Shown piece by piece: positions 1 through 64,000 of a stretch of 64,000 nucleotides of DNA. This DNA is from Lachnospiraceae bacterium (GTDB taxonomy: Bacteria; Bacillota; Clostridia; Lachnospirales; Lachnospiraceae), in assembly GCA_024696005.1 (NCBI GenBank), contig JAILHF010000022.1, positions 1 through 64,000 on the forward strand, written 5' to 3'. The position numbers were made by a program, and so were the translations under genes. Position 1 is the stretch's first letter; every line of letters begins with the position of its first letter. The notes beneath the pieces were generated by a model, which saw only the letters and a program-made list of their open reading frames with translations, did not search any database and was not told the origin of the DNA.

Positions 1-558
1 GACGCCCTCAAAGCCCTGCTCTACCAGAGAGGCCTGATGAGCGTGCCCTGGGGCTATCTGAGCAAAAAGAGCCTTTGGAAGGAGATCCGTTTTCCCGAGG
101 GGACCGAGGCGGAGGACATGGGAACAGTCTACCGCCTGTTCATGGCCGCGCGGCGCGTGGTCGTCGGGGAGCGGGTCTGTTATCATTACATACAGCGGAG
201 CGGCAGCACCATTTATACCACGGCCGCAAGCAGGAGAAAAGCCTATTGGCGGCATTGCCGCGAGATGATCGCACGGGTGCGGAAAGAGCGCCCCGCCTGC
301 CGGAAGGCAGCCGTGAGCCGGCACTTTTCCGCCTGCGCGCAGAACCTGTCCGAGACATCCCTCGGGGAGCGCAGTTCCTTTGTGCGACGGACCGGATCGG
401 ACCTGCAAAAGGCCGCAAAAACAGTGCTTTCGGACTCCGAAGCAAGAGTGAGAAACCGCGGAGCGGCTCTGGTGGCGCTTGTCAGCCCCAGGCTGCTGCA
501 TTTGATGCTCCGCGGTGCTTATTGTGTGAAAAAATGGCGGATTGGAAAGAAAAACTGA
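1..558 (+). CDS. Glycosyltransferase family 2, C-terminal part (5' end outside window)
   Basis: The reading frame is open from base 1 to the TGA at 556-558, so only about 185 C-terminal residues are seen. The segment FPEGTEAEDMGTVYRLF followed by YHYIQRSGST matches the end of bacterial GT2 enzymes, where an acidic pair (E-D) and a late H/R-x-x-S lie near the sugar-nucleotide and acceptor sites. It probably adds a sugar to a surface polysaccharide at the inner membrane face. The last 25 bases overlap the next gene, which suggests translational coupling. The N-terminal DxD domain is outside the window, so substrate cannot be judged. Confidence 0.8.
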   Translation, partial: DALKALLYQRGLMSVPWGYLSKKSLWKEIRFPEGTEAEDMGTVYRLFMAARRVVVGERVCYHYIQRSGSTIYTTAASRRKAYWRHCREMIARVRKERPACRKAAVSRHFSACAQNLSETSLGERSSFVRRTGSDLQKAAKTVLSDSEARVRNRGAALVALVSPRLLHLMLRGAYCVKKWRIGKKN

Positions 559-1391
559 AGGATCTGGAGGAAACGCAGGAGCTGACGGTCCTGGGCGGAG
601 ACGGAGAGACGCTCTTTTCCGTTCCGGCCGCGGAGCTTTTGGCGTATCTGGATGAGAAGGACAGCCCGGAGAAGCTCTGCCGCGACATCCTGCAGGGGAG
701 CGTGAACGCGGACAGCCTGCCCATGCGTCTGGAAGCCCTGAACATGACGGACGAGACCCGCCTGCTTCCTTATCTGCTGCGGCTCAAAAACAGCGGCCGC
801 GAAGGGACGGAAGCTTTGCTGGGCCAGCTCTACGCCGGCGACCTGCTGCTGCGCGAGAGCGAGACCACGCTGCTTCTGATCCACAAACCGGGCAAACGCG
901 AGGATCCCGCGGCAACGGCCGCCAGGATCCTGAGCATGGTAAATACCGAACTGATGGAAAAGGTCCGCATTGCCTACGGAAAGCCGGCCGAGGGCTGGAG
1001 CGGGCTGCGCGCGTCCTATCTGCAGGCACAGACCGCGATGCAGGTCATGGAAAGCTTTCACAGCGAGTGCCTGGTGATGAGTTACGCTTCGCTGGGCCTG
1101 GGCGGACTGATGCTCGGGCTCGACCGGGAGGTCTGCGCGCGTTACCTGCGGGAGTGCTTCGGCGAGAGCATGCGTTCTCGCCTGGATGAGGAGGAGCTTC
1201 GGACCGTGAACTGCTTCTTCGAGCACGATCTGAGCTTTTCGGAGACGGCGCGGGATCTGTTCCTGCACCGCAACACCCTGGTCTATCGTCTGGAGAAGAT
1301 CCAGAAAAAGACCGGCATGGATATCCGGCATTTCGAGGATGCCGTTCGCCTGCGCATGGCGCTGCTTGCGGAGGTGTACCTTGACGCTTGA
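534..1391 (+). CDS. PucR/CdaR-type transcriptional regulator
   Basis: A 285-residue protein starting at ATG 534, inside the end of the glycosyltransferase gene. The last 55 residues, with SETARDLFLHRNTLVYRLEK and ending near DAVRLRMALLAEVYL, are the PucR C-terminal helix-turn-helix (HTH_30) seen in CdaR and PucR regulators. The middle part (LRASYLQAQTAMQVM) matches the GGDEF-like segment that often precedes it. The N-terminus has no domain I recognise and may be a sensor. The reading frame is open further upstream, but only this start avoids running through the glycosyltransferase. It is followed with overlap by tadA. The target is unknown. Confidence 0.75.
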   Translation: MADWKEKLKDLEETQELTVLGGDGETLFSVPAAELLAYLDEKDSPEKLCRDILQGSVNADSLPMRLEALNMTDETRLLPYLLRLKNSGREGTEALLGQLYAGDLLLRESETTLLLIHKPGKREDPAATAARILSMVNTELMEKVRIAYGKPAEGWSGLRASYLQAQTAMQVMESFHSECLVMSYASLGLGGLMLGLDREVCARYLRECFGESMRSRLDEEELRTVNCFFEHDLSFSETARDLFLHRNTLVYRLEKIQKKTGMDIRHFEDAVRLRMALLAEVYLDA

Positions 1392-1875
1392 CGAGAAATA
1401 CATGCGCGAGGCCCTCAAACAGGCCCGGAAGGCGATGAAGATCGGCGAAGTGCCGATCGGCTGCGTGATCGTATACGAAGACCGCATCATAGGCCGCGGT
1501 TATAACCGCCGCAATACGGACAAGAGCACCTTTTCGCATGCCGAGATCACGGCCATGAAAAAGGCGGGCCGCGTGATCGGCGACTGGCGCCTGGAGGAAT
1601 GCACCCTCTATGTCACGCTGGAACCCTGCCAGATGTGCGCCGGCGCCATCATACAGGCACGCATCCCGCGCGTGGTCATGGGCTGCATGAATCCGAAGGC
1701 CGGCTGCGGCGGCTCGATCCTGAACCTCCTTGAAATGAAGGAGTTCAACCATCAGGCCGAGGTGGTCCGCGGCGTCCTCGAAGAGGACTGCAGCCGCATC
1801 CTGAAGGACTTCTTCGGCGACCTGCGCAAGCGCTTGAAAACGGAGAAGGCAGAGAAACTTCGCGACTCTCAGTAA
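1381..1875 (+). CDS. tadA: tRNA adenosine(34) deaminase TadA
   Basis: A 164-residue zinc deaminase that converts A34 to inosine in tRNA-Arg(ACG). The catalytic signature is complete: HAE at residues 53-55 (zinc ligand His and proton-shuttling Glu) and EPCQMC at 81-86 (two zinc Cys). I place the start at TTG 1381, because GGAGGT at 1370-1375 lies five bases upstream and the product then begins MTLDEKYMREAL, as is usual in the family. The gene overlaps the end of the regulator by 11 bases. In Firmicutes tadA often lies beside the SRP RNA gene, but none was recognised here. Confidence 0.95.
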   Translation: MTLDEKYMREALKQARKAMKIGEVPIGCVIVYEDRIIGRGYNRRNTDKSTFSHAEITAMKKAGRVIGDWRLEECTLYVTLEPCQMCAGAIIQARIPRVVMGCMNPKAGCGGSILNLLEMKEFNHQAEVVRGVLEEDCSRILKDFFGDLRKRLKTEKAEKLRDSQ

Positions 1876-1890
1876 GAAATCGATCACTTG

Positions 1891-2040
1891 CAGCGAGTCG
1901 ATATCCGGAGCCGGGAGCGATAGCGGGCCGGGACGGATGGTGCGAGCAGAACGAAAGAATTACTTTCAGCGAGTCACCATCCGGAGCCGGGAGCCGTGAG
2001 CGAGCCGGGACGGATGGTGCGAGCAGAACGAATACTTTAG
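1891..2040 (+). repeat. Two tandem copies of a 76-bp intergenic repeat with a hairpin
   Basis: Copies run 1891-1966 and 1967-2040. Both begin CAGCGAGTC, share CCGGAGCCGGGAGC and CCGGGACGGATGGTGCGAGC, and end in ACTTT. In copy 2 the outer segments CACCATCCG (1975-1983) and CGGATGGTG (2011-2019) pair over nine bases; copy 1 keeps only about five of these pairs. The pair fills the gap between tadA and the next gene's ribosome site. No T-run follows, so a terminator is not supported. It could be a small structured RNA or a simple duplication. Confidence 0.6.
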
Positions 2041-2058
2041 CAGCACGGAGGCACTAAC

Positions 2059-3420
2059 TTGCCGAAACACGGTAAAAAACTGAAGAAGCAGCCTGCATGG
2101 GCGAAGCTGGACAACACCGCTTTACTGTTTCCCGTGATCAGCAGGGAAGGGATGAGCAGCGTATACCGCATCTCGGTGACGCTCACGGAAGATGTGATCC
2201 CGGATCTGCTGCAGCAGTCGGTGGAAAAGGTGCTGGAAGGCTTTCTGATGTTCCGCATGCGCCTGCGCATGGGCTTTTTCTGGTACTATTTCGAGGAAAA
2301 CGACCGCCCCGTTCCGAAGGTGCGCGAGGAGGAGGATTTCCCCGGAGCCTACATCAACAAGAGCCGGAACAACCACTACATGTTCCGTGTTACCTATTAT
2401 AAGAAACGCATCAACCTGGAAGTCTTTCACGCCCTGACGGACGGCTACGGCGGCCTGGTCTTTCTGAAGGAGCTGGTCTACCAGTACCTGCGGCTGGCCC
2501 ATCCGGACGATCTTGCCGGCGAGAAGGACAGGATCTCTTCGGGGGTCTTCATGGACCAGGAGGACAGCTATCTCAAGAATTACAAAAAGGGTGCATCCCA
2601 CGACACGGCCTACGGTTCGCGCAAGGCGCTCGTGATCAAGGGAGAGACGCGCCCGAAGGGCGAGATGGGCGTGGTGCACGGCTATTTCGTGATCGACGAG
2701 CTGAAAGCCGCCGCGAAGAAATACGGTCTGACCATCAACCAGTATCTGGTGGGCAATTACGTCTACGCGATCTACCGGGAATACTTAAAAGGCGGCCCTT
2801 CCAAGCTTCCGATCAGCTGCTGCGTGCCGGTGGACCTGCGCGCGCGCTACGAATCCCACACGATGAAGAATTTCTTCGTGATGATCGCGGCCCGCTTCCA
2901 GCCCGGCGAAGAGACGGTCAGCCGCGAGGAGGTGCTCAGGCTGGTCGCGGAAAACTTAAAGGAGCAGATGGATCCGAAAAACCTGGACAACATCCTCTCC
3001 TACAACGTGAGCAACGAGCAGAACGCCTTTCTGCGCCCGATCCCCATTTTTATCAAGAATATCGCGATCCGGCACGTTTACATGGCTTCGGCGGACACCG
3101 CCACTTCCACGATGACCAACGTCGGCAACGTGGAGCTGAAGGAGCCCTACCGGAAATACGTCGAGCATTTCTACGCGATGCTCGCTATGAGCCGGGGCCA
3201 GAACATCAAAGGCGCCATCGTCTCCTACGGCGGCACCCTGGTCGTGACCTTTACCTCCTGCCTGACGGATCTTTCGATCCAGAAGCGCTTCTTCCAGTCC
3301 ATCGCGAAGGATGGGGCGGAAGCCGCTCTGGAGACGAATGAGTACATCCCCGAGGAGGGCGAGGAGGAGCAGCTCATCTATCGGAAAAAGAAGAAAGAGA
3401 AGAAGGAGAAGAGCAAATGA
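2059..3420 (+). CDS. Condensation/alcohol acyltransferase-like protein
   Basis: A 453-residue soluble protein. HALTDG at residues 124-129 corresponds to the HxxxDG active site of CoA-dependent and condensation-type acyltransferases, with His124 as the predicted base; SCCVPVDLRARY near 252-263 resembles a structural motif of the same fold. Start is TTG 2059, with GGAGG at 2047-2051. The gene overlaps the following zinc-ribbon membrane protein by ATGA, and an esterase comes next, so the three probably act in one acyl-ester pathway. Acyl donor and acceptor are not predictable. The C-terminus is Lys-rich. Confidence 0.75.
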   Translation: MPKHGKKLKKQPAWAKLDNTALLFPVISREGMSSVYRISVTLTEDVIPDLLQQSVEKVLEGFLMFRMRLRMGFFWYYFEENDRPVPKVREEEDFPGAYINKSRNNHYMFRVTYYKKRINLEVFHALTDGYGGLVFLKELVYQYLRLAHPDDLAGEKDRISSGVFMDQEDSYLKNYKKGASHDTAYGSRKALVIKGETRPKGEMGVVHGYFVIDELKAAAKKYGLTINQYLVGNYVYAIYREYLKGGPSKLPISCCVPVDLRARYESHTMKNFFVMIAARFQPGEETVSREEVLRLVAENLKEQMDPKNLDNILSYNVSNEQNAFLRPIPIFIKNIAIRHVYMASADTATSTMTNVGNVELKEPYRKYVEHFYAMLAMSRGQNIKGAIVSYGGTLVVTFTSCLTDLSIQKRFFQSIAKDGAEAALETNEYIPEEGEEEQLIYRKKKKEKKEKSK

Positions 3421-4112
3421 CACGCTGTCCGCAGTGCAGGACCACATTGCTGCAGGGAACGGATACCTGTCCGCTCTGTCATTGCGTAACCGAAGAGCTC
3501 ACGGAAGGGGAGCAGGAAAGCGCCCGCATGCGCTACGGCGGCGGCGCGCCCTATCCCAACGCAAGGCGCAGACAGAGACTGATCCATCTCTGGCTCAGGA
3601 TCATCCTCTTTGCGTTTATCAGCAGCGAAGCGATCCTGATCGTGATCAACCATTATACAACGCCCCATGTGTGGTGGTCCGCCATCACCGGGGCTTCTTT
3701 TGTCTACGGCTACCTGTTCCTTTTGTACTGGGTGCGGCGCGACAGCGGTTTCGCGGCCAAGGTAGGCCTGCAGATGCTCTTTACCATGATCCTTTTGTGG
3801 CTGATCGACCGTTTTACCGGCGATTACGGCTGGGCCCTGACCTGGGCCATCCCGGGCGTGATCCTCTTTGGTGACGGCATGGTCTTTTTCCTGATGATGC
3901 TCAACCGCAGCCGCTGGTTTTCCTACACCCTGCTTTTGCTGGTGCTGGGCGTCTGCAGCGCGCTGATCATCGTTCTCGATATCGTCTTAAAGAGCAAGAG
4001 CATCCTTCTGCCCATCATCTGTGTGGTGGTGACGGGACTGTATCTGATCGGGACCGTCTTGTTCGGAGAAAGAGCTGTGAGCCGTGAACTGGGAAGGAGG
4101 TTCCATGTCTGA
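3417..4112 (+). CDS. Zinc-ribbon membrane protein (DUF6320-like)
   Basis: A 231-residue protein. The N-terminus carries two CxxC pairs (C4/C7 and C18/C21), a small zinc ribbon. After a short basic linker come about five hydrophobic helices (roughly residues 60-220), so it sits in the cytoplasmic membrane with the ribbon likely cytosolic. The start codon overlaps the previous stop (ATGA at 3417-3420). It matches the DUF6320 family that accompanies alcohol-acetyltransferase-like genes in Lachnospiraceae. Function is unknown; the neighbours suggest handling of an acylated product. Confidence 0.65.
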   Translation: MTRCPQCRTTLLQGTDTCPLCHCVTEELTEGEQESARMRYGGGAPYPNARRRQRLIHLWLRIILFAFISSEAILIVINHYTTPHVWWSAITGASFVYGYLFLLYWVRRDSGFAAKVGLQMLFTMILLWLIDRFTGDYGWALTWAIPGVILFGDGMVFFLMMLNRSRWFSYTLLLLVLGVCSALIIVLDIVLKSKSILLPIICVVVTGLYLIGTVLFGERAVSRELGRRFHV

Positions 4113-5088
4113 GCAGGAAGTGAGTCTGCGGGGAAAGACCGCGAGAGAGATCGTCCGCGTGGCAAACCATCTGCCGCTGATCGGCAAGGCGCGCGTGAAC
4201 GGCGATCTGCAGAACCTGCGCAGCGATCACGAACTGCCGTGGCGCTGTCCGGAACAGCTGCGCCAGACCGTGATCGACATGGAAGACTTTTCGATGGAGC
4301 TGCTTGCGCCGGCCGGGCAGGAGGATCCGCCCTGGGCGCGCCATGTGATCCTGCAGCTTCACGGCGGCGGCTATTACGGACGTTTTCACAATACCTACCG
4401 CGACGCGGCTGCGAAATACATCGAGGTGAGCGGCGGGGCCGACGTGCTCTCGCCCGATTACCGCGTGGCGCCGGAACATCCCTTCCCTGCCGCGCTGGAA
4501 GACGCCGTCGAGGCGTACCGCTGGCTTCTGGAGCACGATTATTCCACCGAGCGCATCGTGGTGGCCGGAGACAGCGCGGGAGGCGGCCTTTCCCTGGCGC
4601 TGGGCCTGTACCTGCGGGATCACGGAATGCCCATGCCGGCCGGCTTCATCACCATGAGTGCCTGGACCGACCTGACAAAGAGCGGCGATTCCTACCAGGA
4701 AAAGTACGACTCGGACCCGATCTTCGGCGGGACCCGCAAAAGCCTGGTGTACAAAGAAGGCTACTATGCGGACCACGACCCGATGGATCCCTATATCTCG
4801 CCGGTCAACGGCGATTTCCGCGGTTTTCCGCCCATGCTGATGCAGGTGGGCGAGATGGAGATGCTCCTGGACGACACGCTTTCGGTGGCCGCGCGCGCGC
4901 GTTTCGCCGGCGGAAGGGTGCGGGTGCACGTATATAAAGGAATGTGGCACATCTTCCAGATGGGGATCATCACGCTGCAGAAGCGCCTGACCCCGGGCGA
5001 CAGGAACGCGCAGACCGTGACGCTCTATCCCGAGGCAACGGAAGCCTGGAAGGAGATCGAGCGCTTCCTGGAGATCGTCTGGAGATAA
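4105..5088 (+). CDS. Alpha/beta hydrolase, HSL-type esterase
   Basis: A 327-residue hydrolase of the hormone-sensitive-lipase group. The oxyanion-hole motif HGGG is at 86-89 and the nucleophile elbow GDSAGG at 155-160 (Ser157). A late Asp (LLDDT region) and the His in GMWHIF complete the likely triad. ATG 4105 is chosen because AGGAGG ends at 4100; the in-frame ATG at 4084 has no such site. The gene overlaps the membrane protein by eight bases, so it is co-translated with it. It probably cleaves a short-chain ester, perhaps the reverse of the acyltransferase two genes upstream. Confidence 0.85.
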   Translation: MSEQEVSLRGKTAREIVRVANHLPLIGKARVNGDLQNLRSDHELPWRCPEQLRQTVIDMEDFSMELLAPAGQEDPPWARHVILQLHGGGYYGRFHNTYRDAAAKYIEVSGGADVLSPDYRVAPEHPFPAALEDAVEAYRWLLEHDYSTERIVVAGDSAGGGLSLALGLYLRDHGMPMPAGFITMSAWTDLTKSGDSYQEKYDSDPIFGGTRKSLVYKEGYYADHDPMDPYISPVNGDFRGFPPMLMQVGEMEMLLDDTLSVAARARFAGGRVRVHVYKGMWHIFQMGIITLQKRLTPGDRNAQTVTLYPEATEAWKEIERFLEIVWR

Positions 5089-5115
5089 CGCCCTGTACAG
5101 AGAAACGAACAGCCA

Positions 5116-6864
5116 ATGAACGAAGAAGAGATCCGTTATGACGCATTCATAAGTTACCGCCACGCGGAACTGGACACCGAGATCGCAAAGGGCATCCAGC
5201 GGCGGCTGGAGAGCTTTGTGCTTCCGGCGAACCTGCGCAGCAGATACCCGAAGGATCACCGGCGGATCCGGCGCATCTTCCGGGACGAGGACGAGCTGCC
5301 TTTGGCCGAGAGCCTCTCGGACCAGATCGAGAAGGCCCTGCGGAATTCGGAATGGCTGATCGTGATCTGCAGCCCGCGCTATCAGGAATCCTTCTGGTGT
5401 GCGAAAGAGATCGAGTATTTCCGCGGGCTCCGGGGACTGGAGCGCATCCTCTGCGTCCTGATCGAGGGCGAGCCGGATGTATCCTTCCCCGAAGGGGTCT
5501 GCTACCGCGAAGTGACGGATGCGGACGGCAGCGTGCGGCGGGAAAGAGTGGAGCCCCTGGCGGCCGATGTGCGCGGCGACACGCCTGCCGAGCGCAGGAA
5601 AAAGATGGACGACGCCGTTCTCCGCATTGCGGCGCCGATGTTTGGCTTAAGCTATGACGACTTAAAGCAGAGGCACCGTGAGCAAAAGGCGCGCCGCATC
5701 GTCGCGGTCAGCGGCATCGCGGCGGCGGTATGCTTCCTCTTTGCGGTCACGGCCACCGGCTTTTCGCTGCGGATCAACAGACAGAACAAGCAGATCAGCG
5801 AGCAGAATAAGCAGATCGAGCAGCAGAACAAGGAACTGCAGGAGCAGTACGACGAGCAGATGGTCCGCTATGCCGAGTCCATGGCGGTCGTGTCGGAGCA
5901 GCTCATGAAAAGCGGTGACGGGAAAGCCGCCATGTATGCGGCCCTGAGCGCCATGCCGCGCTCCCTCGAAGACGAAAGCTTCCCCTATCTTGCATCGACG
6001 CAATACGCGCTGAGCAATGCACTGGGGATCTACGAGCATGACGAGTTCCTGCCCTGGGATACGGCTCCGGTGCCGGAGGATGAAAACTTCTGGGACGATG
6101 CGGGCCGCTACCGGGATCTGAAGGACTATCTTGCGGGCCAGAACATCCTCTGCGGGATCCCCTGGGAGGACGGGAGCGTGCTCCTGCCCACCGTGGAAGG
6201 GAACATCTTTCTGTACAAGGAGGAGGAAAACGTGCTGCAGGAAGCGACTGCTTCCTATCTTCCGGGCAAGATCGATGACATTGTCGAAGCGGCTGCCTGG
6301 CGGGACGGCGTGCTCTGGATCAAGCCCGTTCATTCCTCTATGGTCTCGTGCTACCGCTGGAAGGGCTACGATGGTCTGGAGCCGGCCGGAAGCTCCACCC
6401 GGGAACAATACCGTGAACTGATCGACATCTCTTCGACCTTGAATCATGAGGATGTGATTTCGGACGACGGCCTCTACCGCGCGGGGCTCAACGACAGCCG
6501 CAACATCACGATCAGCGACCGGACCGGGCTGGTGCCGCTGCGCGTTTACTACGACATCCACGCCGAGGTGCGTGCCCTGCGAAAGCTGAAAGGGACAGAC
6601 ATGTCCATCCTGATCCTGAGCGGGAAATACAGCTATCTGCTGGACAAGGACCTGAACATCCTGGCCCGCGTGGCGTATTACTACGATTACGACTCCTCCA
6701 AAAAGTCGATGATCCTGTATCACATGATCATGGACAGCAACGACCTGGACCTCTATTACTGCCCTCTGCGCTCCTATGACGAGATCGTTGGCATGGCGGA
6801 GAAGGAGCTGGAGGGCTATACCCCCTCCGAGGAAGTGCAGGAGCGCTACCAGATGATGAGATGA
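5116..6864 (+). CDS. TIR-domain membrane protein with coiled coil
   Basis: A 582-residue protein. Residues 6-165 form a TIR_2-type domain: YDAFISYRH at 8-16, then FWCAKE at 93-98, where Glu98 sits at the position of the catalytic glutamate of TIR NADases (established for the family, inferred here). A single transmembrane helix (about 195-217) is followed by a Gln-rich coiled coil (about 221-250) and a roughly 330-residue domain with no motif I can name, possibly a degenerate beta-propeller. The TIR domain would be cytosolic and the large domain extracellular. The ribosome site is weak. A near-copy of its last codons lies at 7040-7064 beyond a repeat array. Signalling, defence or scaffold roles are all open. 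Confidence 0.75.
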   Translation: MNEEEIRYDAFISYRHAELDTEIAKGIQRRLESFVLPANLRSRYPKDHRRIRRIFRDEDELPLAESLSDQIEKALRNSEWLIVICSPRYQESFWCAKEIEYFRGLRGLERILCVLIEGEPDVSFPEGVCYREVTDADGSVRRERVEPLAADVRGDTPAERRKKMDDAVLRIAAPMFGLSYDDLKQRHREQKARRIVAVSGIAAAVCFLFAVTATGFSLRINRQNKQISEQNKQIEQQNKELQEQYDEQMVRYAESMAVVSEQLMKSGDGKAAMYAALSAMPRSLEDESFPYLASTQYALSNALGIYEHDEFLPWDTAPVPEDENFWDDAGRYRDLKDYLAGQNILCGIPWEDGSVLLPTVEGNIFLYKEEENVLQEATASYLPGKIDDIVEAAAWRDGVLWIKPVHSSMVSCYRWKGYDGLEPAGSSTREQYRELIDISSTLNHEDVISDDGLYRAGLNDSRNITISDRTGLVPLRVYYDIHAEVRALRKLKGTDMSILILSGKYSYLLDKDLNILARVAYYYDYDSSKKSMILYHMIMDSNDLDLYYCPLRSYDEIVGMAEKELEGYTPSEEVQERYQMMR

Positions 6865-6923
6865 GGGAGCAGTCCCGTCGTGACTGCGCAGAGGCGGCTA
6901 CTGAATAGTAATTGCGGAGCCCC

Positions 6924-7035
6924 GGCTAACACAAGAGCCAAATAAGAGGAAAGTGTTAGTCAAAGAGAGTAGATTGGGGGAAGAAAAGGGGAATCCCGGC
7001 TAACACAAGAGCCGGATAAAGAGGGATGTGTTAGC
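6924..7035 (+). repeat. 75-bp palindromic repeat array, 2 units (array A0)
   Basis: Two units start with GGCTAACACA at 6924 and 6998 (period 74) and close with degenerate or full TGTGTTAGC; the second unit pairs GGCTAACACA with TGTGTTAGC around a 19-base A/G-rich loop. The family recurs at 35001-35339 (inverted) and 43048-43503 (same orientation as here). It lies directly after the TIR gene and before the duplicated TIR 3' end. Nothing in it resembles a coding region. Confidence 0.8.
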
Positions 7036-7039
7036 TGAA

Positions 7040-7064
7040 GAGCGCTACCAGATGATGCGATGAG
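7040..7064 (+). pseudogene. Duplicated 3' end of the TIR gene
   Basis: Twenty-five bases here match 6841-6865 with one mismatch (A6859 versus C7058). Read in frame, they give ERYQMMR and a stop, the same C-terminus as the TIR protein, and the single difference is a synonymous Arg codon. The copy lies just after array A0, so the array is bracketed by direct repeats of the gene end. It may be the remnant of a second TIR paralogue or a duplication made when the array was inserted. Confidence 0.6.
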
Positions 7065-7075
7065 AAGGGGCGCCG

Positions 7076-7299
7076 GAGCAGAAGACATAAGGGCCGGGCA
7101 CGTCGCGGAGGAGCCCGTCAGCTCTTGAAGCTGCCGGATGGAAAGAGGGACGATCCGCATGGATTGCGGATCGAGCGAGAGCCGACCGTAGGGAGGGGGC
7201 GTTTCCGTTCGAGCGGTCCCGGGCTGTACCGGAAATGAAAGCAGCTTCTTAGAGCTGCGTGGCTCCGCAGTGGTGCCCGGAACTTATGTCTGTCTGCTC
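7076..7299 (+). repeat. Long imperfect palindrome element, copy 1
   Basis: A 224-bp element opens with GAGCAGAAGACATAAG and closes with CTTATGTCTGTCTGCTC, its inverted complement. Inner segments pair in register: GGGCAC with GTGCCC, GGAGCC with GGCTCC, and a CAGCTC..AAGCTGC arm with GCAGCTT..GAGCTG. The centre holds a hairpin CGATCCGC-loop-GCGGATCG. A second copy lies inverted at 29532-29751. It may be a MITE-like element or a structured RNA. With arrays and the pta leader it fills the 610-base gap between the TIR gene and pta. Confidence 0.75.
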
Positions 7300-7331
7300 G
7301 TAGCCAACTGCAATCGACCTGATGAATAAAC

Positions 7332-7361
7332 TTGCAGGAAGCACCGATTTCGTGGTATGAT
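7332..7361 (+). promoter_or_regulatory. Predicted pta operon promoter and leader hairpin
   Basis: A -35 TTGCAG (7332-7337) and a -10 TATGAT (7356-7361) are spaced by 18 bases. Downstream, the 5' leader (to 7474) holds a hairpin with AGCCCT pairing AGGGCT around a CCGC/GCGG inner stem. No known riboswitch was recognised. Confidence 0.5.
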
Positions 7362-7474
7362 AAGATTTAGCCCTCTGAAAAAGGCCGCCCTGCGGCGAAG
7401 GGCTTTGGGAAAAACGTTTCAGACTGCCCTGGCGGCAGATAAAATGGAAATCATGTACAGGAGGTGAGACTGCA

Positions 7475-8458
7475 ATGTTCGGATTCGGAGCAATGATCCA
7501 GAAACTGAAGGCCAACCCCAAGACCATCGTTCTTACGGAAGGGGAGGATCCGCGTATCCTGGAGGCGGCCAGCCGCTTGCTGGCGAGCAATTTCCTCACG
7601 CCCATCCTTCTCGGGGACGAGAAGGAGGTGGCAAACGCGGCAGAGGAAGCGGGTTACAACATCCGCGGCGCCCAGATCATCAATCCCCTGAACTACGAGC
7701 GTCTGGATGAGGTGACGCAGGAGTTTTACGAGATCCGCAAGGAAAAGGGCATGACGATGGAAAAGGCCCAGAAGACCATGACCCAGCGGAACTATTTCGG
7801 CACCATGCTGGTCAAGATGGGGATCGCGGACTGCCTGCTGGGCGGAGCAACCTATTCCACGGCGGATACGGTGCGTCCGGCCCTGCAGATCATCAAGACC
7901 AAGCCGAGCAACAGCATCGTCTCGTCCTGTTTCATCCTCGTGCGTCCCGGCGCGACCGGTGAGAACGAGGTGCTCGCCATGGCGGACTGCGCGATCAACA
8001 TCCAGCCTTCCGAAGACGAGCTGGTCGAGATCTGCGGCGAGACCATCAACTGTGCCCGCATCTTCGGCATCGATCCGAAGGTGGCGTTTCTGAGCTATTC
8101 CACCCTGGGTTCCGGCAAGGGCGATTCCGTCGACAAGATGCGCAACGCCGCGGCCAAGGCCAAGGAGGAGTTCCCGGATGTGCCCATCGACGGCGAGTTC
8201 CAGTTCGATACCGCCGTTTCGCCCCGTGTGGCAAGGCAGAAAGCGCCCGGCAGCAAGGTGGCCGGATATGCGAACACCTTCATCTTTCCCGACATCAACG
8301 CAGGCAACCTGGGTTACAAGATCGCGCAGCGCATGGGTAATTTCGAGGCCTACGGCCCGATCCTTTTGGGTCTGAACGCGCAGATCAACGACCTTTCCCG
8401 CGGCTGCAATGCGCTGGAGGTATATTCGATGGCCATCATCACGGCCGCATTAACTTAA
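7475..8458 (+). CDS. pta: Phosphate acetyltransferase
   Basis: A 327-residue enzyme interconverting acetyl-CoA and acetyl phosphate, giving ATP through acetate kinase. Family signatures are clear: TEGEDPRILEAA near 21-32, GGATYSTADTVRPALQ, SCFILVRPG, and the C-terminal FPDINAGNLGYKIAQRM. Length is normal for the single-domain form. AGGAGGTG lies just upstream of ATG 7475. No ackA follows; instead hprK starts 17 bases on. The gene therefore leads an operon linking acetate metabolism with HPr-kinase signalling and peptidoglycan synthesis. Confidence 0.96.
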   Translation: MFGFGAMIQKLKANPKTIVLTEGEDPRILEAASRLLASNFLTPILLGDEKEVANAAEEAGYNIRGAQIINPLNYERLDEVTQEFYEIRKEKGMTMEKAQKTMTQRNYFGTMLVKMGIADCLLGGATYSTADTVRPALQIIKTKPSNSIVSSCFILVRPGATGENEVLAMADCAINIQPSEDELVEICGETINCARIFGIDPKVAFLSYSTLGSGKGDSVDKMRNAAAKAKEEFPDVPIDGEFQFDTAVSPRVARQKAPGSKVAGYANTFIFPDINAGNLGYKIAQRMGNFEAYGPILLGLNAQINDLSRGCNALEVYSMAIITAALT

Positions 8459-8475
8459 TATAGGAGGGTTACAAC

Positions 8476-9411
8476 ATGGCAAGCATCAGCCTGCAGCGAC
8501 TGATCGACAAACAGAAACTGACCAATCTCACCGACGAGATCGACGCGAGCAAGATCAAGATCACGCAGCCCGATATCAACCGTCCGGCCATTCAGCTGGC
8601 GGGCTATCTGGAGCATTACGACGCAACGCGTCTGCAGATCGTCGGATTCGTGGAATATTCCTACATGGAGCAGATGCCCGAGGAAAAGAAGCGCGAGATC
8701 TACGACAAGGTGCTGCTGAGCAGTACGCCGGCATTCGTGTTCTGCCGTGATCTGCAGCCGGATCCCCTGTTCAGGGAGATCGCGATCGAAAAGGGCGTGG
8801 CCCTGCTTTCCACCTCGAAGGCAACCTCGGTGTTCATGGCCGAGACCATACGCTGGCTCAATGCCAAGCTGGCACCCTGCATCACGGTGCACGGCGTGCT
8901 GGTGGATATCTTCGGTGAAGGCGTGCTGATCACCGGTGAGAGCGGCATCGGTAAGAGTGAATGCGCCCTGGAGCTGATCAAGCGCGGACACCGTCTGGTT
9001 TCGGACGATGTGGTGGAGCTGCGCAAGGTGTCGGAGGAGACGCTGATCGGCACGGCGCCCGAAGTGACAAAGCACTTTATCGAGATCCGCGGTATCGGCA
9101 TCGTGGACGTGCGCATGCTCTTCGGTGTGCAGAGCGTCAAGGAGGACCAGGAGGTCAATCTGGTGATCCGCCTGTCCGAGTGGTCGAAGGATCAGGAATA
9201 CGACCGCGTGGGCATGGAGGAGCAGTATACGGAATATCTGGGGAACAAGGTGGTCTGCCACAACATTCCCATCCGTCCCGGCCGTAACACGGCGCTGATC
9301 TGCGAGTCGGCGGCTGTCAACTACCGTCAGAAAAAGATGGGCTACAACGCCACGCAGGAGCTTTACAAGCGCATGCAGCAGGCGCTGGAGCACAGGGATG
9401 ACAATCTGTAA
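8476..9411 (+). CDS. hprK: HPr kinase/phosphorylase
   Basis: A 311-residue bifunctional enzyme that phosphorylates or dephosphorylates Ser46 of HPr and Crh in carbon catabolite control. The Walker A loop GESGIGKS is at 154-161, preceded by HG (139-140) and followed by the family segment RGHRLVSDDVVEL. The C-terminal LVIRLSEW...RPGRN region is also typical. AGGAGGG precedes ATG 8476. The gene sits in one operon with an HPr-like protein at 14017, which keeps the target Ser but not the PTS His. Confidence 0.95.
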   Translation: MASISLQRLIDKQKLTNLTDEIDASKIKITQPDINRPAIQLAGYLEHYDATRLQIVGFVEYSYMEQMPEEKKREIYDKVLLSSTPAFVFCRDLQPDPLFREIAIEKGVALLSTSKATSVFMAETIRWLNAKLAPCITVHGVLVDIFGEGVLITGESGIGKSECALELIKRGHRLVSDDVVELRKVSEETLIGTAPEVTKHFIEIRGIGIVDVRMLFGVQSVKEDQEVNLVIRLSEWSKDQEYDRVGMEEQYTEYLGNKVVCHNIPIRPGRNTALICESAAVNYRQKKMGYNATQELYKRMQQALEHRDDNL

Positions 9412-9426
9412 AAAGGGGAAGGAAAA

Positions 9427-10374
9427 ATGGCAAAGATGCTTTTCGGGGTGGACCTGGGCGGTACCACCGTTAAAATGGGACTTTTCGATGCGGACGGCAA
9501 TGTAACGGACAAGTGGGAGATCCCCACCCGAAAGGAGAATGCGGGCAGCCTCATCCTTCCGGACATCGCAGATTCCGTCAAGAGCAAGATGGCGGAAAAA
9601 GGCCTGAAAAAGGAAGACGTGCTGGGCGTGGGCATCGGCGTGCCGGGCCCCGTGGACGCTTCGGGCGTGATCCACAAGGCTGCGAACCTGGGCTGGGGCG
9701 TGTTCTCGATCCGTGAGACCATGGAAGGCCTGCTGGACGGCATTCCCGTGGCAGCCGGCAACGACGCCAACGTGGCGGCCCTGGGCGAGATGTGGCAGGG
9801 CGGCGGCCGGGGCTGCCGCAATCTGGTAGCCGTGACGCTGGGTACCGGCGTGGGCGGCGGCATCATCGTGGAGGGACAGATCCTCACGGGTTCCACCGGA
9901 GCCGGCGGCGAGATCGGCCACATCCATATCGTGGATGACGAGCCCGAGACCTGCGGCTGCGGCAATCACGGCTGCCTGGAGCAGTACGCCTCCGCAACGG
10001 GCGTGACGCGGCTTGCAAAGCGCCGTCTGGAGAAGGACGATGCGCCTTCGGCCCTGCGCGGCAGTTCCCTCAGCGCCAAGGCGGTCTGGGACGCGGTAAA
10101 GGAAGGGGATGCGGTTGCGATCGAAGTGGCGAAGGAATTCGGTCATTATCTGGGCAAAGGCCTGGCGGCGATCGCCTGCGTGGTCAATCCCGAAGTATTC
10201 GTGATCGGCGGCGGCGTTTCCAAGGCCGGCGAAGTCCTTTTTGACTATATCTGCGACGAATACAAGAAATACGTTTTCCACGGCAGCAGGGAGGCAAAAT
10301 TCGTCCTTGCGACCCTCGGAAACGATGCCGGGATATTCGGCGCGGCAAAATTGATTTTGGATGAAATAAAATAA
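9427..10374 (+). CDS. ROK-family sugar kinase (glucokinase-like)
   Basis: A 315-residue kinase. The N-terminal phosphate loop GVDLGGTTVKMG is at 8-19, the catalytic Asp is in GNDANVAALGE, and the zinc-binding ROK motif CGCGNHGCLEQYAS is near 178-191. Length fits glucokinase of the ROK type in Firmicutes, which phosphorylates glucose in the cytosol. It lies 15 bases after hprK with a GGGGAAGG ribosome site. The neighbours (pta, hprK) suit a role in glycolytic sugar entry; other hexose or amino-sugar substrates cannot be excluded. Confidence 0.88.
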   Translation: MAKMLFGVDLGGTTVKMGLFDADGNVTDKWEIPTRKENAGSLILPDIADSVKSKMAEKGLKKEDVLGVGIGVPGPVDASGVIHKAANLGWGVFSIRETMEGLLDGIPVAAGNDANVAALGEMWQGGGRGCRNLVAVTLGTGVGGGIIVEGQILTGSTGAGGEIGHIHIVDDEPETCGCGNHGCLEQYASATGVTRLAKRRLEKDDAPSALRGSSLSAKAVWDAVKEGDAVAIEVAKEFGHYLGKGLAAIACVVNPEVFVIGGGVSKAGEVLFDYICDEYKKYVFHGSREAKFVLATLGNDAGIFGAAKLILDEIK

Positions 10375-10394
10375 TCGGGCAGAGCATTATCCTT

Positions 10395-11375
10395 ATGTGT
10401 AACTATGATGATTTGGGCAAAAGGATAAAGGAACTGTCCGGGATCGGGGTCTTTCGGGAGCACGAGCCCATGAGCGGGCATTGTACCTTTCGTGCGGGAG
10501 GAAAGACCCGTTTCTATGTGGAGACGGAAACGGAGCAGGCTCTGAAGGAGCTTCTGGCGCTGCTTGGGGAGGAGGGCTGCCCCTGGTTCCTTTTGGGGAA
10601 CGGCAGCAACCTGTTGGTGTCCGACAGGGGCTACGATGGCGTGATGATACGCCTCGGCGCGGAATTTGCGCAGCTGCGGACCGAAGGGGATGTGATCCGG
10701 GCCGGCGCGGCAGTGCCCCTGGCCAGGCTGGCCAATGCGGCGGCGGACGAAGGCCTGACTGGGCTGGAATTTGCCGGCGGCATCCCCGGCACGCTGGGAG
10801 GGGCTCTCGTGATGAACGCGGGTGCCTATGGCGGCGAAATGGCGGATGTGGTACAATGGGTGCGTTTGTTTTTCCCTAAGGAGCTTCCGCCGGAAACGGA
10901 GAGGAAGAAATGGGAGAGCGCCGGGGAGCGGATGTTCATCGTTCCGGGCAGTGAGATGCGCTTTTCCTACCGGCACAGCCTGCTGAAGGAATGCCGGGCC
11001 GTGGCCCTGGAGGCGGGCATCGCCCTGCAGAGCGGGGAACGGGAAGCCATATTGGACAGAATGGCGGAGCTTCGGAAGCAGAGAAGCGAGAAGCAGCCGC
11101 TGGAATACCCGAGCGCGGGTTCCTTTTTCAAGCGTCCCGAGGGGGCGTTCGCGGGCAAGCTGATCGCGGATGCCGGCTGCAAGGGCCTTTCGGTAGGGGA
11201 CGCCTGCGTATCGGAAAAGCACGCCGGCTTCATCATCAACAAAGGCAGTGCCAGCGCCGGGGACATCCGGGCGTTGATGGATGAGGTGAGAGAGCGCGTG
11301 GAAAAAGGATCCGGGATCCGACTGGAAGCCGAGGTGATCCTTTTGGGGGAATTCGGAGATGGAAGATCTATCTGA
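10395..11375 (+). CDS. murB: UDP-N-acetylenolpyruvoylglucosamine reductase
   Basis: A 326-residue FAD enzyme that reduces UDP-GlcNAc-enolpyruvate to UDP-MurNAc in peptidoglycan precursor synthesis. Seen are the FAD-binding LGNGSNLLV, FAGGIPGTLGGALVMNAGAYG, the catalytic-Ser segment YPSAGSFFKRP, and the C-terminal HAGFIINKGSASAGDI. This is a type II (Firmicutes) MurB. No clear Shine-Dalgarno precedes ATG 10395, so it may depend on coupling from the ROK gene 20 bases upstream. The 3' end overlaps the next gene by 17 bases. Confidence 0.95.
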   Translation: MCNYDDLGKRIKELSGIGVFREHEPMSGHCTFRAGGKTRFYVETETEQALKELLALLGEEGCPWFLLGNGSNLLVSDRGYDGVMIRLGAEFAQLRTEGDVIRAGAAVPLARLANAAADEGLTGLEFAGGIPGTLGGALVMNAGAYGGEMADVVQWVRLFFPKELPPETERKKWESAGERMFIVPGSEMRFSYRHSLLKECRAVALEAGIALQSGEREAILDRMAELRKQRSEKQPLEYPSAGSFFKRPEGAFAGKLIADAGCKGLSVGDACVSEKHAGFIINKGSASAGDIRALMDEVRERVEKGSGIRLEAEVILLGEFGDGRSI

Positions 11376-12471
11376 AGAAAAAGAACAGAACGCAAGGCCG
11401 AAGCGCAAGCGCAGGCTCTATTTTGACATCCTCTGGGTGATATCCATCATCGTCGTGATCTTTAACTATTCCGACGGTGTTTTGGCGTATGCGAGTCTCG
11501 ACCCGTCCACCTGGCAGTACAACATGGCGCTGTTTCTCACGCTTTTTGCCAAGTTCCCGCTGTGGCTATGCCTGATGATCAGCGGGGCCATCCTGCTGGA
11601 CATGCACGAAGCGATACGCACGGTCTGGAGAAAGCGCATCAGCCGTCTTCTGGTCATCCTGGTGGCCTTTTCCTTCCTGTATTATCTCAACGATGTGATG
11701 AAAGGCCGTGACACCTTTGATCTGATACGTTTCATCCCCGATCTGTATGCCCGGGACCGCGTGACCCAGTACTGGTACCTGTATGCATCCCTGGGCTTCA
11801 TGATCTGCCTGCCCTTCATGCGGCCGATGGTCAAGAACATGCGGGATGTGGATTTCGTCTATCTGATCCTCGCGGTCTTTACCTTAAGCTCCATCCTTCC
11901 GCTCTTTGACCTCTATGTGCTGAAGGACCGCTATTACTTAAACCCCAGCATGAAGCTGGAATGGGTCACCGAGGTGATCTTCATATACCCGGTGATGGGC
12001 TATTTCATCCATTGCCGCCTGAGCACGCAGAAATGCCGGAAACTGTGCTGGATCCTGATCCCGCTGGATCTGGCCTGGCTGGTCTACAATACCCACATCT
12101 ACAAGAACAGCGGCGTGTCCGTGGGTTCCGTGTACATGTATCCTGAAGTGCACGGCAGCTCGACCATGCTGCACTGTGTCACGCTCTTCATCACGGCCAA
12201 GGCGTATTTCAAGCGCATGGAGCAGAAGAAGTGGGAACTCGCGATCGGCTCCCTGGGGGGCTGTTCCTTCGGGATCTACCTGCTCTTCGGCTTTTTCCTG
12301 GACGGTCGTGTGGATCTGATCGAGAATCTCCGCCTGAAGGTGGAGGGCGATGCGACCGGACTGGCACTGATGGGAAGGGCCATGCTCTGGAGCATCATCA
12401 CCTATTTTGCCTGCTACATCCCGGTCTGGCTGCTGCGGCGCATCCCCGGACTGCGGGATATGACACTGTAA
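11359..12471 (+). CDS. Multi-pass membrane protein, acyltransferase-3-like, active-site residues absent
   Basis: A 370-residue protein with about ten hydrophobic helices after a charged N-terminus. Layout and the first helix (FDILWVISIIVVIFNYSDG) resemble acyltransferase family 3, which O-acylates surface sugars. However, the Arg and His of that family's DGLRG...H motif align with Trp and Asn here, so the usual catalytic pair seems lost. ATG 11359 lies inside the end of murB, and rapZ follows after 12 bases. It may be a non-catalytic relative or a transporter of an envelope precursor. Assignment is tentative. Confidence 0.5.
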   Translation: MEDLSEEKEQNARPKRKRRLYFDILWVISIIVVIFNYSDGVLAYASLDPSTWQYNMALFLTLFAKFPLWLCLMISGAILLDMHEAIRTVWRKRISRLLVILVAFSFLYYLNDVMKGRDTFDLIRFIPDLYARDRVTQYWYLYASLGFMICLPFMRPMVKNMRDVDFVYLILAVFTLSSILPLFDLYVLKDRYYLNPSMKLEWVTEVIFIYPVMGYFIHCRLSTQKCRKLCWILIPLDLAWLVYNTHIYKNSGVSVGSVYMYPEVHGSSTMLHCVTLFITAKAYFKRMEQKKWELAIGSLGGCSFGIYLLFGFFLDGRVDLIENLRLKVEGDATGLALMGRAMLWSIITYFACYIPVWLLRRIPGLRDMTL

Positions 12472-12483
12472 GGAGGTCCTGCT

Positions 12484-13341
12484 TTGCGTTTTGTGATCGT
12501 GACGGGCATGAGCGGTGCGGGAAAGCAGACCGCCATGAAGATGCTGGAGGACATGGGCTTTTACTGCGTGGATAACCTGCCCGTGCCCCTGATCGACAAA
12601 TTCATCGAGCTTTTTACCGGCCCCGGCAGCGAGCTGTCCAAGGTGGCCCTGGGGCTGGATGTGCGTGCCGACCAGGATTTTACCGAGGCGGAGCACATGC
12701 TGCAGTCGCTTCGGCGCAAGCAGTATCCCTTTGAACTGATCTTCATGGACGCGGACGACCGCGTGCTGATCAAGCGCTACAAGGAAAGCCGCCGCGTGCA
12801 CCCGCTGGCCGGCAGCGACAGCCTGGAAAGCGGCATTAAGCGGGAGCGGCGCATCCTCGAAAATGTGAAAAAAACGGCGGATTACGTCTTCGACACCTCG
12901 GATCTGCTCACCAGGGTGCTGAAGGAGGAGCTGGACCGCATCTTTTTGCAGGGAGAGGAGTTCCACAGCCTGATCATCCGGGTGGTGAGCTTCGGCTTCA
13001 AATACGGGATCCCGATGGACGCCGATCTGGTCTTTGACGTGCGTTTCCTGCCCAATCCCTATTATATCGACGAACTGAAGCGCATGAGCGGCAACGATGC
13101 CCCCGTGCACGATTATGTGATGAGCTTTCCCGAGGCGACCGAGTTTCTGGACAAGCTGGACGGGCTCCTGCGCTTTCTGATCCCCAATTATGTCAAGGAA
13201 GGCAAGCATCAGCTGGTGATCGCCATCGGCTGCACCGGCGGGCGCCATCGCAGTGTCACGCTGGCATCGGAACTGTACGGACGCTTGAAAGAGCACGGAA
13301 AGTACGGTCTGACGATCACACACCGTGACGAGAGGCTTTAA
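12484..13341 (+). CDS. rapZ: RNase adapter / nucleotide-binding protein RapZ
   Basis: A 285-residue P-loop protein of the RapZ/YvcJ family. It starts at TTG 12484 behind AAGGAGGT. The order of motifs is typical: TGMSGAGKQ (7-15), MEDMGFYCVDNLPV-like segment (22-34), and the C-terminal IAIGCTGGRHRSV with VKEGKHQL before it. In E. coli RapZ guides RNase E to the GlmZ RNA; in Bacillus YvcJ affects competence. One oddity is the Walker A loop, which reads GK-Q-T where Ser or Thr normally follows the Lys. whiA begins two bases after the stop. Confidence 0.92.
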   Translation: MRFVIVTGMSGAGKQTAMKMLEDMGFYCVDNLPVPLIDKFIELFTGPGSELSKVALGLDVRADQDFTEAEHMLQSLRRKQYPFELIFMDADDRVLIKRYKESRRVHPLAGSDSLESGIKRERRILENVKKTADYVFDTSDLLTRVLKEELDRIFLQGEEFHSLIIRVVSFGFKYGIPMDADLVFDVRFLPNPYYIDELKRMSGNDAPVHDYVMSFPEATEFLDKLDGLLRFLIPNYVKEGKHQLVIAIGCTGGRHRSVTLASELYGRLKEHGKYGLTITHRDERL

Positions 13342-13343
13342 AC

Positions 13344-14012
13344 ATGTCTTTTTCTTCGGATGTCAAAGAGGAGCTTCGAAAATTATCCTTTACATCCTCC
13401 CCAAAAGCGGGTAATATAGGCGGTGGCAAACGTGGTGCCGCGAGGCTGTTCCTTCGGGACAGTTTTCTGGCTTGCGGACACCTGAGCGATCCGGAAAAAG
13501 GTTACCACCTGGAGTTTACCTGCGACGATTCGGAGACGGCGGAGAAAATAAGGGCGAATCTGGACAGCTTTCAGATCCGCTCCGGGATCACCGTGCGGAA
13601 AGGAAAGCATGTCGTTTACGTGAAGGAAAGCGAGTCCATCGCCGAATTCCTGAGCGTTACGGGCGCGCACCAATCCATGATGGAGCTGGAGAACCTGCGC
13701 ATCGTAAAGAGCGTCCGCAGCGACGTGAACCGCCGTGTGAACTGCGATACCGCCAATATCCGCAAGATGCTTCAGGCTTCGGAGCGGCAGATCGAGGACA
13801 TCCGCTATGTGGAACGCCACATGGGCCTGGGAAGGCTGAGCGAACCGCTGCGGCTCGTGGCGGAACTGCGGCTCGAGCATCCGGAACTCAATCTGCAGGA
13901 GCTGGGCGAGATGCTGGAACCCCCGGTAGGCAAATCGGGGATCAACCACCGCCTGCGCAAGATCTCCGGGATCGCTGAAGAATTGCGGAGAAATCATGAG
14001 GAGGATACGTAG
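13344..14012 (+). CDS. whiA: WhiA-family regulator with shortened N-terminal domain
   Basis: A 222-residue protein against roughly 310 in the family. The first 13 residues (MSFSSDVKEELRK) are the normal WhiA start. The sequence then jumps almost at once to the central LAGLIDADG-like domain (RLFLRDSFLACGHLSDPEKGYHLEF) and continues to the complete C-terminal helix-turn-helix (LQELGEMLEPPVGKSGINHRLRK). Most of the WhiA_N domain, about 85-90 residues, is missing. WhiA acts in sporulation of actinobacteria and in division and chromosome segregation in Firmicutes. The frame is intact, so this looks like an in-frame deletion rather than a dead gene. Confidence 0.85.
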   Translation: MSFSSDVKEELRKLSFTSSPKAGNIGGGKRGAARLFLRDSFLACGHLSDPEKGYHLEFTCDDSETAEKIRANLDSFQIRSGITVRKGKHVVYVKESESIAEFLSVTGAHQSMMELENLRIVKSVRSDVNRRVNCDTANIRKMLQASERQIEDIRYVERHMGLGRLSEPLRLVAELRLEHPELNLQELGEMLEPPVGKSGINHRLRKISGIAEELRRNHEEDT

Positions 14013-14016
14013 CTTT

Positions 14017-14268
14017 ATGGAAAAGGAAGTTGTTGTTACGCTGGAGGACGGCATCAATGCCGATGTGGTGAGCCTGCTGGTACAGACCGCCTGCCGCTTT
14101 GACAGCCGGCTTTATCTGCAGGAAGGCGAGCGCAAGGTCAACATGAAGAGCATCATGGGGATGATGAACATGGCAGTAAACAGCGGCAAGGCCGTGACGG
14201 TGATCGCGGACGGCGCGGATGCAGCCGAAGCGGTATCCCAGATCGAAAAGGTTCTCACCGGGAAATAA
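14017..14268 (+). CDS. Crh-like HPr-family protein lacking the PTS histidine
   Basis: An 83-residue HPr-fold protein. Its residues DGINADVV (11-18) align with the GLHARPA motif of HPr, placing Asn14 where the phosphorylatable His15 should be. KSIMGMM (44-50) keeps the regulatory serine (Ser45, equal to Ser46 of HPr). This pattern, plus position just after rapZ-whiA, matches Crh of Bacillus, which acts with CcpA in catabolite repression but not in sugar transport. ATG 14017 is preferred to 13996; GAGGAGG lies at 13998-14004. The end overlaps traX by 14 bases, tail to tail. Confidence 0.82.
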   Translation: MEKEVVVTLEDGINADVVSLLVQTACRFDSRLYLQEGERKVNMKSIMGMMNMAVNSGKAVTVIADGADAAEAVSQIEKVLTGK

Positions 14269-15187
14269 AGAGATAAACGATCAGATACAATAGAAAGAGA
14301 TGTACGGGGTAGAAGGCGTAAAAGAAGTATTTGGCCTGTCTGCCCCGTTTTCCGTTGTAAAGGGAGACCGGGATCACGGCGGCAAGAGCGTAAAACTCAC
14401 GCGTGGACGTGATGAGCAGCGGCAGTACCAGCAGGATCATGCCGATCCACGGCCTGCGGCGGAAGAGGTACATCACGCAGATCGCCAGCACGCCCGGGGC
14501 GTGGTAGTCGGTCTTTAAGAGCTCGGCGAGCAGGCAGCCCGCGGCGATCAGGCCCGCGTAAAGCAGGGCCTTGAAAATGAGGGCCTTGACGGGGCTGAGG
14601 ACCGCTGTTTCTTCGGCTTCTGCTTTGCTACCCCGCTTTTTCGAAGGCGCGCTGCTCATCCGCGCCAGCGTCTGCCCGATGCTGTCCATGCCGCGGATCA
14701 CGGCCAGCCCGATCAGCATCGTGAAGAACACGTTCTGCTTTTTGGGGTACCAGAGCACCCCGTAAAAGGCCAGATCGTAGGGGATCTCGCTCAGGATCGC
14801 AAAGATCCCCAGGCGCAGCAGGTATTTCGCGCAGCTTTTCGTATGGGCGAGGCCCTCCACCAGCAGGAAGATGTAGATCGGGAAGGCGATGCGCCCGATG
14901 TCTCGCAGCACGTTGTAGAGAGTGTCCAGAGCCGCAGTTTTCCCATAGGCGCGGAAATAAAACTTCAGGAACGACGCAGCGACATGATCGAGCAGCATCG
15001 TGACGACCGCGATCCATTTTAATACGTTTGCGCTGAAGGAGAGGGGCGAAACACCCCCATAAAAGGGAGGATGCCAGGCAGATCCTTGCGGGTCTACCTG
15101 GCATAAATTATGAAAAAGTTTTGCTGTTAATGTCTTTTCAGGTTGTCCGGGCTTTTTGTTTCTCTTGCCCTTCGATGGTCTTATCAT
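14255..15187 (-). CDS. TraX-family membrane protein
   Basis: A protein of up to 310 residues. After a Lys-rich leader it begins the TraX pattern FSANVLKWIAVVTMLLDHVAA, followed by about eight membrane helices, with DIGRIAFPIYIFLLVEG and SEIPYDLAF as strong family signatures. TraX of F plasmid N-acetylates pilin; chromosomal homologues in Clostridia are of unknown role, probably acyltransferase-like. The start at 15187 is the only in-frame standard codon before the family domain, but it has no ribosome site, gives an unusual 48-residue extension, and a hairpin (15072-15101) lies within the leader. The true start is uncertain. Confidence 0.8.
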   Translation of the reverse strand: MIRPSKGKRNKKPGQPEKTLTAKLFHNLCQVDPQGSAWHPPFYGGVSPLSFSANVLKWIAVVTMLLDHVAASFLKFYFRAYGKTAALDTLYNVLRDIGRIAFPIYIFLLVEGLAHTKSCAKYLLRLGIFAILSEIPYDLAFYGVLWYPKKQNVFFTMLIGLAVIRGMDSIGQTLARMSSAPSKKRGSKAEAEETAVLSPVKALIFKALLYAGLIAAGCLLAELLKTDYHAPGVLAICVMYLFRRRPWIGMILLVLPLLITSTREFYALAAVIPVSLYNGKRGRQAKYFFYAFYPVHLFLLYLIVYLFISR

Positions 15188-15277
15188 AGTATAGAAAAAT
15201 GTATTAAAAATGTTGTTTCGATAAACAAAATAACAACAATTTATGAACGAATTATGAACGCCTGAAACCCTTTATTT

Positions 15278-15796
15278 TCAGGCTTTTTCGGGCTCCGGAT
15301 AGTTCACGCCGAAGGTTTCGACGGTCACGGTCTTCATGCGCTGATCCTCAACGGGACGATCGTGGTACGTTCTTGTCTCGGCGATCGCGTTCACGACCTC
15401 CATGCCCTCGGTCACCTGGCCGAAAGCGGCATAATCCCCGTCCAGATGGGGAGAGGTCTTGTGCATGATGAAGAACTGGCTTCCCGCGGAATTGGGCATC
15501 ATCGAGCGGGCCATCGAAAGCACGCCGGGCGTGTGCTTCAAGTTGTTTTCGAAGCCGTTGGAAGAAAACTCGCCGCGGATGCTGTAGCCGGGGCCGCCGG
15601 TGCCGTTGCCGTCGGGATCGCCGCCCTGCAGCATGAAGCCTTTGATCACGCGGTGAAAGATCAGGCCGTTATAAAAGCCTTTGTTGATCAGGCTGATGAA
15701 GTTGTTTACGGTATTGGGTGCGATCTCGGGATAAAGCTCGGCCTTGATCACATCTCCGTTTTCCATGGTAATGGTTACAATGGGATTTTGAGCCAT
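15278..15796 (-). CDS. Cyclophilin-type peptidyl-prolyl isomerase
   Basis: A 172-residue cytosolic cyclophilin, since no signal peptide is present. The core FHRVIKGFMLQGGDP (48-62) contains the catalytic Arg-Phe region, and GSQFFIMHKTSPHLDGDYAAFGQV holds the remaining active-site residues. It speeds proline isomerisation during folding. AGGAGG precedes the ATG at 15796. The gene is transcribed away from the glycan operon from overlapping promoters. Confidence 0.93.
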   Translation of the reverse strand: MAQNPIVTITMENGDVIKAELYPEIAPNTVNNFISLINKGFYNGLIFHRVIKGFMLQGGDPDGNGTGGPGYSIRGEFSSNGFENNLKHTPGVLSMARSMMPNSAGSQFFIMHKTSPHLDGDYAAFGQVTEGMEVVNAIAETRTYHDRPVEDQRMKTVTVETFGVNYPEPEKA

Positions 15797-15841
15797 GAAT
15801 GGGTCCTCCTTCTGAATGCGGAAATTGCCGTAGTCCAGTAA

Positions 15842-15870
15842 AGTTTATCGTATTTTATTGGATATTTCAA
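15842..15870 (-). promoter_or_regulatory. Predicted cyclophilin promoter
   Basis: On the minus strand, -35 TTGAAA (15865-15870) and -10 TAAACT (15842-15847) are 17 bases apart. The -35 region is interleaved with that of the divergent glycan-operon promoter, so the two may compete. Confidence 0.55.
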
Positions 15871-15887
15871 CAGAATTATGTTAATAT
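15858..15887 (+). promoter_or_regulatory. Glycan-operon promoter with extended -10, apparently leaderless
   Basis: A -35 TTGGAT (15858-15863) lies 18 bases before -10 TAATAT (15882-15887), and TG at 15879-15880 makes it an extended -10. The usual start point, six to seven bases downstream, falls on the A of ATG 15894, so the mRNA would have almost no 5' leader. No Shine-Dalgarno with normal spacing is present. Confidence 0.6.
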
Positions 15888-15893
15888 AGGACA

Positions 15894-17048
15894 ATGCAGA
15901 AAGTATTGATCGTCCATAATCATTACCGCATTCCCGGCGGGGAAGACACGGTGGCGGAGAGCGAGGCGAAGCTTCTTTCGGAGCACGGACACGAGGTGGT
16001 CCGTTATGAACGGAGCAACGACGAAGCCTGCGGAAAGCTCGCGATGGCGCTGGAGAGCATCTTCAGCATCCGCACGTATCGCGAAGTGCGCGCCCTGATC
16101 CGCCGTGAAAAGATCGATATCGTTCACGTTCACAATACCCTGCACAGGATCAGCCCCTCCGTTTACTATGCGGCGGCGGCCGAGGGGGTGCCGGTGGTGC
16201 AGACCATGCATAATTTCCGCCTGCTCTGCCCTGCGGGGACTTTTTATCGTGACGGGAAGGTCTGCGAGGACTGCATGAAGAAAGGCCGTTTCTGCGCGCT
16301 GAAGCACCGCTGCTATCGCGGAAGCTTTCTGCAGACGGCGGTCGTGGCGCTTTCCAATGCGATCCACCTGCGCACAGGCATTTACCGCAAGCTGCATTTT
16401 ATCTGCCTTACGGAATTTAACCGCGAAAAGCTTCTGATGCTGAACGAAAAGAAGCTGCGCGTCGATCCGGACAAGATCAGCGTGAAGCCCAATTTCACGC
16501 CCGCTTACGAAACGGCCGGAAACAAAGCAGCCGGCGCCCCCTATTACGTGGTCCTGGGGCGCATTGAGCGCCTGAAGGGGAGCTCCCTGGTCGCGAAAGC
16601 CTTTGCGCGCAGCAAAAAGCGCCTGCTCTTTGTCGGTGAGGGGGAACAAAAAGAGGCTCTTGCGCATTATATCGAGAGGAAGGGCCTGAAAAACATCGAA
16701 TGCGTGGGACAGAAGGATCATGACGAGGCGATGCGCATCCTGTCCGGCGCACGGGCGCTGATCGTGGCATCGCAGTGGTACGAGACCTTCGGCCTGAGCG
16801 TGATCGAGGCCTATTCGCTGGGCGTGCCCGTGATCGCCGTGGATTTCGGCAATGCCGGAAGCCTGGTGCGTGACGGCGTGACCGGCGTGAAATATAAAAA
16901 CAGCGTGTCGGGGCTCTGCGAGGCCCTTGAACGTTTCGAAGCCATGGACCGCGAAAGGCTTTCGCGGGCGGCTTATGAAGAATACCGGGAAGAGTATTCG
17001 GAAGAGGAAAATTACCGTCAGCTGAAGGGGATCTACGACGCGTTATGA
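15894..17048 (+). CDS. Glycosyltransferase family 4
   Basis: A 384-residue GT-B enzyme. The N-terminal MQKVLIVHNHYRIPGGEDTV is the conserved start of this GT4 group, with the glycine loop for the acceptor side. HNTLHRISPSVYYAA and TMHNFRLLCPAGTFYRDG follow; the donor domain has VVLGRIERLKGS and the E-x7-E region ASQWYETFGLSVIEAYSLGVPVIA. It transfers a sugar from a nucleotide donor to a lipid-linked glycan. It is the first gene of a 12-gene operon, and its ATG appears to sit at the transcription start. Confidence 0.92.
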   Translation: MQKVLIVHNHYRIPGGEDTVAESEAKLLSEHGHEVVRYERSNDEACGKLAMALESIFSIRTYREVRALIRREKIDIVHVHNTLHRISPSVYYAAAAEGVPVVQTMHNFRLLCPAGTFYRDGKVCEDCMKKGRFCALKHRCYRGSFLQTAVVALSNAIHLRTGIYRKLHFICLTEFNREKLLMLNEKKLRVDPDKISVKPNFTPAYETAGNKAAGAPYYVVLGRIERLKGSSLVAKAFARSKKRLLFVGEGEQKEALAHYIERKGLKNIECVGQKDHDEAMRILSGARALIVASQWYETFGLSVIEAYSLGVPVIAVDFGNAGSLVRDGVTGVKYKNSVSGLCEALERFEAMDRERLSRAAYEEYREEYSEEENYRQLKGIYDAL

Positions 17049-18034
17049 GCCTGAAGAGCTTTCTCACAAAAAGCAGGACACTGCTCAGCGGCGATTACCG
17101 CGAGGTGGAACGCAACGCGATCGCTGCGCGAAACGAGCGCGTGATCCGCAAATACAAGGGAAAAGGCGACATTTACGCCGTCCTTCGCCTCTACAGCGAC
17201 GAGGCGGGGCTGTTCAGCTTCTTCCTGAAGGCCCTCGGCGGGATCAGCTATTGCAGGCAGCACGGTTACATTCCCGTGATCGACATGCAGACAAAAGAGA
17301 ACATCTTTTTCGACGCGAAGGAGCGGAAACGGAAAAACGTCTGGGAATGCTTCTTCGAGCAGCCCGCCGGCGTTTCCTTCGCGGATGTAAAAGGGAAAAA
17401 GAACGTGATCGTCCTGGAGAATCCCCGCATGCCCGAGGGTTCGATGCTGCAGCTTCTGCAGCAGGAGCGGCTTCGGAAGTACTGGCACAAGGCCTTTGTG
17501 AAATACATTCACTACACGGAGCCCGTGAAGGAAGAGATAAGCCGCTACGAAAAGGCTTTTGCGGCCCGGAAGAAATGGCTGGGCGTGCTGGCCAGGGGAA
17601 CGGATTACCTGAGCGTGGGTGTGGGACATGCCGTGCAGCCCGACCGCGACACGCTGCTTGCAAAGATCCGCAGCGTAAAGGAAGACTACGGCTGCGACGG
17701 GATCTTTCTGGCGACCGAGGATGAGGACATCCTCGACATGATCAAAGAAAGCTTCGGCGATGAAGTGATGGTTCTGGAGCAGAAGCGCTACCGCGGGAAG
17801 CAGGAGCAGAAGCTCGGGCAGAAGGCGGATTACAAAAAGGACGCGATCGCCATGAACATCACGTATCTGGCGGCGCTGGACTATCTGTCCCGCTGCAGCT
17901 GCCTGATCGCGGCCAATACCGGCGGGACGACGGGTGTATACATCATGTCGGAAGGCTTTGAATACACGCATTGCTGGTTCCTCGGCACGATGGGCAGCAC
18001 CGATGAACGGACACTCGACATCGACAAACTGTAG
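17045..18034 (+). CDS. Predicted fucosyltransferase-superfamily protein
   Basis: A 329-residue protein without membrane segments. LGVLARGTDYLS (near 181-192) resembles the R-G-D motif of alpha-1,2/1,6- and O-fucosyltransferases, and DGIFLATEDEDI plus the late SCLIAANTGGTTGVYIMS match the region around the nucleotide-sugar pocket. It starts at ATG overlapping the GT4 stop (ATGA, 17045-17048). It likely adds a deoxyhexose in the glycan made by this operon. The match is by motif only, and a different sugar donor is possible. A second protein of this general kind is encoded at 24531-25598. Confidence 0.55.
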   Translation: MSLKSFLTKSRTLLSGDYREVERNAIAARNERVIRKYKGKGDIYAVLRLYSDEAGLFSFFLKALGGISYCRQHGYIPVIDMQTKENIFFDAKERKRKNVWECFFEQPAGVSFADVKGKKNVIVLENPRMPEGSMLQLLQQERLRKYWHKAFVKYIHYTEPVKEEISRYEKAFAARKKWLGVLARGTDYLSVGVGHAVQPDRDTLLAKIRSVKEDYGCDGIFLATEDEDILDMIKESFGDEVMVLEQKRYRGKQEQKLGQKADYKKDAIAMNITYLAALDYLSRCSCLIAANTGGTTGVYIMSEGFEYTHCWFLGTMGSTDERTLDIDKL

Positions 18035-18043
18035 GTGTTTTTT

Positions 18044-18799
18044 ATGGCAGAACAGAAAACGGGATTGTGGAACGCTTGCCTGCGGCCGAAGGTACGGCAG
18101 CTTGCGATCCGCTTCCGGAAACACAAACTTAAGAGGGAAAGCGGCAGCGTCTTTTATCCGGGCAGTGACATCAGCATGCGCACGGTGCTCGGTGAGGGCT
18201 GCCATATCCACGGGATCGTCGTGGACAGCCGCCTGGAAGGGCACAACGTGGTCTACGGCGAGCTGTACCAGTCCGAGCTTGGCTTTGCTTCGTTCATCTC
18301 GCCGCATTCCAAGCTGGAATACTGCAGCATCGGGCGCTATTGCTCCATCGGGGCGCATGTGCACGTGGTGCGTGGGCAGCACCCTTCGAGGGACTGGGTC
18401 TCCACCTCGCCCTGCTTTTATTCGCTGCGGAAGCAGTCCGGCTTTACCTACAGCAAGAAGCAGCGCTTCGAGGAATTCCGCTGGATCGATGAGAAGAAAA
18501 AGATCTGCATACAGATCGGAAATGACGTGTGGATCGGTGATCACGTGCTGATCATGGAGGGCGTGACCATAGGCGACGGCGCCATCCTGGCAGCAGGCAG
18601 CGTGGTCGTGAAGGACGTGCCGCCCTATGCCATCGTGGGAGGAAACCCCGCGAAGCTGATCCGCAGCCGCTTCTCCGAAGAGGAGATCGCGTATCTGCAG
18701 AAACTGCGCTGGTGGGACAGGGATCCCGCCTGGCTGGAGGCGCACGCCCATTGTTTTGATTCGGTACAACGCCTGCGCGAAGAGGTGGAAAAAAAGTGA
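18044..18799 (+). CDS. CatB-type O-acetyltransferase (left-handed beta helix)
   Basis: A 251-residue hexapeptide-repeat protein. Repeats of the [LIV]-G-x4 type run from about 35 to 200 (for example CSIGRYCSIGAHV, IGNDVWIGDHVLIMEGVTIGDGAILAAGSVV), followed by the CatB signature VPPYAIVGGNPAKLIRSRF. The His in RGQHPSRDWVST is the probable active-site residue. These enzymes acetylate hydroxyls on sugars or antibiotics using acetyl-CoA; here the setting points to decoration of the glycan. ATG 18044 is chosen over GTG 18035 because AGGTG lies at the right distance. Confidence 0.87.
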   Translation: MAEQKTGLWNACLRPKVRQLAIRFRKHKLKRESGSVFYPGSDISMRTVLGEGCHIHGIVVDSRLEGHNVVYGELYQSELGFASFISPHSKLEYCSIGRYCSIGAHVHVVRGQHPSRDWVSTSPCFYSLRKQSGFTYSKKQRFEEFRWIDEKKKICIQIGNDVWIGDHVLIMEGVTIGDGAILAAGSVVVKDVPPYAIVGGNPAKLIRSRFSEEEIAYLQKLRWWDRDPAWLEAHAHCFDSVQRLREEVEKK

Positions 18800-19923
18800 A
18801 CAGTCCGTTTGATGTGCCGGTAGTCATGATCGTATATAAGCGTCCGGACGTGACAAAACGCTCTTTTGCCGCGATCCGCGAGCTGAAGCCCGCAAAGCTC
18901 TACATCATCTGCGACGGTCCCAGGAGCGAAAAGGACGCGCCGGCGGTGCAGGAGGTGCGCGACTACATCGACAGCCACATCGACTGGGACTGCGAGGTGC
19001 ACCGCGACTACGCGGAAAAGAACCTGGGACTGCGCTACCGCATGCCCACGGGCATGGCCTGGGTGTTCGAGAACGAGGACCGGGCCATCTTTGTGGAAGA
19101 CGACATCGAAGCATCGCAGAATTTCTTTTATTTCTGCCGCGACATGCTGAACGCTTACGAAAACGACGAGCGCATCGGCATGATCACGGGCAGCAATCTC
19201 TATCCGGAGGATCCCTCGTTCGGTGACGGGGATATCTGCTTTTCCTCTTTTGCGACGATCTGGGGCTGGGCCACCTGGAAGCGTGCCTGGAAGCTCTATG
19301 ACGTGAACATCCGCCGCTGGCCCGAGCTGAAGAAGCAGAAAAAGTTCAAAAGCTTCATGACGGATCATACCTGGGATTTCTTTTCCATCGTGTTCGACGA
19401 CCTGCAGTATCACTGGTACCGCACCTGGGGGTATCAGTGGAATTTCTGCATGTGGGCGAACGACAAGCTGGGCATCGTGCCCCGGTACAATCTGATCAGC
19501 AACATCGGCATGGGCGATGAGCAGGGCGAGCATCCCGCCGACACGAAGGAAAAGGTGGACTATGTTTCCGGCGTGGAAAAGAAGGAGCTTGCGCTTCCGA
19601 TCCGCTATCCCGAAAAGGTGGAGCGCAACGAGGCATACGACCTGAAGTTCCAGACCTGCTTCTTTACCGAAAAGATCGGGCTTGCAAAGAAGATCAAATA
19701 CGGCATCCGCGCGGCGGTCTATGAGAAGGCCTACCGCACGATCAAGGAAATGGAACGGGACGATGAGTACTTCGATCACGTCCTGGAAGAGAAATACAAG
19801 CTGAACGAGGAGGAGCGGAAACGCAATCCCGGTGACCGCTACCGCCTGACCGATCCTGCCTCGATGCGAGAGAGCGCAAAGAAGTACGAAAGCTACAGGC
19901 GGGGAAAGAAACAGGGGAGCTGA
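18796..19923 (+). CDS. Glycosyltransferase family 2-like (GNT-I/HlpA type)
   Basis: A 375-residue protein starting at GTG 18796, overlapping the acetyltransferase stop. VPVVMIVYKRPDVTKRSF opens a GT-A fold; IFVEDDIEAS (near 95-104) supplies the DxD-type metal site, and SSFATIWGWATWKRAWKLYD is a signature of the HlpA / GNT-I-like group. It is predicted to add a single sugar in the cytosol. The C-terminal 80 residues are highly charged and helical. It sits in the middle of the glycan operon. Confidence 0.8.
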   Translation: MNSPFDVPVVMIVYKRPDVTKRSFAAIRELKPAKLYIICDGPRSEKDAPAVQEVRDYIDSHIDWDCEVHRDYAEKNLGLRYRMPTGMAWVFENEDRAIFVEDDIEASQNFFYFCRDMLNAYENDERIGMITGSNLYPEDPSFGDGDICFSSFATIWGWATWKRAWKLYDVNIRRWPELKKQKKFKSFMTDHTWDFFSIVFDDLQYHWYRTWGYQWNFCMWANDKLGIVPRYNLISNIGMGDEQGEHPADTKEKVDYVSGVEKKELALPIRYPEKVERNEAYDLKFQTCFFTEKIGLAKKIKYGIRAAVYEKAYRTIKEMERDDEYFDHVLEEKYKLNEEERKRNPGDRYRLTDPASMRESAKKYESYRRGKKQGS

Positions 19924-19927
19924 AGCG

Positions 19928-20800
19928 ATGGCATTCACGCTGGACGAAGACAACGCGCTTTTGCGCGCGGCCTATAAAAACGACAATTACCGCGTCATGC
20001 AGGGCATGGCGGAGGACGGTCCCTGCCTGATCTTTTTCTCGGGCAAGGGCTTGTATTTCCCGGATACCGAGGAGAGCTTCCGCGAGACGGTGCTCTACAA
20101 AGACCGTTACGAGTGGGCGCGCGTGGCGTCCCGCTGCCTGCCCCGGGTCTCGCGTGTGATCCTGATCCGCGACGTGCGCAAATGCTGGTACGCAACGGGC
20201 ATCAGCGAAAAACATGACACGATCGAAAAAGTGATCACACTGGTGAAGGAGCTGAGCGGAGGCTATCGCAGCATCTGCATCGGCAATTCCGCCGGCGGTT
20301 ACATGGCGGCCATCGCGGGCGCCGCGATCGGAGCGGATGCGGTCTACAGCTGGGGCGGGCAGAGCGACCTGCGCCCTTTTGTGGATATCAGCAGCAACCG
20401 CTTTTTCACGGGGCACGCAGACGATCCCGCGTTTAAGGATTACATGGAGATCCGCAATGTGCTAAGCCTTGGGGACACGCCTCTCTTTTATTTCTACAGC
20501 GCGCAGAACGAGCGCGACCGGGATTCGGCCGCGGTGATGCGTTCGATCGAAGGCACGCAGCTTTTCGCGCTCGATTCGAAGGAGCACGGGGCAGGCTTCA
20601 ACACGGAGACCTATGTGAATATGTTCCGCTGTGATGTGGACAGGCTTTCGGCGCTCTGCGGGGAATATGCCGAAAAGCCCGTGGATGCGAAGGAACTGGG
20701 AGAGAGCATCTGTGCCCTTGTTCCCGAAGCGGAGCGCTATCACGAAACGGAAGAGAAGCCGGGCCTGTTAAAGCGTATCATCAGGAGGCTTGCGAAATGA
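19928..20800 (+). CDS. Alpha/beta-fold hydrolase-like protein of the glycan operon
   Basis: A 290-residue protein. GNSAGGYMAA near 119-128 is a nucleophile elbow (Ser121), and the fold context (LIFFSGKG..., VYSWGGQSD) fits an alpha/beta hydrolase similar to those beside capsule and Asp2-like genes. A late His in KEHGAGF may complete the triad. It could deacetylate or trim the glycan, or be an acyltransferase of the same fold. The next gene begins four bases before its stop ends, so the two are coupled. Confidence 0.6.
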   Translation: MAFTLDEDNALLRAAYKNDNYRVMQGMAEDGPCLIFFSGKGLYFPDTEESFRETVLYKDRYEWARVASRCLPRVSRVILIRDVRKCWYATGISEKHDTIEKVITLVKELSGGYRSICIGNSAGGYMAAIAGAAIGADAVYSWGGQSDLRPFVDISSNRFFTGHADDPAFKDYMEIRNVLSLGDTPLFYFYSAQNERDRDSAAVMRSIEGTQLFALDSKEHGAGFNTETYVNMFRCDVDRLSALCGEYAEKPVDAKELGESICALVPEAERYHETEEKPGLLKRIIRRLAK

Positions 20801-22419
20801 AGCGGATCGAGGACTTTCCCGTCGATCCTGCGCTGATGCGGGAACTGACGGAAGAATGCGCAAAACGCTTCGGGCCTCTCGAAGTGAGCAGCAAAAAATA
20901 TGTATACGTGAACCTTTCAATGGTGAGGCTGCAGACGGTATGGTTCATGCCCAAGCTGATCTACGCGAGGGCCATCTGCGAGGCCTGCGGGGCCGGGATG
21001 ATCGTGCTCACCTGGAAGGAGAACGAACTGTTCACAAAGCTGGTCGAGGCCTTCGGCGGAGAGCATGTGGCGCTGGATACCATGTGCCGCAAGGATCCGG
21101 CAGCGCTGCTGGCGACCTTCGGCAGGGCCTGCTCCGTTTACATGAAAGGCAGTGATGTGGAAGGCTTCCGGAAGATGAAGCTCTGGGGACTGCCCGTGGG
21201 ACGGGTCATGTACGAAGACATCCTGCGTACCTCCTCCCTTTCCACGATACGCACGCTGCGCGACAAGACCGTCATGAAGAAAACGATCCACATCCTCTGG
21301 ATGTGTCACGCGCTGAAACACTATTTTAAGAAAAAGCCGCCGCTCTTTTCGGTCGGGGACGACATCGCCTATCACGAAGGGATACAGCACGCGATGTTCA
21401 AACAGGCCGGCGCGGAGGTGTACTGCATGAGCGACAAGGCGGAAGCAATGGTGCTCTTTGATTCGGAGGGCCGCGTCATCCGAAGGGGTGAGATGCGCCA
21501 CCGCCGTCTGGCAGCCCTGATCGACCGCGTGGATTACGATGAGGAGAAAGCGCTGAAGGCGCTGGAGGACCGCTTCCACGGCAAGATCCCGACGGTCTGG
21601 GACCGCGGGGCTTTCGTCGGGAAAAAGGTCATGGGGCGCGAAGAGCTGATGAAGCAGCTTGGCCTCGACCCCGCGAAAAAGAACATCGTGATCATGGCGC
21701 ATACCTTCACGGACGCCGTGTTCAATTACGGCGAGCTGTATTTCCGTGATTATTACGACTGGACCGAGAAAACGCTCAGGATCGCTTCGGAGACGAAGGA
21801 CGTGAACTGGATCCTGAAGCCGCATCCGAGCAGGAAGTCCTATAACGAATCGACGGATTCGATCGAGGACATGTACCGGCGCTATCGCAGGGACAACATC
21901 TTCCTGATGCCGGACGATGTTAGCTCGGAGAGCCTGCGGGGCTTTGCGGACTGCGTGATCACGATCGGCGGCAACGCCGGTGCGGAGTTTGCCTGCTGCG
22001 GGATCCCGGCCGTGATCGTGGGTTTCCCCTATTACAGGGGCTTCGGTTACACGCTGGAGCCGAAGGATTATTCCGAATACGAAAAGCTGCTCCGCGGCAT
22101 CTCGTCGATCGAGCCGCTCACCGAAGAGCAGACGCGCATGGCGCGCAAGGTGTTTTACGTAAACGGCAGCAGCGAGATGAAGAGCTTAAGCTTTCAGGAC
22201 GAGCCGGCACTGCTTTTGAAGGAGCTGTACGGCGAGATGATCGACGCGATGGCGGTCGAATATTACGAGAGCAACAAGGGAACGAAGAAATTCAACGACC
22301 GCATCACGAAGGAACTGACGAAATACATGGCTTCGCACGACATGCGGCAGAGCGAGTATTTCCGAAGGGGAGAACAGCGCGGCAGGGAAGCCACTTGGGA
22401 ATACGGAAAACGCAGGTGA
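20797..22419 (+). CDS. Capsule polysaccharide-type GT-B transferase
   Basis: A 540-residue protein with two Rossmann-like halves. WILKPHPSRKSYN (near 344-356) and FADCVITIGGNAGAEFACCGIPAVI are the hallmarks of the capsule-synthesis / CDP-glycerol-transferase superfamily, where the conserved His-Pro and late Glu bind the nucleotide sugar. No membrane helix is visible, so it should act at the cytosolic membrane face. It may build the backbone or linker of the polymer. The gene overlaps its upstream neighbour by four bases and lies four bases before the next. Confidence 0.75.
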   Translation: MKRIEDFPVDPALMRELTEECAKRFGPLEVSSKKYVYVNLSMVRLQTVWFMPKLIYARAICEACGAGMIVLTWKENELFTKLVEAFGGEHVALDTMCRKDPAALLATFGRACSVYMKGSDVEGFRKMKLWGLPVGRVMYEDILRTSSLSTIRTLRDKTVMKKTIHILWMCHALKHYFKKKPPLFSVGDDIAYHEGIQHAMFKQAGAEVYCMSDKAEAMVLFDSEGRVIRRGEMRHRRLAALIDRVDYDEEKALKALEDRFHGKIPTVWDRGAFVGKKVMGREELMKQLGLDPAKKNIVIMAHTFTDAVFNYGELYFRDYYDWTEKTLRIASETKDVNWILKPHPSRKSYNESTDSIEDMYRRYRRDNIFLMPDDVSSESLRGFADCVITIGGNAGAEFACCGIPAVIVGFPYYRGFGYTLEPKDYSEYEKLLRGISSIEPLTEEQTRMARKVFYVNGSSEMKSLSFQDEPALLLKELYGEMIDAMAVEYYESNKGTKKFNDRITKELTKYMASHDMRQSEYFRRGEQRGREATWEYGKRR

Positions 22420-22422
22420 GAA

Positions 22423-23397
22423 ATGGCGGGACTTAAGCCTTCCGAAAAACTGATATCGGTCATCGTGCCCGTCTACAACGTGGAGGATTACCTGAAGGAG
22501 TGCGTGGACAGCGTGCTGGCGCAGACGCATGAAAAGCTGGAGCTGATCCTCGTGGACGACGGCTCAAAGGACAGCTCGGGAAAGCTCTGCGACGGCTTTG
22601 CCGCGTCGGACAGCCGCGTGAAGGTGATCCACAAAGAGAACGGCGGCCTGTCTTCGGCCCGCAATGCGGGACTGGAGCAGTGCAGCGGGGATTACGTGTT
22701 CTTCCTGGATTCCGACGACTATATTTACGAAAAGGCAATGGAAAAGATGGTCACGCTGGCCGAAACGGAAGGCTGCGGCATCGTGGTCTGCGGCTTCTGC
22801 AACCAGGGCGAGCCTCTGGGTGCGAAGCAGGGGGACGGAAAGAACCGTTTCTACACGGGACGGCAGCTGATCGACATCTTTTACGGCCCGCAGCATACGC
22901 CGATCACCCTGGCCTGGAACAAGCTTTACCGCAGGTCCGTGATCGGGGAGCTCCGTTTTCCGGAAGGCTATATCCACGAGGACGAAGCCATGGTCGTGCA
23001 GTTTCTCTACAGGGCCGCAAAGGTGGGCTGGATCCGCGAAAACCTGCATTGCTACCGTTCGCGCTCCGGCAGCATCACGGGCGAAAAGTTTTCGCTTAAG
23101 CGCCTGGACATCCTCCATGCATTCCGCGCAAGGCTTTCGTTTTACGAGAGCGCCGGGGAGGAGGAGTACCTGGTGCGCGAGGAGCAGTGCTATCTCTCGG
23201 CCCTGCTGGAATACTACGGCAGGGTGAAGAAGGAACTGCCGGAAGAAAAGAAGGCAAGGGAAGAACTGAAACAGCAATACCGGGAGCGTTACCGTGCGGC
23301 CCGGAAGGGAAAGTGGAGCGCGGCAAAAAAGCTGCTCTATCTTGCCTGCTTCTTCTTCCCGGGCTTATACAGCCTGCTTCGCAGGAAAGGACGTTAA
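22423..23397 (+). CDS. Glycosyltransferase family 2
   Basis: A 324-residue GT-A enzyme with complete motifs: SVIVPVYNVEDYLKECVDSVL (12-32), ILVDDGSKDSSG, ENGGLSSARNAGL, and FLDSDDYI (the DxD metal site). The C-terminal part has the usual FPEGYIHEDEAMV acidic pair. It resembles the partial protein at the window start. It adds a sugar to the growing repeat unit. The C-terminus (KKLLYLACFFFPGLYSLL) is hydrophobic and may attach it to the membrane. Confidence 0.9.
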   Translation: MAGLKPSEKLISVIVPVYNVEDYLKECVDSVLAQTHEKLELILVDDGSKDSSGKLCDGFAASDSRVKVIHKENGGLSSARNAGLEQCSGDYVFFLDSDDYIYEKAMEKMVTLAETEGCGIVVCGFCNQGEPLGAKQGDGKNRFYTGRQLIDIFYGPQHTPITLAWNKLYRRSVIGELRFPEGYIHEDEAMVVQFLYRAAKVGWIRENLHCYRSRSGSITGEKFSLKRLDILHAFRARLSFYESAGEEEYLVREEQCYLSALLEYYGRVKKELPEEKKAREELKQQYRERYRAARKGKWSAAKKLLYLACFFFPGLYSLLRRKGR

Positions 23398-23400
23398 AGA

Positions 23401-24534
23401 ATGAAGATCGTGATAGCGGGAGACACCCTGCCGAAAAAGATCAACATGCACGAATACGAAGAGGGAAACGCGGAGCTGATCTTCGGGAAAGAGCTCATGG
23501 AGCGCTTTGCTTCGGCAGACTACAGCATCGTGAACCTGGAAGGCTCCTTTACGGACGGGGAAGAGCCGATCGAAAAATCCGGCGGTCACCTGAAGGGGAG
23601 CAAAAAAGCCTTTGCCGCGGTAAAGGCGCTGGGTGTGAAATGCGCCTCCCTTGCCAATAACCACATCTGCGATTACGGGGACAGGGGTGTCCTGGATACG
23701 ATCGAACAGCTGGAGAGCAGCGGGATGGACTGGGTCGGTGCCGGGAAGGACCGGGAGAGCATGCGCCGTTCGCTCATAAAGGAGATCGACGGCTGCCGTG
23801 TCGGGATCTATTCCTGCGCGGCGACCGAATTCAACATCGCCGAAAGCGGAAAGGCCGGCGTGAATACCGTGGACCTTTTGGACACGCCGGACGAGATCGC
23901 CGCGCTGAAAGAAAAATGCGATCTGCTGATCTGCATCTATCACGGCGGCCGGGAGCTGTACCGCTATCCCACGCCGCTGCAGCAGCGCTTTTGCCGAAAG
24001 CTGGCCGAAAAAGGCGCCGACGTGGTGCTGTGCCAGCATTCCCACTGCATCGGCTGCATGGAGGAATACAAGGGCGCGACCATCCTGTACGGACAGGGGA
24101 ATTTCTCCTTCCACGGGCAGAACGATGAGCTGCGCCACAGCGGACTGTTGCTGACGATCACCAAAGAGGGAGAGGAGCTGAAGCTTGAGCCCGAGGTGGT
24201 GGTGAATGCGGACGGGCATGTGAACCTTGCCGGAAAGGAAGAGGCGGACGCGATCCTTTCGGCATTCCGGGCGAGGAATGAAGAGATCCGCAGGGAAGGC
24301 TTTGTGCAGGAACGTTTCACGAAGCTTGCGGAAGAGCTTTATCCGCAGGGGATGCAGGTCCTGAGCGGACGTTTCGGAAAGAAGCTCTGGCACGAGCAGG
24401 ACGGCTGGCTGCAAAGAAAGTTTTACCGTCACATCGACCGCAGGCACATCCTGAACATGATACGGAACGAGGAAAACCGCGAGTTCCTCGTAAAGGGTCT
24501 GGAGGAAGACATCCGGAAGAATAAGGATCAATGA
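23401..24534 (+). CDS. CapA-family (PGA_cap) metallophosphatase-like protein
   Basis: A 377-residue protein of the CapA/PgsA group. It begins at once with IVIAGDTLP (metal-binding Asp), then IVNLEGSFT, LANNHICDYGDRG, and the late histidines in YHGGREL and CQHSHCIGCMEE. Unlike many CapA proteins it has no signal peptide or anchor, so it is probably cytosolic. CapA is needed for poly-gamma-glutamate capsule in Bacillus, though its chemistry is not settled. Here it lies among glycosyltransferases, and its start is three bases from the preceding stop. Confidence 0.82.
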   Translation: MKIVIAGDTLPKKINMHEYEEGNAELIFGKELMERFASADYSIVNLEGSFTDGEEPIEKSGGHLKGSKKAFAAVKALGVKCASLANNHICDYGDRGVLDTIEQLESSGMDWVGAGKDRESMRRSLIKEIDGCRVGIYSCAATEFNIAESGKAGVNTVDLLDTPDEIAALKEKCDLLICIYHGGRELYRYPTPLQQRFCRKLAEKGADVVLCQHSHCIGCMEEYKGATILYGQGNFSFHGQNDELRHSGLLLTITKEGEELKLEPEVVVNADGHVNLAGKEEADAILSAFRARNEEIRREGFVQERFTKLAEELYPQGMQVLSGRFGKKLWHEQDGWLQRKFYRHIDRRHILNMIRNEENREFLVKGLEEDIRKNKDQ

Positions 24535-25598
24535 AGAAATACCATCTGACGAAAGAAGAAAAACACGATTACGGAAGCTTCTCCCAAAAGCTGCAGCGCA
24601 AGCTGAGCGGCGTGCTCTTCAGGCTCTGCGGGGGGCGCGAGAAGGCGTATCCTTTTTACCGCTCCTGGAAGCACAGGAACCGTACGATACGAAACAAGAC
24701 GGAAGGCTGGAAGCATTACATGACCGAGGAACCCGCGTATCTGGCGGGCTTCGGCCACGGGCTCGGCGCCTGGAGGACCGGCCTGGTCCACGCAAAGCTT
24801 TTTGGCCTGGAATACGCCTATACGCCGATGGTCTCGACTGCCTGGGAAGAGACACTGGGCCTGGGAGACGGGATGGTCAGGGCAGCAGAGCTGCTTTCGA
24901 AAGGCTTCCGCAAAGTGGTGCTGCCCTATTACGATACGGCCCGGGAGGCGGACCTTGCGATGATCAGGCAGATCATCCGCTCCTATGAAGGCGAGAACGT
25001 CCTGTTTTACAACGAATACGAACAGTGGACAAAGAAGGGCGACGACATCGCGGGCGATGAGATGATACGGGATCTCTTCTGGAAGAGCTCCCGCAGGAAG
25101 GCGGAAAAACTTACCTTTGCCGCTGACTGGCTTTCGATCGCCCTGCACATCCGCAGGGGCGACGTGCAGTCCCGCCTGCGCCAGGGCGACGAGACGATGC
25201 GCAGCCGCTGGCTGGATACGGATTATTACATCAGGATCGCTTCCATGCTGGAGCGCGAGGTCTTTCCGGAGGGCGGCATCCGCTTTTATGTTTTTTCGGA
25301 AGGAAAGAAAGAGGATTTTCCGGAGTTTGACGCGCTTTCGTCTCCGGTGGAATTCTGCCTGGACATGCCGGAGCAGCAATGCTTCCTGCACATGTGCCAC
25401 GCGGATCTGCTGGTGACGGCGGCCAGCTCTTTCTCGATCGTATCGGGCGCGATCAACCCGCATGTGAAGATCGTCCCGGACCGGAAATGGCTGATCTTTC
25501 CGGACACGGAGGAATGGATCGTTGCCACGGAGGACGGAGAGATCGGTGCTTCCGGCAGGGAGCGGCTGAAGGAATATTTTGCCGCGCGCAAAGCGTGA
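24531..25598 (+). CDS. Predicted fucosyltransferase (HxRRGD type)
   Basis: A 355-residue protein. SIALHIRRGDVQSR (near 203-216) is motif I of alpha-1,2- and alpha-1,6-fucosyltransferases, whose Arg residues bind GDP-fucose; LLVTAASSFSIVSGAINP corresponds to motif III. Start ATG 24531 overlaps the CapA stop. It should add fucose or a related deoxysugar to the surface glycan. No GDP-fucose synthesis genes are in the window, so the donor would be made elsewhere. Confidence 0.65.
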   Translation: MKKYHLTKEEKHDYGSFSQKLQRKLSGVLFRLCGGREKAYPFYRSWKHRNRTIRNKTEGWKHYMTEEPAYLAGFGHGLGAWRTGLVHAKLFGLEYAYTPMVSTAWEETLGLGDGMVRAAELLSKGFRKVVLPYYDTAREADLAMIRQIIRSYEGENVLFYNEYEQWTKKGDDIAGDEMIRDLFWKSSRRKAEKLTFAADWLSIALHIRRGDVQSRLRQGDETMRSRWLDTDYYIRIASMLEREVFPEGGIRFYVFSEGKKEDFPEFDALSSPVEFCLDMPEQQCFLHMCHADLLVTAASSFSIVSGAINPHVKIVPDRKWLIFPDTEEWIVATEDGEIGASGRERLKEYFAARKA

Positions 25599-25617
25599 GT
25601 GATAAAGGAACAGAACG

Positions 25618-27375
25618 ATGCTGAAAAAGATCTACGCAGTACTTGAACCGAAACACAGGACCCGGATGCTGGGCATCCTTGTGATCATAGTCATCAATTC
25701 GGGACTGGAACTTTTAGGGATCGCGGGGGTGTTCCCGCTGATCGATGCCGTGACCAAGCCCGAGCTGCTGCATGAGAAGCAGTACTTCCTGCTTGCGAGG
25801 GAGATCTTTCCCGTGCAGAAGGATTCGGAGTTCATCGCGCTGATGGCCCTGGCCCTGGCCGTGATCTATGTCGCAAAGAACGTCTACCTGATCTGGATGA
25901 ACTCGGTCTTTTACCGTTTCACGACCAACAGCCAGAAGGACCTGGCCGTGAAGATGACGGAATGCTATCTCTATCAGAACTATGCTTTCCATGTGGAGCA
26001 CAACCTGACCGAGCTGCAGCGCAACGTCGAAAATGACGTGAGCAGCCTCTTTACCACGCTTCTGTATATCCTGCAGCTTACGGCCGAGGTGCTGGTCTGC
26101 ACGCTGACGGTGATCTACCTGGCGCTGACCGATCTGCGCACCACGCTGGTCCTGACCGCATTGATGTGCGTGCTCCTTCTGCTCCTGCTTCTGGTGATGC
26201 GCAAGCGCATGAAGCAGCTGGGCGAGCAGAACCGAAAGACCTATGAGGAGCGCGTGCGCTGGTTCTTCCAGAGCTTCAGCGGCATCAAGGAGATCAAGAC
26301 CGCCAACAAGGAAGACTTTTTCATCAAGGGCTACCGCGATTCCTACGACCGTTATTCCCGCGTGTACTACCAGCGGAACGTCCTGGGCAACATGGTCAAG
26401 CCCGTCGTGGAGATGGTCTGCGTCGGCGGCATCATGGTCTACATGGGGACGCGCATCCTTTCGGGTGAGGACGTGCAGAACTTCGTTCCCGTGCTCGCGG
26501 TCTTTGCGATGGCGGCATTCCGCATGATGCCTTCGTTCAACCGCATCAGCGGCTTTCTGAACAACATCAACTTCGCGAAGCCCTCCGTGAACGCGGTCTA
26601 TCAGGACATGATCGAGATGAAGGAGCTGCAGAAGGCGCGCCGCGCAAAGCAGGAAGGCGCGATCGGATTCAAAAAGGAGCTGAAGATCAGCGGTCTGTGC
26701 TTCCATTACGCCTCCAACCCGGGCAAGGAAGTGCTCAAGGACCTTTCAATGACCATACCCTATAACAGTTCCGTGGCCCTGGTGGGTCCCTCCGGCGCCG
26801 GAAAGACCACGCTGGCGGACATCATCCTGGGCATATACGAACCCACCGGCGGAAAGGTGTGCGCGGACGGAGAGGACATCCACCGGCATCTGGATGCCTG
26901 GCACCACATGATCGGCTACATCCCGCAGAGCATCTATCTGATGGACGACACGATACGCGCCAACATCGCCTTCGGCGTGCCCGAGGACGAGATCGATGAC
27001 GAGCGCGTGTGGGAAGTGCTGCGGGAGGCGCAGCTCGAGGAATATGTGAAGCAGCAGGAGAAGGGGCTGGATACCGTGATCGGTGACCGCGGCGTGAAGC
27101 TCTCCGGCGGACAGAGGCAGCGCATGGGCATCGCCAGGGCTCTCTATCCTTCGCCGCAGCTTCTGGTGCTGGACGAAGCCACCTCGGCGCTCGACAGCGA
27201 GACCGAGAGCGCGGTGATGGAAGCGATCTACCATCTGGCCGGCCGCATCACGATGATCGTGATCGCGCACCGCATCACGACGATACGCAGCTGTGACGAG
27301 ATCTACCGGGTCTGCGACGGCGTCGCAAAAAAGATCAGCTACGAAGAGGCGGAAAATGACAAAGACAAAAAGTAA
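25618..27375 (+). CDS. ABC transporter, fused permease and ATPase (glycan flippase-like)
   Basis: A 585-residue half-transporter that would work as a dimer. Six membrane helices occupy about residues 15-320. The ATPase follows: Walker A VGPSGAGKTT (near 388-397), signature LSGGQRQR (near 494-501), Walker B LLVLDEATSALD, and the switch His in VIAHR. It belongs to the MsbA/PglK type, where PglK flips lipid-linked oligosaccharide. As the only exporter in the operon, and with no Wzx in sight, it is the best candidate for moving the finished glycan outward. Confidence 0.88.
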   Translation: MLKKIYAVLEPKHRTRMLGILVIIVINSGLELLGIAGVFPLIDAVTKPELLHEKQYFLLAREIFPVQKDSEFIALMALALAVIYVAKNVYLIWMNSVFYRFTTNSQKDLAVKMTECYLYQNYAFHVEHNLTELQRNVENDVSSLFTTLLYILQLTAEVLVCTLTVIYLALTDLRTTLVLTALMCVLLLLLLLVMRKRMKQLGEQNRKTYEERVRWFFQSFSGIKEIKTANKEDFFIKGYRDSYDRYSRVYYQRNVLGNMVKPVVEMVCVGGIMVYMGTRILSGEDVQNFVPVLAVFAMAAFRMMPSFNRISGFLNNINFAKPSVNAVYQDMIEMKELQKARRAKQEGAIGFKKELKISGLCFHYASNPGKEVLKDLSMTIPYNSSVALVGPSGAGKTTLADIILGIYEPTGGKVCADGEDIHRHLDAWHHMIGYIPQSIYLMDDTIRANIAFGVPEDEIDDERVWEVLREAQLEEYVKQQEKGLDTVIGDRGVKLSGGQRQRMGIARALYPSPQLLVLDEATSALDSETESAVMEAIYHLAGRITMIVIAHRITTIRSCDEIYRVCDGVAKKISYEEAENDKDKK

Positions 27376-28015
27376 AAAAGCGCCGGGCCGGGCGCGGAGG
27401 GTGCTGAAGAAGATCCTGCGGCTGCCCAAGCACCTGTGGGACCGGGCGCGTCTCAAGAATAAAGATTTTTCGCTGATCTCGATGAACTGCACCGGCGGGA
27501 TGATCTACCACGAGCTGCGCCTGCAGTTCTGTTCGCCCACGATCAACCTCTTTTTTTCGGCAGAGGATTTCGTGAAGCTCTGCTCGGACCTGAAGGGCTA
27601 TCTGGAAAAGGAAGTCGTTGAGGTCGAGAGTCCCTATCCCTATCCCGTCGGGATGCTGGGGGACCTCACGGTCCATTTCATGCACTATCCCACGTTTGCG
27701 GAGGCAAAGCGGAAATGGGACGAGCGCTGCGCGCGGGTGAACTACGACAACGTCTATCTGCTGATGTGCGACCGCGACGGCTGCACCGAAGAACTGGCGC
27801 GGCGTTTTGACGCGATCGGCGGCGTGCGCGGCAAGGTCTTTTACAGCTACCGGAGGATCGATGGCGTGAAGTCGCTTGCCTTTGTCCCGGACGGGGAAGA
27901 GGACGGGCAGCTGCGCATCATCACGGGATACCGGGACGGCATCACCGGCCGCAAATGGTTTGATGCCTGGGATTACGTTCCCTGCTTTAACCGGAAGGAT
28001 GACGATGGAAAATAA
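27356..28015 (+). CDS. DUF1919 family protein
   Basis: A 219-residue protein. After a basic N-terminus it reads LKNKDFSLISMNCTGGMIYHELRLQFCSPTINLFF-like, the hallmark of DUF1919, found in exopolysaccharide clusters and often called a glycosyltransferase-like or acyltransferase-like protein. ATG 27356 lies inside the end of the ABC gene, with GAGGCGG just before it. Function is not known; its position between flippase and GT-C protein ties it to the glycan. Confidence 0.78.
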   Translation: MTKTKSKKAPGRARRVLKKILRLPKHLWDRARLKNKDFSLISMNCTGGMIYHELRLQFCSPTINLFFSAEDFVKLCSDLKGYLEKEVVEVESPYPYPVGMLGDLTVHFMHYPTFAEAKRKWDERCARVNYDNVYLLMCDRDGCTEELARRFDAIGGVRGKVFYSYRRIDGVKSLAFVPDGEEDGQLRIITGYRDGITGRKWFDAWDYVPCFNRKDDDGK

Positions 28016-29444
28016 AGGGAAGAAAAGAACGAACATCGCTTTGCTCTTTGCCGCGGCGCTGAGTGTCTTCTCCGCGTTTTCTTTTGTGTACAATGACATG
28101 AAGATCCAGACCGCCTGGGCCCGCATCTTTCTGGACGGCGTGGAGAGCGGAACGATACGGCGTTACGCGGAGCTTGTCGAGCAGGGCTTTCCGGCCTGTC
28201 CCAACAATTACAGCCTCTTTTACAACATCTGCATGGCTCTGTGGTTTGCACCGCTGCGGATCGCGGAACGCCTTTCGGGAGGCGTGATCGCGGAATTCGT
28301 CTGGTTTGCCTGGTTTAAGCTGCTGATCCTTCTGTGCTTTGCGCTCTGCACGCTTCTGATCGCAAAGATCCTGAAAAAGCTGGGGAAGGATGAGGAGAGC
28401 ATCGGAAACCTGCTCTTTCTGTTTCTGGTCTCGCCCGTCACACAGTACGCGGGGATCGCGATCGGCCAGGTGGACTGCTTTTCGCTGGTGCTGATGCTCG
28501 CCGCAGTGCACGCGCTTTTGGATGAGCGTTACGGGCGGATGTGCTTTCTGGTCTCGCTTTCTTTGATGTTCAAGCCCTTTGTGCTCTTTGCTTTCCTGCC
28601 GATCTTCTTCCTGCGTTTTTACCGGGAGCCTGTGAAAATGTTTCGCTACGGCGCGGTCACGCTGAGCATGCCTGCCCTGATGCAGCTGCTGGGACGGACC
28701 TATTTCATCGATTACGAGCAGAAGCGCAGCTTTTACGACAGCCTCTTTCATTTTCCGGACAGGATACTGGGCGGCAGCATTTACGAGACGGCGCCCTTTG
28801 TCACGCTCTTCTGCATCCTTTTGTATTTCTGCGCGCGGAAGTGCTCGGAGAATAAGTGTACGCGGAAAGACGACCTGCTCTTCCCGTTTTGCGGGATCCT
28901 GCTCTTTCTGCTCTTTTCGGAATGGTCGGCGCACTGGATCGTCTACCTCTCGTTCTTCCTGCTCTTCTGTGCCCTGCTGGCAAAACGCAAGCAGGACGTG
29001 CTGCTTTTGTACCTGGTCCTCGGCATCTTCTATCCGCTTTATGTGGTGAGCAAATGGCCGGCGGAGCTGGACATGGGCATGCTGGGCGGCGCGCTGCTAA
29101 CGCAGCTTTCGGGGATACGCTATGACGGCCACGAGCTGGGCTGGTTTGTGGGAAATCATCTGATCGATGTGAAATATGCAGTCATCATCTGCCGCTCGGT
29201 GATCACGGCGGCCCTGCTGCTTCTGTCGCTGCCGGTGCTGCGCCTGTTTAAGGGGAAGGGGGAAGAGGCTTTCGGTATTGATGGGAAAGAGGGAGCGGTT
29301 TCCGATGGAAAAAAGAAGAACGGATCGAATCGGTCCGCGGAATTCCGGCTTGAAAAAAAGGAGGAAAAGCTCCTGCTCTACGCACAGTGCATTCCCTGGT
29401 TACTGTTCCTGGGGGCTGTCTGGATCCTTGCGATGAAGGGGTAG
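28005..29444 (+). CDS. Polytopic GT-C-like membrane glycosyltransferase
   Basis: A 479-residue protein with about ten membrane helices. After the first helix it has an acidic stretch (FLDGVESGTIRRYAE) and then YSLFYNICMALWFAPLR, like the first extracytoplasmic loop of GT39/GT87-type mannosyltransferases. These use polyprenyl-phosphate sugars outside the membrane. ATG 28005 has AAGG six bases upstream and overlaps the DUF1919 stop by 11 bases. It closes the operon. It may be the polymer-modifying or polymerising enzyme. A charged, low-complexity loop lies near residues 410-450. Confidence 0.6.
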   Translation: MENKGKKRTNIALLFAAALSVFSAFSFVYNDMKIQTAWARIFLDGVESGTIRRYAELVEQGFPACPNNYSLFYNICMALWFAPLRIAERLSGGVIAEFVWFAWFKLLILLCFALCTLLIAKILKKLGKDEESIGNLLFLFLVSPVTQYAGIAIGQVDCFSLVLMLAAVHALLDERYGRMCFLVSLSLMFKPFVLFAFLPIFFLRFYREPVKMFRYGAVTLSMPALMQLLGRTYFIDYEQKRSFYDSLFHFPDRILGGSIYETAPFVTLFCILLYFCARKCSENKCTRKDDLLFPFCGILLFLLFSEWSAHWIVYLSFFLLFCALLAKRKQDVLLLYLVLGIFYPLYVVSKWPAELDMGMLGGALLTQLSGIRYDGHELGWFVGNHLIDVKYAVIICRSVITAALLLLSLPVLRLFKGKGEEAFGIDGKEGAVSDGKKKNGSNRSAEFRLEKKEEKLLLYAQCIPWLLFLGAVWILAMKG

Positions 29445-29531
29445 AGAAACAGATCTTCAGAAAATAAAAAGCACTTGTGGCTGTTCCGTTCGCAGGACGG
29501 TTTTGCGTAGATGAAGGGAGAGAGTGGTTCT

Positions 29532-29751
29532 GAGCAGAAGGACATAAGTTCTGGGCACCACTCCGGAGCCACGCAGCTCTAAGAAGCTGCTTTTATTTCC
29601 GGTACAGCCCGGGACCGCTCGAGACTTCGCATCCATGCGCAGGCTCGAGCTCTCGTCGCCATCCATGGCGACTCGTCCCTTTTTCCATTCTGCAGCTTCA
29701 AGAGCTGACGGGCTCCTCCGCGACGTGCCCCGGCCCTTATGTCCTCTGCTC
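29532..29751 (-). repeat. Long imperfect palindrome element, copy 2
   Basis: The inverted counterpart of 7076-7299. Read on the minus strand it opens GAGCAGAGGACATAAG and closes CTTATGTCCTTCTGCTC, with the same inner arms. Its central hairpins are GTCGCC-ATGGAT-GGCGAC and a CTCGAG-bounded one around CGCATGGATGCG; copy 1 has a different stem (GATCCGC/GCGGATC) around a similar ATGGAT loop. The element fills most of a 349-base gap between converging genes. I see nothing recognisable in 29445-29531. Confidence 0.75.
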
Positions 29752-29793
29752 TTCACAGCATCAGGTTCGCTCATCCCGCAAACCGCATGCTCA

Positions 29794-30777
29794 CTATTTC
29801 CCTGAAACCTGATAAAACAGATACCGCAGCACATTGCCGCGGCTGATGTCGAAAGCACCCAGGCGCCCGTCGAAGAAGCGGCCGAGCAGAAACAGCATCT
29901 TTTTGAAGCGTCCGTCGTTCTCGTAATGCTCCATCGAGCGGAAGAGGGCGACGTATTTTTGTACCTGCGCCTTGTAATCGGCGGGCATTTCGCTGCCCTT
30001 CACGTCCAGCAGGTTCTGCAGGCGGTCGCCGTGCCGTTTCAGATAAAACAGCACCTTCTGCACCTGGCAGATATCTTCTTCTTTCCGATCCCGTTTGTTT
30101 GCCCGGGCACCCACGGTGTTTTTCCCGTGCTGGCGGTAGAGCGTGAGCGGCTCATCGAGGGCCGTTACCGTGCCGTAGGCCGGTGCGCAGACCGCAAGCC
30201 AGCTGTCGTGCAGCCAGCCCTTTTTTTCGGGGATCGGAAAGGCTTTTTCGGCCAGCTCCCGGCGGAAGGACATCTGCGTGCCCGGGACGGCCCAGTAGTA
30301 CATCAATAGCTGCCGGAACTTTTCCTGCGGGATGCGGTCGCAGAGGCCGGCGCGCCGCAGGTTCAGCGAAGTCCAGAAATCGCATCCCAGGGAGTTCAGC
30401 TCCCCGTCTACCAGCTCACTGTTGGAAAAGACCATCATGCAGGAGCTGTCTTTCTCGTATTCCCGCATCATGAGCTCGATCTTGTCCTTACGCCACACAT
30501 CGTCCTGGTCGGCCGTGAAGATCACGTCGCCGCTGCAGGCGAGTATGCACTTCTGGAAGGAATAAAACACGCCCCTGTTCGTTTCGTTCACAAGGATGCT
30601 GTGCGGGATCCCGCATTCGGAAAGGATCTTTTCGGCAAGGGCGGCCGTGCCGTCGGGGCTGCAGTCGTCGAGGAGCACGATCTCGTCGGGTTTTCGCGTC
30701 TGCTCAAAGATGCTGCGGAGCTGCTCCTCCAGGAAGCGCTCGCCCTTATAGGTACACATCGCGACGGAAATACGCAT
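29794..30777 (-). CDS. Glycosyltransferase family 2 (rhamnosyltransferase-like)
   Basis: A 327-residue GT-A enzyme. RISVAMCTYKGERFLEEQLRS is the N-terminal signature of the rhamnosyltransferase-like GT2 group, followed by IVLLDDCSPDGT, NRGVFYSFQKC, FTADQDDVW (metal site) and the late acidic segment GWLHDSWLAV. It acts on a lipid-linked or peptidoglycan-linked acceptor in the cytosol. It is the second gene of a two-gene minus-strand operon behind the clostripain-like peptidase. Its orientation sets it apart from the large glycan operon. Confidence 0.87.
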   Translation of the reverse strand: MRISVAMCTYKGERFLEEQLRSIFEQTRKPDEIVLLDDCSPDGTAALAEKILSECGIPHSILVNETNRGVFYSFQKCILACSGDVIFTADQDDVWRKDKIELMMREYEKDSSCMMVFSNSELVDGELNSLGCDFWTSLNLRRAGLCDRIPQEKFRQLLMYYWAVPGTQMSFRRELAEKAFPIPEKKGWLHDSWLAVCAPAYGTVTALDEPLTLYRQHGKNTVGARANKRDRKEEDICQVQKVLFYLKRHGDRLQNLLDVKGSEMPADYKAQVQKYVALFRSMEHYENDGRFKKMLFLLGRFFDGRLGAFDISRGNVLRYLFYQVSGK

Positions 30778-30786
30778 GAGCCTGCC

Positions 30787-32226
30787 TCAATAACTGAAAT
30801 CGTCCCAGCCCTGCCACTGGTGATCGAATTCGTAATAATCGTAGTAATTTGAGGCTGCGGAATTGTTCTGGAAATTGCCCAGCCACTGGATATAGCGCTT
30901 GTCGATGCCGATGCCGGCAAAGACCTGCCCCAGCGAGGCGTAAAATTCCGGATCGCCGTAGGGCAGCGTGACGGACAGACCGGTCAGGCCGGTGTTGTCG
31001 AAGGAACAGTTATAGTAGGCCACACAGGAAGCCAGGCGCGAGACCAGGCTCTTGGTCATGGGCGAGGGGATGGATACCGCCAGCGCCAGCAGGTCGGTGA
31101 TGTAGCATTCCGCCATGACGCTGCTCACACGGGGATGAGCCCGTCCGCTGCGCTTGATCTCGCGGCTGTAGTTGACCGAGAGCAGCGTGTCTTCGTTTTC
31201 GTAGGCAAAATCCTTCCAGGCGTCAAAGGCCGCCGGGATATAACGCTCGTCGATCAGGGCCAGCGTGGAGCTGGAGCCGAAATACTCGACGGCGTTGGTC
31301 TCCACCATGTCGTCGATCAGGATCTTTGACAGGGAGACGGTATCGATGGAGCTGTTCCGGGCCAGCGCGTCGAGCCAGCCGCCGTATGCCCAGCCCAGGG
31401 CGGATTCGAAGTCCTCGGAGAGGACACAGTAATCGCAGTAGTCATAGAGCGCGTAGCACACTTCAATGGAGCTCATGATGCAGGCGTCCATCCCGATGAA
31501 ATCAAAGACCAGCCCGCTCTGCTGCAGGGCGGCCGTCATCTCGTCCATTGTGAGCGAGTGGTCCTCGCCGAGCCATTCGTCGTAGCCGAAGCCTTCCACG
31601 GAGCCGCCGCCGTGATCCCAGAGGATCAGGAAATAGCGGTCTGCCGGATGAAGGGTCGAACCCCACTTCAGGAAATCCAGCAGGGTGGCGGGGTCGGTGC
31701 AGTCCAGCTGCGGGAGGCCGTCGTCGAGCAGCACGAGCTGCTGCTGATCGATCTCGAAGCGCTGGCTGTGGTCCGAGGCGATGTTGAAATCCTGCCACTG
31801 CTTCGTTCCCATGGTCTGGATCAGGATGTGGACCTTGTCGCTGCTTGCGGCGCCCAGCATCTCACGGATGTCCTGGGAGGCAAAGCCGTTGAAGCTCTCC
31901 AGATCGGAGCCGTTCATGTAGACGAGGATCGTGACCTCGTCCATGCCGCCGCCCACCGGGGTGACAAGGGGGGAGCGGACCAGACGGCTCTGTGCGAGCT
32001 CACCGCGCTCGTTTGCGGCCTTTTCGGCGGCTTCCTGCCTGCGCAGACGCGCCTCTTCGTCCAGATTGCGGCGCATTTCCTCGGTCCGGGACATGTAAAG
32101 CCCGCGGGATTCGGGTTGCTGCGGGCCCCTGATCAGCCCTTTCGCGCACACGCTCAAAGCCCCCACGAGCAGCAGCAGGGAGGGCAGGAGAAGCAATATG
32201 CGTTTCAGGCGATCCGTCTTCTTCAT
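30787..32226 (-). CDS. Clostripain-family (C11) cysteine peptidase
   Basis: A 479-residue protein. A basic N-terminus and hydrophobic stretch (about 9-28) form a signal peptide or anchor, so the enzyme faces outside. EVTILVYMNGSDLE starts the C11 domain; the catalytic His is in LWDHGGG (near 204) and the catalytic Cys in MDACIMSS (near 248). Clostripain cleaves after Arg or Lys and usually self-activates. Glu/Arg-rich sequence between anchor and domain may be a stalk. No Shine-Dalgarno precedes ATG 32226, and a -10 box lies only about ten bases upstream. Confidence 0.88.
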   Translation of the reverse strand: MKKTDRLKRILLLLPSLLLLVGALSVCAKGLIRGPQQPESRGLYMSRTEEMRRNLDEEARLRRQEAAEKAANERGELAQSRLVRSPLVTPVGGGMDEVTILVYMNGSDLESFNGFASQDIREMLGAASSDKVHILIQTMGTKQWQDFNIASDHSQRFEIDQQQLVLLDDGLPQLDCTDPATLLDFLKWGSTLHPADRYFLILWDHGGGSVEGFGYDEWLGEDHSLTMDEMTAALQQSGLVFDFIGMDACIMSSIEVCYALYDYCDYCVLSEDFESALGWAYGGWLDALARNSSIDTVSLSKILIDDMVETNAVEYFGSSSTLALIDERYIPAAFDAWKDFAYENEDTLLSVNYSREIKRSGRAHPRVSSVMAECYITDLLALAVSIPSPMTKSLVSRLASCVAYYNCSFDNTGLTGLSVTLPYGDPEFYASLGQVFAGIGIDKRYIQWLGNFQNNSAASNYYDYYEFDHQWQGWDDFSY

Positions 32227-32235
32227 ATGTCATAT

Positions 32236-32241
32236 AGTATA
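32236..32241 (-). promoter_or_regulatory. Predicted peptidase promoter -10 (TGnTATACT), apparently leaderless
   Basis: On the minus strand TATACT (32236-32241) is preceded by TG one base away, an extended -10. Transcription would start near 32229, two or three bases before ATG 32226. No good -35 is visible, as is common for extended -10 promoters. Confidence 0.45.
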
Positions 32242-32254
32242 GCACGGGTTTTCA

Positions 32255-32283
32255 TTGAAAGAAAGAGACTTTTGTGTTATGAT
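32255..32283 (+). promoter_or_regulatory. Predicted xpaC-telA promoter
   Basis: A -35 TTGAAA (32255-32260), 17-base spacer and -10 TATGAT (32278-32283), with TG at 32275-32276 extending the -10. It serves the XpaC gene at 32314 and, with only 60 bases between the genes, TelA as well. Confidence 0.6.
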
Positions 32284-32313
32284 AGGAACGGTGCGATAAA
32301 GAAAGGATATGCT

Positions 32314-33639
32314 ATGGCAGCCGGAGACAATAAACCGAAACAAGTGATCGATGTGCTGGCGGACGGCGTGGCCGGTGTGGCGGATCGTGTCGCCAACGCA
32401 GCCGCGACGGGGAATTACAGTTCCCTCAGCCAGGATGTAAGCCGTGAGCTTGAAAACATGTTCGGGAATCTGGGACGTACCGTGAACCCGAACCGGCCGG
32501 AGCAGTTCGGACCCCGCGTGCAGCAGGGGACCATGGGATACCGCAATCCCACGAATGAAAGCTATTGGCAGCAGACACAGACTGCCCAGAAGATACGCAA
32601 TATCAACCAGCAGAGGGCGCAGATGGCGCAGAGGACCGGATATCACGCTCCCAACGCCGCGGTGCCGCAGCAGAGGCTACAGCAACAGCAGAAATTTGTG
32701 CCTGCCCTGTATCGTAACCTCGGAAGCGAAAAACTCAACGCGAACATCGGCATGGTGGCCGGGCTTGCGGTCGGTACCGTCAGTACCCTTGCTTTGGGAG
32801 CCGTGGCCATGGTGGCCGGCTGGGCCGGACTGGTCGGGGCGCTCATCTTCGGGATCATCCCCGTAGGAAGCTTTATCGGGGCCGGAGTCAGCAGCAGCAA
32901 TCTCAGCGCCATACAGCGTTTCAATAAATATGTAAAGAGCCTGAACGGCAAGACCTACACCGAGGTGGAGGAGCTCGCCAGGGGCACCGGAAAGACCGCG
33001 AAATACATCCGCAAGGACCTGAAGAAGATGATCGACAAGGGCTGGTTTGCCCAGGGTCACATGGATGAGGAAGGCCTGAACCTGATCACCAGCGACGAAA
33101 CCTACCAGCAGTACCTGCAGGCCATGCAGTCGGCCGAGGAGCGTGCCAAGGTGGTGGACGGCTACACCGGCGAGCAGCGCGAGATCTTCCAGCAGGGCGA
33201 GCAGTACATCAACGAGATCCGCGAGTGCAACAAGGAGATCCCGGATGTGGACATCTCGGCCAAGCTTGACCGCATGGAGCATTCCGTGCGCGTGATCGTC
33301 GACCGGGCCAAGCAGCAGCCCAGCCTCACCCAGGATCTGCGCAGGCTGATGAACTACTACCTGCCCACGATGGTCAAGCTTCTGCATTCGTACATAGATC
33401 TGGACCGGCAGGAAAAGACCAGTGCCAACATCGAGAGCTCCAAGCAGGAGGTCGTGCGGACCATCGACATGATGAACGATGCCTTCGACAGGCTGTTTGA
33501 CGGGCTGTTTGACGATACCAGCCTGGATATCTCCTCGGATGCCGAGGTGATGCGTCAGCTCCTCGAACAGGAAGGATTGACAGGACATAACTTTACATCA
33601 AACATCACCATGCCCGGGACCGGGAATGATGAGCAGTGA
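32314..33639 (+). CDS. XpaC-like protein (5-bromo-4-chloroindolyl phosphate hydrolysis family)
   Basis: A 441-residue protein. The first 150 residues are Gln/Asn-rich and probably disordered. A hydrophobic hairpin of two helices (about 150-195) anchors it. The rest matches the XpaC family (IQRFNKYVKSLNGKTYTEVEELA..., MIDKGWFAQGHMDEEGLNLITS). ATG 32314 has AAAGGA upstream; the frame is open further upstream but that part lies over the divergent peptidase gene. XpaC is regularly paired with TelA, as here, and is linked to envelope stress; its activity is not established. Confidence 0.82.
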   Translation: MAAGDNKPKQVIDVLADGVAGVADRVANAAATGNYSSLSQDVSRELENMFGNLGRTVNPNRPEQFGPRVQQGTMGYRNPTNESYWQQTQTAQKIRNINQQRAQMAQRTGYHAPNAAVPQQRLQQQQKFVPALYRNLGSEKLNANIGMVAGLAVGTVSTLALGAVAMVAGWAGLVGALIFGIIPVGSFIGAGVSSSNLSAIQRFNKYVKSLNGKTYTEVEELARGTGKTAKYIRKDLKKMIDKGWFAQGHMDEEGLNLITSDETYQQYLQAMQSAEERAKVVDGYTGEQREIFQQGEQYINEIRECNKEIPDVDISAKLDRMEHSVRVIVDRAKQQPSLTQDLRRLMNYYLPTMVKLLHSYIDLDRQEKTSANIESSKQEVVRTIDMMNDAFDRLFDGLFDDTSLDISSDAEVMRQLLEQEGLTGHNFTSNITMPGTGNDEQ

Positions 33640-33699
33640 TATAACACGAGCATGACCATGCCCGGAAGCGGGGATGGCAACAATAAGGAGGGAAAGAAC

Positions 33700-34917
33700 A
33701 TGGCGGATAATGAAATGCAGCAGGCAGTACAGGGTCTGGCGGATTCCAACAGCGCAGCGATCAGCGAGCTGGGGAATGCATCAACCATGCCCACGCTCAC
33801 GCTGGATCCTTTCGGAGCAGCTCCCACGGCCGAGACGGTGCCCGGAGTAGCGGTACCGAAGGAAATGGCTTCGGCGGCCGATGTGGCCGAGCAGCAGCTT
33901 TCGGAAGAAGAGAAAAAGATGGTGGATGCCTTTGCCACCCAGATCGATATCACCAACAGCAACGTGATCATGACATACGGAGCAGGTACCCAGCAGAAGA
34001 TGGCGGATTTCTCCGGCAAAGCGCTGGACAACGTGCGTTCCAAGGATATGGGTGAAGTCGGCGAGCTGCTGACCGGCGTTGTCGCCGAGCTGAAGGGCTT
34101 TAACGGCGAGGACGAAAAGGGCATCAAGGGCTTCTTCAAGAAGCAGGGCAACAAGCTGCAGATGATGAAGGCGAAATACGACAAGGCCGAGGTGAACATC
34201 AACCGCATCGTGGATACGCTGCAGCAGCACGAGACGCGCCTGATGAAGGATGCGGCGATGCTGGACAAGATGTACGACATGAACCTGGCTTACTTCAAGG
34301 AGCTGACGATGTACATCATCGCCGGCAAGAAGAAGCTGCAGGAAGCCGAGACCGTGGTGCTGCCCGAGCTTCAGCGCCGTGCCCAGGAGAGCGGGCTGCC
34401 CGAGGATGCGCAGAAGGCAAGGGATTACCAGGAGATGTGCGAGCGTTTCTCCAAAAAGATCGTTGACCTGGAGCTGACCAGGACCATCGCGATGCAGACG
34501 GCTCCGCAGATCCGCATGATCCAGTCCAACGACATGCAGATGGTGGACAAGATCCGTTCCACCATTGTCAATACCATTCCTCTGTGGAAGAGCCAGATGG
34601 TCATCGCTCTGGGCATCCAGAACGCGACCGAGGCCGCAAGGGCGCAGCGCGCGGTCACCGACGTGACCAACCAGATGCTCCTGCAGAACGCCGAGGCACT
34701 CAAGACCGCGACCATCGAGACCGAGAAGGAATCCCAGAGAGGCATCGTGGATATCGAGACGCTGAACAAGACGAACCAGAGCCTGATCACTACCTTCGAC
34801 GAAGTGATGCGCATCCAGTCCGAGGGCCGCGAGAAGCGCAAGCAGGCCGAGGCCGAGATGCAGCGCATGGAGAACGAGCTCAAGAACAAGCTTCTCGAGA
34901 TCAAGGGAACGAAATAA
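33700..34917 (+). CDS. TelA-like toxic anion resistance protein
   Basis: A 405-residue cytosolic, mostly helical protein of the TelA family (PF05816). Family features include VEELTGVVAELKGF-like segment near 110-125, MLDKMYDMNLAYFKELTMYIIAG, and the C-terminal LLQNAEALKTATIETEKES...GIVDIETL. AAGGAGGG before ATG 33700 fixes the start. TelA homologues are tied to tellurite or membrane-active stress resistance, with unknown mechanism. Its last 15 codons recur in diverged form at 35423-35467, beyond a terminator and repeat array A1. Confidence 0.88.
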   Translation: MADNEMQQAVQGLADSNSAAISELGNASTMPTLTLDPFGAAPTAETVPGVAVPKEMASAADVAEQQLSEEEKKMVDAFATQIDITNSNVIMTYGAGTQQKMADFSGKALDNVRSKDMGEVGELLTGVVAELKGFNGEDEKGIKGFFKKQGNKLQMMKAKYDKAEVNINRIVDTLQQHETRLMKDAAMLDKMYDMNLAYFKELTMYIIAGKKKLQEAETVVLPELQRRAQESGLPEDAQKARDYQEMCERFSKKIVDLELTRTIAMQTAPQIRMIQSNDMQMVDKIRSTIVNTIPLWKSQMVIALGIQNATEAARAQRAVTDVTNQMLLQNAEALKTATIETEKESQRGIVDIETLNKTNQSLITTFDEVMRIQSEGREKRKQAEAEMQRMENELKNKLLEIKGTK

Positions 34918-34945
34918 ATATGGTGTTTTGAATTTGTCATAACAA

Positions 34946-34977
34946 AACCGGGCTGTCATTCGGCAGCCCGGTTTTTT
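34946..34977 (+). terminator. Rho-independent terminator after telA
   Basis: AACCGGGCTG (34946-34955) pairs perfectly with CAGCCCGGTT (34964-34973) around an eight-base loop, followed by a T-run. Confidence 0.9.
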
Positions 34978-35000
34978 CTCAAGTGTACAAAGTGGGAAGG

Positions 35001-35351
35001 GGCTAACACATTCCCATGTTTTTGACTTCTGTGTTAGCCGCAGTACTCCTTTTCTCCTGACATCCGAGGTCCTTCGGCTAACACACCCCCTCAATTTTGG
35101 CAGCTGTGTTAGCCGCGGGCGCCCCCATTCGCCAGCTATCCGAAGTATGTGGCTAACACAACCCCTTGTTTTGGCACATTGTGTTAGCTGTTATTGCTTC
35201 CTTTCTTTCGACATCCGAGACTTTCGGCTAACACATTCCCCTATTTTTGTCTCCTGTGTTAGCCTCATGTGCGCCCATTCTCCGGATATCCGTGGCTTTC
35301 GGCTAACACACCCCCCCTATTTTCGCACTTGTGTCAGCCGGAGGTTCCTCC
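35001..35351 (+). repeat. 75-bp palindromic repeat array, 5 units (array A1)
   Basis: GGCTAACACA begins at 35001, 35076, 35151, 35226 and 35301, an exact 75-base period. Each unit closes its hairpin with TGTGTTAGCC (last one TGTGTCAGCC) after a 19-base loop, then has a 36-base linker that tends to contain ATCCG. The array ends in the small palindrome GGAGGTTCCTCC (35340-35351). Its units are related to those of array A2 in inverse orientation. With the terminator and a telA remnant, this fills the 599-base gap after telA. Confidence 0.9.
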
Positions 35352-35422
35352 ATGGATCATGAAACTGACGCAGCTCTGATCTGCAAGCGCCGCAACCGCC
35401 TGAACGGCAGCAGCCCCTCCCG

Positions 35423-35467
35423 GAGAACGAACTCAAAAACAAGCTGCTTGAGGTAAAGGGAACGAAA
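35423..35467 (+). pseudogene. Remnant of a second telA 3' end
   Basis: Fifteen codons read ENELKNKLLEVKGTK, against ENELKNKLLEIKGTK at the end of telA (34870-34914). The DNA differences are nearly all synonymous third-base changes, and the stop codon is gone. Such a pattern points to the tail of a once-functional paralogue rather than a recent copy. Upstream of it similarity fades within about 30 bases. Confidence 0.7.
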
Positions 35468-35516
35468 CCTTCAACATCGTTGCCATATGGAATGGAATAC
35501 AGATATTACGCTGTAC

Positions 35517-36197
35517 TCACAGCACTCTGTCAAACTCGTTACATAGCGGGATCTTTATCTCACTGTCCTCCTCTATGGGGATAAATCGCGGATTGCCAGC
35601 TTCAAAATAGTTGTCCGTGCGGTCATCATTTACCGAACTCACTTCTCCGACTATCAGATCTCCATATCCCGCCTTGGGTGTGAAGAGATGAAAAAGTCCG
35701 GGATAGATCGTCATACTGTTTCCACGTGTTATCTCCACGTCTGTACCGGCAGGAACAAAGCTCTCGATCCCGTCACAAAGGATACGTACATCCCCGCTCC
35801 GGTCCACGCTTCCATCCGGAAGTGAATTCCACACGCGGATCAATAATACACCGCCCGAACGGTTGATGATATCTTCGGTCTTTTGTCTGTGGAAATGATT
35901 CGGCAGGATCTGTCCCTCTTTCATAAATATCAGTTTTTCGGCATAGGGACAGCCCGCCGTTCCATCAGGCAAACCATTACGTATCGTAAAAAGAACAGCT
36001 CCCGACTTCATAAAATCATCATGCCCAAACGTCGTGACATCCCAGCCACGCATCGTACTTATGATCGTGGCCGCCTCTTCACGATGCGCTCTCCACTCAT
36101 CGATCGTCCAATCCGCAAACATCGGAAGCGAAAGTCCGCCGGCTGTAAGAAATCCCCTGGCCCAGCTGATGGCCTGCTCAATCTCCGAACGTTTCAT
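35517..36197 (-). CDS. D-lyxose isomerase-like cupin
   Basis: A 226-residue cupin. The metal site is visible as HFH at 101-103 and Glu108 (HxH-x4-E), with a later His in YPGLFHLFTP. This matches D-lyxose/D-mannose ketol-isomerases, which interconvert D-lyxose and D-xylulose or mannose and fructose using Mn2+. Start ATG 36197 has GGAGGAG upstream. The gene follows an aldo/keto reductase in the same operon, so both may serve uptake or redox conversion of a rare pentose or hexose. Base composition is AT-richer than the flanking core genes. Confidence 0.82.
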   Translation of the reverse strand: MKRSEIEQAISWARGFLTAGGLSLPMFADWTIDEWRAHREEAATIISTMRGWDVTTFGHDDFMKSGAVLFTIRNGLPDGTAGCPYAEKLIFMKEGQILPNHFHRQKTEDIINRSGGVLLIRVWNSLPDGSVDRSGDVRILCDGIESFVPAGTDVEITRGNSMTIYPGLFHLFTPKAGYGDLIVGEVSSVNDDRTDNYFEAGNPRFIPIEEDSEIKIPLCNEFDRVL

Positions 36198-36250
36198 TCC
36201 ATGCTCCTCCTGATCATCGGATGGTATCTGCAACCATCCCACAATGAATG

Positions 36251-37180
36251 TTACGGCAGATATTTTCCTGCAGCCAGATAAAGTGCATACCAGTCGTGAT
36301 GTGATAACTTCACTTCTGATGCTGCACATGCATCTTCAATATGTGCCGGGTTCATCGTGCCGATTATGGCCTGCATCTTTGCGGGATGTCTTAGTATCCA
36401 CGCGATAGCTATTGCGGTCTTTGTTACATTCTCTCTGTCTGCCAGTTCGGCTAAAGATTTATTTAATTCCGGGAAATCAGGATTATCTATAAATGTTCCT
36501 CCAAACATTCCCACCTGAAGAGGTGACCATGCCTGGATCGTGATATCTTTCAGTCTGCAATAATCAAGGGCATTGCCGTCGCGGTTAACGGAGAATTCCG
36601 TAGTTTTATTGTTCATATACAATGCCTGGTCTATTAACTGGGATTGTTCCAGAGAAAGCTGAACCTGATTTATGACAAGAGGCTGCTTCACATATTTTTT
36701 CAGGAGCTCGATCTGCATGGGAACAAGATTACTCACTCCGAAGTATCTTACCTTCCCCTCTTTTTCGAGAGTATCAAAAGCTTCCGCCACCTCTTCAGGA
36801 TCATACAGCACATCGGGTCTGTGCAAAAGCAGTGTGTCAAGGTATTCGATATTGAGTCTGCGAAGGCTGTCATCTACACTCGACAGAATGTTTTCTTTCG
36901 TCCAGTCAAACTCATTCCTGTCAAAGCACAAGCCGCACTTGCTCTGTATGAATATATCTTCCCTGTTGATCCCTGTCAGCGGAAAGGCTTCTGCGAAACG
37001 TGTCTCGGCGGCACCGTTTTCGCCATAGCAGGTTGCATGGTCAAAAAAATTAACACCATTATCAAAAGCTGTACGGATCACCTTTGCTGCAGCTTCCTTT
37101 GTTAACCCCGGCATTCTCATGCAGCCCTGTATAACAGCCGAAACATTCTGCGGTCCGTCTGCGATATTGATCATCTTCAT
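36251..37180 (-). CDS. Aldo/keto reductase
   Basis: A 309-residue NAD(P)H-dependent reductase. The catalytic tetrad can be placed at Asp47, Tyr52, Lys81 and His120 (FDHATCYG, QSKCGL, LLLHRPD), and IAIAWILRHPAKMQAIIGTMNP is the cofactor-binding end. It resembles the YdhF-type group. AGGAGGG precedes ATG 37180. It is the first gene of a two-gene operon with the isomerase (53 bases between) and likely reduces a sugar or other carbonyl. Confidence 0.9.
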   Translation of the reverse strand: MKMINIADGPQNVSAVIQGCMRMPGLTKEAAAKVIRTAFDNGVNFFDHATCYGENGAAETRFAEAFPLTGINREDIFIQSKCGLCFDRNEFDWTKENILSSVDDSLRRLNIEYLDTLLLHRPDVLYDPEEVAEAFDTLEKEGKVRYFGVSNLVPMQIELLKKYVKQPLVINQVQLSLEQSQLIDQALYMNNKTTEFSVNRDGNALDYCRLKDITIQAWSPLQVGMFGGTFIDNPDFPELNKSLAELADRENVTKTAIAIAWILRHPAKMQAIIGTMNPAHIEDACAASEVKLSHHDWYALYLAAGKYLP

Positions 37181-37197
37181 GGCTATAGCCCTCCTTT

Positions 37198-37215
37198 TAT
37201 ATCAATGATGATATA
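37198..37215 (-). promoter_or_regulatory. Palindrome upstream of the aldo/keto reductase, possible operator
   Basis: TATATCA-ATGA-TGATATA is a perfect seven-base inverted repeat, ending 17 bases before the start codon. It overlaps where a -10 or early transcript would lie. No regulator gene is adjacent, so the binder is unknown. The rest of 37216-37377 shows no gene. Confidence 0.4.
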
Positions 37216-37377
37216 TCACACGGGAATGCCATACTCCTTATATTCTGACCTTGCAATTCTCATATTTTGACGTAATGGTCTCTTGGGGACGGGGTTCATT
37301 AACTCCACTCAAATTTCGTTTTCTCTGCTTTCTCCATTTATCGGGAAGCAGGCCCCAATCGTCCCGCGGCACCTCCC

Positions 37378-38181
37378 TCACGCGCCGGCGCTGTTGTAGT
37401 GCCCCAGGCCGCTGCTCCACAGAAACTTCGCCGCGACCAGCGAAACAAATGCGATCAGCGGGGACAGGTACGCGAAGCAGGGATGGGGCAGGGGCTTCCC
37501 GAGCAGCCCTGCCACCGGATAATAGCCCGTGAACGCATAGGGCACGATGAAGCACAGCAGAAAACGCACGCCCTTGTTGTATATCGTGACAGGGTAATCC
37601 GTGTAATTCTTCAGTCCGTAGTTGTTGTTGGTAAGAAGCGAGACGATCTCTTCGCTCTTTACCGTCCAGAAACTGATCGAGCCCGTAAACACCGTGATGG
37701 AAGAAAAGATCACGAATGCGGAGAGCATGTTCACGGCGTACCAGAGCAGCGACTGCGCGTTCCAGGCGATCGAAAGCTTCGACATGCTGCGGATCCAGAA
37801 GTACACCGAAAGCACCAGGCGCGGGATGAAGGTATACTGAAACTGCTGCAGTACCATGTAGAGCATCGGACCGATCGGCCTGGTCAGGTACAGATCGAAC
37901 TTCCCGCTGCGTATGAGCTCGCCCATGTCCTTCATCGGGCTCCAGAAGAAGAAGCAGCTCAGGCTGTAGGCCAGCCAGCTGGTCGTGAACATGAACAGTA
38001 CCTCGTCCCTGCTCCAGCCGGCTATGTTATCGAAATTCCGGAAGATGACCAGAAAACCGGCAAAGTAGATCCCGATCTGGATCGTGTTGGCGATCAGTTC
38101 AAACAAAAGCGAGCAGTGATACGCAAGTTTTCCTTTCATGTAGATCACAACAAAGTGTCTGTACATTTTTAACAGATACAT
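37378..38181 (-). CDS. ABC-2 exporter permease (DUF990/PF06182 type), second subunit
   Basis: A 267-residue protein with six membrane helices. MYLLKMYRHFVVIYMKGKLAYHCSLLFELIANTIQ and SGKFDLYLTRPIGPMLY are typical of the paired ABC-2 permeases of this family. It starts three bases after the first permease and would form a heterodimer with it, powered by the ATPase at 39016-39807. Related systems export antibiotics or daunorubicin-like drugs. Substrate is not predictable. Confidence 0.82.
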   Translation of the reverse strand: MYLLKMYRHFVVIYMKGKLAYHCSLLFELIANTIQIGIYFAGFLVIFRNFDNIAGWSRDEVLFMFTTSWLAYSLSCFFFWSPMKDMGELIRSGKFDLYLTRPIGPMLYMVLQQFQYTFIPRLVLSVYFWIRSMSKLSIAWNAQSLLWYAVNMLSAFVIFSSITVFTGSISFWTVKSEEIVSLLTNNNYGLKNYTDYPVTIYNKGVRFLLCFIVPYAFTGYYPVAGLLGKPLPHPCFAYLSPLIAFVSLVAAKFLWSSGLGHYNSAGA

Positions 38182-38184
38182 GAT

Positions 38185-38976
38185 TTACCCTCCCTGGACA
38201 ATGAGTTTTTTCCGGCCCGCGTGCCAGGTCAATTCCGCGATGCCAAACAGGATGACGGCCCAAAGCAGCTGGACGCCGAGCTCCGAGCGGATGCTATCCT
38301 GCGACATCGGCGTGGTGATGATGCTCACCGGTATGGCATAGATGGCACGGAAGGGCAGGAAGAGGTTGATCTTCGCCAGCAGATCCGGGAACATGGCCGC
38401 CGGGATCCACGCCCCCGACAGCAGCTTGTAGATCGCGGCAAGCAGCATGTTGAGCGGCCAGGTCACGATCAGCCAGAAGGCCATCAGGCCGATGATCAGC
38501 GAGTACAAAAACTGGATCAGGTACGCAAGCAGAACGGAGAGGATCCCGTACGGCAGCTGCTCGCTGCACACCAGCGGCTCGCGGTAAAGGAGCGCGATCA
38601 GGATCGTGAGAGGAAGCGCGTACAGCACAAGCCCCGCCGCGCTTGTTCCGAGCTGCCGGAAAAAGACCATTGCCCGGAAATCCATGGGCCTGATCAGGCG
38701 GTTCGCGATGTCGCCGGTCCGGATCTGCTGATTGATCCGGCCGATCACGTCGCATTCCACGAAGGCGGAAAGGATCGTCGCAACAATGACATAGCGCAGC
38801 GTTCCGTCACGGCTCATGGGGACATCCTTTCCCGCATTCGAAGCGAAGAGGGCAGTCCACATGGCAAACTGCATGTAAAGATATACGATCTTCGAGACAA
38901 AGTTTGCCCGCACGGCGCCCGCATACGCGGTGTGTTCCTTTATTCCGATCCATGAATAATCCAGATATTTTCGCAT
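38185..38976 (-). CDS. ABC-2 exporter permease, first subunit
   Basis: A 263-residue protein with about six membrane helices, homologous in layout to its neighbour (IRTGDIANRLIRPMDFRAMVFFRQLG is the counterpart of the LTRPIGP region). ATG 38976 is chosen because GAGAAGAGG precedes it; an in-frame TTG at 38994 is possible. The gene lies 40 bases after the ATPase in a three-gene operon. Confidence 0.82.
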   Translation of the reverse strand: MRKYLDYSWIGIKEHTAYAGAVRANFVSKIVYLYMQFAMWTALFASNAGKDVPMSRDGTLRYVIVATILSAFVECDVIGRINQQIRTGDIANRLIRPMDFRAMVFFRQLGTSAAGLVLYALPLTILIALLYREPLVCSEQLPYGILSVLLAYLIQFLYSLIIGLMAFWLIVTWPLNMLLAAIYKLLSGAWIPAAMFPDLLAKINLFLPFRAIYAIPVSIITTPMSQDSIRSELGVQLLWAVILFGIAELTWHAGRKKLIVQGG

Positions 38977-39015
38977 CGTCCTCTTCTCCCGCAAATTCGA
39001 TCCGCTGTAGTTTTC

Positions 39016-39807
39016 TCATGCTCCCCGGCAGAGCTGATCCGCCCTGCTCTCCGCTGCTTCCTGTTCCCCCGCAAGATAGATCTGCTTTATGATCTCTTCG
39101 AGGTCCGTGGTCCCGTAGTTTTCTTTCAGCTCCCCAAGTGTTCCGTCGTAAATGATCGAACCCTTGTCGATGATGATCATCCTTTTGCAAAGCTTTTCGA
39201 TGTCGGAAACATCGTGCGTGGTCAGGATGATCGTGGTGTGCCTTTCCCGGTTGATGCGCTCGATGAAATTGCGGATGCGTTCTTTGGAGAGCACGTCTAT
39301 CCCGATCGTGGGTTCGTCCAGGAACAGGATGTCCGGGTTGTAGAGCAGGGCCGCCGCCAGATCCGCCTTCATCCGCTGACCGAGGCTCAGGAGTCTGGGC
39401 GGCTGTCCGATGAATTCATCCAGCCCGAGGATCTCCGAAAAGAGTTCCATGTTCTCTTTGTAGACGGCTTCGGGAACACGGTACATGTCGCGGAACAGCT
39501 TCAGGGTATCCAAAACCGGGATGTCCCAGCACAGAACGCTTTTCTGTCCGAACACCACGCCGGTCTTCATCATGATCTGCTTCCGGTTCTTTTTGAAGCT
39601 CAGGCCGTCAATGGATACGGAGCCGCTGTCGGGGATCAGGATGCCGGTCATCATCTTGATGGTCGTGGATTTGCCGGCACCGTTGGGCCCGATGAATCCG
39701 GTGATCTCTCCGTCGGGGATCGTGAATGAAACATGATCGACAGCGGTCTTTGCCTGTTTTTTCTTCAGCCGGTAGATCTTGGTAAGATTGTCCGCGTTGA
39801 TGCTCAT
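39016..39807 (-). CDS. ABC exporter ATP-binding protein
   Basis: A 263-residue ATPase. Walker A GPNGAGKS is at 40-47, the signature reads LSLGQRMKADL (a common variant in ABC-2 exporters), Walker B is LFLDEPTIGID and the switch His is in TTHDVSDIE. Of two close in-frame ATG codons, 39807 gives eight bases to GGAG, while 39813 gives only two. It drives the two permeases downstream. A LysR gene faces it across 129 bases. Confidence 0.93.
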   Translation of the reverse strand: MSINADNLTKIYRLKKKQAKTAVDHVSFTIPDGEITGFIGPNGAGKSTTIKMMTGILIPDSGSVSIDGLSFKKNRKQIMMKTGVVFGQKSVLCWDIPVLDTLKLFRDMYRVPEAVYKENMELFSEILGLDEFIGQPPRLLSLGQRMKADLAAALLYNPDILFLDEPTIGIDVLSKERIRNFIERINRERHTTIILTTHDVSDIEKLCKRMIIIDKGSIIYDGTLGELKENYGTTDLEEIIKQIYLAGEQEAAESRADQLCRGA

Positions 39808-39857
39808 CTGCATGTCTCCTTTCGCATTCGCTCTTGCATTCCGCCTTCGTTGTCTGT

Positions 39858-39911
39858 ATAATAGCATCAACGGATGTATCAGTAAAATTGAAATAAACGA
39901 TGATTATCATC
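39858..39911 (-). promoter_or_regulatory. ABC-exporter promoter with adjacent LysR-type palindrome
   Basis: Minus strand: -35 TTTACT (39881-39886), 17-base spacer, -10 TATTAT (39858-39863). Just upstream lies GATGATTATCATC (39899-39911), a perfect palindrome that contains the T-N11-A pattern of LysR sites and is centred about 54 bases before the expected transcription start. It also lies just upstream of the LysR gene, so one site could serve both directions. Confidence 0.55.
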
Positions 39912-39936
39912 AAAATTCACGATAATGGAGGCTGCC

Positions 39937-40809
39937 ATGAACAACACGCAGTTTGAGACATTTCTGAAACTGGTCGAGACCAAAAGCTTTACCGCCACGG
40001 CCAACATGCTCGGCTATGCGCAGTCGACCGTGACGACCCAGATCAAGCAGCTGGAGGAAGAGCTCGGCTGTCCGCTTTTCGACAGACTGGGAAAAACACT
40101 TGCCCTGACCGGCGAAGGTGAAAAACTGATCTCCCTCGCCGAGCAGATGCTGCAGCTGGAACGGGAGATCCTTCTGGAAGTGTCTCCCGAGAAGAACCCA
40201 ACGGGGACCATAAAACTGGGCGTTTCCGAATCGCTATGCTATGACAGGCTTCCGGACAAGCTGCTGAAATACAAGAAAAAGAATCCCGGTGTCGACATAC
40301 AGATCCAGTTCATCGAGCACGACAGCTTTCCCGCGCTTCTCAAAAGCGGAGCGCTGGATCTGGTCTATACCCTGAACCCGCTGATCGAAAATCCGGAGTT
40401 GGAAATGATCTTCAAAAGAAAAGAGAAGCTCGGATTTTTTGCCTGTCCCGATCATCCGATCGTACAGAAAAAGAAAGTAAGGGAAAAGGACCTGGAAGGC
40501 ATCCCCCTTCTGCTGACCTCGCACAAGTGCAGCTTCCGGAACATGCTGCTGCGCGATTTCAGCAAAGCGGGAATTCTTCCGAAGATAGAACTGGAGACCA
40601 GCAGCAAGGAGATCCTGAAGCAGTTTGCCATGAACGGGCTGGGTGTTGCTTTCATGCCGGCCATGGCCGCTGCCGCGGAGCTCAAGGCAAAGAAACTGAA
40701 AGAAGCAGACTGGGCCGGAGCCGCCTTTCCGATCTACTCACAGCTCTTCGTGCATAAAGACAAGCGCATCAATCGCGCGCTGGAAGACCTGATCGGACTG
40801 ATCGAATGA
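39937..40809 (+). CDS. LysR-family transcriptional regulator
   Basis: A 290-residue regulator. Residues 1-60 carry the LysR winged helix (FLKLVETKSFTATANMLGYAQSTVTTQIKQLEEELG), and the rest is the usual periplasmic-binding-like effector domain. ATG 39937 has GGAGG upstream. It is divergent from the ABC exporter operon, and a palindrome lies between them, so it probably controls that exporter in response to a small ligand. The stop overlaps a sequence repeated at the end of the next gene. Confidence 0.92.
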   Translation: MNNTQFETFLKLVETKSFTATANMLGYAQSTVTTQIKQLEEELGCPLFDRLGKTLALTGEGEKLISLAEQMLQLEREILLEVSPEKNPTGTIKLGVSESLCYDRLPDKLLKYKKKNPGVDIQIQFIEHDSFPALLKSGALDLVYTLNPLIENPELEMIFKRKEKLGFFACPDHPIVQKKKVREKDLEGIPLLLTSHKCSFRNMLLRDFSKAGILPKIELETSSKEILKQFAMNGLGVAFMPAMAAAAELKAKKLKEADWAGAAFPIYSQLFVHKDKRINRALEDLIGLIE

Positions 40810-40845
40810 ACCAAGAGGCCACTCAATATAGGAGTTATAAAGAAA

Positions 40846-41922
40846 ATGATAGATTTTACAACAACAACTGCATGTGGAGAGTGTTGCATCGGCTGTTCCA
40901 AGAAGGAAGACGGATCATGTCCCGGATGTATACAGGCCGAAGGAAAAGTTCCCGATGCAATTCACCTTACCGAATTGCGGGAGGAATACATAAAGCAACA
41001 CGCATCGTTCGATCCAGACAAGGCAGAGTGTATCGAAAGGGTTTTGTCACACTGGGAACTTGAGAATCCCGGAATTGAAAATCGCTACCATGAGGATTCC
41101 GAACGCTTGATCTACAGAGTTACAACGGCATCGGGAACGTATTTGTTGAAGGGATTCCCAGGAACCACACCGGAAACCAGGATTCAGGGAAATGTTCAGG
41201 CTCATCTGTTTTTGGGAAACGAGCATGGCATGGCTCCTGTTTTGTATCCGACGAAGAGTGGAGAATACTATGTGGGCGATTCGGGATATTGGTTTTATCT
41301 GATGGAATATATCAACGGAAGACAGATGGAAGAAACACCTGAAGACGAATATAAACTCGCCCGGGAAACGCGGATAATGCATGCTTTACGGGGATACGGG
41401 TTGAAATCTCCATTGACACAGAGCAAGGAGAGATACTATAGCTGGTTTAGAAACCTTGACTTTGTGAAGGAATTTGACGAAATACTTGATTCAATCCCGG
41501 ATTTTGATACGCAGGATCAGTGTTTCGTTCATACCGACATCGGACCGCACAATGCGATGCTGCGAGAAAATGGAGACGTTGCCTTTATTGATCTGGATGA
41601 TGCGGGCATAGGAAGCAGGTACCTGGACCTTGGTTGGCCGCTTATCATGCAGTTCGTGAAGTTTAACCACGAAACGGAAGAAATGACATATCGTTTTGAC
41701 CTGGCCCTGGCTTTCCTGAAAGGATACTACGGCCGGGAGAACATCTCCAGAGAGGAATATGATCTGGTTTTTCATGGAGCCGTACAGATGCATATTTCCT
41801 ATATGCAGTCGTACGGCCCGTATGCTGTGGATTCACTTTGGAAGATACTAAAGTTCGGAATGAAACAAAAGGAAGCATTATGGGAAATGATGAACCAAGA
41901 GACCACTTACCAGTCAAAATAG
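40846..41922 (+). CDS. APH-type kinase fused to a Cys-rich DUF3795-like N-terminus
   Basis: A 358-residue protein. Residues 9-36 (ACGECCIGCSKKEDG and CPGCIQAEGKVP) are a Cys-rich segment like the start of DUF3795 proteins, but only that short part is present. From about residue 55 on it is an aminoglycoside-phosphotransferase/choline-kinase fold: the catalytic loop HTDIGPHN at 229-236 (Asp231, Asn236) and the metal-binding FIDLDDAGIG. It should phosphorylate a small molecule. A short sequence just before the gene (40806-40824) recurs at its end (41890-41908). Its 3' end overlaps the lipoprotein gene tail to tail. Confidence 0.75.
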   Translation: MIDFTTTTACGECCIGCSKKEDGSCPGCIQAEGKVPDAIHLTELREEYIKQHASFDPDKAECIERVLSHWELENPGIENRYHEDSERLIYRVTTASGTYLLKGFPGTTPETRIQGNVQAHLFLGNEHGMAPVLYPTKSGEYYVGDSGYWFYLMEYINGRQMEETPEDEYKLARETRIMHALRGYGLKSPLTQSKERYYSWFRNLDFVKEFDEILDSIPDFDTQDQCFVHTDIGPHNAMLRENGDVAFIDLDDAGIGSRYLDLGWPLIMQFVKFNHETEEMTYRFDLALAFLKGYYGRENISREEYDLVFHGAVQMHISYMQSYGPYAVDSLWKILKFGMKQKEALWEMMNQETTYQSK

Positions 41923-42890
41923 GGGTAGTTTCCGAAGTAGCTGAATCCGAGGATCCCCCAGGTAAACACGCCGTTTTTCATCATTTCTCTCCAGCCCTCG
42001 GGACCCCCTATGGATTCAATGTAATCCGGGAACACATTTGCGCGGGTCGGTTCAATGCAATAATACCTATCCTCGTCCATCAGATAAGTCGGCTCATCGG
42101 ATATGGTGGGATTATCCAGGCATTGCAGGCCGTTTTCAAATTCTACGACCGTATCACTGGCACTCTCACTTCCGTCATCACGATAGTTGCATCTGTAGTT
42201 GACCTCTTCGTACAGGCCGTGCACAACAGATCCTTTCATGGTTGCGCTTTTTACAAAGTTTTCATCATACCCCTCCAGCACAAAATCCCCTTCCGGAAGG
42301 TCGTTTTCCCAGGATACATCATATATGTTTCCTTTCCAGTACGGCTCCGTGTAGAACTCGCTGTGTCCGGGCGCGAAGTCCGCGGCGTATTCGACCCAAA
42401 CGCCTTCGCCTTCCCGCAGACCGTCCTTATACTCACCGAAATAGATAAAGGTATTGTTGATGTCAAAAATATCCGTGCCCAGGCTGACCTGAACATGATA
42501 GGCACCGATCGGCCCGTATTGCGTATCATAGATCCGGTGGTCCGTTTCCGTGTCCGCAGCCATTTCGTGAGCAAGCTGTGCATACGCTTCGCCATTCATC
42601 AGCTCGAGGGCGGCTTTTCTGTCATCCTCACTGAGTGCTTTGGCAATGTCCACGAGCACGCCTTCTTCGAGCATTTCCAATCCGCTGTCATCCCCGGCTT
42701 CCTCAACCGGCTCTTCCTCTTCTTCCGCAGGTTCCTCCGTCACAGGCTCGGTCTGCTCATCCTTTTCTTCCTCAGCCGGAGTCGGCGTCGTTTCTTCTGC
42801 CTTTCCGTCATCCTTGCCGTTCTCTCCGCAGGCGATCATGGATGCGCTCATGGCTGCAGCCAGCAATAAACAAAGCATTTTCTTTTTCAT
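41907..42890 (-). CDS. Lipoprotein with acidic linker and MORN-like motif
   Basis: A 327-residue protein. Signal peptide and lipobox end at Cys21 (ASMIAC), followed by a Glu/Pro-rich linker to about residue 68. The folded part includes YFGEYKDGLREGEGVW, which matches a MORN repeat; I see no other recognisable domain. It should be anchored on the outer face of the membrane. GGAGGG precedes the ATG, and a strong promoter lies upstream. The 3' end overlaps the kinase gene by 16 bases on the opposite strand. Confidence 0.7.
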   Translation of the reverse strand: MKKKMLCLLLAAAMSASMIACGENGKDDGKAEETTPTPAEEEKDEQTEPVTEEPAEEEEEPVEEAGDDSGLEMLEEGVLVDIAKALSEDDRKAALELMNGEAYAQLAHEMAADTETDHRIYDTQYGPIGAYHVQVSLGTDIFDINNTFIYFGEYKDGLREGEGVWVEYAADFAPGHSEFYTEPYWKGNIYDVSWENDLPEGDFVLEGYDENFVKSATMKGSVVHGLYEEVNYRCNYRDDGSESASDTVVEFENGLQCLDNPTISDEPTYLMDEDRYYCIEPTRANVFPDYIESIGGPEGWREMMKNGVFTWGILGFSYFGNYPYFDW

Positions 42891-42929
42891 TTTTTCCCTC
42901 CGTTGTCAGCAAAAATATAAAGCAGACAA

Positions 42930-42958
42930 ACTATATACTTATATATATATAATGTCAA
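42930..42958 (-). promoter_or_regulatory. Lipoprotein gene promoter
   Basis: Minus strand: consensus -35 TTGACA (42953-42958), 17-base spacer, -10 TATAGT (42930-42935), in a very AT-rich stretch 40-70 bases before the ATG. Confidence 0.7.
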
Positions 42959-43035
42959 TATTTTTTCAAAGAAAGAACGGACTGAAGGTTTATATCCTGT
43001 CACCATATGCAACAAGGGCTTGCTTTCCGAAAAAT

Positions 43036-43503
43036 GGAGGAATCTCCGGCTGACACAAGTGCGAAAATAGAGGGGGTGTGTTAGCCGAAAGCCACGGATA
43101 TCCGGAGAAAAGTAGTACTGCGGCTAACACAGCTGCCAAAATAGAGGGGTGTGTTAGCCGGGAACCACTGATATCCGGTGAATGAGGGCTTCTGCGGCTA
43201 ACACAGCTGCCAAAATTGAGGGGGTGTGTTAGCCGAAGGACCTCGGTTGTCAGGAGAAAAGGAGTACTGCGGCTAACACAGGTTCCAAAATAGAGGGATG
43301 TGTTAGCCGAAAGTCTCGGATGTCGAAAGAAAGGAAGCAATAACAGCTAACACAATGTGCCAAAACAAGGGGTTGTGTTAGCCACATACTTCGGATAGCT
43401 GGCGAATGGGGGCGCCCGCGACTAACACAAGTACCCAAAAAGGGGGATGTGTTAGCCACATACCTCGGATATCTGAAGAAAGGGAACACCCGTGGCTAAC
43501 ACA
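43036..43503 (-). repeat. 75-bp palindromic repeat array, 7 units (array A2)
   Basis: Unit starts on the plus strand are at 43048, 43122, 43196, 43271, 43345, 43420 and 43494 (period 74-75). Outer arms are GGCTAACACA and TGTGTTAGCC; the last unit has lost its far arm, and units 5 and 6 have one changed base in the first arm. Read on the minus strand, units match those of A1, and 43298-43420 is an exact inverse copy of 35114-35236. GGAGGAATCTCC at 43036-43047 corresponds to the closing palindrome of A1. Apart from this array I see nothing in 42959-43533. Confidence 0.9.
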
Positions 43504-43533
43504 GATGCCTAAAAACAGGCATTAATATCTCAT

Positions 43534-44139
43534 CTAAAAATCTAATAGTCTTAATAAAATGGTATAGTATCTCTCATCCATTTGATACTTACCCTTAAAG
43601 TCATTCAGAATGCATGTCAGCCGGTCATTATAGTTTTCCTCATCAATAAGCCCGTCAAAATTCAGATAGGCTGCTATCTCATTCGCTACACTTATTCCAA
43701 GCTCTTTTTTGCCGGCCAGATATTTGATAAGACTTCGATGAAACAGTCTGGACATCTGATATGGTTCATCATTTCGTAAAGCGAATTCATTACAGATCGT
43801 TTCATTTTTGGTAAACTTTCGTTCCTTTATGTTTTCGAAATGGAAAAACCTGCCATCCGGAACCTCAATCTTATCTATGATATCCAGATCAACCGCCACC
43901 CCATCTTCATAAATGATTATAAGGATGCCGGCCGGATTACTTGTATGAGAAATGAATGCAGGCTTGCTGTATCCGTATATGAATTCCGACAGATAAGCCG
44001 TATCACAATAAATGCTGACATCCACATCAGAAAACGCCGTTGCATTTCCACGAAGAAAAGAGCCGCCTAACCATATGTGGCATTTGTTTTTTTCGGCAAA
44101 TTCTTTAAGATATTCAATATATTCCGGCTGATGATTCAT
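43534..44139 (-). CDS. Nucleotidyltransferase-domain protein
   Basis: A 201-residue protein. LGGSFLRGNATAFSDVDVSIY is the GS-x-DxD signature of the polymerase-beta nucleotidyltransferase fold, with Asp-x-Asp binding metal, and a third Asp in VDLDIID. Such stand-alone enzymes include MNT-type antitoxins and drug nucleotidyltransferases; no HEPN partner gene is adjacent. The start is uncertain: ATG 44139 is preferred since the longer frame runs into the S66 peptidase gene. The DNA is distinctly AT-rich (22 G/C of 60 bases at 43561-43620), suggesting acquisition. Confidence 0.7.
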   Translation of the reverse strand: MNHQPEYIEYLKEFAEKNKCHIWLGGSFLRGNATAFSDVDVSIYCDTAYLSEFIYGYSKPAFISHTSNPAGILIIIYEDGVAVDLDIIDKIEVPDGRFFHFENIKERKFTKNETICNEFALRNDEPYQMSRLFHRSLIKYLAGKKELGISVANEIAAYLNFDGLIDEENYNDRLTCILNDFKGKYQMDERYYTILLRLLDF

Positions 44140-44146
44140 AACAGTA

Positions 44147-45232
44147 TCATGATACCCCCGATTCGAGTATCTCAATTTTCGGACCATCACAATCAATCTC
44201 CATCAACGCTCCCGTAGGAAGTATCGTCATGGGCGTTCTGTGAATGTAATCCACATTTTCCAATATGACCAGATCCGGTCGGTGTACTTCCCTGCACATG
44301 ACTTGCAGGATGGTTTCCTCATTGTCATCATCCAAAGGACCTGTGATCACAGCTTTCGCCTTATCAAATGCTCCGGCTGCAGCAAATGCGCGAAGTTCAT
44401 GTAATCCGGCTAATTTGCTGCCGTAAACACTTCCGTGTTCCAACGCGATGATGGAATCTTCCCAGATATCGGGGCCGGGAAAAAACTTTGTCCCCATGAT
44501 CTGCCAAAGCGGGCCTCCGCAAACTGCGATGACATGACCTCGGACCTTTCCGGAGCCCTGCAATACCTTGTAGCCGGTTCCGGGTGTCCAGGGGATCACG
44601 TCTTCCGGATCCTCGATCTCATCATTATCCGGGAAACGTTCATGCTCCTCATTTTTCGCTCCCTTTTTGATCGTGTAAGTGGTATTCCAGTCAATGGGCG
44701 TGTTCTTTTCGGAGGGCTTGATCTCGCCTATTACTTCGTTTGAAAACAAGGTCCGCCGGATCGCCGCTTCGGTATACTCATCCAGTTTTCCGGGCTGTGC
44801 GAGCGGGGTCAGAACAGAAGGCCCGTAATAAGCACGGACACCTGCATATGCAAATACAGCCATCCATGTAGCAATATCGGAAAAACCCATGAATACTTTC
44901 AGATGATCGTGAATGACCTGCGGATCGATATACGGAAGGACACGATAGGAATCATCTCCGCCTAAATTACAGATAATTCCTTTGACGGAATCATTCTTCA
45001 AAGCCCACATCAGATCCTCGGCTCTTTTCTCGGGATGCTCATAAAGGTACACACTCCCTTTAAGCGCATTAGGAGTTTCAACCACTTTTACATGAAAGAT
45101 TTTTTCGAATCTCCTTTTACCCAGCAGATACCTGGGAAGCATATCTTCATCTCCGGCACGGCCGCTTGAAATGGAAATAAATGCGATGGTATCGCCCTCG
45201 TTCAGTTTTGACGGAATGATCAGATTTTTCAT
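44147..45232 (-). CDS. S66 serine peptidase (LD-carboxypeptidase/MccF-like)
   Basis: A 361-residue protein. GFSDI (116-120) holds the nucleophile Ser118 of family S66, and ALEHGSVYGSK holds the Glu of the Ser-Glu-His triad. Within S66, LdcA trims murein tetrapeptides and MccF cleaves microcin C; length and the long middle insertion lean to the MccF-like branch. No signal peptide, so cytosolic. Start ATG 45232 has AGAGG upstream. The nucleotidyltransferase starts just beyond its stop, so both may form one operon. Confidence 0.8.
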   Translation of the reverse strand: MKNLIIPSKLNEGDTIAFISISSGRAGDEDMLPRYLLGKRRFEKIFHVKVVETPNALKGSVYLYEHPEKRAEDLMWALKNDSVKGIICNLGGDDSYRVLPYIDPQVIHDHLKVFMGFSDIATWMAVFAYAGVRAYYGPSVLTPLAQPGKLDEYTEAAIRRTLFSNEVIGEIKPSEKNTPIDWNTTYTIKKGAKNEEHERFPDNDEIEDPEDVIPWTPGTGYKVLQGSGKVRGHVIAVCGGPLWQIMGTKFFPGPDIWEDSIIALEHGSVYGSKLAGLHELRAFAAAGAFDKAKAVITGPLDDDNEETILQVMCREVHRPDLVILENVDYIHRTPMTILPTGALMEIDCDGPKIEILESGVS

Positions 45233-45326
45233 TTTGGAACCTCTGTCTGCAGATCAAAAAACAATAAAAACATTATACCATATAAAGTCAGTTTTTTTCC
45301 CCGGAAAAAAACGATCTTTTGCGCTG

Positions 45327-45372
45327 TTGACAGAAAAAAAGCATGATGCTAATATAGTCCACAAATGGACTA
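45327..45372 (+). promoter_or_regulatory. padR promoter and palindromic operator
   Basis: Consensus -35 TTGACA (45327-45332), 17-base spacer and TAATAT (45350-45355) preceded by TG, an extended -10. Directly on the start point lies TAGTCCA-CAAA-TGGACTA (45355-45372), a perfect inverted repeat. A repressor bound there would block initiation; autoregulation by the adjacent PadR protein is the natural reading. Confidence 0.75.
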
Positions 45373-45384
45373 AAGGAGGAAGGC

Positions 45385-45930
45385 ATGTTAAAGCATGGGA
45401 TTCTCGGACTGCTGAACTATGCAGACATGAACGGATACGAAATACTGGAAACCTTCCGGCATTCGCTGGATCATTTCTGGAACGCCCAGAAAAGCCAGAT
45501 CTACCGGGAACTTGCGGCACTGGAGAATGCGGGTTTTATCAGGGGCACATGGATCGAACAAAACGGAAGGCCGGACAAGAAAATGTTCTCCATCACGGAT
45601 GAGGGTCGTGCGGAGCTTACGGAATGGCTTTCGGAGGATATGAAAGAGACACCAAGGATCCCGCTCCTTATGAAGACCTTTTTCCTGGGAGAAAGGACAC
45701 AGGAGGAAAACATCGCCTTTTTTGAAAAGCTGAAAAAAGCGTATCAGCTGAAATACAAAGGCTTTTCCGCCGCGGATGAGAGCCGTGAGGAGTACGGCGA
45801 AGAGCTGCAGGATGCGTACCGGTCCATGTTCTGGGGCTTCACCATTTCCTACGGACGCAGAAAAGCGAAGATGCTGGTTGAATGGTGTGATGAATGCATC
45901 GCAAAGTTGAAGGAGATGCGAAATGCGTAA
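45385..45930 (+). CDS. PadR-family transcriptional regulator
   Basis: A 181-residue regulator. Residues 1-75 are the PadR winged helix (ILGLLNYADMNGYEILETF, KSQIYRELAALENAGFI, GRPDKKMFSITDEGRAEL), followed by the Vir_act_alpha C-terminal dimer domain (85-175). AGGAGG sits before ATG 45385. It is the first gene of a two-gene operon with a membrane-anchored hydrolase and has a palindrome at its own promoter. PadR proteins usually repress membrane-stress, efflux or phenolic-acid genes. Confidence 0.92.
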   Translation: MLKHGILGLLNYADMNGYEILETFRHSLDHFWNAQKSQIYRELAALENAGFIRGTWIEQNGRPDKKMFSITDEGRAELTEWLSEDMKETPRIPLLMKTFFLGERTQEENIAFFEKLKKAYQLKYKGFSAADESREEYGEELQDAYRSMFWGFTISYGRRKAKMLVEWCDECIAKLKEMRNA

Positions 45931-46885
45931 AGGCTTAAAGATCTTTCTGATCATTCCTGCCGTTGTGCTGACGGCCTTCCTGCTGCTTGCCGTCGGGGGA
46001 TCCTGGTATATCGGGGAACAGGTATTTGAAGCGTCCACGCAGCTTGTCACCCCGGAGGAGACGCGCACGGTCAGTGACAGCTTCTGGAAAAAAATGAACA
46101 TGGATCCGGACGCCTTCCGGGCAGAGTATGTTGTGGAAAGCATCTCCGAAACGTCCACCTTTGACGGACATGTCATCCCGGGCGAGTACATCAACGCCGG
46201 AGGGGAGCATGACAAAGCGGTGATCCTGATCCATGGTCTGGGCGGAAACCGCTATTCCAATTATCCCCTTGCGAAGTATTTTGTTGAAAGGGGATTTGAT
46301 GTGATCACCTACGACCAGAGAAGTTCCAATGAGAACACGGCCGAAAGGACCACCTACGGTTATTGGGAAAAACACGATGTCATTGACCTGATGGATTATG
46401 CACAGAAGAAGCATCCCGGGATAAAGCTCGGCTTATGGGGCACTTCGTTCGGAGGCGCCACTGCCGTTCAGGCGGTCGCGGCACTTGAGGATCAGAGCCG
46501 CGTCAGTTTCATGATCCTGGACTGCCCTCTGGGAAATGTCGAATACATGATCTCGAGCGAGCTGGACCGGATGGATCTCGGAATACCCACGGAATACATG
46601 CTGTGGCTGGGGAACATCTTCAATAAGCAGAAGCTGGGATTTTCCTACGAGGATGCCGATTCCATCAGGATCGCAAAGGAAGTGACGGTCCCTGCGCTGG
46701 TGATCAACAGCAGGGTTGATGAAATGACACCGTATTTCATGGGCAAAGAAATCTATGACAACATGAAGGCTGACAAAAAAGAGATCTGGACGGTGGATGA
46801 CAGCGAACACGCGTGCATATGGGAAGACCATGGAGAGGAATACAGAAGCAGAATGGATGAGTTCCTTTCATCCGTGGCCGATTGA
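45923..46885 (+). CDS. Membrane-anchored alpha/beta hydrolase
   Basis: A 320-residue protein. One hydrophobic helix (7-30) anchors it, leaving the enzyme outside. ILIHGLGGNRYSN provides the oxyanion hole, GLWGTSFGGATA the nucleophile elbow, NSRVDEMTP the Asp and DSEHACIWE the His. It resembles the YqkD / FrsA-like family of cell-surface hydrolases. It overlaps padR by eight bases and should be under its control. The substrate is not known. Confidence 0.88.
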   Translation: MRKGLKIFLIIPAVVLTAFLLLAVGGSWYIGEQVFEASTQLVTPEETRTVSDSFWKKMNMDPDAFRAEYVVESISETSTFDGHVIPGEYINAGGEHDKAVILIHGLGGNRYSNYPLAKYFVERGFDVITYDQRSSNENTAERTTYGYWEKHDVIDLMDYAQKKHPGIKLGLWGTSFGGATAVQAVAALEDQSRVSFMILDCPLGNVEYMISSELDRMDLGIPTEYMLWLGNIFNKQKLGFSYEDADSIRIAKEVTVPALVINSRVDEMTPYFMGKEIYDNMKADKKEIWTVDDSEHACIWEDHGEEYRSRMDEFLSSVAD

Positions 46886-46909
46886 GCATTGAAATTTTTG
46901 AAATAATGC

Positions 46910-46938
46910 TTGACACCCGGTAACTTTTGCGATAATAT
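46910..46938 (+). promoter_or_regulatory. tRNA-Lys promoter
   Basis: TTGACA (46910-46915), 17-base spacer, TAATAT (46933-46938), 46 bases before the tRNA. Confidence 0.75.
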
Positions 46939-46984
46939 AACACTCGTGCGTGAAAGCGTATGGTAACTTATGTTATCGCACGAT

Positions 46985-47057
46985 GCACCGCTAGCTCAGT
47001 TGGTAGAGCACCTGACTCTTAATCAGGGTGTCCAGGGTTCGAGCCCCTGGCGGTGCA
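46985..47057 (+). tRNA. tRNA-Lys (anticodon CTT)
   Basis: A full cloverleaf: acceptor GCACCGC with GCGGTGC, D arm GCTC/GAGC, anticodon stem CCTGA/TCAGG around CTCTTAA (anticodon CTT, reading AAG), T arm CAGGG/CCCTG with TTCGAGC. The discriminator is A and CCA is not encoded. It stands alone at the edge of the accessory segment. Confidence 0.97.
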
Positions 47058-47062
47058 CTGAA

Positions 47063-47106
47063 ACATTCGTTTTGACAGCGAAGACTGTTGGGGCGGATGT
47101 TTTTTA
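47063..47106 (+). terminator. Terminator after tRNA-Lys
   Basis: ACATTCG (47063-47069) pairs with CGGATGT (47094-47100), with an inner ACAG/CTGT stem, followed by six T. Confidence 0.7.
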
Positions 47107-47145
47107 TTTCTGTTTTTCCCCCACGGGCTTGTTTACATAATTCAT

Positions 47146-47173
47146 TGAAAGCACCCGGCCGAGATGCTATAAT
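47146..47173 (+). promoter_or_regulatory. Promoter of the second glycosyltransferase unit
   Basis: TTGAAA (47146-47151), 16-base spacer and perfect TATAAT (47168-47173) preceded by TGC, an extended -10. Confidence 0.7.
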
Positions 47174-47213
47174 TGGGAAAGCGGGCCTGCCTGACGGACG
47201 GTCCGTTTCCAAA

Positions 47214-47261
47214 ATGAACGATAAGGAGCGCCGTGGCTCTTTCCGGGGGCACGGCATCTGA
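47214..47261 (+). other. Possible 15-codon leader ORF with hairpin before the GT2 gene
   Basis: ATG 47214 opens a frame MNDKERRGSFRGHGI ending TGA 47259-47261, three bases before ATG 47265. Its middle holds a hairpin, GCCGTG pairing CACGGC. AAGGAG at 47223-47228 lies 36 bases from ATG 47265, but folding the hairpin brings it to about ten. Either a leader peptide with reinitiation or a looped-out ribosome site could explain this. Confidence 0.35.
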
Positions 47262-47264
47262 AAT

Positions 47265-49241
47265 ATGGGTAATTGGCGAAAGACCGCAAAAACGGAATTT
47301 GAACGGGAGAGAAAGCTGCAGCTGGATCCCTACCGCAGGTGGCGGAAGGAGCGGGAAAAGGAGCAGGCCGGAGACGTGAAGCTGCTGGAAAGCTTTACCC
47401 TTCTGAACATGGAAGAGCCTCTTCCGGAGCCGCTGCCCGAGACGGAATTCCTGATCCTGCTGCGCAGTGACGGGCAGGTGCCCGGCAGCGCGATGCAGGA
47501 GATGCTGGATCTGTTCCGCAAGGACGAAGAGGTGCAGCTGATCTACGGCGATGAAGATGTGGAGCGCGACGGGGAGCGCTGTGACCCCTGGTTCAAGCCC
47601 GACTGGTCGCCCGACAGCTTCGAATCCCTGCCATATTTCGGGAGCATGATCGCAATGCGCCGGGAATGGTTCATGAACGCCTTGTCCATGAAGGACGTGC
47701 ACGATCCGGCGAGCCTGATGGAATGCATCGCTGCGCATACCTTCCGCTCGGATACCTATCCCCTGCATCTGGACCGCATCACCTACACGGGAAAGACACC
47801 CTGGGAGGATCTGCCCGTAAAGCATATCATACCGCCTTTTGGCGGGGACCGGCCGCCGCTGGTTTCGGTCGTGATCCCTTCAAAGGATCATCCCGAGCTG
47901 CTTGAAAACTGCATCCGCAGCTTAAAGAGCCTCACCGAATACCCCTTCTATGAGCTGATCGTCGTGGATAACGGCAGCTGTGCCGAAAAGCGCGTCCGGG
48001 TGGAAAAGCTGCGCCTGGAGTACGGCTTCCGCTATCTGTACCGGGCCGAGGACTTCAATTTCGCGAGGATGTGCAACCGCGGCGCGGCAGAGTCAAAGGG
48101 CGAGGTGCTGCTCTTTCTGAACGACGACATCGAGGTAAAGACGCCGGACTGGCTGCTGATCATGGCGGCCACGGCCCTGCAGGAGCATGTGGGCGCCGTG
48201 GGTGCGAAGCTTCTGTATCCGCTGGCGAAGGGCGAGAGCGTGCACCGCATACAGCACGCCGGCATCACCAACATCGCGCCGGGCCCCGTGCACAAGCTCT
48301 GCGGCCTGCCCGATGAAGGCAGCTATTATCACGGAAAGAATCTGGCGGACCGGGATGTGCTGGCCGTGACGGCAGCCTGCCTGGCTGTCCGGAAAGAACG
48401 CTTTGACGCGGTGGGCGGCTTCTGCGAGGAGCTGGCCGTTGCCTACAACGACGTGGATCTGTGCTTTTCCCTTTATGAGAAAGGGTGGTATAATGTGCAG
48501 AGGAACGACGCGGTGCTGATCCATCACGAATCGGCAAGCCGCGGGGAGGACATTTCCGGGGAGAAGAGGCAGCGGCGGCAGAAGGAATGGCAGCTCCTCT
48601 ACGAGAGGCATCCGAAGCTGTACGCAAAGGACCCCTTCTACAGTCGGAACCTGGAGAACTACCGCCTGTACACGGAATACAAGCCGGGCTGCGCCTGCGA
48701 TTTTGAGAAGCCGGGCGTGCGCTCGCAGATCAGCGCAATGAAGGCCCCGAAAGAGAGCCCGCGCGGCAGGCTGGAACGGAAGCTGGGCCTGGATCTGAAT
48801 CCGGCATGGCACATCGACAGCGCGGACCGTGTGCTCTCGTTTTCGGAAGAGGGAAAAGCCGAGGCGGAATGGCGCATCGAAGGCTGGGCCGCGCCGGCAA
48901 AGGCGCCGCTTTGGGATTACGAGACCGGGCTGATCCTGCGGGGGAAAGACGACGAAGCATATCTGGCAAAAAGTTTTCCGAAAGTGCGTGAGGACGTGGT
49001 GCCGGTGCTGCCGGAACAGCCGGGAGCGGCGATGAGCGGCTTTGTGCTGCGCATCCCCGAAGGCGCGGTCCCGGACGGCGAATATGAGCTGTCGCTATGC
49101 TTTATGCGCAGGGACGGGAAGAAGGAATTTGTTTATCACATCAAAGAGCGGCTGATCCTCGAAAAGGAAAAGCTCCCGCTCGTTGTAAGCGACGCGGAAG
49201 GTTGCGTACATATGCCGGACGAATTCAGGAGATTGAAATAG
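47265..49241 (+). CDS. Large glycosyltransferase family 2 protein
   Basis: A 658-residue protein. About 190 N-terminal residues resemble a partial GT2 half (LIYGDEDVERDGERCDPWFKPDWSPDSF). The complete GT2 domain runs about 200-450: PLVSVVIPSKDHPELLENCI, LIVVDNGS, FNFARMCNRGA, FLNDDIEV (metal site) and the late FDAVGGFCEELAVAYNDVDLCF. The remaining 200 residues form a C-terminal domain I do not recognise. Proteins of this build make rhamnose-rich or other cell-wall polysaccharides. It is followed by a second enzyme of similar design, 15 bases on. Confidence 0.85.
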   Translation: MGNWRKTAKTEFERERKLQLDPYRRWRKEREKEQAGDVKLLESFTLLNMEEPLPEPLPETEFLILLRSDGQVPGSAMQEMLDLFRKDEEVQLIYGDEDVERDGERCDPWFKPDWSPDSFESLPYFGSMIAMRREWFMNALSMKDVHDPASLMECIAAHTFRSDTYPLHLDRITYTGKTPWEDLPVKHIIPPFGGDRPPLVSVVIPSKDHPELLENCIRSLKSLTEYPFYELIVVDNGSCAEKRVRVEKLRLEYGFRYLYRAEDFNFARMCNRGAAESKGEVLLFLNDDIEVKTPDWLLIMAATALQEHVGAVGAKLLYPLAKGESVHRIQHAGITNIAPGPVHKLCGLPDEGSYYHGKNLADRDVLAVTAACLAVRKERFDAVGGFCEELAVAYNDVDLCFSLYEKGWYNVQRNDAVLIHHESASRGEDISGEKRQRRQKEWQLLYERHPKLYAKDPFYSRNLENYRLYTEYKPGCACDFEKPGVRSQISAMKAPKESPRGRLERKLGLDLNPAWHIDSADRVLSFSEEGKAEAEWRIEGWAAPAKAPLWDYETGLILRGKDDEAYLAKSFPKVREDVVPVLPEQPGAAMSGFVLRIPEGAVPDGEYELSLCFMRRDGKKEFVYHIKERLILEKEKLPLVVSDAEGCVHMPDEFRRLK

Positions 49242-49256
49242 AGATCAGGATTTCTA

Positions 49257-51236
49257 ATGGAAGAAAAGAAAGAACAAACTACAGAAGAACTTCAGAAGGA
49301 ACTTGAAGAAGCGCAGTATCAGAACCTGCTGCTTTCCACCCGCCTGTCCGAACTGCAGGAGCTGGCGGAAGACAAGCAGCGGCAGATCGACCGCATCAAG
49401 AACAGCACGCCCTGGAAGCTCTCCAAGCCTCTGCGCGTTTGCATGCACTGGGCGAAGCGCCAGTCTTCGCGCATCCGCAACCTGGGCGGCCCCCGGGGGA
49501 TCGCCCGCAAGCTGAAGAGCAAGGGCATCGAAAAAAGAGCCCGGGTGCAGCACGGCACCGCGAGCTTTCCGAATGAGGAAGAGGCAGCACGTCAGCGGGA
49601 GCGGAAGTTTTCGAAGGATATCTGCATCTCGATCCTGGTCCCGCTTTACAACACACCGAAGGATTTCCTGAAGGATACCCTGGATGCGGTGCGAAACCAG
49701 ACTTACGAAAACTGGGAGCTGTGCCTGGCGGACGGCTCGGACGCGGAGCATGGCTATGTCGGTGAATACTGCAGCGAGATCGCGAATCAGGATCCCCGCG
49801 TGAAATACGAAAAGCTCGAAAAGAACATGGGCATCTCGGGCAACACCAATGCCTGCCTTGCGATGGCAACGGGCAGCTACATCGGTCTTTACGACCACGA
49901 CGACATCCTGCATCCCTCGGCCCTCTATTATTATATGGAGGCGATCTGCGACGAGGACGCAGATTACATTTACTGCGACGAGACGACTTTCCACGGCAGC
50001 AGCGTGGATAACATGATCACGCTGCATTTCAAGCCGGATTTTTCGCCGGACAACCTGCGGGCGAACAATTACATCTGCCATTTCTCGGTATTCAAGCGCA
50101 GCCTGCTGGAGGGCACCGAGCTCTTCCGCACGCAGTTTGACGGCAGCCAGGACCACGACATGATCCTCCGGCTGACCGCGCGGGCGCAGCATATCGTGCA
50201 TATCCCGCGCATCCTGTATTACTGGCGTTCCCACAAGGGCAGCGTGGCGGCCGACATCTCGGCCAAGGAATACGCGATCGAGGCGGCAAAGGGAGCCGTG
50301 GCCGATCATCTGCGCAGCCTGGGCTACGACAATTTCCGCATCGAATCCACGCGGGCATTCGAGACGATCTTCCGCATTCACTATCCGCTGCTGCGTTCGG
50401 CGAAGGTATCGATCCTGATCCCTAACCGCGAGCAGAAGGACGTGCTGAAGCGCTGCATCGATTCGATCCTGGAAAAGACCACCTATCCGGATTACGAGAT
50501 CCTTGTGGTGGAGAACAATTCCAGCTCGGCCGGGATCTTCGCCTATTACGAGGAGCTGAAGAAGCATCCGAAGATACGCGTGCTGACCTACAAGGGCGAG
50601 TTCAATTATTCCAAGGTCAATAACTTTGCTGCAAAGGAAGCCTCGGGCGAATACCTGCTGCTTCTGAACAATGATACCGAGGTGATCACGCTCAACTGGC
50701 TCGAGGAGCTTCTGATGTACGCCGAGCGCGATGATGTGGGTGCCGTGGGGGCCAAGCTCTATTACCCCGACCGCACCATACAGCACGCGGGCATCGTTCT
50801 GGGGCTCGGCGCGCACCGCACGGCGGGACACAGCCATTACCGCGTGAATTACGAAAACCTGGGCTACATGGGGCGTCTGTGCTATGCGCAGGACGTGTCG
50901 GCCGTGACCGGCGCCTGCCTGATGGTAAAGAAGAGCCGTTATGAGGAAGTGGGAGGCCTGGATGAGGGCTTCCGCGTTGCCTTGAATGACGTGGACTTCT
51001 GCCTGAAGCTTCGGGAGAAGGGCTATCTGAACATCTGGACGCCCTTCTGCGAGCTCTTCCATTACGAATCCGCCAGCCGCGGGACCGACCTTTCCGGCCC
51101 CGGAGCCGAGCGCTACGAGCAGGAGTGCGAGGTGTTCCGGAAAAAGTGGAAAGAGATCCTGGCGAAGGGGGATCCCTATTACAACGTCAATTTTTCGCTG
51201 GATCGCAGCGATTACAGCCTGAAGGAAGCAAAATGA
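49257..51236 (+). CDS. Glycosyltransferase with two GT2 domains
   Basis: A 659-residue protein. A coiled coil (about 8-50) leads, followed by STPWKLSKPLR, common in such enzymes. The first GT2 domain (about 123-370) has SILVPLYNTPKDFLKDTLDAV and LYDHDDIL; the second (about 385-630) has SILIPNREQKDVLKRCIDSIL, LLNNDTEV and the VGGLDEGFRVALNDVDFCL acceptor region. Two catalytic domains in tandem could add two different sugars. It probably works with its upstream neighbour on a wall glycan. Confidence 0.9.
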   Translation: MEEKKEQTTEELQKELEEAQYQNLLLSTRLSELQELAEDKQRQIDRIKNSTPWKLSKPLRVCMHWAKRQSSRIRNLGGPRGIARKLKSKGIEKRARVQHGTASFPNEEEAARQRERKFSKDICISILVPLYNTPKDFLKDTLDAVRNQTYENWELCLADGSDAEHGYVGEYCSEIANQDPRVKYEKLEKNMGISGNTNACLAMATGSYIGLYDHDDILHPSALYYYMEAICDEDADYIYCDETTFHGSSVDNMITLHFKPDFSPDNLRANNYICHFSVFKRSLLEGTELFRTQFDGSQDHDMILRLTARAQHIVHIPRILYYWRSHKGSVAADISAKEYAIEAAKGAVADHLRSLGYDNFRIESTRAFETIFRIHYPLLRSAKVSILIPNREQKDVLKRCIDSILEKTTYPDYEILVVENNSSSAGIFAYYEELKKHPKIRVLTYKGEFNYSKVNNFAAKEASGEYLLLLNNDTEVITLNWLEELLMYAERDDVGAVGAKLYYPDRTIQHAGIVLGLGAHRTAGHSHYRVNYENLGYMGRLCYAQDVSAVTGACLMVKKSRYEEVGGLDEGFRVALNDVDFCLKLREKGYLNIWTPFCELFHYESASRGTDLSGPGAERYEQECEVFRKKWKEILAKGDPYYNVNFSLDRSDYSLKEAK

Positions 51237-51294
51237 TGCCGTGAAAGCGGATTTCGGATCCGCAGCGCATGGCAGGGCAAAAAGGAGGGTGAAG

Positions 51295-53004
51295 ATGAGC
51301 GGTTTTTCCGATATTCCCGTTTCAGACGATCAGCTGGGATGTGATTCCTACTACAGCAGCCTGAGCAATTTTGTGGTGAGCTGTCCCACACCCATGACCG
51401 TGGCGGTCCAGGGCGGCTGGGGTTCCGGAAAGAGCACCGCCATGAAGGTGGTGCAGAAGAACATCGAAGAAAAGGCCTGCTGCATCGAATTCAACACCTG
51501 GAGATTCGCCAAGACCGCGGGGAATTCCCTGATCCTTCCCCTCCTTCTGGAACTGTCGGCAAAGCTGGACGAGTTCGGCCGGGATAAAAACTATTATAAG
51601 AAGTTTGCGGATAACAAAGTTCGAAATCTTGTGGAAGGTGCTTTGGGAGCGGTGGCCCTCACCGGTTACGCCTTGATCGAAAAGTACGCAAGCCTGGCGA
51701 ATTCCTTAGACAAGGTAACTGACCGGCTGGGAGAAGCCGCCGGGAAAAAAGTGCTCAATCCCGTTTCCGAGTCGGTACAGACCCGGGATCTCATTCACAG
51801 CCAGCTCGAGGAGCGGATCAACTGCATTTGCGAAAATGAAAAAGAAAAAAAACGGATCGTCTTCTTTATCGACGATCTGGACCGGCTGATCCCGGAAGAC
51901 GCCGTCAACCTGCTGGAAGACATCAAGAACATGATGGACTTCGAAAACTGCGTGTTCGTGCTGGCACTGGATAACAGCATCGTGCGAAAGGGCCTGTCCA
52001 AAAAGTACGGCGAGATCGGCGAGGAAGATGCGGAACGCTTCTTCGACAAGCTGATACAGCTGCCGTTCTACCTTCCCACGGGCAGTTACGATATCGAGAA
52101 ATACTTAAGATCCCTGAACCGGGATGCCGTGATCGGGAGCGAAGAGGATATTCTGAGCCTGAAGGAAAACCTGCGGCTGTTCGGGGAGAGCAATCCGAGG
52201 AGCATCAAGCGGATGCTCAACACCCTGCTCCTCTATAAAGGAATGGATCCGGACCTGGACGTCTCCCGTTACTTCCCGGTCATACTGCTGCAGTTCCGCT
52301 ACAAGAAATATTACGACCGCATCATCGCGTATACGAAGAGCTACTTAAGCGACCCGATGCGGATCCTGGAGCAGGATTACTGGGACGGCCTGGCCGGATG
52401 CGGGAAGGAAGCAGAATACACCGACCTGATCGGCGGACTCCGCGCAAAGAGAGGACCTTTTCAGGGAAATGCCGAAACCTTTATCGATGTGCTGCGGGTG
52501 ACCACCGTCACCGGTGAGAGCGATCTGTTCCGCCTGCAGGAGGAGACCAGGGAGCTGAAGGAGCTGCTGCAAGCCTTCCTGCAAAAGGAGAACGAACGCT
52601 ACACCGGGGAAGAAGGCGGAGTGGATGAACGGGGGAGATTCCGTTTCGGCTCCACCCAGATCGAAGCCGTGACGCCGAATTCGGAAAAGGACCACGTCAA
52701 CATCAACTTCCGAAATATAAACAGGGAAGAGATCAACATCTTCGGAGCGGAAGAGGAGGCTCGGGGCCTGACGCCGGAGTGCGGGGTAAGCTATCGGGAC
52801 TGTCTGGAAGCGCTGAGCGGGATGAAGGTCTACGAAGACTACCAAACGCAGAGAGAGGATCCCAATGAGACCTGCATCCTTTCCGCCGGGCCAAACAGCA
52901 TCTGTCTGTACCGGGTATCCGCGGAGCAGTACCGCGGCCTGTTCCTGGCAGGAAGGATGATACGGAACATCCGCAAGGAGAAGCCTCTGTTTTCGGAGGA
53001 GTGA
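51295..53004 (+). CDS. KAP-family P-loop NTPase
   Basis: A 569-residue protein. Walker A GGWGSGKST is at 40-48 and Walker B RIVFFIDDLDRL near 187-198, with ESNPRSIKRMLNTLLLY as the following sensor helix, all typical of KAP NTPases. A hydrophobic stretch near 118-135 may touch the membrane, as in many KAP proteins. ATG 51295 has AAGGAGGG upstream. KAP proteins include PifA of F plasmid, which excludes phage T7, but most are uncharacterised. It lies between glycosyltransferases and parB, where parA would often be. Confidence 0.82.
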   Translation: MSGFSDIPVSDDQLGCDSYYSSLSNFVVSCPTPMTVAVQGGWGSGKSTAMKVVQKNIEEKACCIEFNTWRFAKTAGNSLILPLLLELSAKLDEFGRDKNYYKKFADNKVRNLVEGALGAVALTGYALIEKYASLANSLDKVTDRLGEAAGKKVLNPVSESVQTRDLIHSQLEERINCICENEKEKKRIVFFIDDLDRLIPEDAVNLLEDIKNMMDFENCVFVLALDNSIVRKGLSKKYGEIGEEDAERFFDKLIQLPFYLPTGSYDIEKYLRSLNRDAVIGSEEDILSLKENLRLFGESNPRSIKRMLNTLLLYKGMDPDLDVSRYFPVILLQFRYKKYYDRIIAYTKSYLSDPMRILEQDYWDGLAGCGKEAEYTDLIGGLRAKRGPFQGNAETFIDVLRVTTVTGESDLFRLQEETRELKELLQAFLQKENERYTGEEGGVDERGRFRFGSTQIEAVTPNSEKDHVNINFRNINREEINIFGAEEEARGLTPECGVSYRDCLEALSGMKVYEDYQTQREDPNETCILSAGPNSICLYRVSAEQYRGLFLAGRMIRNIRKEKPLFSEE

Positions 53005-53016
53005 AAGAAGAAACTC

Positions 53017-53045
53017 TTGCCCTGCGCAGACGAAAGTGATATACT
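53017..53045 (+). promoter_or_regulatory. Predicted parB promoter
   Basis: TTGCCC (53017-53022), 17-base spacer, TATACT (53040-53045). It would give parB its own transcription apart from the KAP gene. Confidence 0.5.
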
Positions 53046-53090
53046 CGTACCCGTATGTGAAAAACCCGGTAGAAAAAGATCGGAGATTTT

Positions 53091-53987
53091 ATGGCGGCAA
53101 ATAACAAAAGAGGGCTCGGCAAAGGCCTGGACGGGATGATCTCGAAAAAGATCGTCGCGGCCCCCGCGAAAGCGGAGCCGGACGGCAGCCCTCTGATGCT
53201 TGATATAAAAAAAATAAGGGAAGACAAGAGCCAGCCCCGTGAGTATTTTAATGAAGATAAGCTTCAGGAGCTGGCCGAATCCATATCGGAGCACGGCATT
53301 ATCGAGCCCCTTGTGGTGGAAGCCGACGGGGACGGTTATGTGATCGTGGCGGGCGAGCGCCGCTGGCGCGCGGCCAACATGCTGGGTCTTAAAGAGATCC
53401 CTGTTGTGGTGCGCAAGTTCGATTCCCCGCAGGCCAGGTTGGAAGCGCAGATCATCGAGAATCTGCAGCGCGAGGACCTGGATGCGATCGCGGAGGCCAA
53501 AGCTTTCCATCGGCTGAAGGAAGAGTTCGGCCTGACGGATGACGAGGTGGCCAGACGCGTGGGCAAGAGCCGCGCGACGATCACCAATTCGCTGCGCCTT
53601 CTGAGACTGGACGCGCGTGTGCAGCAGATGGTCGTTGATGAAAAGCTTTCCATGGGACATGCGAGGGCGCTGCTTTCGATCGAAGACAACGACAAGCAGT
53701 ATGAAACGGCACAGGATGCGTTTGACCGCCAGATCTCGGTACGCGAGCTGGAGAAGCTCGTCAAGAAGCTGATCAGCGGAGGGAAGGAAAAGCCCGCGAA
53801 GAAAAAGGAAGACCTGTCGCAGTACCAGATCCACTTTGACGAATACGCGGAACGCCTTTCCCAGCGCCTGGGCGTAAAGGTTTCGGTGAACCTGAAGAAC
53901 AAAAAGCAGGGGCGCCTCGAGATCGATTTTTACAGCACCGAAGATTTTGACCGCTTCTATGAAAGACTGAGCCGGGATGAACAGTAA
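53091..53987 (+). CDS. parB: Chromosome partitioning protein ParB
   Basis: A 298-residue ParB/Spo0J protein. The N-terminal GKGLDGMI is the ParA-stimulating segment, IREDKSQPREYFNEDKLQELAESI and GERRWRAAN (88-96) form the CTP-binding site, and LTDDEVARRVGKSRATITNSLRLLRL is the helix-turn-helix that reads parS. The C-terminal dimer domain is present. In Firmicutes parB lies near oriC and helps load condensin. The usual upstream parA is not in this window. DUF4446 overlaps its end by 11 bases. Confidence 0.95.
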   Translation: MAANNKRGLGKGLDGMISKKIVAAPAKAEPDGSPLMLDIKKIREDKSQPREYFNEDKLQELAESISEHGIIEPLVVEADGDGYVIVAGERRWRAANMLGLKEIPVVVRKFDSPQARLEAQIIENLQREDLDAIAEAKAFHRLKEEFGLTDDEVARRVGKSRATITNSLRLLRLDARVQQMVVDEKLSMGHARALLSIEDNDKQYETAQDAFDRQISVRELEKLVKKLISGGKEKPAKKKEDLSQYQIHFDEYAERLSQRLGVKVSVNLKNKKQGRLEIDFYSTEDFDRFYERLSRDEQ

Positions 53988-54507
53988 GTTTTTACAGGCA
54001 ATAGGCCTCGGAGGCCTGGATATAGGGATCCTGTTTTTGATACTCCTGCTGCTCTTCATCGTTCTGCTGGTCGTCGTGATCGTGGAGATCCGCAAGCAGA
54101 AGAACCTGACGCAGCGCTATGAGCGCTTTATGCAGGGGAACGAGGCGATGACGCTGGAGGATCAGATCCAGCAGCTGGCCGGCGACGTGACCAGACTGAA
54201 GCGGGAATCCCGCGCATATGCCAACGACATCGACCTGCTCTTTTCCAAGCACGAGATGGCGATCCAGAAGCTGGGGCTGGTCAAATACGATGCGTTTTCG
54301 GAGATGGGCGGCAAGATGAGCTTCTGCCTGGCTCTGCTGGATGAGAAAGATAACGGCGTGGTGATGAACTCGGTTCATTCCAGTAACGGCTGTTATTCCT
54401 ATACAAAGAGGATCACGGGCGGGAAATGTGATATTCCCTTAAGCCCCGAGGAAGCGGAGAGCATACACCGTGCGATCGCTTCGGTCGAGGGAACGGAACA
54501 AGGTTAA
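53977..54507 (+). CDS. DUF4446 family membrane protein
   Basis: A 176-residue protein. One strongly hydrophobic helix (15-41) is followed by a coiled-coil-like stretch (45-95) and a compact C-terminal domain containing VKYDAFSEMGGKMSFCLALLDEKDNGVV, the hallmark of DUF4446. The order parB - DUF4446 - serS recurs in Clostridia. Function is unknown. Confidence 0.85.
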   Translation: MNSKFLQAIGLGGLDIGILFLILLLLFIVLLVVVIVEIRKQKNLTQRYERFMQGNEAMTLEDQIQQLAGDVTRLKRESRAYANDIDLLFSKHEMAIQKLGLVKYDAFSEMGGKMSFCLALLDEKDNGVVMNSVHSSNGCYSYTKRITGGKCDIPLSPEEAESIHRAIASVEGTEQG

Positions 54508-54519
54508 AGGAGAGACATC

Positions 54520-55797
54520 ATGATCGACATTAAGTTCCTGCGGGAGCATCCCGAGGAAGTAAAGCAAAATATCAAAAAGAAGTTCCAGGACGAAAAGCTG
54601 CCCCTTGTGGACGAGGTGATCGAGCTGGACAAGCAGCGCAGGGACTGCCAGAAGGAAGCGGATGAGCTGAAGGCCAGCCGCAATGCCCTTTCCAAGCAGA
54701 TCGGCGCGCTGATGAAGGAAGGCAAGAAGGACGAGGCCGAAGAGACCAAGGCCCGTGTTGCTGCCAATGCCGACAGGCTTGCCGAGCTTGAAGCCAAGCA
54801 GAGCGAGCTGGAGGAGAAGCAGACGGCGATCATGATGCGCATCCCGCAGATGATCGATCCGAGCGTTCCCGTCGGAAAGGACGACAGCGAGAATGTGGAA
54901 GTACAGCGCTTCGGCGAGCCCGTAGTGCCTGATTTCGAGATCCCCTACCATACCGATATCATGGAAAGGCTGAAGGGGATCGACCTGGATTCCGCCCGCC
55001 GCGTGGCCGGAAACGGATTCTATTATCTGATGGGAGACATCGCGCGGCTGCATTCCGCAGTGATCAGCTATGCGCGTGACTTCATGATCGACAGGGGCTT
55101 CACCTATTGCGTGCCGCCCTTCATGATCCGCTCCAATGTGGTGACCGGCGTCATGAGCTTTGCCGAGATGGATGCGATGATGTACAAGATCGAAGGCGAA
55201 GACCTGTATCTGATCGGTACCAGCGAGCATTCGATGATCGGCAAATTCATCGACCAGATCGTTCCGGAGGAGGAGCTGCCCTATACGCTGACCAGCTATT
55301 CGCCCTGCTTCCGCAAGGAAAAAGGCGCGCACGGACTGGAGGAGAGAGGCGTATACCGCATCCACCAGTTCGAGAAGCAGGAGATGATCGTTGTTTGCAA
55401 ACCCGAAGAGAGTCCGATGTGGTTTGACAAATTGTGGCAGAATACGGTAGACTTGTTCCGGAGCATGGACATCCCCGTCCGCACCCTCGAGTGCTGCTCG
55501 GGCGACCTGGCCGACCTGAAGGTCAAGTCGGTGGATGTAGAGGCCTGGAGCCCCCGCCAGAAGAAGTACTTTGAGGTGGGCAGCTGCTCGAACCTCGGCG
55601 ATGCCCAGGCAAGACGATTAAAGATCCGCGTGGACGGCAAGGACGGAAAGTACCTGGCCCATACGCTGAACAATACCGTTGTGGCTCCGCCCCGCATGCT
55701 GATCGCGTTCCTCGAGAACAACCTGCAGGCAGACGGCAGCGTCCGCATCCCCGAGGTCCTCAGACCTTACATGGGAGGCAAGGAAAAGATAGGTTGA
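54520..55797 (+). CDS. serS: Seryl-tRNA synthetase
   Basis: A 425-residue class II synthetase. Residues 1-110 form the long antiparallel coiled coil that binds the tRNA-Ser variable arm. The catalytic core shows motif 2, FRKEKGAHGLEERGVYRIHQFEKQE, and motif 3 near NNTVVAPPRMLIAFLENN. AAAGGAGAG precedes ATG 54520. No T-box leader is present before it; it seems to be read with parB and DUF4446. Confidence 0.96.
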   Translation: MIDIKFLREHPEEVKQNIKKKFQDEKLPLVDEVIELDKQRRDCQKEADELKASRNALSKQIGALMKEGKKDEAEETKARVAANADRLAELEAKQSELEEKQTAIMMRIPQMIDPSVPVGKDDSENVEVQRFGEPVVPDFEIPYHTDIMERLKGIDLDSARRVAGNGFYYLMGDIARLHSAVISYARDFMIDRGFTYCVPPFMIRSNVVTGVMSFAEMDAMMYKIEGEDLYLIGTSEHSMIGKFIDQIVPEEELPYTLTSYSPCFRKEKGAHGLEERGVYRIHQFEKQEMIVVCKPEESPMWFDKLWQNTVDLFRSMDIPVRTLECCSGDLADLKVKSVDVEAWSPRQKKYFEVGSCSNLGDAQARRLKIRVDGKDGKYLAHTLNNTVVAPPRMLIAFLENNLQADGSVRIPEVLRPYMGGKEKIG

Positions 55798-55875
55798 GCG
55801 GGAACCGATCCCACCCGACAGATTGAATAAGTAAGCTACAGCCCGAAGCGCTTGCCGCTGAGGGTGTGGAAAGAA

Positions 55876-55930
55876 CCCGCCTTGGAAGGCGGGCCGCCAT
55901 CTGCGAAGCAGATTTTGCACGGCGGCCCGC
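55876..55930 (+). other. Overlapping GC-rich hairpins between serS and tRNA-Arg
   Basis: Hairpin 1 pairs CCCGCCTT with AAGGCGGG (55876-55893). Hairpin 2 pairs GCGGGCCGCC (55889-55898) with GGCGGCCCGC (55921-55930) and nests ATCTGC/GCAGAT. The two share bases 55889-55893, so they exclude each other. No T-run follows either one. They could stop or regulate transcripts from serS, or form part of a tRNA leader. Confidence 0.5.
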
Positions 55931-55931
55931 G

Positions 55932-55966
55932 AACTAAGGGAACGGGTTCCACCCGTTCCCTTAGTT
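55932..55966 (+). repeat. 15-bp inverted repeat covering the 5' end of tRNA-Arg
   Basis: AACTAAGGGAACGGG (55932-55946) is the exact inverse of CCCGTTCCCTTAGTT (55952-55966), with a five-base loop. The right arm includes the first 12 bases of the tRNA (55955-55966). In a precursor RNA this hairpin would compete with the acceptor stem. Confidence 0.75.
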
Positions 55967-56026
55967 AAATGGATATAACGGGTCCCTCCTAAGGATCAAT
56001 TGGGGGTTCGATTCCCTCAGGGAACA
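55955..56026 (+). tRNA. tRNA-Arg (anticodon CCT)
   Basis: Acceptor GTTCCCT pairs with AGGGAAC, D arm GTTA/TAAC, anticodon stem GGTCC/GGATC with loop CTCCTAA (anticodon CCT, reading AGG), T arm GGGGG/CCCTC with TTCGATT. Discriminator A; CCA not encoded. A terminator follows at once. Confidence 0.95.
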
Positions 56027-56028
56027 TT

Positions 56029-56078
56029 CGGCGGATCTTCTGCGGAAGATCCGCCGGATCGGTACTTTTTATTTTTTT
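56029..56078 (+). terminator. Terminator after tRNA-Arg
   Basis: CGGCGGATCTTC (56029-56040) pairs with GAAGATCCGCCG (56045-56056), and a strong T-run follows at 56066-56078. Confidence 0.88.
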
Positions 56079-56154
56079 GCGCAAAAGTGCAATAAAAGAG
56101 ATGCCTTGTGCATTTTAAAGTTGTATCAATCGGATGCAACAGGGGAGGATTATC

Positions 56155-57354
56155 ATGAAGAAAAGGAATCTCGGGATACTTGCCGCCGGGCTTATCGTAT
56201 CGGCGCTTGCATCGGCCTGTACCACGGGAGGTGACACGGGCACCGGTGATGGTGGTGACGGCAAGGTTGTAGAGCTTGTTCCGCAGGACGGCACAGCGAA
56301 CGTAAAGAACGGCGACGGCGGACAGGAATCGACCGGCGACGAAGAATACGTTGAGCCGGAAGAAGAAGAGGTCATTCCCGACGGAATGTACCACAGCGAA
56401 CTTACCAACGAATTTATCAGCCTGGACATCAAGGACCAGCGGCCGATCGCGGTCATGGTGGATAACGAGATCACGGCACTCCCGCATTTCGGGACCTCCG
56501 ATGCGGACATCGTCTATGAGATGCTCAACAGCACGGCAAACGGACGCATCACCCGTCTGATGTGCGTCATGAAGGACTGGGGCAGCATCGAGCAGTTCGG
56601 AAGCATCCGAAGCACCCGTCCCACCAACGTCATGATCGCGGCCGAGTACAACGCGATCCTCTGCCACGACGGCGGACCTTACTACATCAACGAATACCTG
56701 GCAAAGCCTTATTCCAACAACTTAAGCAGCGGATTCGGACGTTTCCCGAACGGAAAATCCCAGGAGTATACGGAATACATCACCTACGATTCCTATACCA
56801 ATCCCACGACGGGCAAGTTCTATGACGGCCTGAAGACCAGGATCGAGCGTGCGCATTACTCCGAGACCTATAACGAGCATTATCCCGGACCGCACTGGAA
56901 CTTCAACAGGACGGAGCAGAATCTTTCCGACAGCCACAGCGATGCGTTTGACGCGACCTTTGTGGACCTGAGCAGCTGCTTCCCGCACAACCATTCGCAG
57001 CTGAAGTATAACGAAGAGATCGGAAAGTACGAGTACTACGAGTACGACAAGATCTACGAGGATGCCGGAAAGAACAACGCGCATCTGACCTTTGAAAACG
57101 TGATCCTGCAGAAGTGCAGCTTCTCCCAGCTCGATGATCACGGTTACCTGATCTACAACATCCTGGTCGGGCAGCCCTGGGACGGTTACCTTCTCCAGAA
57201 CGGGGAAGCGATCCCCATCCAGTGGCAGAAGATCGGGCAGTCGGATCGTACTGTTTTCTCCTATATGGACGGATCTTTCATCAACCTGAACACGGGCAAG
57301 ACGTACATCGCCATCGTGCCGGATGACAGCTGGAGCAAGATGGTCATACAGTAA
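56155..57354 (+). CDS. DUF3048 (YerB-like) lipoprotein
   Basis: A 399-residue lipoprotein. The signal peptide ends at Cys (LASAC, residue 22), followed by a Gly/Asp/Glu-rich linker to about residue 75. DQRPIAVMVDNEITALPHFGTSDADIVYEM starts the first DUF3048 domain; SIRSTRPTNV and HDGGPYYINEY are also typical. ATG 56155 is set by GGGGAGG. YerB homologues are surface proteins of unknown activity. Confidence 0.88.
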   Translation: MKKRNLGILAAGLIVSALASACTTGGDTGTGDGGDGKVVELVPQDGTANVKNGDGGQESTGDEEYVEPEEEEVIPDGMYHSELTNEFISLDIKDQRPIAVMVDNEITALPHFGTSDADIVYEMLNSTANGRITRLMCVMKDWGSIEQFGSIRSTRPTNVMIAAEYNAILCHDGGPYYINEYLAKPYSNNLSSGFGRFPNGKSQEYTEYITYDSYTNPTTGKFYDGLKTRIERAHYSETYNEHYPGPHWNFNRTEQNLSDSHSDAFDATFVDLSSCFPHNHSQLKYNEEIGKYEYYEYDKIYEDAGKNNAHLTFENVILQKCSFSQLDDHGYLIYNILVGQPWDGYLLQNGEAIPIQWQKIGQSDRTVFSYMDGSFINLNTGKTYIAIVPDDSWSKMVIQ

Positions 57355-57377
57355 GCAAAAAGAGAAAGGAACATTCG

Positions 57378-57410
57378 GAATGGCTGCCGGTAACACGCAG
57401 CCATTCTTTT
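57378..57410 (+). terminator. Terminator after the DUF3048 gene
   Basis: GAATGGCTGC (57378-57387) pairs perfectly with GCAGCCATTC (57397-57406), followed by TTTT. Confidence 0.8.
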
Positions 57411-57422
57411 GGCATTAAAGAG

Positions 57423-58607
57423 ATGGAATCCTATGCGATATTAAGAGACCTTGCGGTCATCATACTTTCGGCAAAATTCATGGCGATCCTTGCGAAAAAA
57501 TGCAAGGCGCCCGGCGTGGTGGGAGAGATACTGGCCGGCCTGATCATAGGGCCCCTGCTCTTAAACATTGTGCAGCCCGGCGACTTTATCAGCAAAATGG
57601 CCGAGATCGGCGTGATCCTGATCATGTTTTCCGCCGGCCTCGAGACCAATCTGAAGGAGCTGAAAAAATCCGGCCCCATCGCGCTGCTGATCGCCTGCGC
57701 GGGCGTTGCCGTGCCCCTCGGCGGCGGGCTGCTCCTGTATCTGTGCATGCACGGTTTCCCCGCACCCGGAACGGACGGCTTTTTCCGCGGGCTCTTCATC
57801 GGCTGCATCATGACCGCCACCTCGGTGGGCATCACGGTGGAGGCATTGCGTGAACTGGGATTTCTGAAGGGGCGCGTGGGACAGACGATCCTGAGCGCCG
57901 CCATCATCGACGACGTGATCGGCATCATCGTGCTGACCTTTGTGCTGGGGCTTCGCGATCCCGCCAGCAACACCCTGCTGGTGGTGGGAAAGACACTGCT
58001 CTTTCTGGTGATCTCCCTGGCCGGCGGTATCGTCATCTACAAGCTGATGAAGCTCGTGGATGCGCGCTACCCTCACACGAGACGTATCCCGATCATCGGC
58101 CTGGGCCTGTGCTTCATCATGTCCTACGCCGCCGAGAAGTATTTCGGGATCGCCGACATCACCGGCGCGTATGTGGCGGGCATCATCCTGTGCAACATCC
58201 GCGATGCGGGCTATATTGACCGGAAGGTCAGCATCAACAGTTACATGATCTTTGCGCCGATCTTTTTCGTGGGGATCGGCCTGAAGACGGATCTTTCCGG
58301 CGTGGACAGCAGCATGCTGCTCTTCTCCGTCGGCTTTGTCCTGGTGGCACTGGTCAGCAAGGTGATCGGCTGCGGACTGATGGCAAAGATCTGTCGTTTT
58401 CATAACCTCGACTGCATCAAGATCGGCGTGGGCATGATGACGCGCGGCGAGGTGGCGCTGATCATCACCAACAAGGGCCTGAACATGGGAGTACTCGATT
58501 CCTCGTATTTCACGGCGGTGATCCTTCTGATCATCGTATCGAGCGTATCGGTGCCGATCCTTTTGAAGCTGCTGTACGCAAAGCACCCTGACCCGGAGGT
58601 CGAATGA
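57423..58607 (+). CDS. CPA2-family cation:proton antiporter
   Basis: A 394-residue protein with 12-13 membrane helices filling its whole length. KAPGVVGEILAGLIIGP (near 28-44), MTATSVGITVEALRELG and SAAIIDDVIGIIVL (with the paired acidic residues that carry ions) are signatures of the CPA2 / KefB-type exchangers. It lacks the C-terminal TrkA-N domain of Kef channels, so it is a plain antiporter, moving Na+ or K+ against H+. Start ATG 57423 has only a weak ribosome site. A small lipoprotein gene overlaps its stop. Confidence 0.9.
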   Translation: MESYAILRDLAVIILSAKFMAILAKKCKAPGVVGEILAGLIIGPLLLNIVQPGDFISKMAEIGVILIMFSAGLETNLKELKKSGPIALLIACAGVAVPLGGGLLLYLCMHGFPAPGTDGFFRGLFIGCIMTATSVGITVEALRELGFLKGRVGQTILSAAIIDDVIGIIVLTFVLGLRDPASNTLLVVGKTLLFLVISLAGGIVIYKLMKLVDARYPHTRRIPIIGLGLCFIMSYAAEKYFGIADITGAYVAGIILCNIRDAGYIDRKVSINSYMIFAPIFFVGIGLKTDLSGVDSSMLLFSVGFVLVALVSKVIGCGLMAKICRFHNLDCIKIGVGMMTRGEVALIITNKGLNMGVLDSSYFTAVILLIIVSSVSVPILLKLLYAKHPDPEVE

Positions 58608-59086
58608 AACGGATCATCCTCATCCTGACGCTTTCCCTCTGCCTGCTGGCAGGCTGCGGAAAGGGCGGGAAAAAAGTGGTTACGCTGACACCCGCAACGG
58701 ATCTGAACCCCGGGGAGAGCATCCCCGATCCCGCTGCGGTGCCCCAGGCGCCGGTCTATGTGCCGGAGCAGGAGATGGATTGCCGCATCACGGTCTCGAA
58801 CCTGACGGGACGGGACTTGAAGCAGCTGAACCTTTCCTTTACGGAGGGCAGCCTGGGAACGGTGGAGATCCTGCAGGGAGAGACCCTCTACGACGGGCGG
58901 CAGGTCGCCTGGGAAGAGGAATCCCTTTCGGTGGTACAGGAAAAGCAGGGGGTGCGCATCGGCGTGCGCGCGGTGGCATCGGACGGAAGCGAGCTCTCGT
59001 TTTCCGAGATCACGCTGCCGGACCTGAGCAGCACCAATCTGGTGCTGGTGTCGGACGACGCGGGGGACTGGATGTTCCTGCAGTAG
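58604..59086 (+). CDS. Small lipoprotein
   Basis: A 160-residue protein with a classical lipobox LLAGC (Cys19). After a Pro-rich stretch (35-60) comes a beta-rich domain of about 100 residues: CRITVSNLTGRDLKQLNLSF and similar alternation suggest an Ig-like or FxLYD-like sandwich, though no family is certain. It starts inside the antiporter stop (ATGA), so the two are made together and it may act with the antiporter at the membrane surface. Confidence 0.7.
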   Translation: MKRIILILTLSLCLLAGCGKGGKKVVTLTPATDLNPGESIPDPAAVPQAPVYVPEQEMDCRITVSNLTGRDLKQLNLSFTEGSLGTVEILQGETLYDGRQVAWEEESLSVVQEKQGVRIGVRAVASDGSELSFSEITLPDLSSTNLVLVSDDAGDWMFLQ

Positions 59087-59180
59087 TGCGAATCAACGGG
59101 ACGGAACGGCATCGCGCTTGCAAAAAGATGCGAAATACCATAGAATGACGAATATACGCAGTTTTTAAGGAGGATGGATC

Positions 59181-60518
59181 GTGAGAGTAGCGGTAATTGG
59201 AACGGGATACGTTGGGCTGGTGACCGGCACCTGCTTTTCCGACATGGGAAATGAAGTATGGTGCGTGGATGTGGATGAAAAAAAGATCGAGCGCCTGAAG
59301 AACGGCGAGATCCCGATCTACGAGCCCGGTCTGTCCGAACTGGTAAAGAAGAATCATGAAAGCGGCGTGCTGCATTTCACGACCGACATCCGGGAAGCCC
59401 TGGAACGCTGCAATATCTGCTTCATCGCGGTGGGAACGCCCATGGGTGAGGACGGCAGCGCCGATCTGCAGTATGTGCTTGCCGTGGCAAAGAGCATAGG
59501 CGAGTGCATGAGCCATCACATGTATGTCGTGGACAAATCCACGGTGCCGGTGGGGACCGCCGGCAAGGTGCGTGCCTGCATCCAGGAGCAGCTGGACGCG
59601 CGCGGCAGCGACCTTACCTTTGACGTGATCTCCAATCCGGAGTTTCTGAAGGAAGGCACGGCAGTGAACGACTGCCTGCGTCCCGACCGCATTGTGATCG
59701 GTGTGGACAATGAGGGCGCGGCCGAGACGATGCGTGAGCTGTACCGTCATTATGTGCTGAACACGGAGAACTTCATCCTGATGGATATCGCCAGTGCCGA
59801 GATGACCAAATACGCGGCCAATTCCATGCTGGCGACCAAGATCTCCTTCATGAACGAGATCTCGCGGATCTGCGAACAGGTCGGCGCGGACGTGAACAAG
59901 GTGCGCAAGGGCATCGGAAGCGATCACCGCATCGGCTATTCCTTTATCTATCCCGGCTGCGGCTACGGCGGCAGCTGCTTCCCCAAGGACGTAAAGGCCC
60001 TGGTGCGCACGGCCGCGGAATACGGCTATGAGGCGCAGCTCCTGAACGCCGTTGAGGACGTGAACTACATGCAGAAGCATGTGATCGCGAAGAAGGTGAA
60101 GGAGCGTTTCGGAGCGGATCTGTCGGGCATGACCTTTGCGGTATGGGGACTGGCCTTCAAGCCGGATACCGACGACATGCGCGAGGCGCCCGCCATCACG
60201 ATCATCGGCGACCTGACCGCGGCCGGGGCCAAGATCGTAGCCTACGATCCCAAGGCCATGGACGAGGCAAAGAGCTGCTATCTGAAGGGGAACGCTTCGG
60301 TAAGCTATGTGGACAGCAAGTACGAAGCGGTGCGCGGGGCAGACGCCCTGATCCTGGTCACCGAATGGAAGGAATTCCGCAGCCCCGACTTTGAGGAGCT
60401 CCGGAAGAGCCTGAAAAACCCGGTGATCTTTGACGGAAGGAACATCTACGGCAGCAAAGTGGCCAATAAATACGGTTTTGATTACTACCAGATCGGCGTG
60501 CGCGAGAGCAAAGCCTGA
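59181..60518 (+). CDS. ugd: UDP-glucose 6-dehydrogenase
   Basis: A 445-residue NAD enzyme making UDP-glucuronate. GTGYVGLVTGTCFSDMG (7-23) binds NAD, FIAVGTPMGEDGSADL and NPEFLKEGTAVND lie around the substrate, and GCGYGGSCFPKDVKAL carries the catalytic Cys. Starts at GTG 59181 after AAGGAGG. It stands alone, but its product is a common precursor for acidic capsules, so it probably supplies the glycosyltransferase operons in this window. Confidence 0.96.
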   Translation: MRVAVIGTGYVGLVTGTCFSDMGNEVWCVDVDEKKIERLKNGEIPIYEPGLSELVKKNHESGVLHFTTDIREALERCNICFIAVGTPMGEDGSADLQYVLAVAKSIGECMSHHMYVVDKSTVPVGTAGKVRACIQEQLDARGSDLTFDVISNPEFLKEGTAVNDCLRPDRIVIGVDNEGAAETMRELYRHYVLNTENFILMDIASAEMTKYAANSMLATKISFMNEISRICEQVGADVNKVRKGIGSDHRIGYSFIYPGCGYGGSCFPKDVKALVRTAAEYGYEAQLLNAVEDVNYMQKHVIAKKVKERFGADLSGMTFAVWGLAFKPDTDDMREAPAITIIGDLTAAGAKIVAYDPKAMDEAKSCYLKGNASVSYVDSKYEAVRGADALILVTEWKEFRSPDFEELRKSLKNPVIFDGRNIYGSKVANKYGFDYYQIGVRESKA

Positions 60519-60581
60519 AAACGCAACCGCCCGGGGCTGAAACCGCATTGAAATATAGCGGATATCGCAACGTAATCGTAC

Positions 60582-60610
60582 TTGCGTTAAATGGGGGAAT
60601 ATGGCATAAT
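60582..60610 (+). promoter_or_regulatory. Promoter of the SPFH/zinc-ribbon gene
   Basis: TTGCGT (60582-60587), 17-base spacer, CATAAT (60605-60610), about 60 bases before the ATG. Confidence 0.5.
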
Positions 60611-60668
60611 AACACTCGGGGCAACCCGAAAAAAGTGAAAGCTATTGAACTAGCGAAAGGAGAGGGTT

Positions 60669-62018
60669 ATGGGACTTATTAAGGCAGCAATGGGTGCGAT
60701 CGGCGGAACGCTGGCGGATCAGTGGAAAGAATATTTCTATTGCCCCGCTATCGATTCTCAGTATCTGATGGTGGAGGGCCAGAAGAAGGTTAACGGCCGT
60801 TCCTCCAACACCAAGGGTGAAGAGAACGTGATCACCAACGGATCCATCATCGCAGTAGCGGACGGCCAGTGCATGGTCATCGTGGATCAGGGTAAGATCG
60901 TGGAAGTCAGTGCCGAGCCCGGTGCATTCCAGTATGATAATTCTTCGTCACCTTCCGTTTTTGCAGGTGGTCTGGGCGCAGGTTTTGTGGCAAGCTGCAA
61001 GGATGCCTGGGAGCGTCTGAGCTTCGGCGGTATCGCAGCACGTACCCAGAAGGTATACTTCTTCAACATGCTCGAGATCCTGGACAACAAGTTCGGAACC
61101 GCTCAGCCGATCGAGTTCCGTATCGTGGACTCGAAAGTGAATCTGGATATGGATACGAGCCTTCGCATTCATGGTACCTATTCCTACAAGATCACCGATC
61201 CTTTGCTTTTCTATACCAACGTGTGCGGCAACGCTGAGGGCGCTTATCCCCGCAGCAAGCTTGACAGCACGCTGAAGGCTGAGTTCTCTGCGGCTCTGAT
61301 GACGGTGGTTCCCACGCTCTCCGACCTGGAGCTGCGTCCTAACCAGATCCCGTCCCATACCGAAGAGCTCACCGAGCGCATGAACGCAAAGCTCACCGAG
61401 AAGTGGAGCAAGGGCCGCGGCATCAGCATCGCATCCCTGGCGATCGAGAGCGCTACCATTCCCGAAGAGGACAAGAAGGCTCTGCAGGACTTCCAGAAGA
61501 TGGCAGTCAACAAGGATCCCGGCATGCTCAATGCGGCTTCCGCAGCAGCTTACAACCAGGCACTTGTGGCAGCAGCCAACAACCAGGGCGGTGCCATGAT
61601 GGGCTTCATGGGAATGAACATGATGCAGCAGGCAGCAGGCGGCATGAACCCCGCAGGCTTCGTACAGAACGCTCAGGCAATGCAGCAGCAACAGCAGCAG
61701 GCAGCTCCCCAGCAGGCAGCGGCTCCGGCAGCAGCTCCCGCAGCGGCAGGCTGGACCTGCGAATGCGGTCACAGCGGAAATACCGGCAAGTTCTGCGCAG
61801 AGTGCGGCAAGCCTCAGCCCGCGCAGGAAGCAGGCTGGACCTGCTCTTGCGGCGCAGTGAACAAGGGCAAGTTCTGTGCAGAGTGCGGCAAGCCGAAGCC
61901 CGCAGGCGCACCTCTTTACAAGTGCGACAAGTGCGGATGGGAGCCCGAGGATCCTCACAATCCTCCGAAGTTCTGCCCTCAGTGCGGCGATCCGTTTGAC
62001 GACAGCGATAAGGTATGA
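60669..62018 (+). CDS. SPFH-domain protein with three C-terminal zinc ribbons
   Basis: A 449-residue protein. Residues 1-290 match the SPFH (virion-core-like) group: QWKEYFYCPAIDSQYLMVEG, IRTQKVYFFN-like segment, DTSLRIHGTYSYKITDP. A Met/Gln/Ala-rich linker (about 300-355) follows, then three zinc ribbons of CxC/CxxC pairs, two of them reading KFCAECGKP. No signal peptide or membrane helix. Homologues co-occur with TelA/XpaC proteins and are thought to form membrane-associated scaffolds, but the activity is unproved. The ribbon tail may recruit partners. Confidence 0.82.
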   Translation: MGLIKAAMGAIGGTLADQWKEYFYCPAIDSQYLMVEGQKKVNGRSSNTKGEENVITNGSIIAVADGQCMVIVDQGKIVEVSAEPGAFQYDNSSSPSVFAGGLGAGFVASCKDAWERLSFGGIAARTQKVYFFNMLEILDNKFGTAQPIEFRIVDSKVNLDMDTSLRIHGTYSYKITDPLLFYTNVCGNAEGAYPRSKLDSTLKAEFSAALMTVVPTLSDLELRPNQIPSHTEELTERMNAKLTEKWSKGRGISIASLAIESATIPEEDKKALQDFQKMAVNKDPGMLNAASAAAYNQALVAAANNQGGAMMGFMGMNMMQQAAGGMNPAGFVQNAQAMQQQQQQAAPQQAAAPAAAPAAAGWTCECGHSGNTGKFCAECGKPQPAQEAGWTCSCGAVNKGKFCAECGKPKPAGAPLYKCDKCGWEPEDPHNPPKFCPQCGDPFDDSDKV

Positions 62019-62065
62019 TGAAAAAGGTTTCCGCGCAGCGGAGACCGGAAATATAAGATGTACGC

Positions 62066-62746
62066 ATGAATTATGTAGTTTTTGATCTGGAGTGGAATCA
62101 ACCCCAGGACGGCAAGTCGGCGGATGAACGCCGGCTTGCCTTTGAGATAATAGAGATCGGGGCGGTAAAACTGAATGATGAGCTGCAGATCATCGACCAA
62201 TATGACCAGCTGATACGACCGCAGGTTTATCAGGAGATCAATTGGAGAATACGAAAGATGCTGGATCTGAAGAGGGGAGAACTGTCGTCCGGACGGTTCT
62301 TCCCTCGGGCTGCATCAGAGTTCCTTCGATGGTGCGGGCCGGATCCCGTCTGGTGCACCTGGGGAAGCCAGGATCTTTCCGAGTTGCGCAGAAACATGAA
62401 ATTCTACCGGATGCCCCTCATTTCGGAGGATCCGGTTCCGTATCTGAACATACAAAGGCTCTACGGCATTCATATCGGCAACACCGCGCAGAGCAAGGCG
62501 CTGGCGACGGCCGTGGAGGAACTGGGGCTTACGGAAGATGTCCCCTTTCACAGAGCATACGGAGATGCTTATTACACAGCGAAGGTAATGGGCTGTCTGC
62601 CGCAGGAACTGCTGACAGGGCACATGTCTTACGATAAAGAGCACCCCCCCAAAAAAGACCATCCCCGGAACCGGCGGGGATTTCGCAGGCGCGTCCGCGA
62701 AAACAGGCCGGCGGGACAAGGTCAGACTGAAGGTGGGCAGGTTTGA
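62066..62746 (+). CDS. DEDDh-type 3'-5' exonuclease
   Basis: A 226-residue protein. VVFDLEWNQ (4-12) holds the Asp-x-Glu metal pair, WGSQDLSEL the second Asp, and HRAYGDAYYTA the catalytic His and final Asp. It belongs to the RNase T / DnaQ-like fold, close to the KapD-type stand-alone enzymes. The C-terminal 35 residues are very basic and may hold nucleic acid. Its stop overlaps the TTG start of the next gene. Whether it acts on RNA or DNA is open. Confidence 0.85.
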   Translation: MNYVVFDLEWNQPQDGKSADERRLAFEIIEIGAVKLNDELQIIDQYDQLIRPQVYQEINWRIRKMLDLKRGELSSGRFFPRAASEFLRWCGPDPVWCTWGSQDLSELRRNMKFYRMPLISEDPVPYLNIQRLYGIHIGNTAQSKALATAVEELGLTEDVPFHRAYGDAYYTAKVMGCLPQELLTGHMSYDKEHPPKKDHPRNRRGFRRRVRENRPAGQGQTEGGQV

Positions 62747-64000
62747 CTTATGAGGCAGCATTTGCGATCGCGGCATTACTGATCACATGCCAGATCGTTA
62801 TCAGTTATAACAACCTGAACCGTGTTTCGAATTTTCCGAGCAGGATGTTCCTGGTCATGGTGGTAAATAACGGCTTGACTGCGCTGACCGGCGTGATCCG
62901 CTGGGCTGCGCTCCGGTATCTGGATCCCTGTCCGGGATGGATACCGATGGCCTGCAGCATGCTGTATTTTATCACACATACCCTGGTGATCCTGTTCATC
63001 TTTTTATATATCCTGAGTACGATCAAGGTCTGGCGGGAGCTTTCCTGGTGGGTCAAATGCTTCATCCTGGTCCCCATCTGCATCACCATGCTGGTGATCC
63101 TGACCAATCCCTTCACCCAGGCGATCTTTTACTACTACCCCGACGGCGTTTACCACAGGGGCAGCGGCATCCTGATCATATACGCGAATTTTATCTATTA
63201 TCTGGCCCTGACGGATTTTATCCTGATCTGGTACCGCCGGAGCTTTTCGGCGATGCGCCGGGCCATTTTCCTGCTGATCCTCACGATCGGCACAGGAAGC
63301 GCCATCGTGCAGATGTTCATTCCGGACATTTCCGTCGAAGTCTGTGCCTGCTCGGTCTGCGCGCTGATCCTTTTCCTCTTTGTGCAGAATCCCAAAGAGA
63401 GGATCGATGGCGAGCTGAACGTCCTGAGTTCCCAGGCATTTTCCGAGAGGATCAAATACGACCTGCTCTCGGGCAAGCGTTTTGACATAGTGGGCCTGCT
63501 CTTCCCCGAGCTTTCGGAGATCGAGCACCAGTACGGGGCGGATTCGTCCCTGGCCCTTCTTCACGAGATCGTTTCTTACCTGCAGTCCCTCGGGGAACAC
63601 ACCCGGATCTTTCGGGTGGAGCGCAACTGTCTCGCGCTGCAGATCATCCGTCCCCTTCCCGGCGAAACGGAAGAGGTCATACGTGATATCCGGAGGCGTT
63701 TCGGCGAGAGCTGGGCGGCCGGGGAAAAGGAAGTCACGACCGGGGTGAGGATCCTTCACATGCTCCTGCCCCGCGATACCCGCGATGACCAGCTCCTGAC
63801 CGGCGTGGTGAACCGTTTTGCCAAGACCGGAAAAGAGGAGCGCGTGATGACCACGCTGGACTTCGATCTGGAGTCCATCGGGCGCAGACGCAAGATCAAC
63901 GGGGCCCTGATCAGGGCCATGGAGAACAACAATTTCGAGCTGCGTTACACGCCGGTCTATTCCCAGGCGGTGGAACGCATCATCGCAGCCGAGGTGTCCC
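62743..64000 (+). CDS. EAL-domain membrane protein with degenerate GGDEF (3' end outside window)
   Basis: The frame opens at TTG 62743, overlapping the exonuclease stop (TTGA), with AGGTGGG just upstream, and runs off the window after 419 codons. About seven membrane helices (1-215) form a sensor. Residues about 235-370 are GGDEF-like, but the signature position reads RVERNCLAL, so no diguanylate cyclase activity is expected. From about 390 the EAL fold begins (ALIRAMENNNFELRYTPVYS...AAEVS). It is probably a cyclic-di-GMP phosphodiesterase controlled by a membrane ligand. Confidence 0.8.
   Translation, partial: MTYEAAFAIAALLITCQIVISYNNLNRVSNFPSRMFLVMVVNNGLTALTGVIRWAALRYLDPCPGWIPMACSMLYFITHTLVILFIFLYILSTIKVWRELSWWVKCFILVPICITMLVILTNPFTQAIFYYYPDGVYHRGSGILIIYANFIYYLALTDFILIWYRRSFSAMRRAIFLLILTIGTGSAIVQMFIPDISVEVCACSVCALILFLFVQNPKERIDGELNVLSSQAFSERIKYDLLSGKRFDIVGLLFPELSEIEHQYGADSSLALLHEIVSYLQSLGEHTRIFRVERNCLALQIIRPLPGETEEVIRDIRRRFGESWAAGEKEVTTGVRILHMLLPRDTRDDQLLTGVVNRFAKTGKEERVMTTLDFDLESIGRRRKINGALIRAMENNNFELRYTPVYSQAVERIIAAEVS

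Follow-up and report, generated by a model that had tools for sequence, protein, structure and literature searches.

A large unnamed protein family, here called X, is tied to cognate DNA arrays with helix-quantised spacing. Palindrome arrays adjoin the X gene, distant arrays in a genome have common arms that are specific to that genome, the linkers between palindromes are fixed in length, and the gene is linked to comEC. The arrays are apparently a widespread family that has so far gone undescribed, and together with X they suggest an element of a new type, mobile or DNA-sorting. The reading that we prefer, with confidence about evenly balanced, is that they are helix-phased sites for X that are spread and maintained by X, much as REP sequences are paired with their enzyme.

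Palindrome arrays in the window

The window, a stretch of 64,000 bp from a Lachnospiraceae bacterium, contains three arrays, W1, W2 and W3 (Table 1), and re-examination of its sequence places all three where a sequence-only reading had put them. The two copies claimed at 6924-7035 are two units spanning 6924-7036, the right arm of the first being imperfect, and the five copies with an exact 75-base period at 35001-35339 are confirmed, with the strand relative to W1 and W3 corrected to minus. At 43048-43503, where seven copies had been counted, the period of 74-75 stands but only six units are complete, with a seventh represented by its left arm. The exact arm pair GGCTAACACA...TGTGTTAGCC occurs six times in the window and 0 times in each of 100 shuffles, the remaining units having at least one arm letter changed. 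W2 and W3 have units in common, in a different order and in mutually inverted orientation.

As far as a crude ORF caller can test it, the placement of the arrays outside genes holds in the window; two called frames overlap arrays, one antisense to TelA and the other, of 116 aa, over W3. No Rfam family reached its gathering score on the arrays when the whole window was scanned, in keeping with the earlier impression of a new family; W3 gave sub-threshold matches only, and CRISPR-DR55, adjoining W3, was rejected at 24.2 versus 41 bits (E 0.43). A literature search, with preprints and most subscription papers outside its reach and thus weak evidence of absence, found no account of such a nuclease-array pair or of PDC-S68, and among the titles of part of the matches to the arm 10-mer none appears related.

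Table 1. Positions of the arrays, the flanking direct repeats and the X gene (window positions unless a contig is given)
Feature	Position	Strand	Description
Array W1	6924..7036	+	2 units, palindromes 38 and 39 bp, linker 36 bp
Array W2	35001..35339	-	5 units, spacing 75, 75, 75, 75; unit strand minus
Array W3	43048..43503	+	6 complete units and left arm of a seventh; spacing 74-75
Left copy of 25-bp direct repeat	6841..6865	+	3' end of TIR-domain gene 5116-6864 (TIR_2)
Relic of TIR-domain gene end after W1	7040..7064	+	24/25 identical; one difference, synonymous by eye
Left copy of 46-bp direct repeat	34869..34914	+	3' end of TelA gene 33652-34917
Relic of TelA gene end after W2	35422..35467	+	40/46 identical
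Protein X gene	G000:C53:130415-131227		271 aa; coiled-coil arm with beta-hairpin, then PD-(D/E)XK-like domain

Dispersed arrays with genome-specific arms

The source genome (G000, 3.75 Mb) contains at least 90 units in at least 16 arrays, the three of the window among them, together with a lone unit on contig C41; these are lower bounds, obtained with a covariance model of the palindrome for which 150 of 1199 first-look candidates were scored, and the 90 units were gathered by a pattern permitting one extra change per arm. Each unit consists of a palindrome of 38 bp (46 units), 39 bp (42) or 40 bp (2), with arms GGCTAACACA...TGTGTTAGCC or near variants, followed by a linker that is exactly 36 bp at 70 of 74 junctions, the exceptions being 25, 35, 35 and 53 bp. 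Linker sequence varies between arrays while linker length is fixed, and length is thus the conserved property. Most arrays have their units in one orientation; in C60 and L037 the best strand varies, without alternating throughout. By the crude ORF caller the arrays sit between genes, with overlapping frames reported at W2, W3, C59b and C8, of which those at W3, C59b and C8 (303 aa) had no match in a Pfam scan; at C29 the gene preceding the array overlaps the first unit by 22 bases. With stricter filters, hits came from six of 35 genomes of the same genus, the source genome included, and in 0 of 25 genomes outside it.

Similar arrays with other arms are dispersed in other genomes. The arm GCTGTAATT stands at the X locus of G013 and at a second locus with different loops, and the arm GCAATAA at the X locus of G021 and in two further arrays. 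In P6A3, an independent isolate to which locus L083 belongs, there are 47 exact copies of the arm pair GGCTATAA/TTATAGCC, against 0 in the control; permitting mismatches brings the count to 82 units or more, distributed over 13 arrays, with a palindrome of 37 bp in 78 and linkers of 36 bp in 53 of 63 cases and 35 bp in eight. The array design is that of the source genome, with other arms. These three genomes indicate that dispersed arrays have common arms and differing loops. The period-62 type of the source genome, looked for by exact arms, is present at its own X and nowhere else.

Association of the arrays with protein X

The source-genome X gene lies downstream of comEC, with arrays beside it whose arms are as in the window arrays. 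The nuclease-like domain of X is predicted to fold like the Vsr / I-Bth0305I / TnsA group of PD-(D/E)XK nucleases, from which X differs in its N-terminal coiled coil with beta-hairpin and in its cognate palindrome array. No Pfam or NCBIfam family was matched at cut-off by the X members scanned, and a sequence search of solved structures returned a single match at chance level (E 1.1), which was rejected.

Homologues of X are present in 16 of 60 relatives, and in 14 of 19 fetched X loci (two more of the source genome included) a tandem array of period 52-75 immediately precedes the gene, with recurrent palindromes in 11 of the 14; two of the five loci without an upstream array start at a contig end. 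A scan of public genomes yielded at least 588 X relatives, with 80 loci kept, mostly from rumen Lachnospiraceae and some from Treponema. Among the 64 of these that had at least 600 bp upstream, an array lies upstream of X in 45 and on either side in 48, compared with 5 of 115 control windows, and several of the 16 array-less loci show weak periodicity at 63, 64, 72 or 74. An earlier count with different windows gave 48/72 versus 10/117 in controls, L070 in that count being an N-run artefact (lag 30). Loci L098, L109 and L126 were excluded from the X frame check and from alignment A6, and L104, L133 and L137 from A6 only. Across the order X is present in 46 of 295 genomes and 20 of 130 genera, with at most eight matches listed per genome; in further genera 12 of 19 X loci are array-like upstream by loose criteria, counted by eye with no control set. 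The array arms vary from X to X, and X identity tracks arm similarity better than it tracks loop or linker similarity.

Helix-phased spacing

In 52 of 96 X-upstream regions recurrent palindromes are spaced at 52-54 (n=13), 62-64 (n=31) and 72-74 (n=102), with rarer spacings of 81 (n=1), 84 (n=5), 104-105 (n=4) and 122-128 (n=3). For the 39 distinct arm/spacing pairs that do not exceed 90 bp, a step of 10.5 bp fits best (R 0.90); when longer spacings are included, 44 pairs give R 0.83 at 10.5 and a best fit at 10.25, and 0 of 20000 uniform draws, which do not model shared ancestry, matched either fit. Spacing also shifts by about one turn inside single arrays (L105 73/84, L058 53/62, L130 64/74), and at the L105 switch the loop length differs by 11 bp. 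In 31 of 40 arrays the palindrome measures 34-39 bp. Further genera have spacings of 52, 54, 62, 63, 73 and 53/106, with off-values of 42, 60, 65, 75 and 86. The initial suggestion of stacked protein sites about seven helical turns apart therefore gains support, and it extends to related arrays at about five, six, seven and eight turns, with linker length fixed.

Helix-phased binding by X would most simply explain why the arrays adjoin its gene, why their arms are cognate, their linkers fixed and their spacing quantised, and it would suit the predicted fold. The arrays would be double-stranded-DNA sites on one helix face, bound by the cognate X; each palindrome would provide two half-sites RGCTA[A/C]CACA about 29 bp apart, and the linkers would hold successive palindromes in helical register. 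Array and X would then be partners in the manner of REP and RAYT, a single X gene serving numerous arrays that are dispersed, non-coding and matched in their arms. We infer that X binds the arms, and it may also cut DNA at or near the arrays, in which case recombinational repair would allow the arrays to spread and to stay alike.

Two studies of REP/RAYT systems report that repeats and enzyme co-evolve and are correlated in abundance (PMC2817692, PMC3733652), and the present arrays resemble those repeats in being dispersed extragenic palindromes that are species-specific and co-vary with the enzyme gene they flank. The gene that cognate palindromes flank and co-vary with is here that of X. There are also clear differences: X has a PD-(D/E)XK-like domain and is unrelated to RAYT, and the arrays are mostly head to tail and helix-phased, whereas REP/BIME elements alternate in orientation. 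A RAYT/Y1 partner was rejected, PF01797 giving 0 matches in the source genome at E 0.001 and matches in five of 14 control genomes, and no constant tag resembling the GTAG or CGTC of REP palindromes stands beside the palindrome in alignment A2 (27 units). If X mobilises or reads the arrays, it would be a second and unrelated answer to the problem that REP/RAYT solves, or would connect DNA uptake with species-specific recombination in bacteria of the gut and rumen. Arms that differ from one species to the next are natural test pairs from which to learn how X reads DNA.

Linkage to comEC and gene-end relics

In 33 of 95 loci, a figure that includes two contigs twice, a comEC homologue lies upstream of X and co-directional with it; the comEC match ends 21 to 1080 bp before X. 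Among 56 loci whose upstream sequence reaches 3.5 kb or more, comEC precedes X in all 12 whose X is at least 55% identical to that of G031, in 17 of 24 at 45-55% and in 0 of 20 below 45%; the link is strong and is confined to one subfamily. Since the gene stands behind comEC in the subfamily of the source X, X may act on DNA imported through ComEC. A tentative extension of this, which we regard as rather unlikely, is that X and the arrays constitute a ComEC-coupled self-address system, in which X would read arrays of its own species in DNA imported through ComEC and steer recombination to them. The arrays would then be self-spreading and would set gene-exchange barriers between rumen Lachnospiraceae, and the two-block arm order described below would give each array a direction.

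Comparison of flanks (up to 2 kb) shows that arrays of the source genome and of other species occupy a common place at comEC-X; C8 and a G013 unit adjoin a homologous gene on opposite sides, and one further locus is common to G031 (6 units) and G001 (1 unit). Four of 31 genus loci (W1, W2, G031 C36 and G029 C66) have, after the array, a diverged duplicate of the preceding gene's 3' end, and the one in G029 contains a stop. Read by eye, the W2 relic has five of its six differences at third codon positions. Over 30 bases, the W2 relic fits the gene ends of relatives better than the resident end does in nine of 13 cases, equally in three and worse in one, by margins of one or two bases only, the worse case being misread at an internal stop; in the 300 bp examined at 12 readable orthologue ends of the W2 gene there is no array. 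Such relics suggest, to judge from these alignments, that some arrays took in foreign DNA in the past, and do not amount to a fixed insertion signature. As a signature or mechanism of insertion they were rejected, being suggestive in the genus and absent from all 13 P6A3 arrays. Two more flank repeats, at C68 (E 1e-6) and C41 (E 0.002), are not placeable as gene-end copies.

The comEC linkage and the relics also bear on a host-serving role, in which the arrays mark own-species DNA and X directs ComEC-imported DNA to them with a DUS-like effect. Species-specific arms, a co-directional upstream comEC in 29 of the 36 closer loci and the imported look of the W2 relic would all suit such an address. 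It is nevertheless unlikely, in that there are only about 13-17 array loci per genome, while known uptake sequences are far more numerous, X homologues of less than 45% identity have no comEC link yet many have arrays, and the relics do not extend to P6A3.

Relationship to defence nucleases and to guide-bearing arrays

The nuclease-like domain of X matches the C-terminus of the PADLOC candidate defence proteins PDC-S68 (E ~1e-26); the PDC-S68 profiles, of about 1200-1270 positions, match at their C-terminal end only, whereas X is small, stands alone and is accompanied by an array. This relationship, and the position of so many arrays directly before X, would be expected if the arrays were operators or sinks restraining a defence-type nuclease. 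We consider this explanation doubtful, and quite unlikely on balance, because many arrays are far from X in unrelated intergenic places, and an operator acting locally would require neither dispersed copies nor spacing by whole turns across as many as 13 units.

As reported for TIGR-Tas systems (PMC12045711), a tandem array stands beside one effector gene; in contrast to those systems, ten X proteins scanned against Pfam had no Nop domain at E up to 1, and loops and linkers are often common within an array and so not guide-like. The near-identical repeats and unique spacers of CRISPR arrays contrast with linkers that recur within arrays and palindrome loops that vary.

Arm variation and block order

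Helix-turn quantisation is a property of double-stranded DNA, and the variation of the arms in the source genome points the same way. In 180 arms from 90 units, positions 3, 4 and 8 are invariant. The pairs at position 6 are A/A (63), C/A (19), A/C (7), G/A (1) and C/C (0, where a hand calculation under independence expects about 1.5), so that 26 of 90 units are mismatched and none is compensated. At position 1 they are G-C (49), G-T (17), A-C (15), A-T (8) and other (1), the eight doubly changed A-T pairs comparing with about six expected under independence (hand calculation). With mismatches uncompensated at position 6 and pairing near chance at position 1, each arm of a unit varies independently of the other, a pattern more in keeping with protein half-sites RGCTA[AC]CACA than with a pairing-constrained stem.

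Units of P6A3 have arms of two kinds, A (GGCTAATA) and B (GGCTATAA); 51 are B/B, 22 A/A, seven mixed of the A kind and two other. Here the arms of a unit mostly match, as a symmetric dimer site or a hairpin would have them, and the pairing test is therefore not one-sided. In type III toxin-antitoxin systems tandem repeats lie just upstream of the gene, and transcribed hairpin arrays, for example an antitoxin-like RNA for X, would share that position and have stems that fold. The X arrays differ in being dispersed genome-wide and helix-phased as well, and the protein fold is different. With no Rfam match at gathering score, a structured RNA of this kind is improbable; the earlier proposal of repeated RNA hairpins finds no support in the arm variation or the helix-turn quantisation of the source genome, and RNA hairpins are unlikely to be the function of the arrays.

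Passive satellite DNA, made by ordinary tandem duplication and associated with X by coincidence or hitch-hiking, would account for units shuffled and copied between W2 and W3 and for copy number drifting from 6 to 1 unit at one orthologous site, but is highly improbable given arms that stay alike as loops and linkers diverge, an association with X in many lineages, quantised spacing and the ordered blocks of P6A3.

The two kinds of P6A3 unit lie in separate blocks, as seen with a looser pattern that gives 95 units by our count. An A block serving as the site of a second X was rejected, that X having arms GCATCAA and period 62, and block direction showed no consistent sign relative to GC skew in 12 fetched pieces. 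A single A/B switch is found in all ten mixed arrays, nine of them running A then B and L180 B then A with contigs as written, a difference that may merely reflect the opposite strand; the product of the chances of one-switch order arising by random order is about 5e-16, common descent being ignored. Three further P6A3 arrays consist of B units only.

Arrangement of units within the arrays

The arrays of isolate P6A3 (G060; loci L170-L181) carry two types of arm, A and B, and in all 10 of the arrays that mix them the types form two blocks with a single switch between them. On contig C1 of this isolate the order is A then B in each of the seven arrays (7/7), giving them a polarity. Inspection by eye of L170-L180 also showed a CCTCAGAAA / TTTCTGAGG motif repeated within many of the P6A3 loops and linkers, which might be a second site. 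The 13-unit array C60 (L022:1950-2876) has its middle units on the strand opposite to that of the end units, an internal inversion.

Nuclease domains and neighbouring repeats

Matches to nuclease domains of the type in X, the protein with a predicted PD-(D/E)XK-like domain, lie within genes annotated as RecQ, RecD-like or AAA proteins in eight of the nine plasmid records (H3-H11), the ninth being without annotation. In two genomes the stretch directly downstream of X holds a second tandem repeat, with a period of 40-41 (L049:2949-3175 and L054:2910-3082). A separate dispersed repeat of 28-30 bp, with identical copies, lies near arrays of G031 and G001, in the flanks of L031, L035 and L036.

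Additional features of the window
Feature	Position	Strand	Details
Tandem repeat	1886-2032		Period 77, 1.9 copies; sequence unlike the arrays
TIR-domain (N-terminal) protein	5116-6864	+	582 aa; upstream of the two-unit array W1
TwoAYGGAY RNA (RF01731)	29558-29723	-	94 bits
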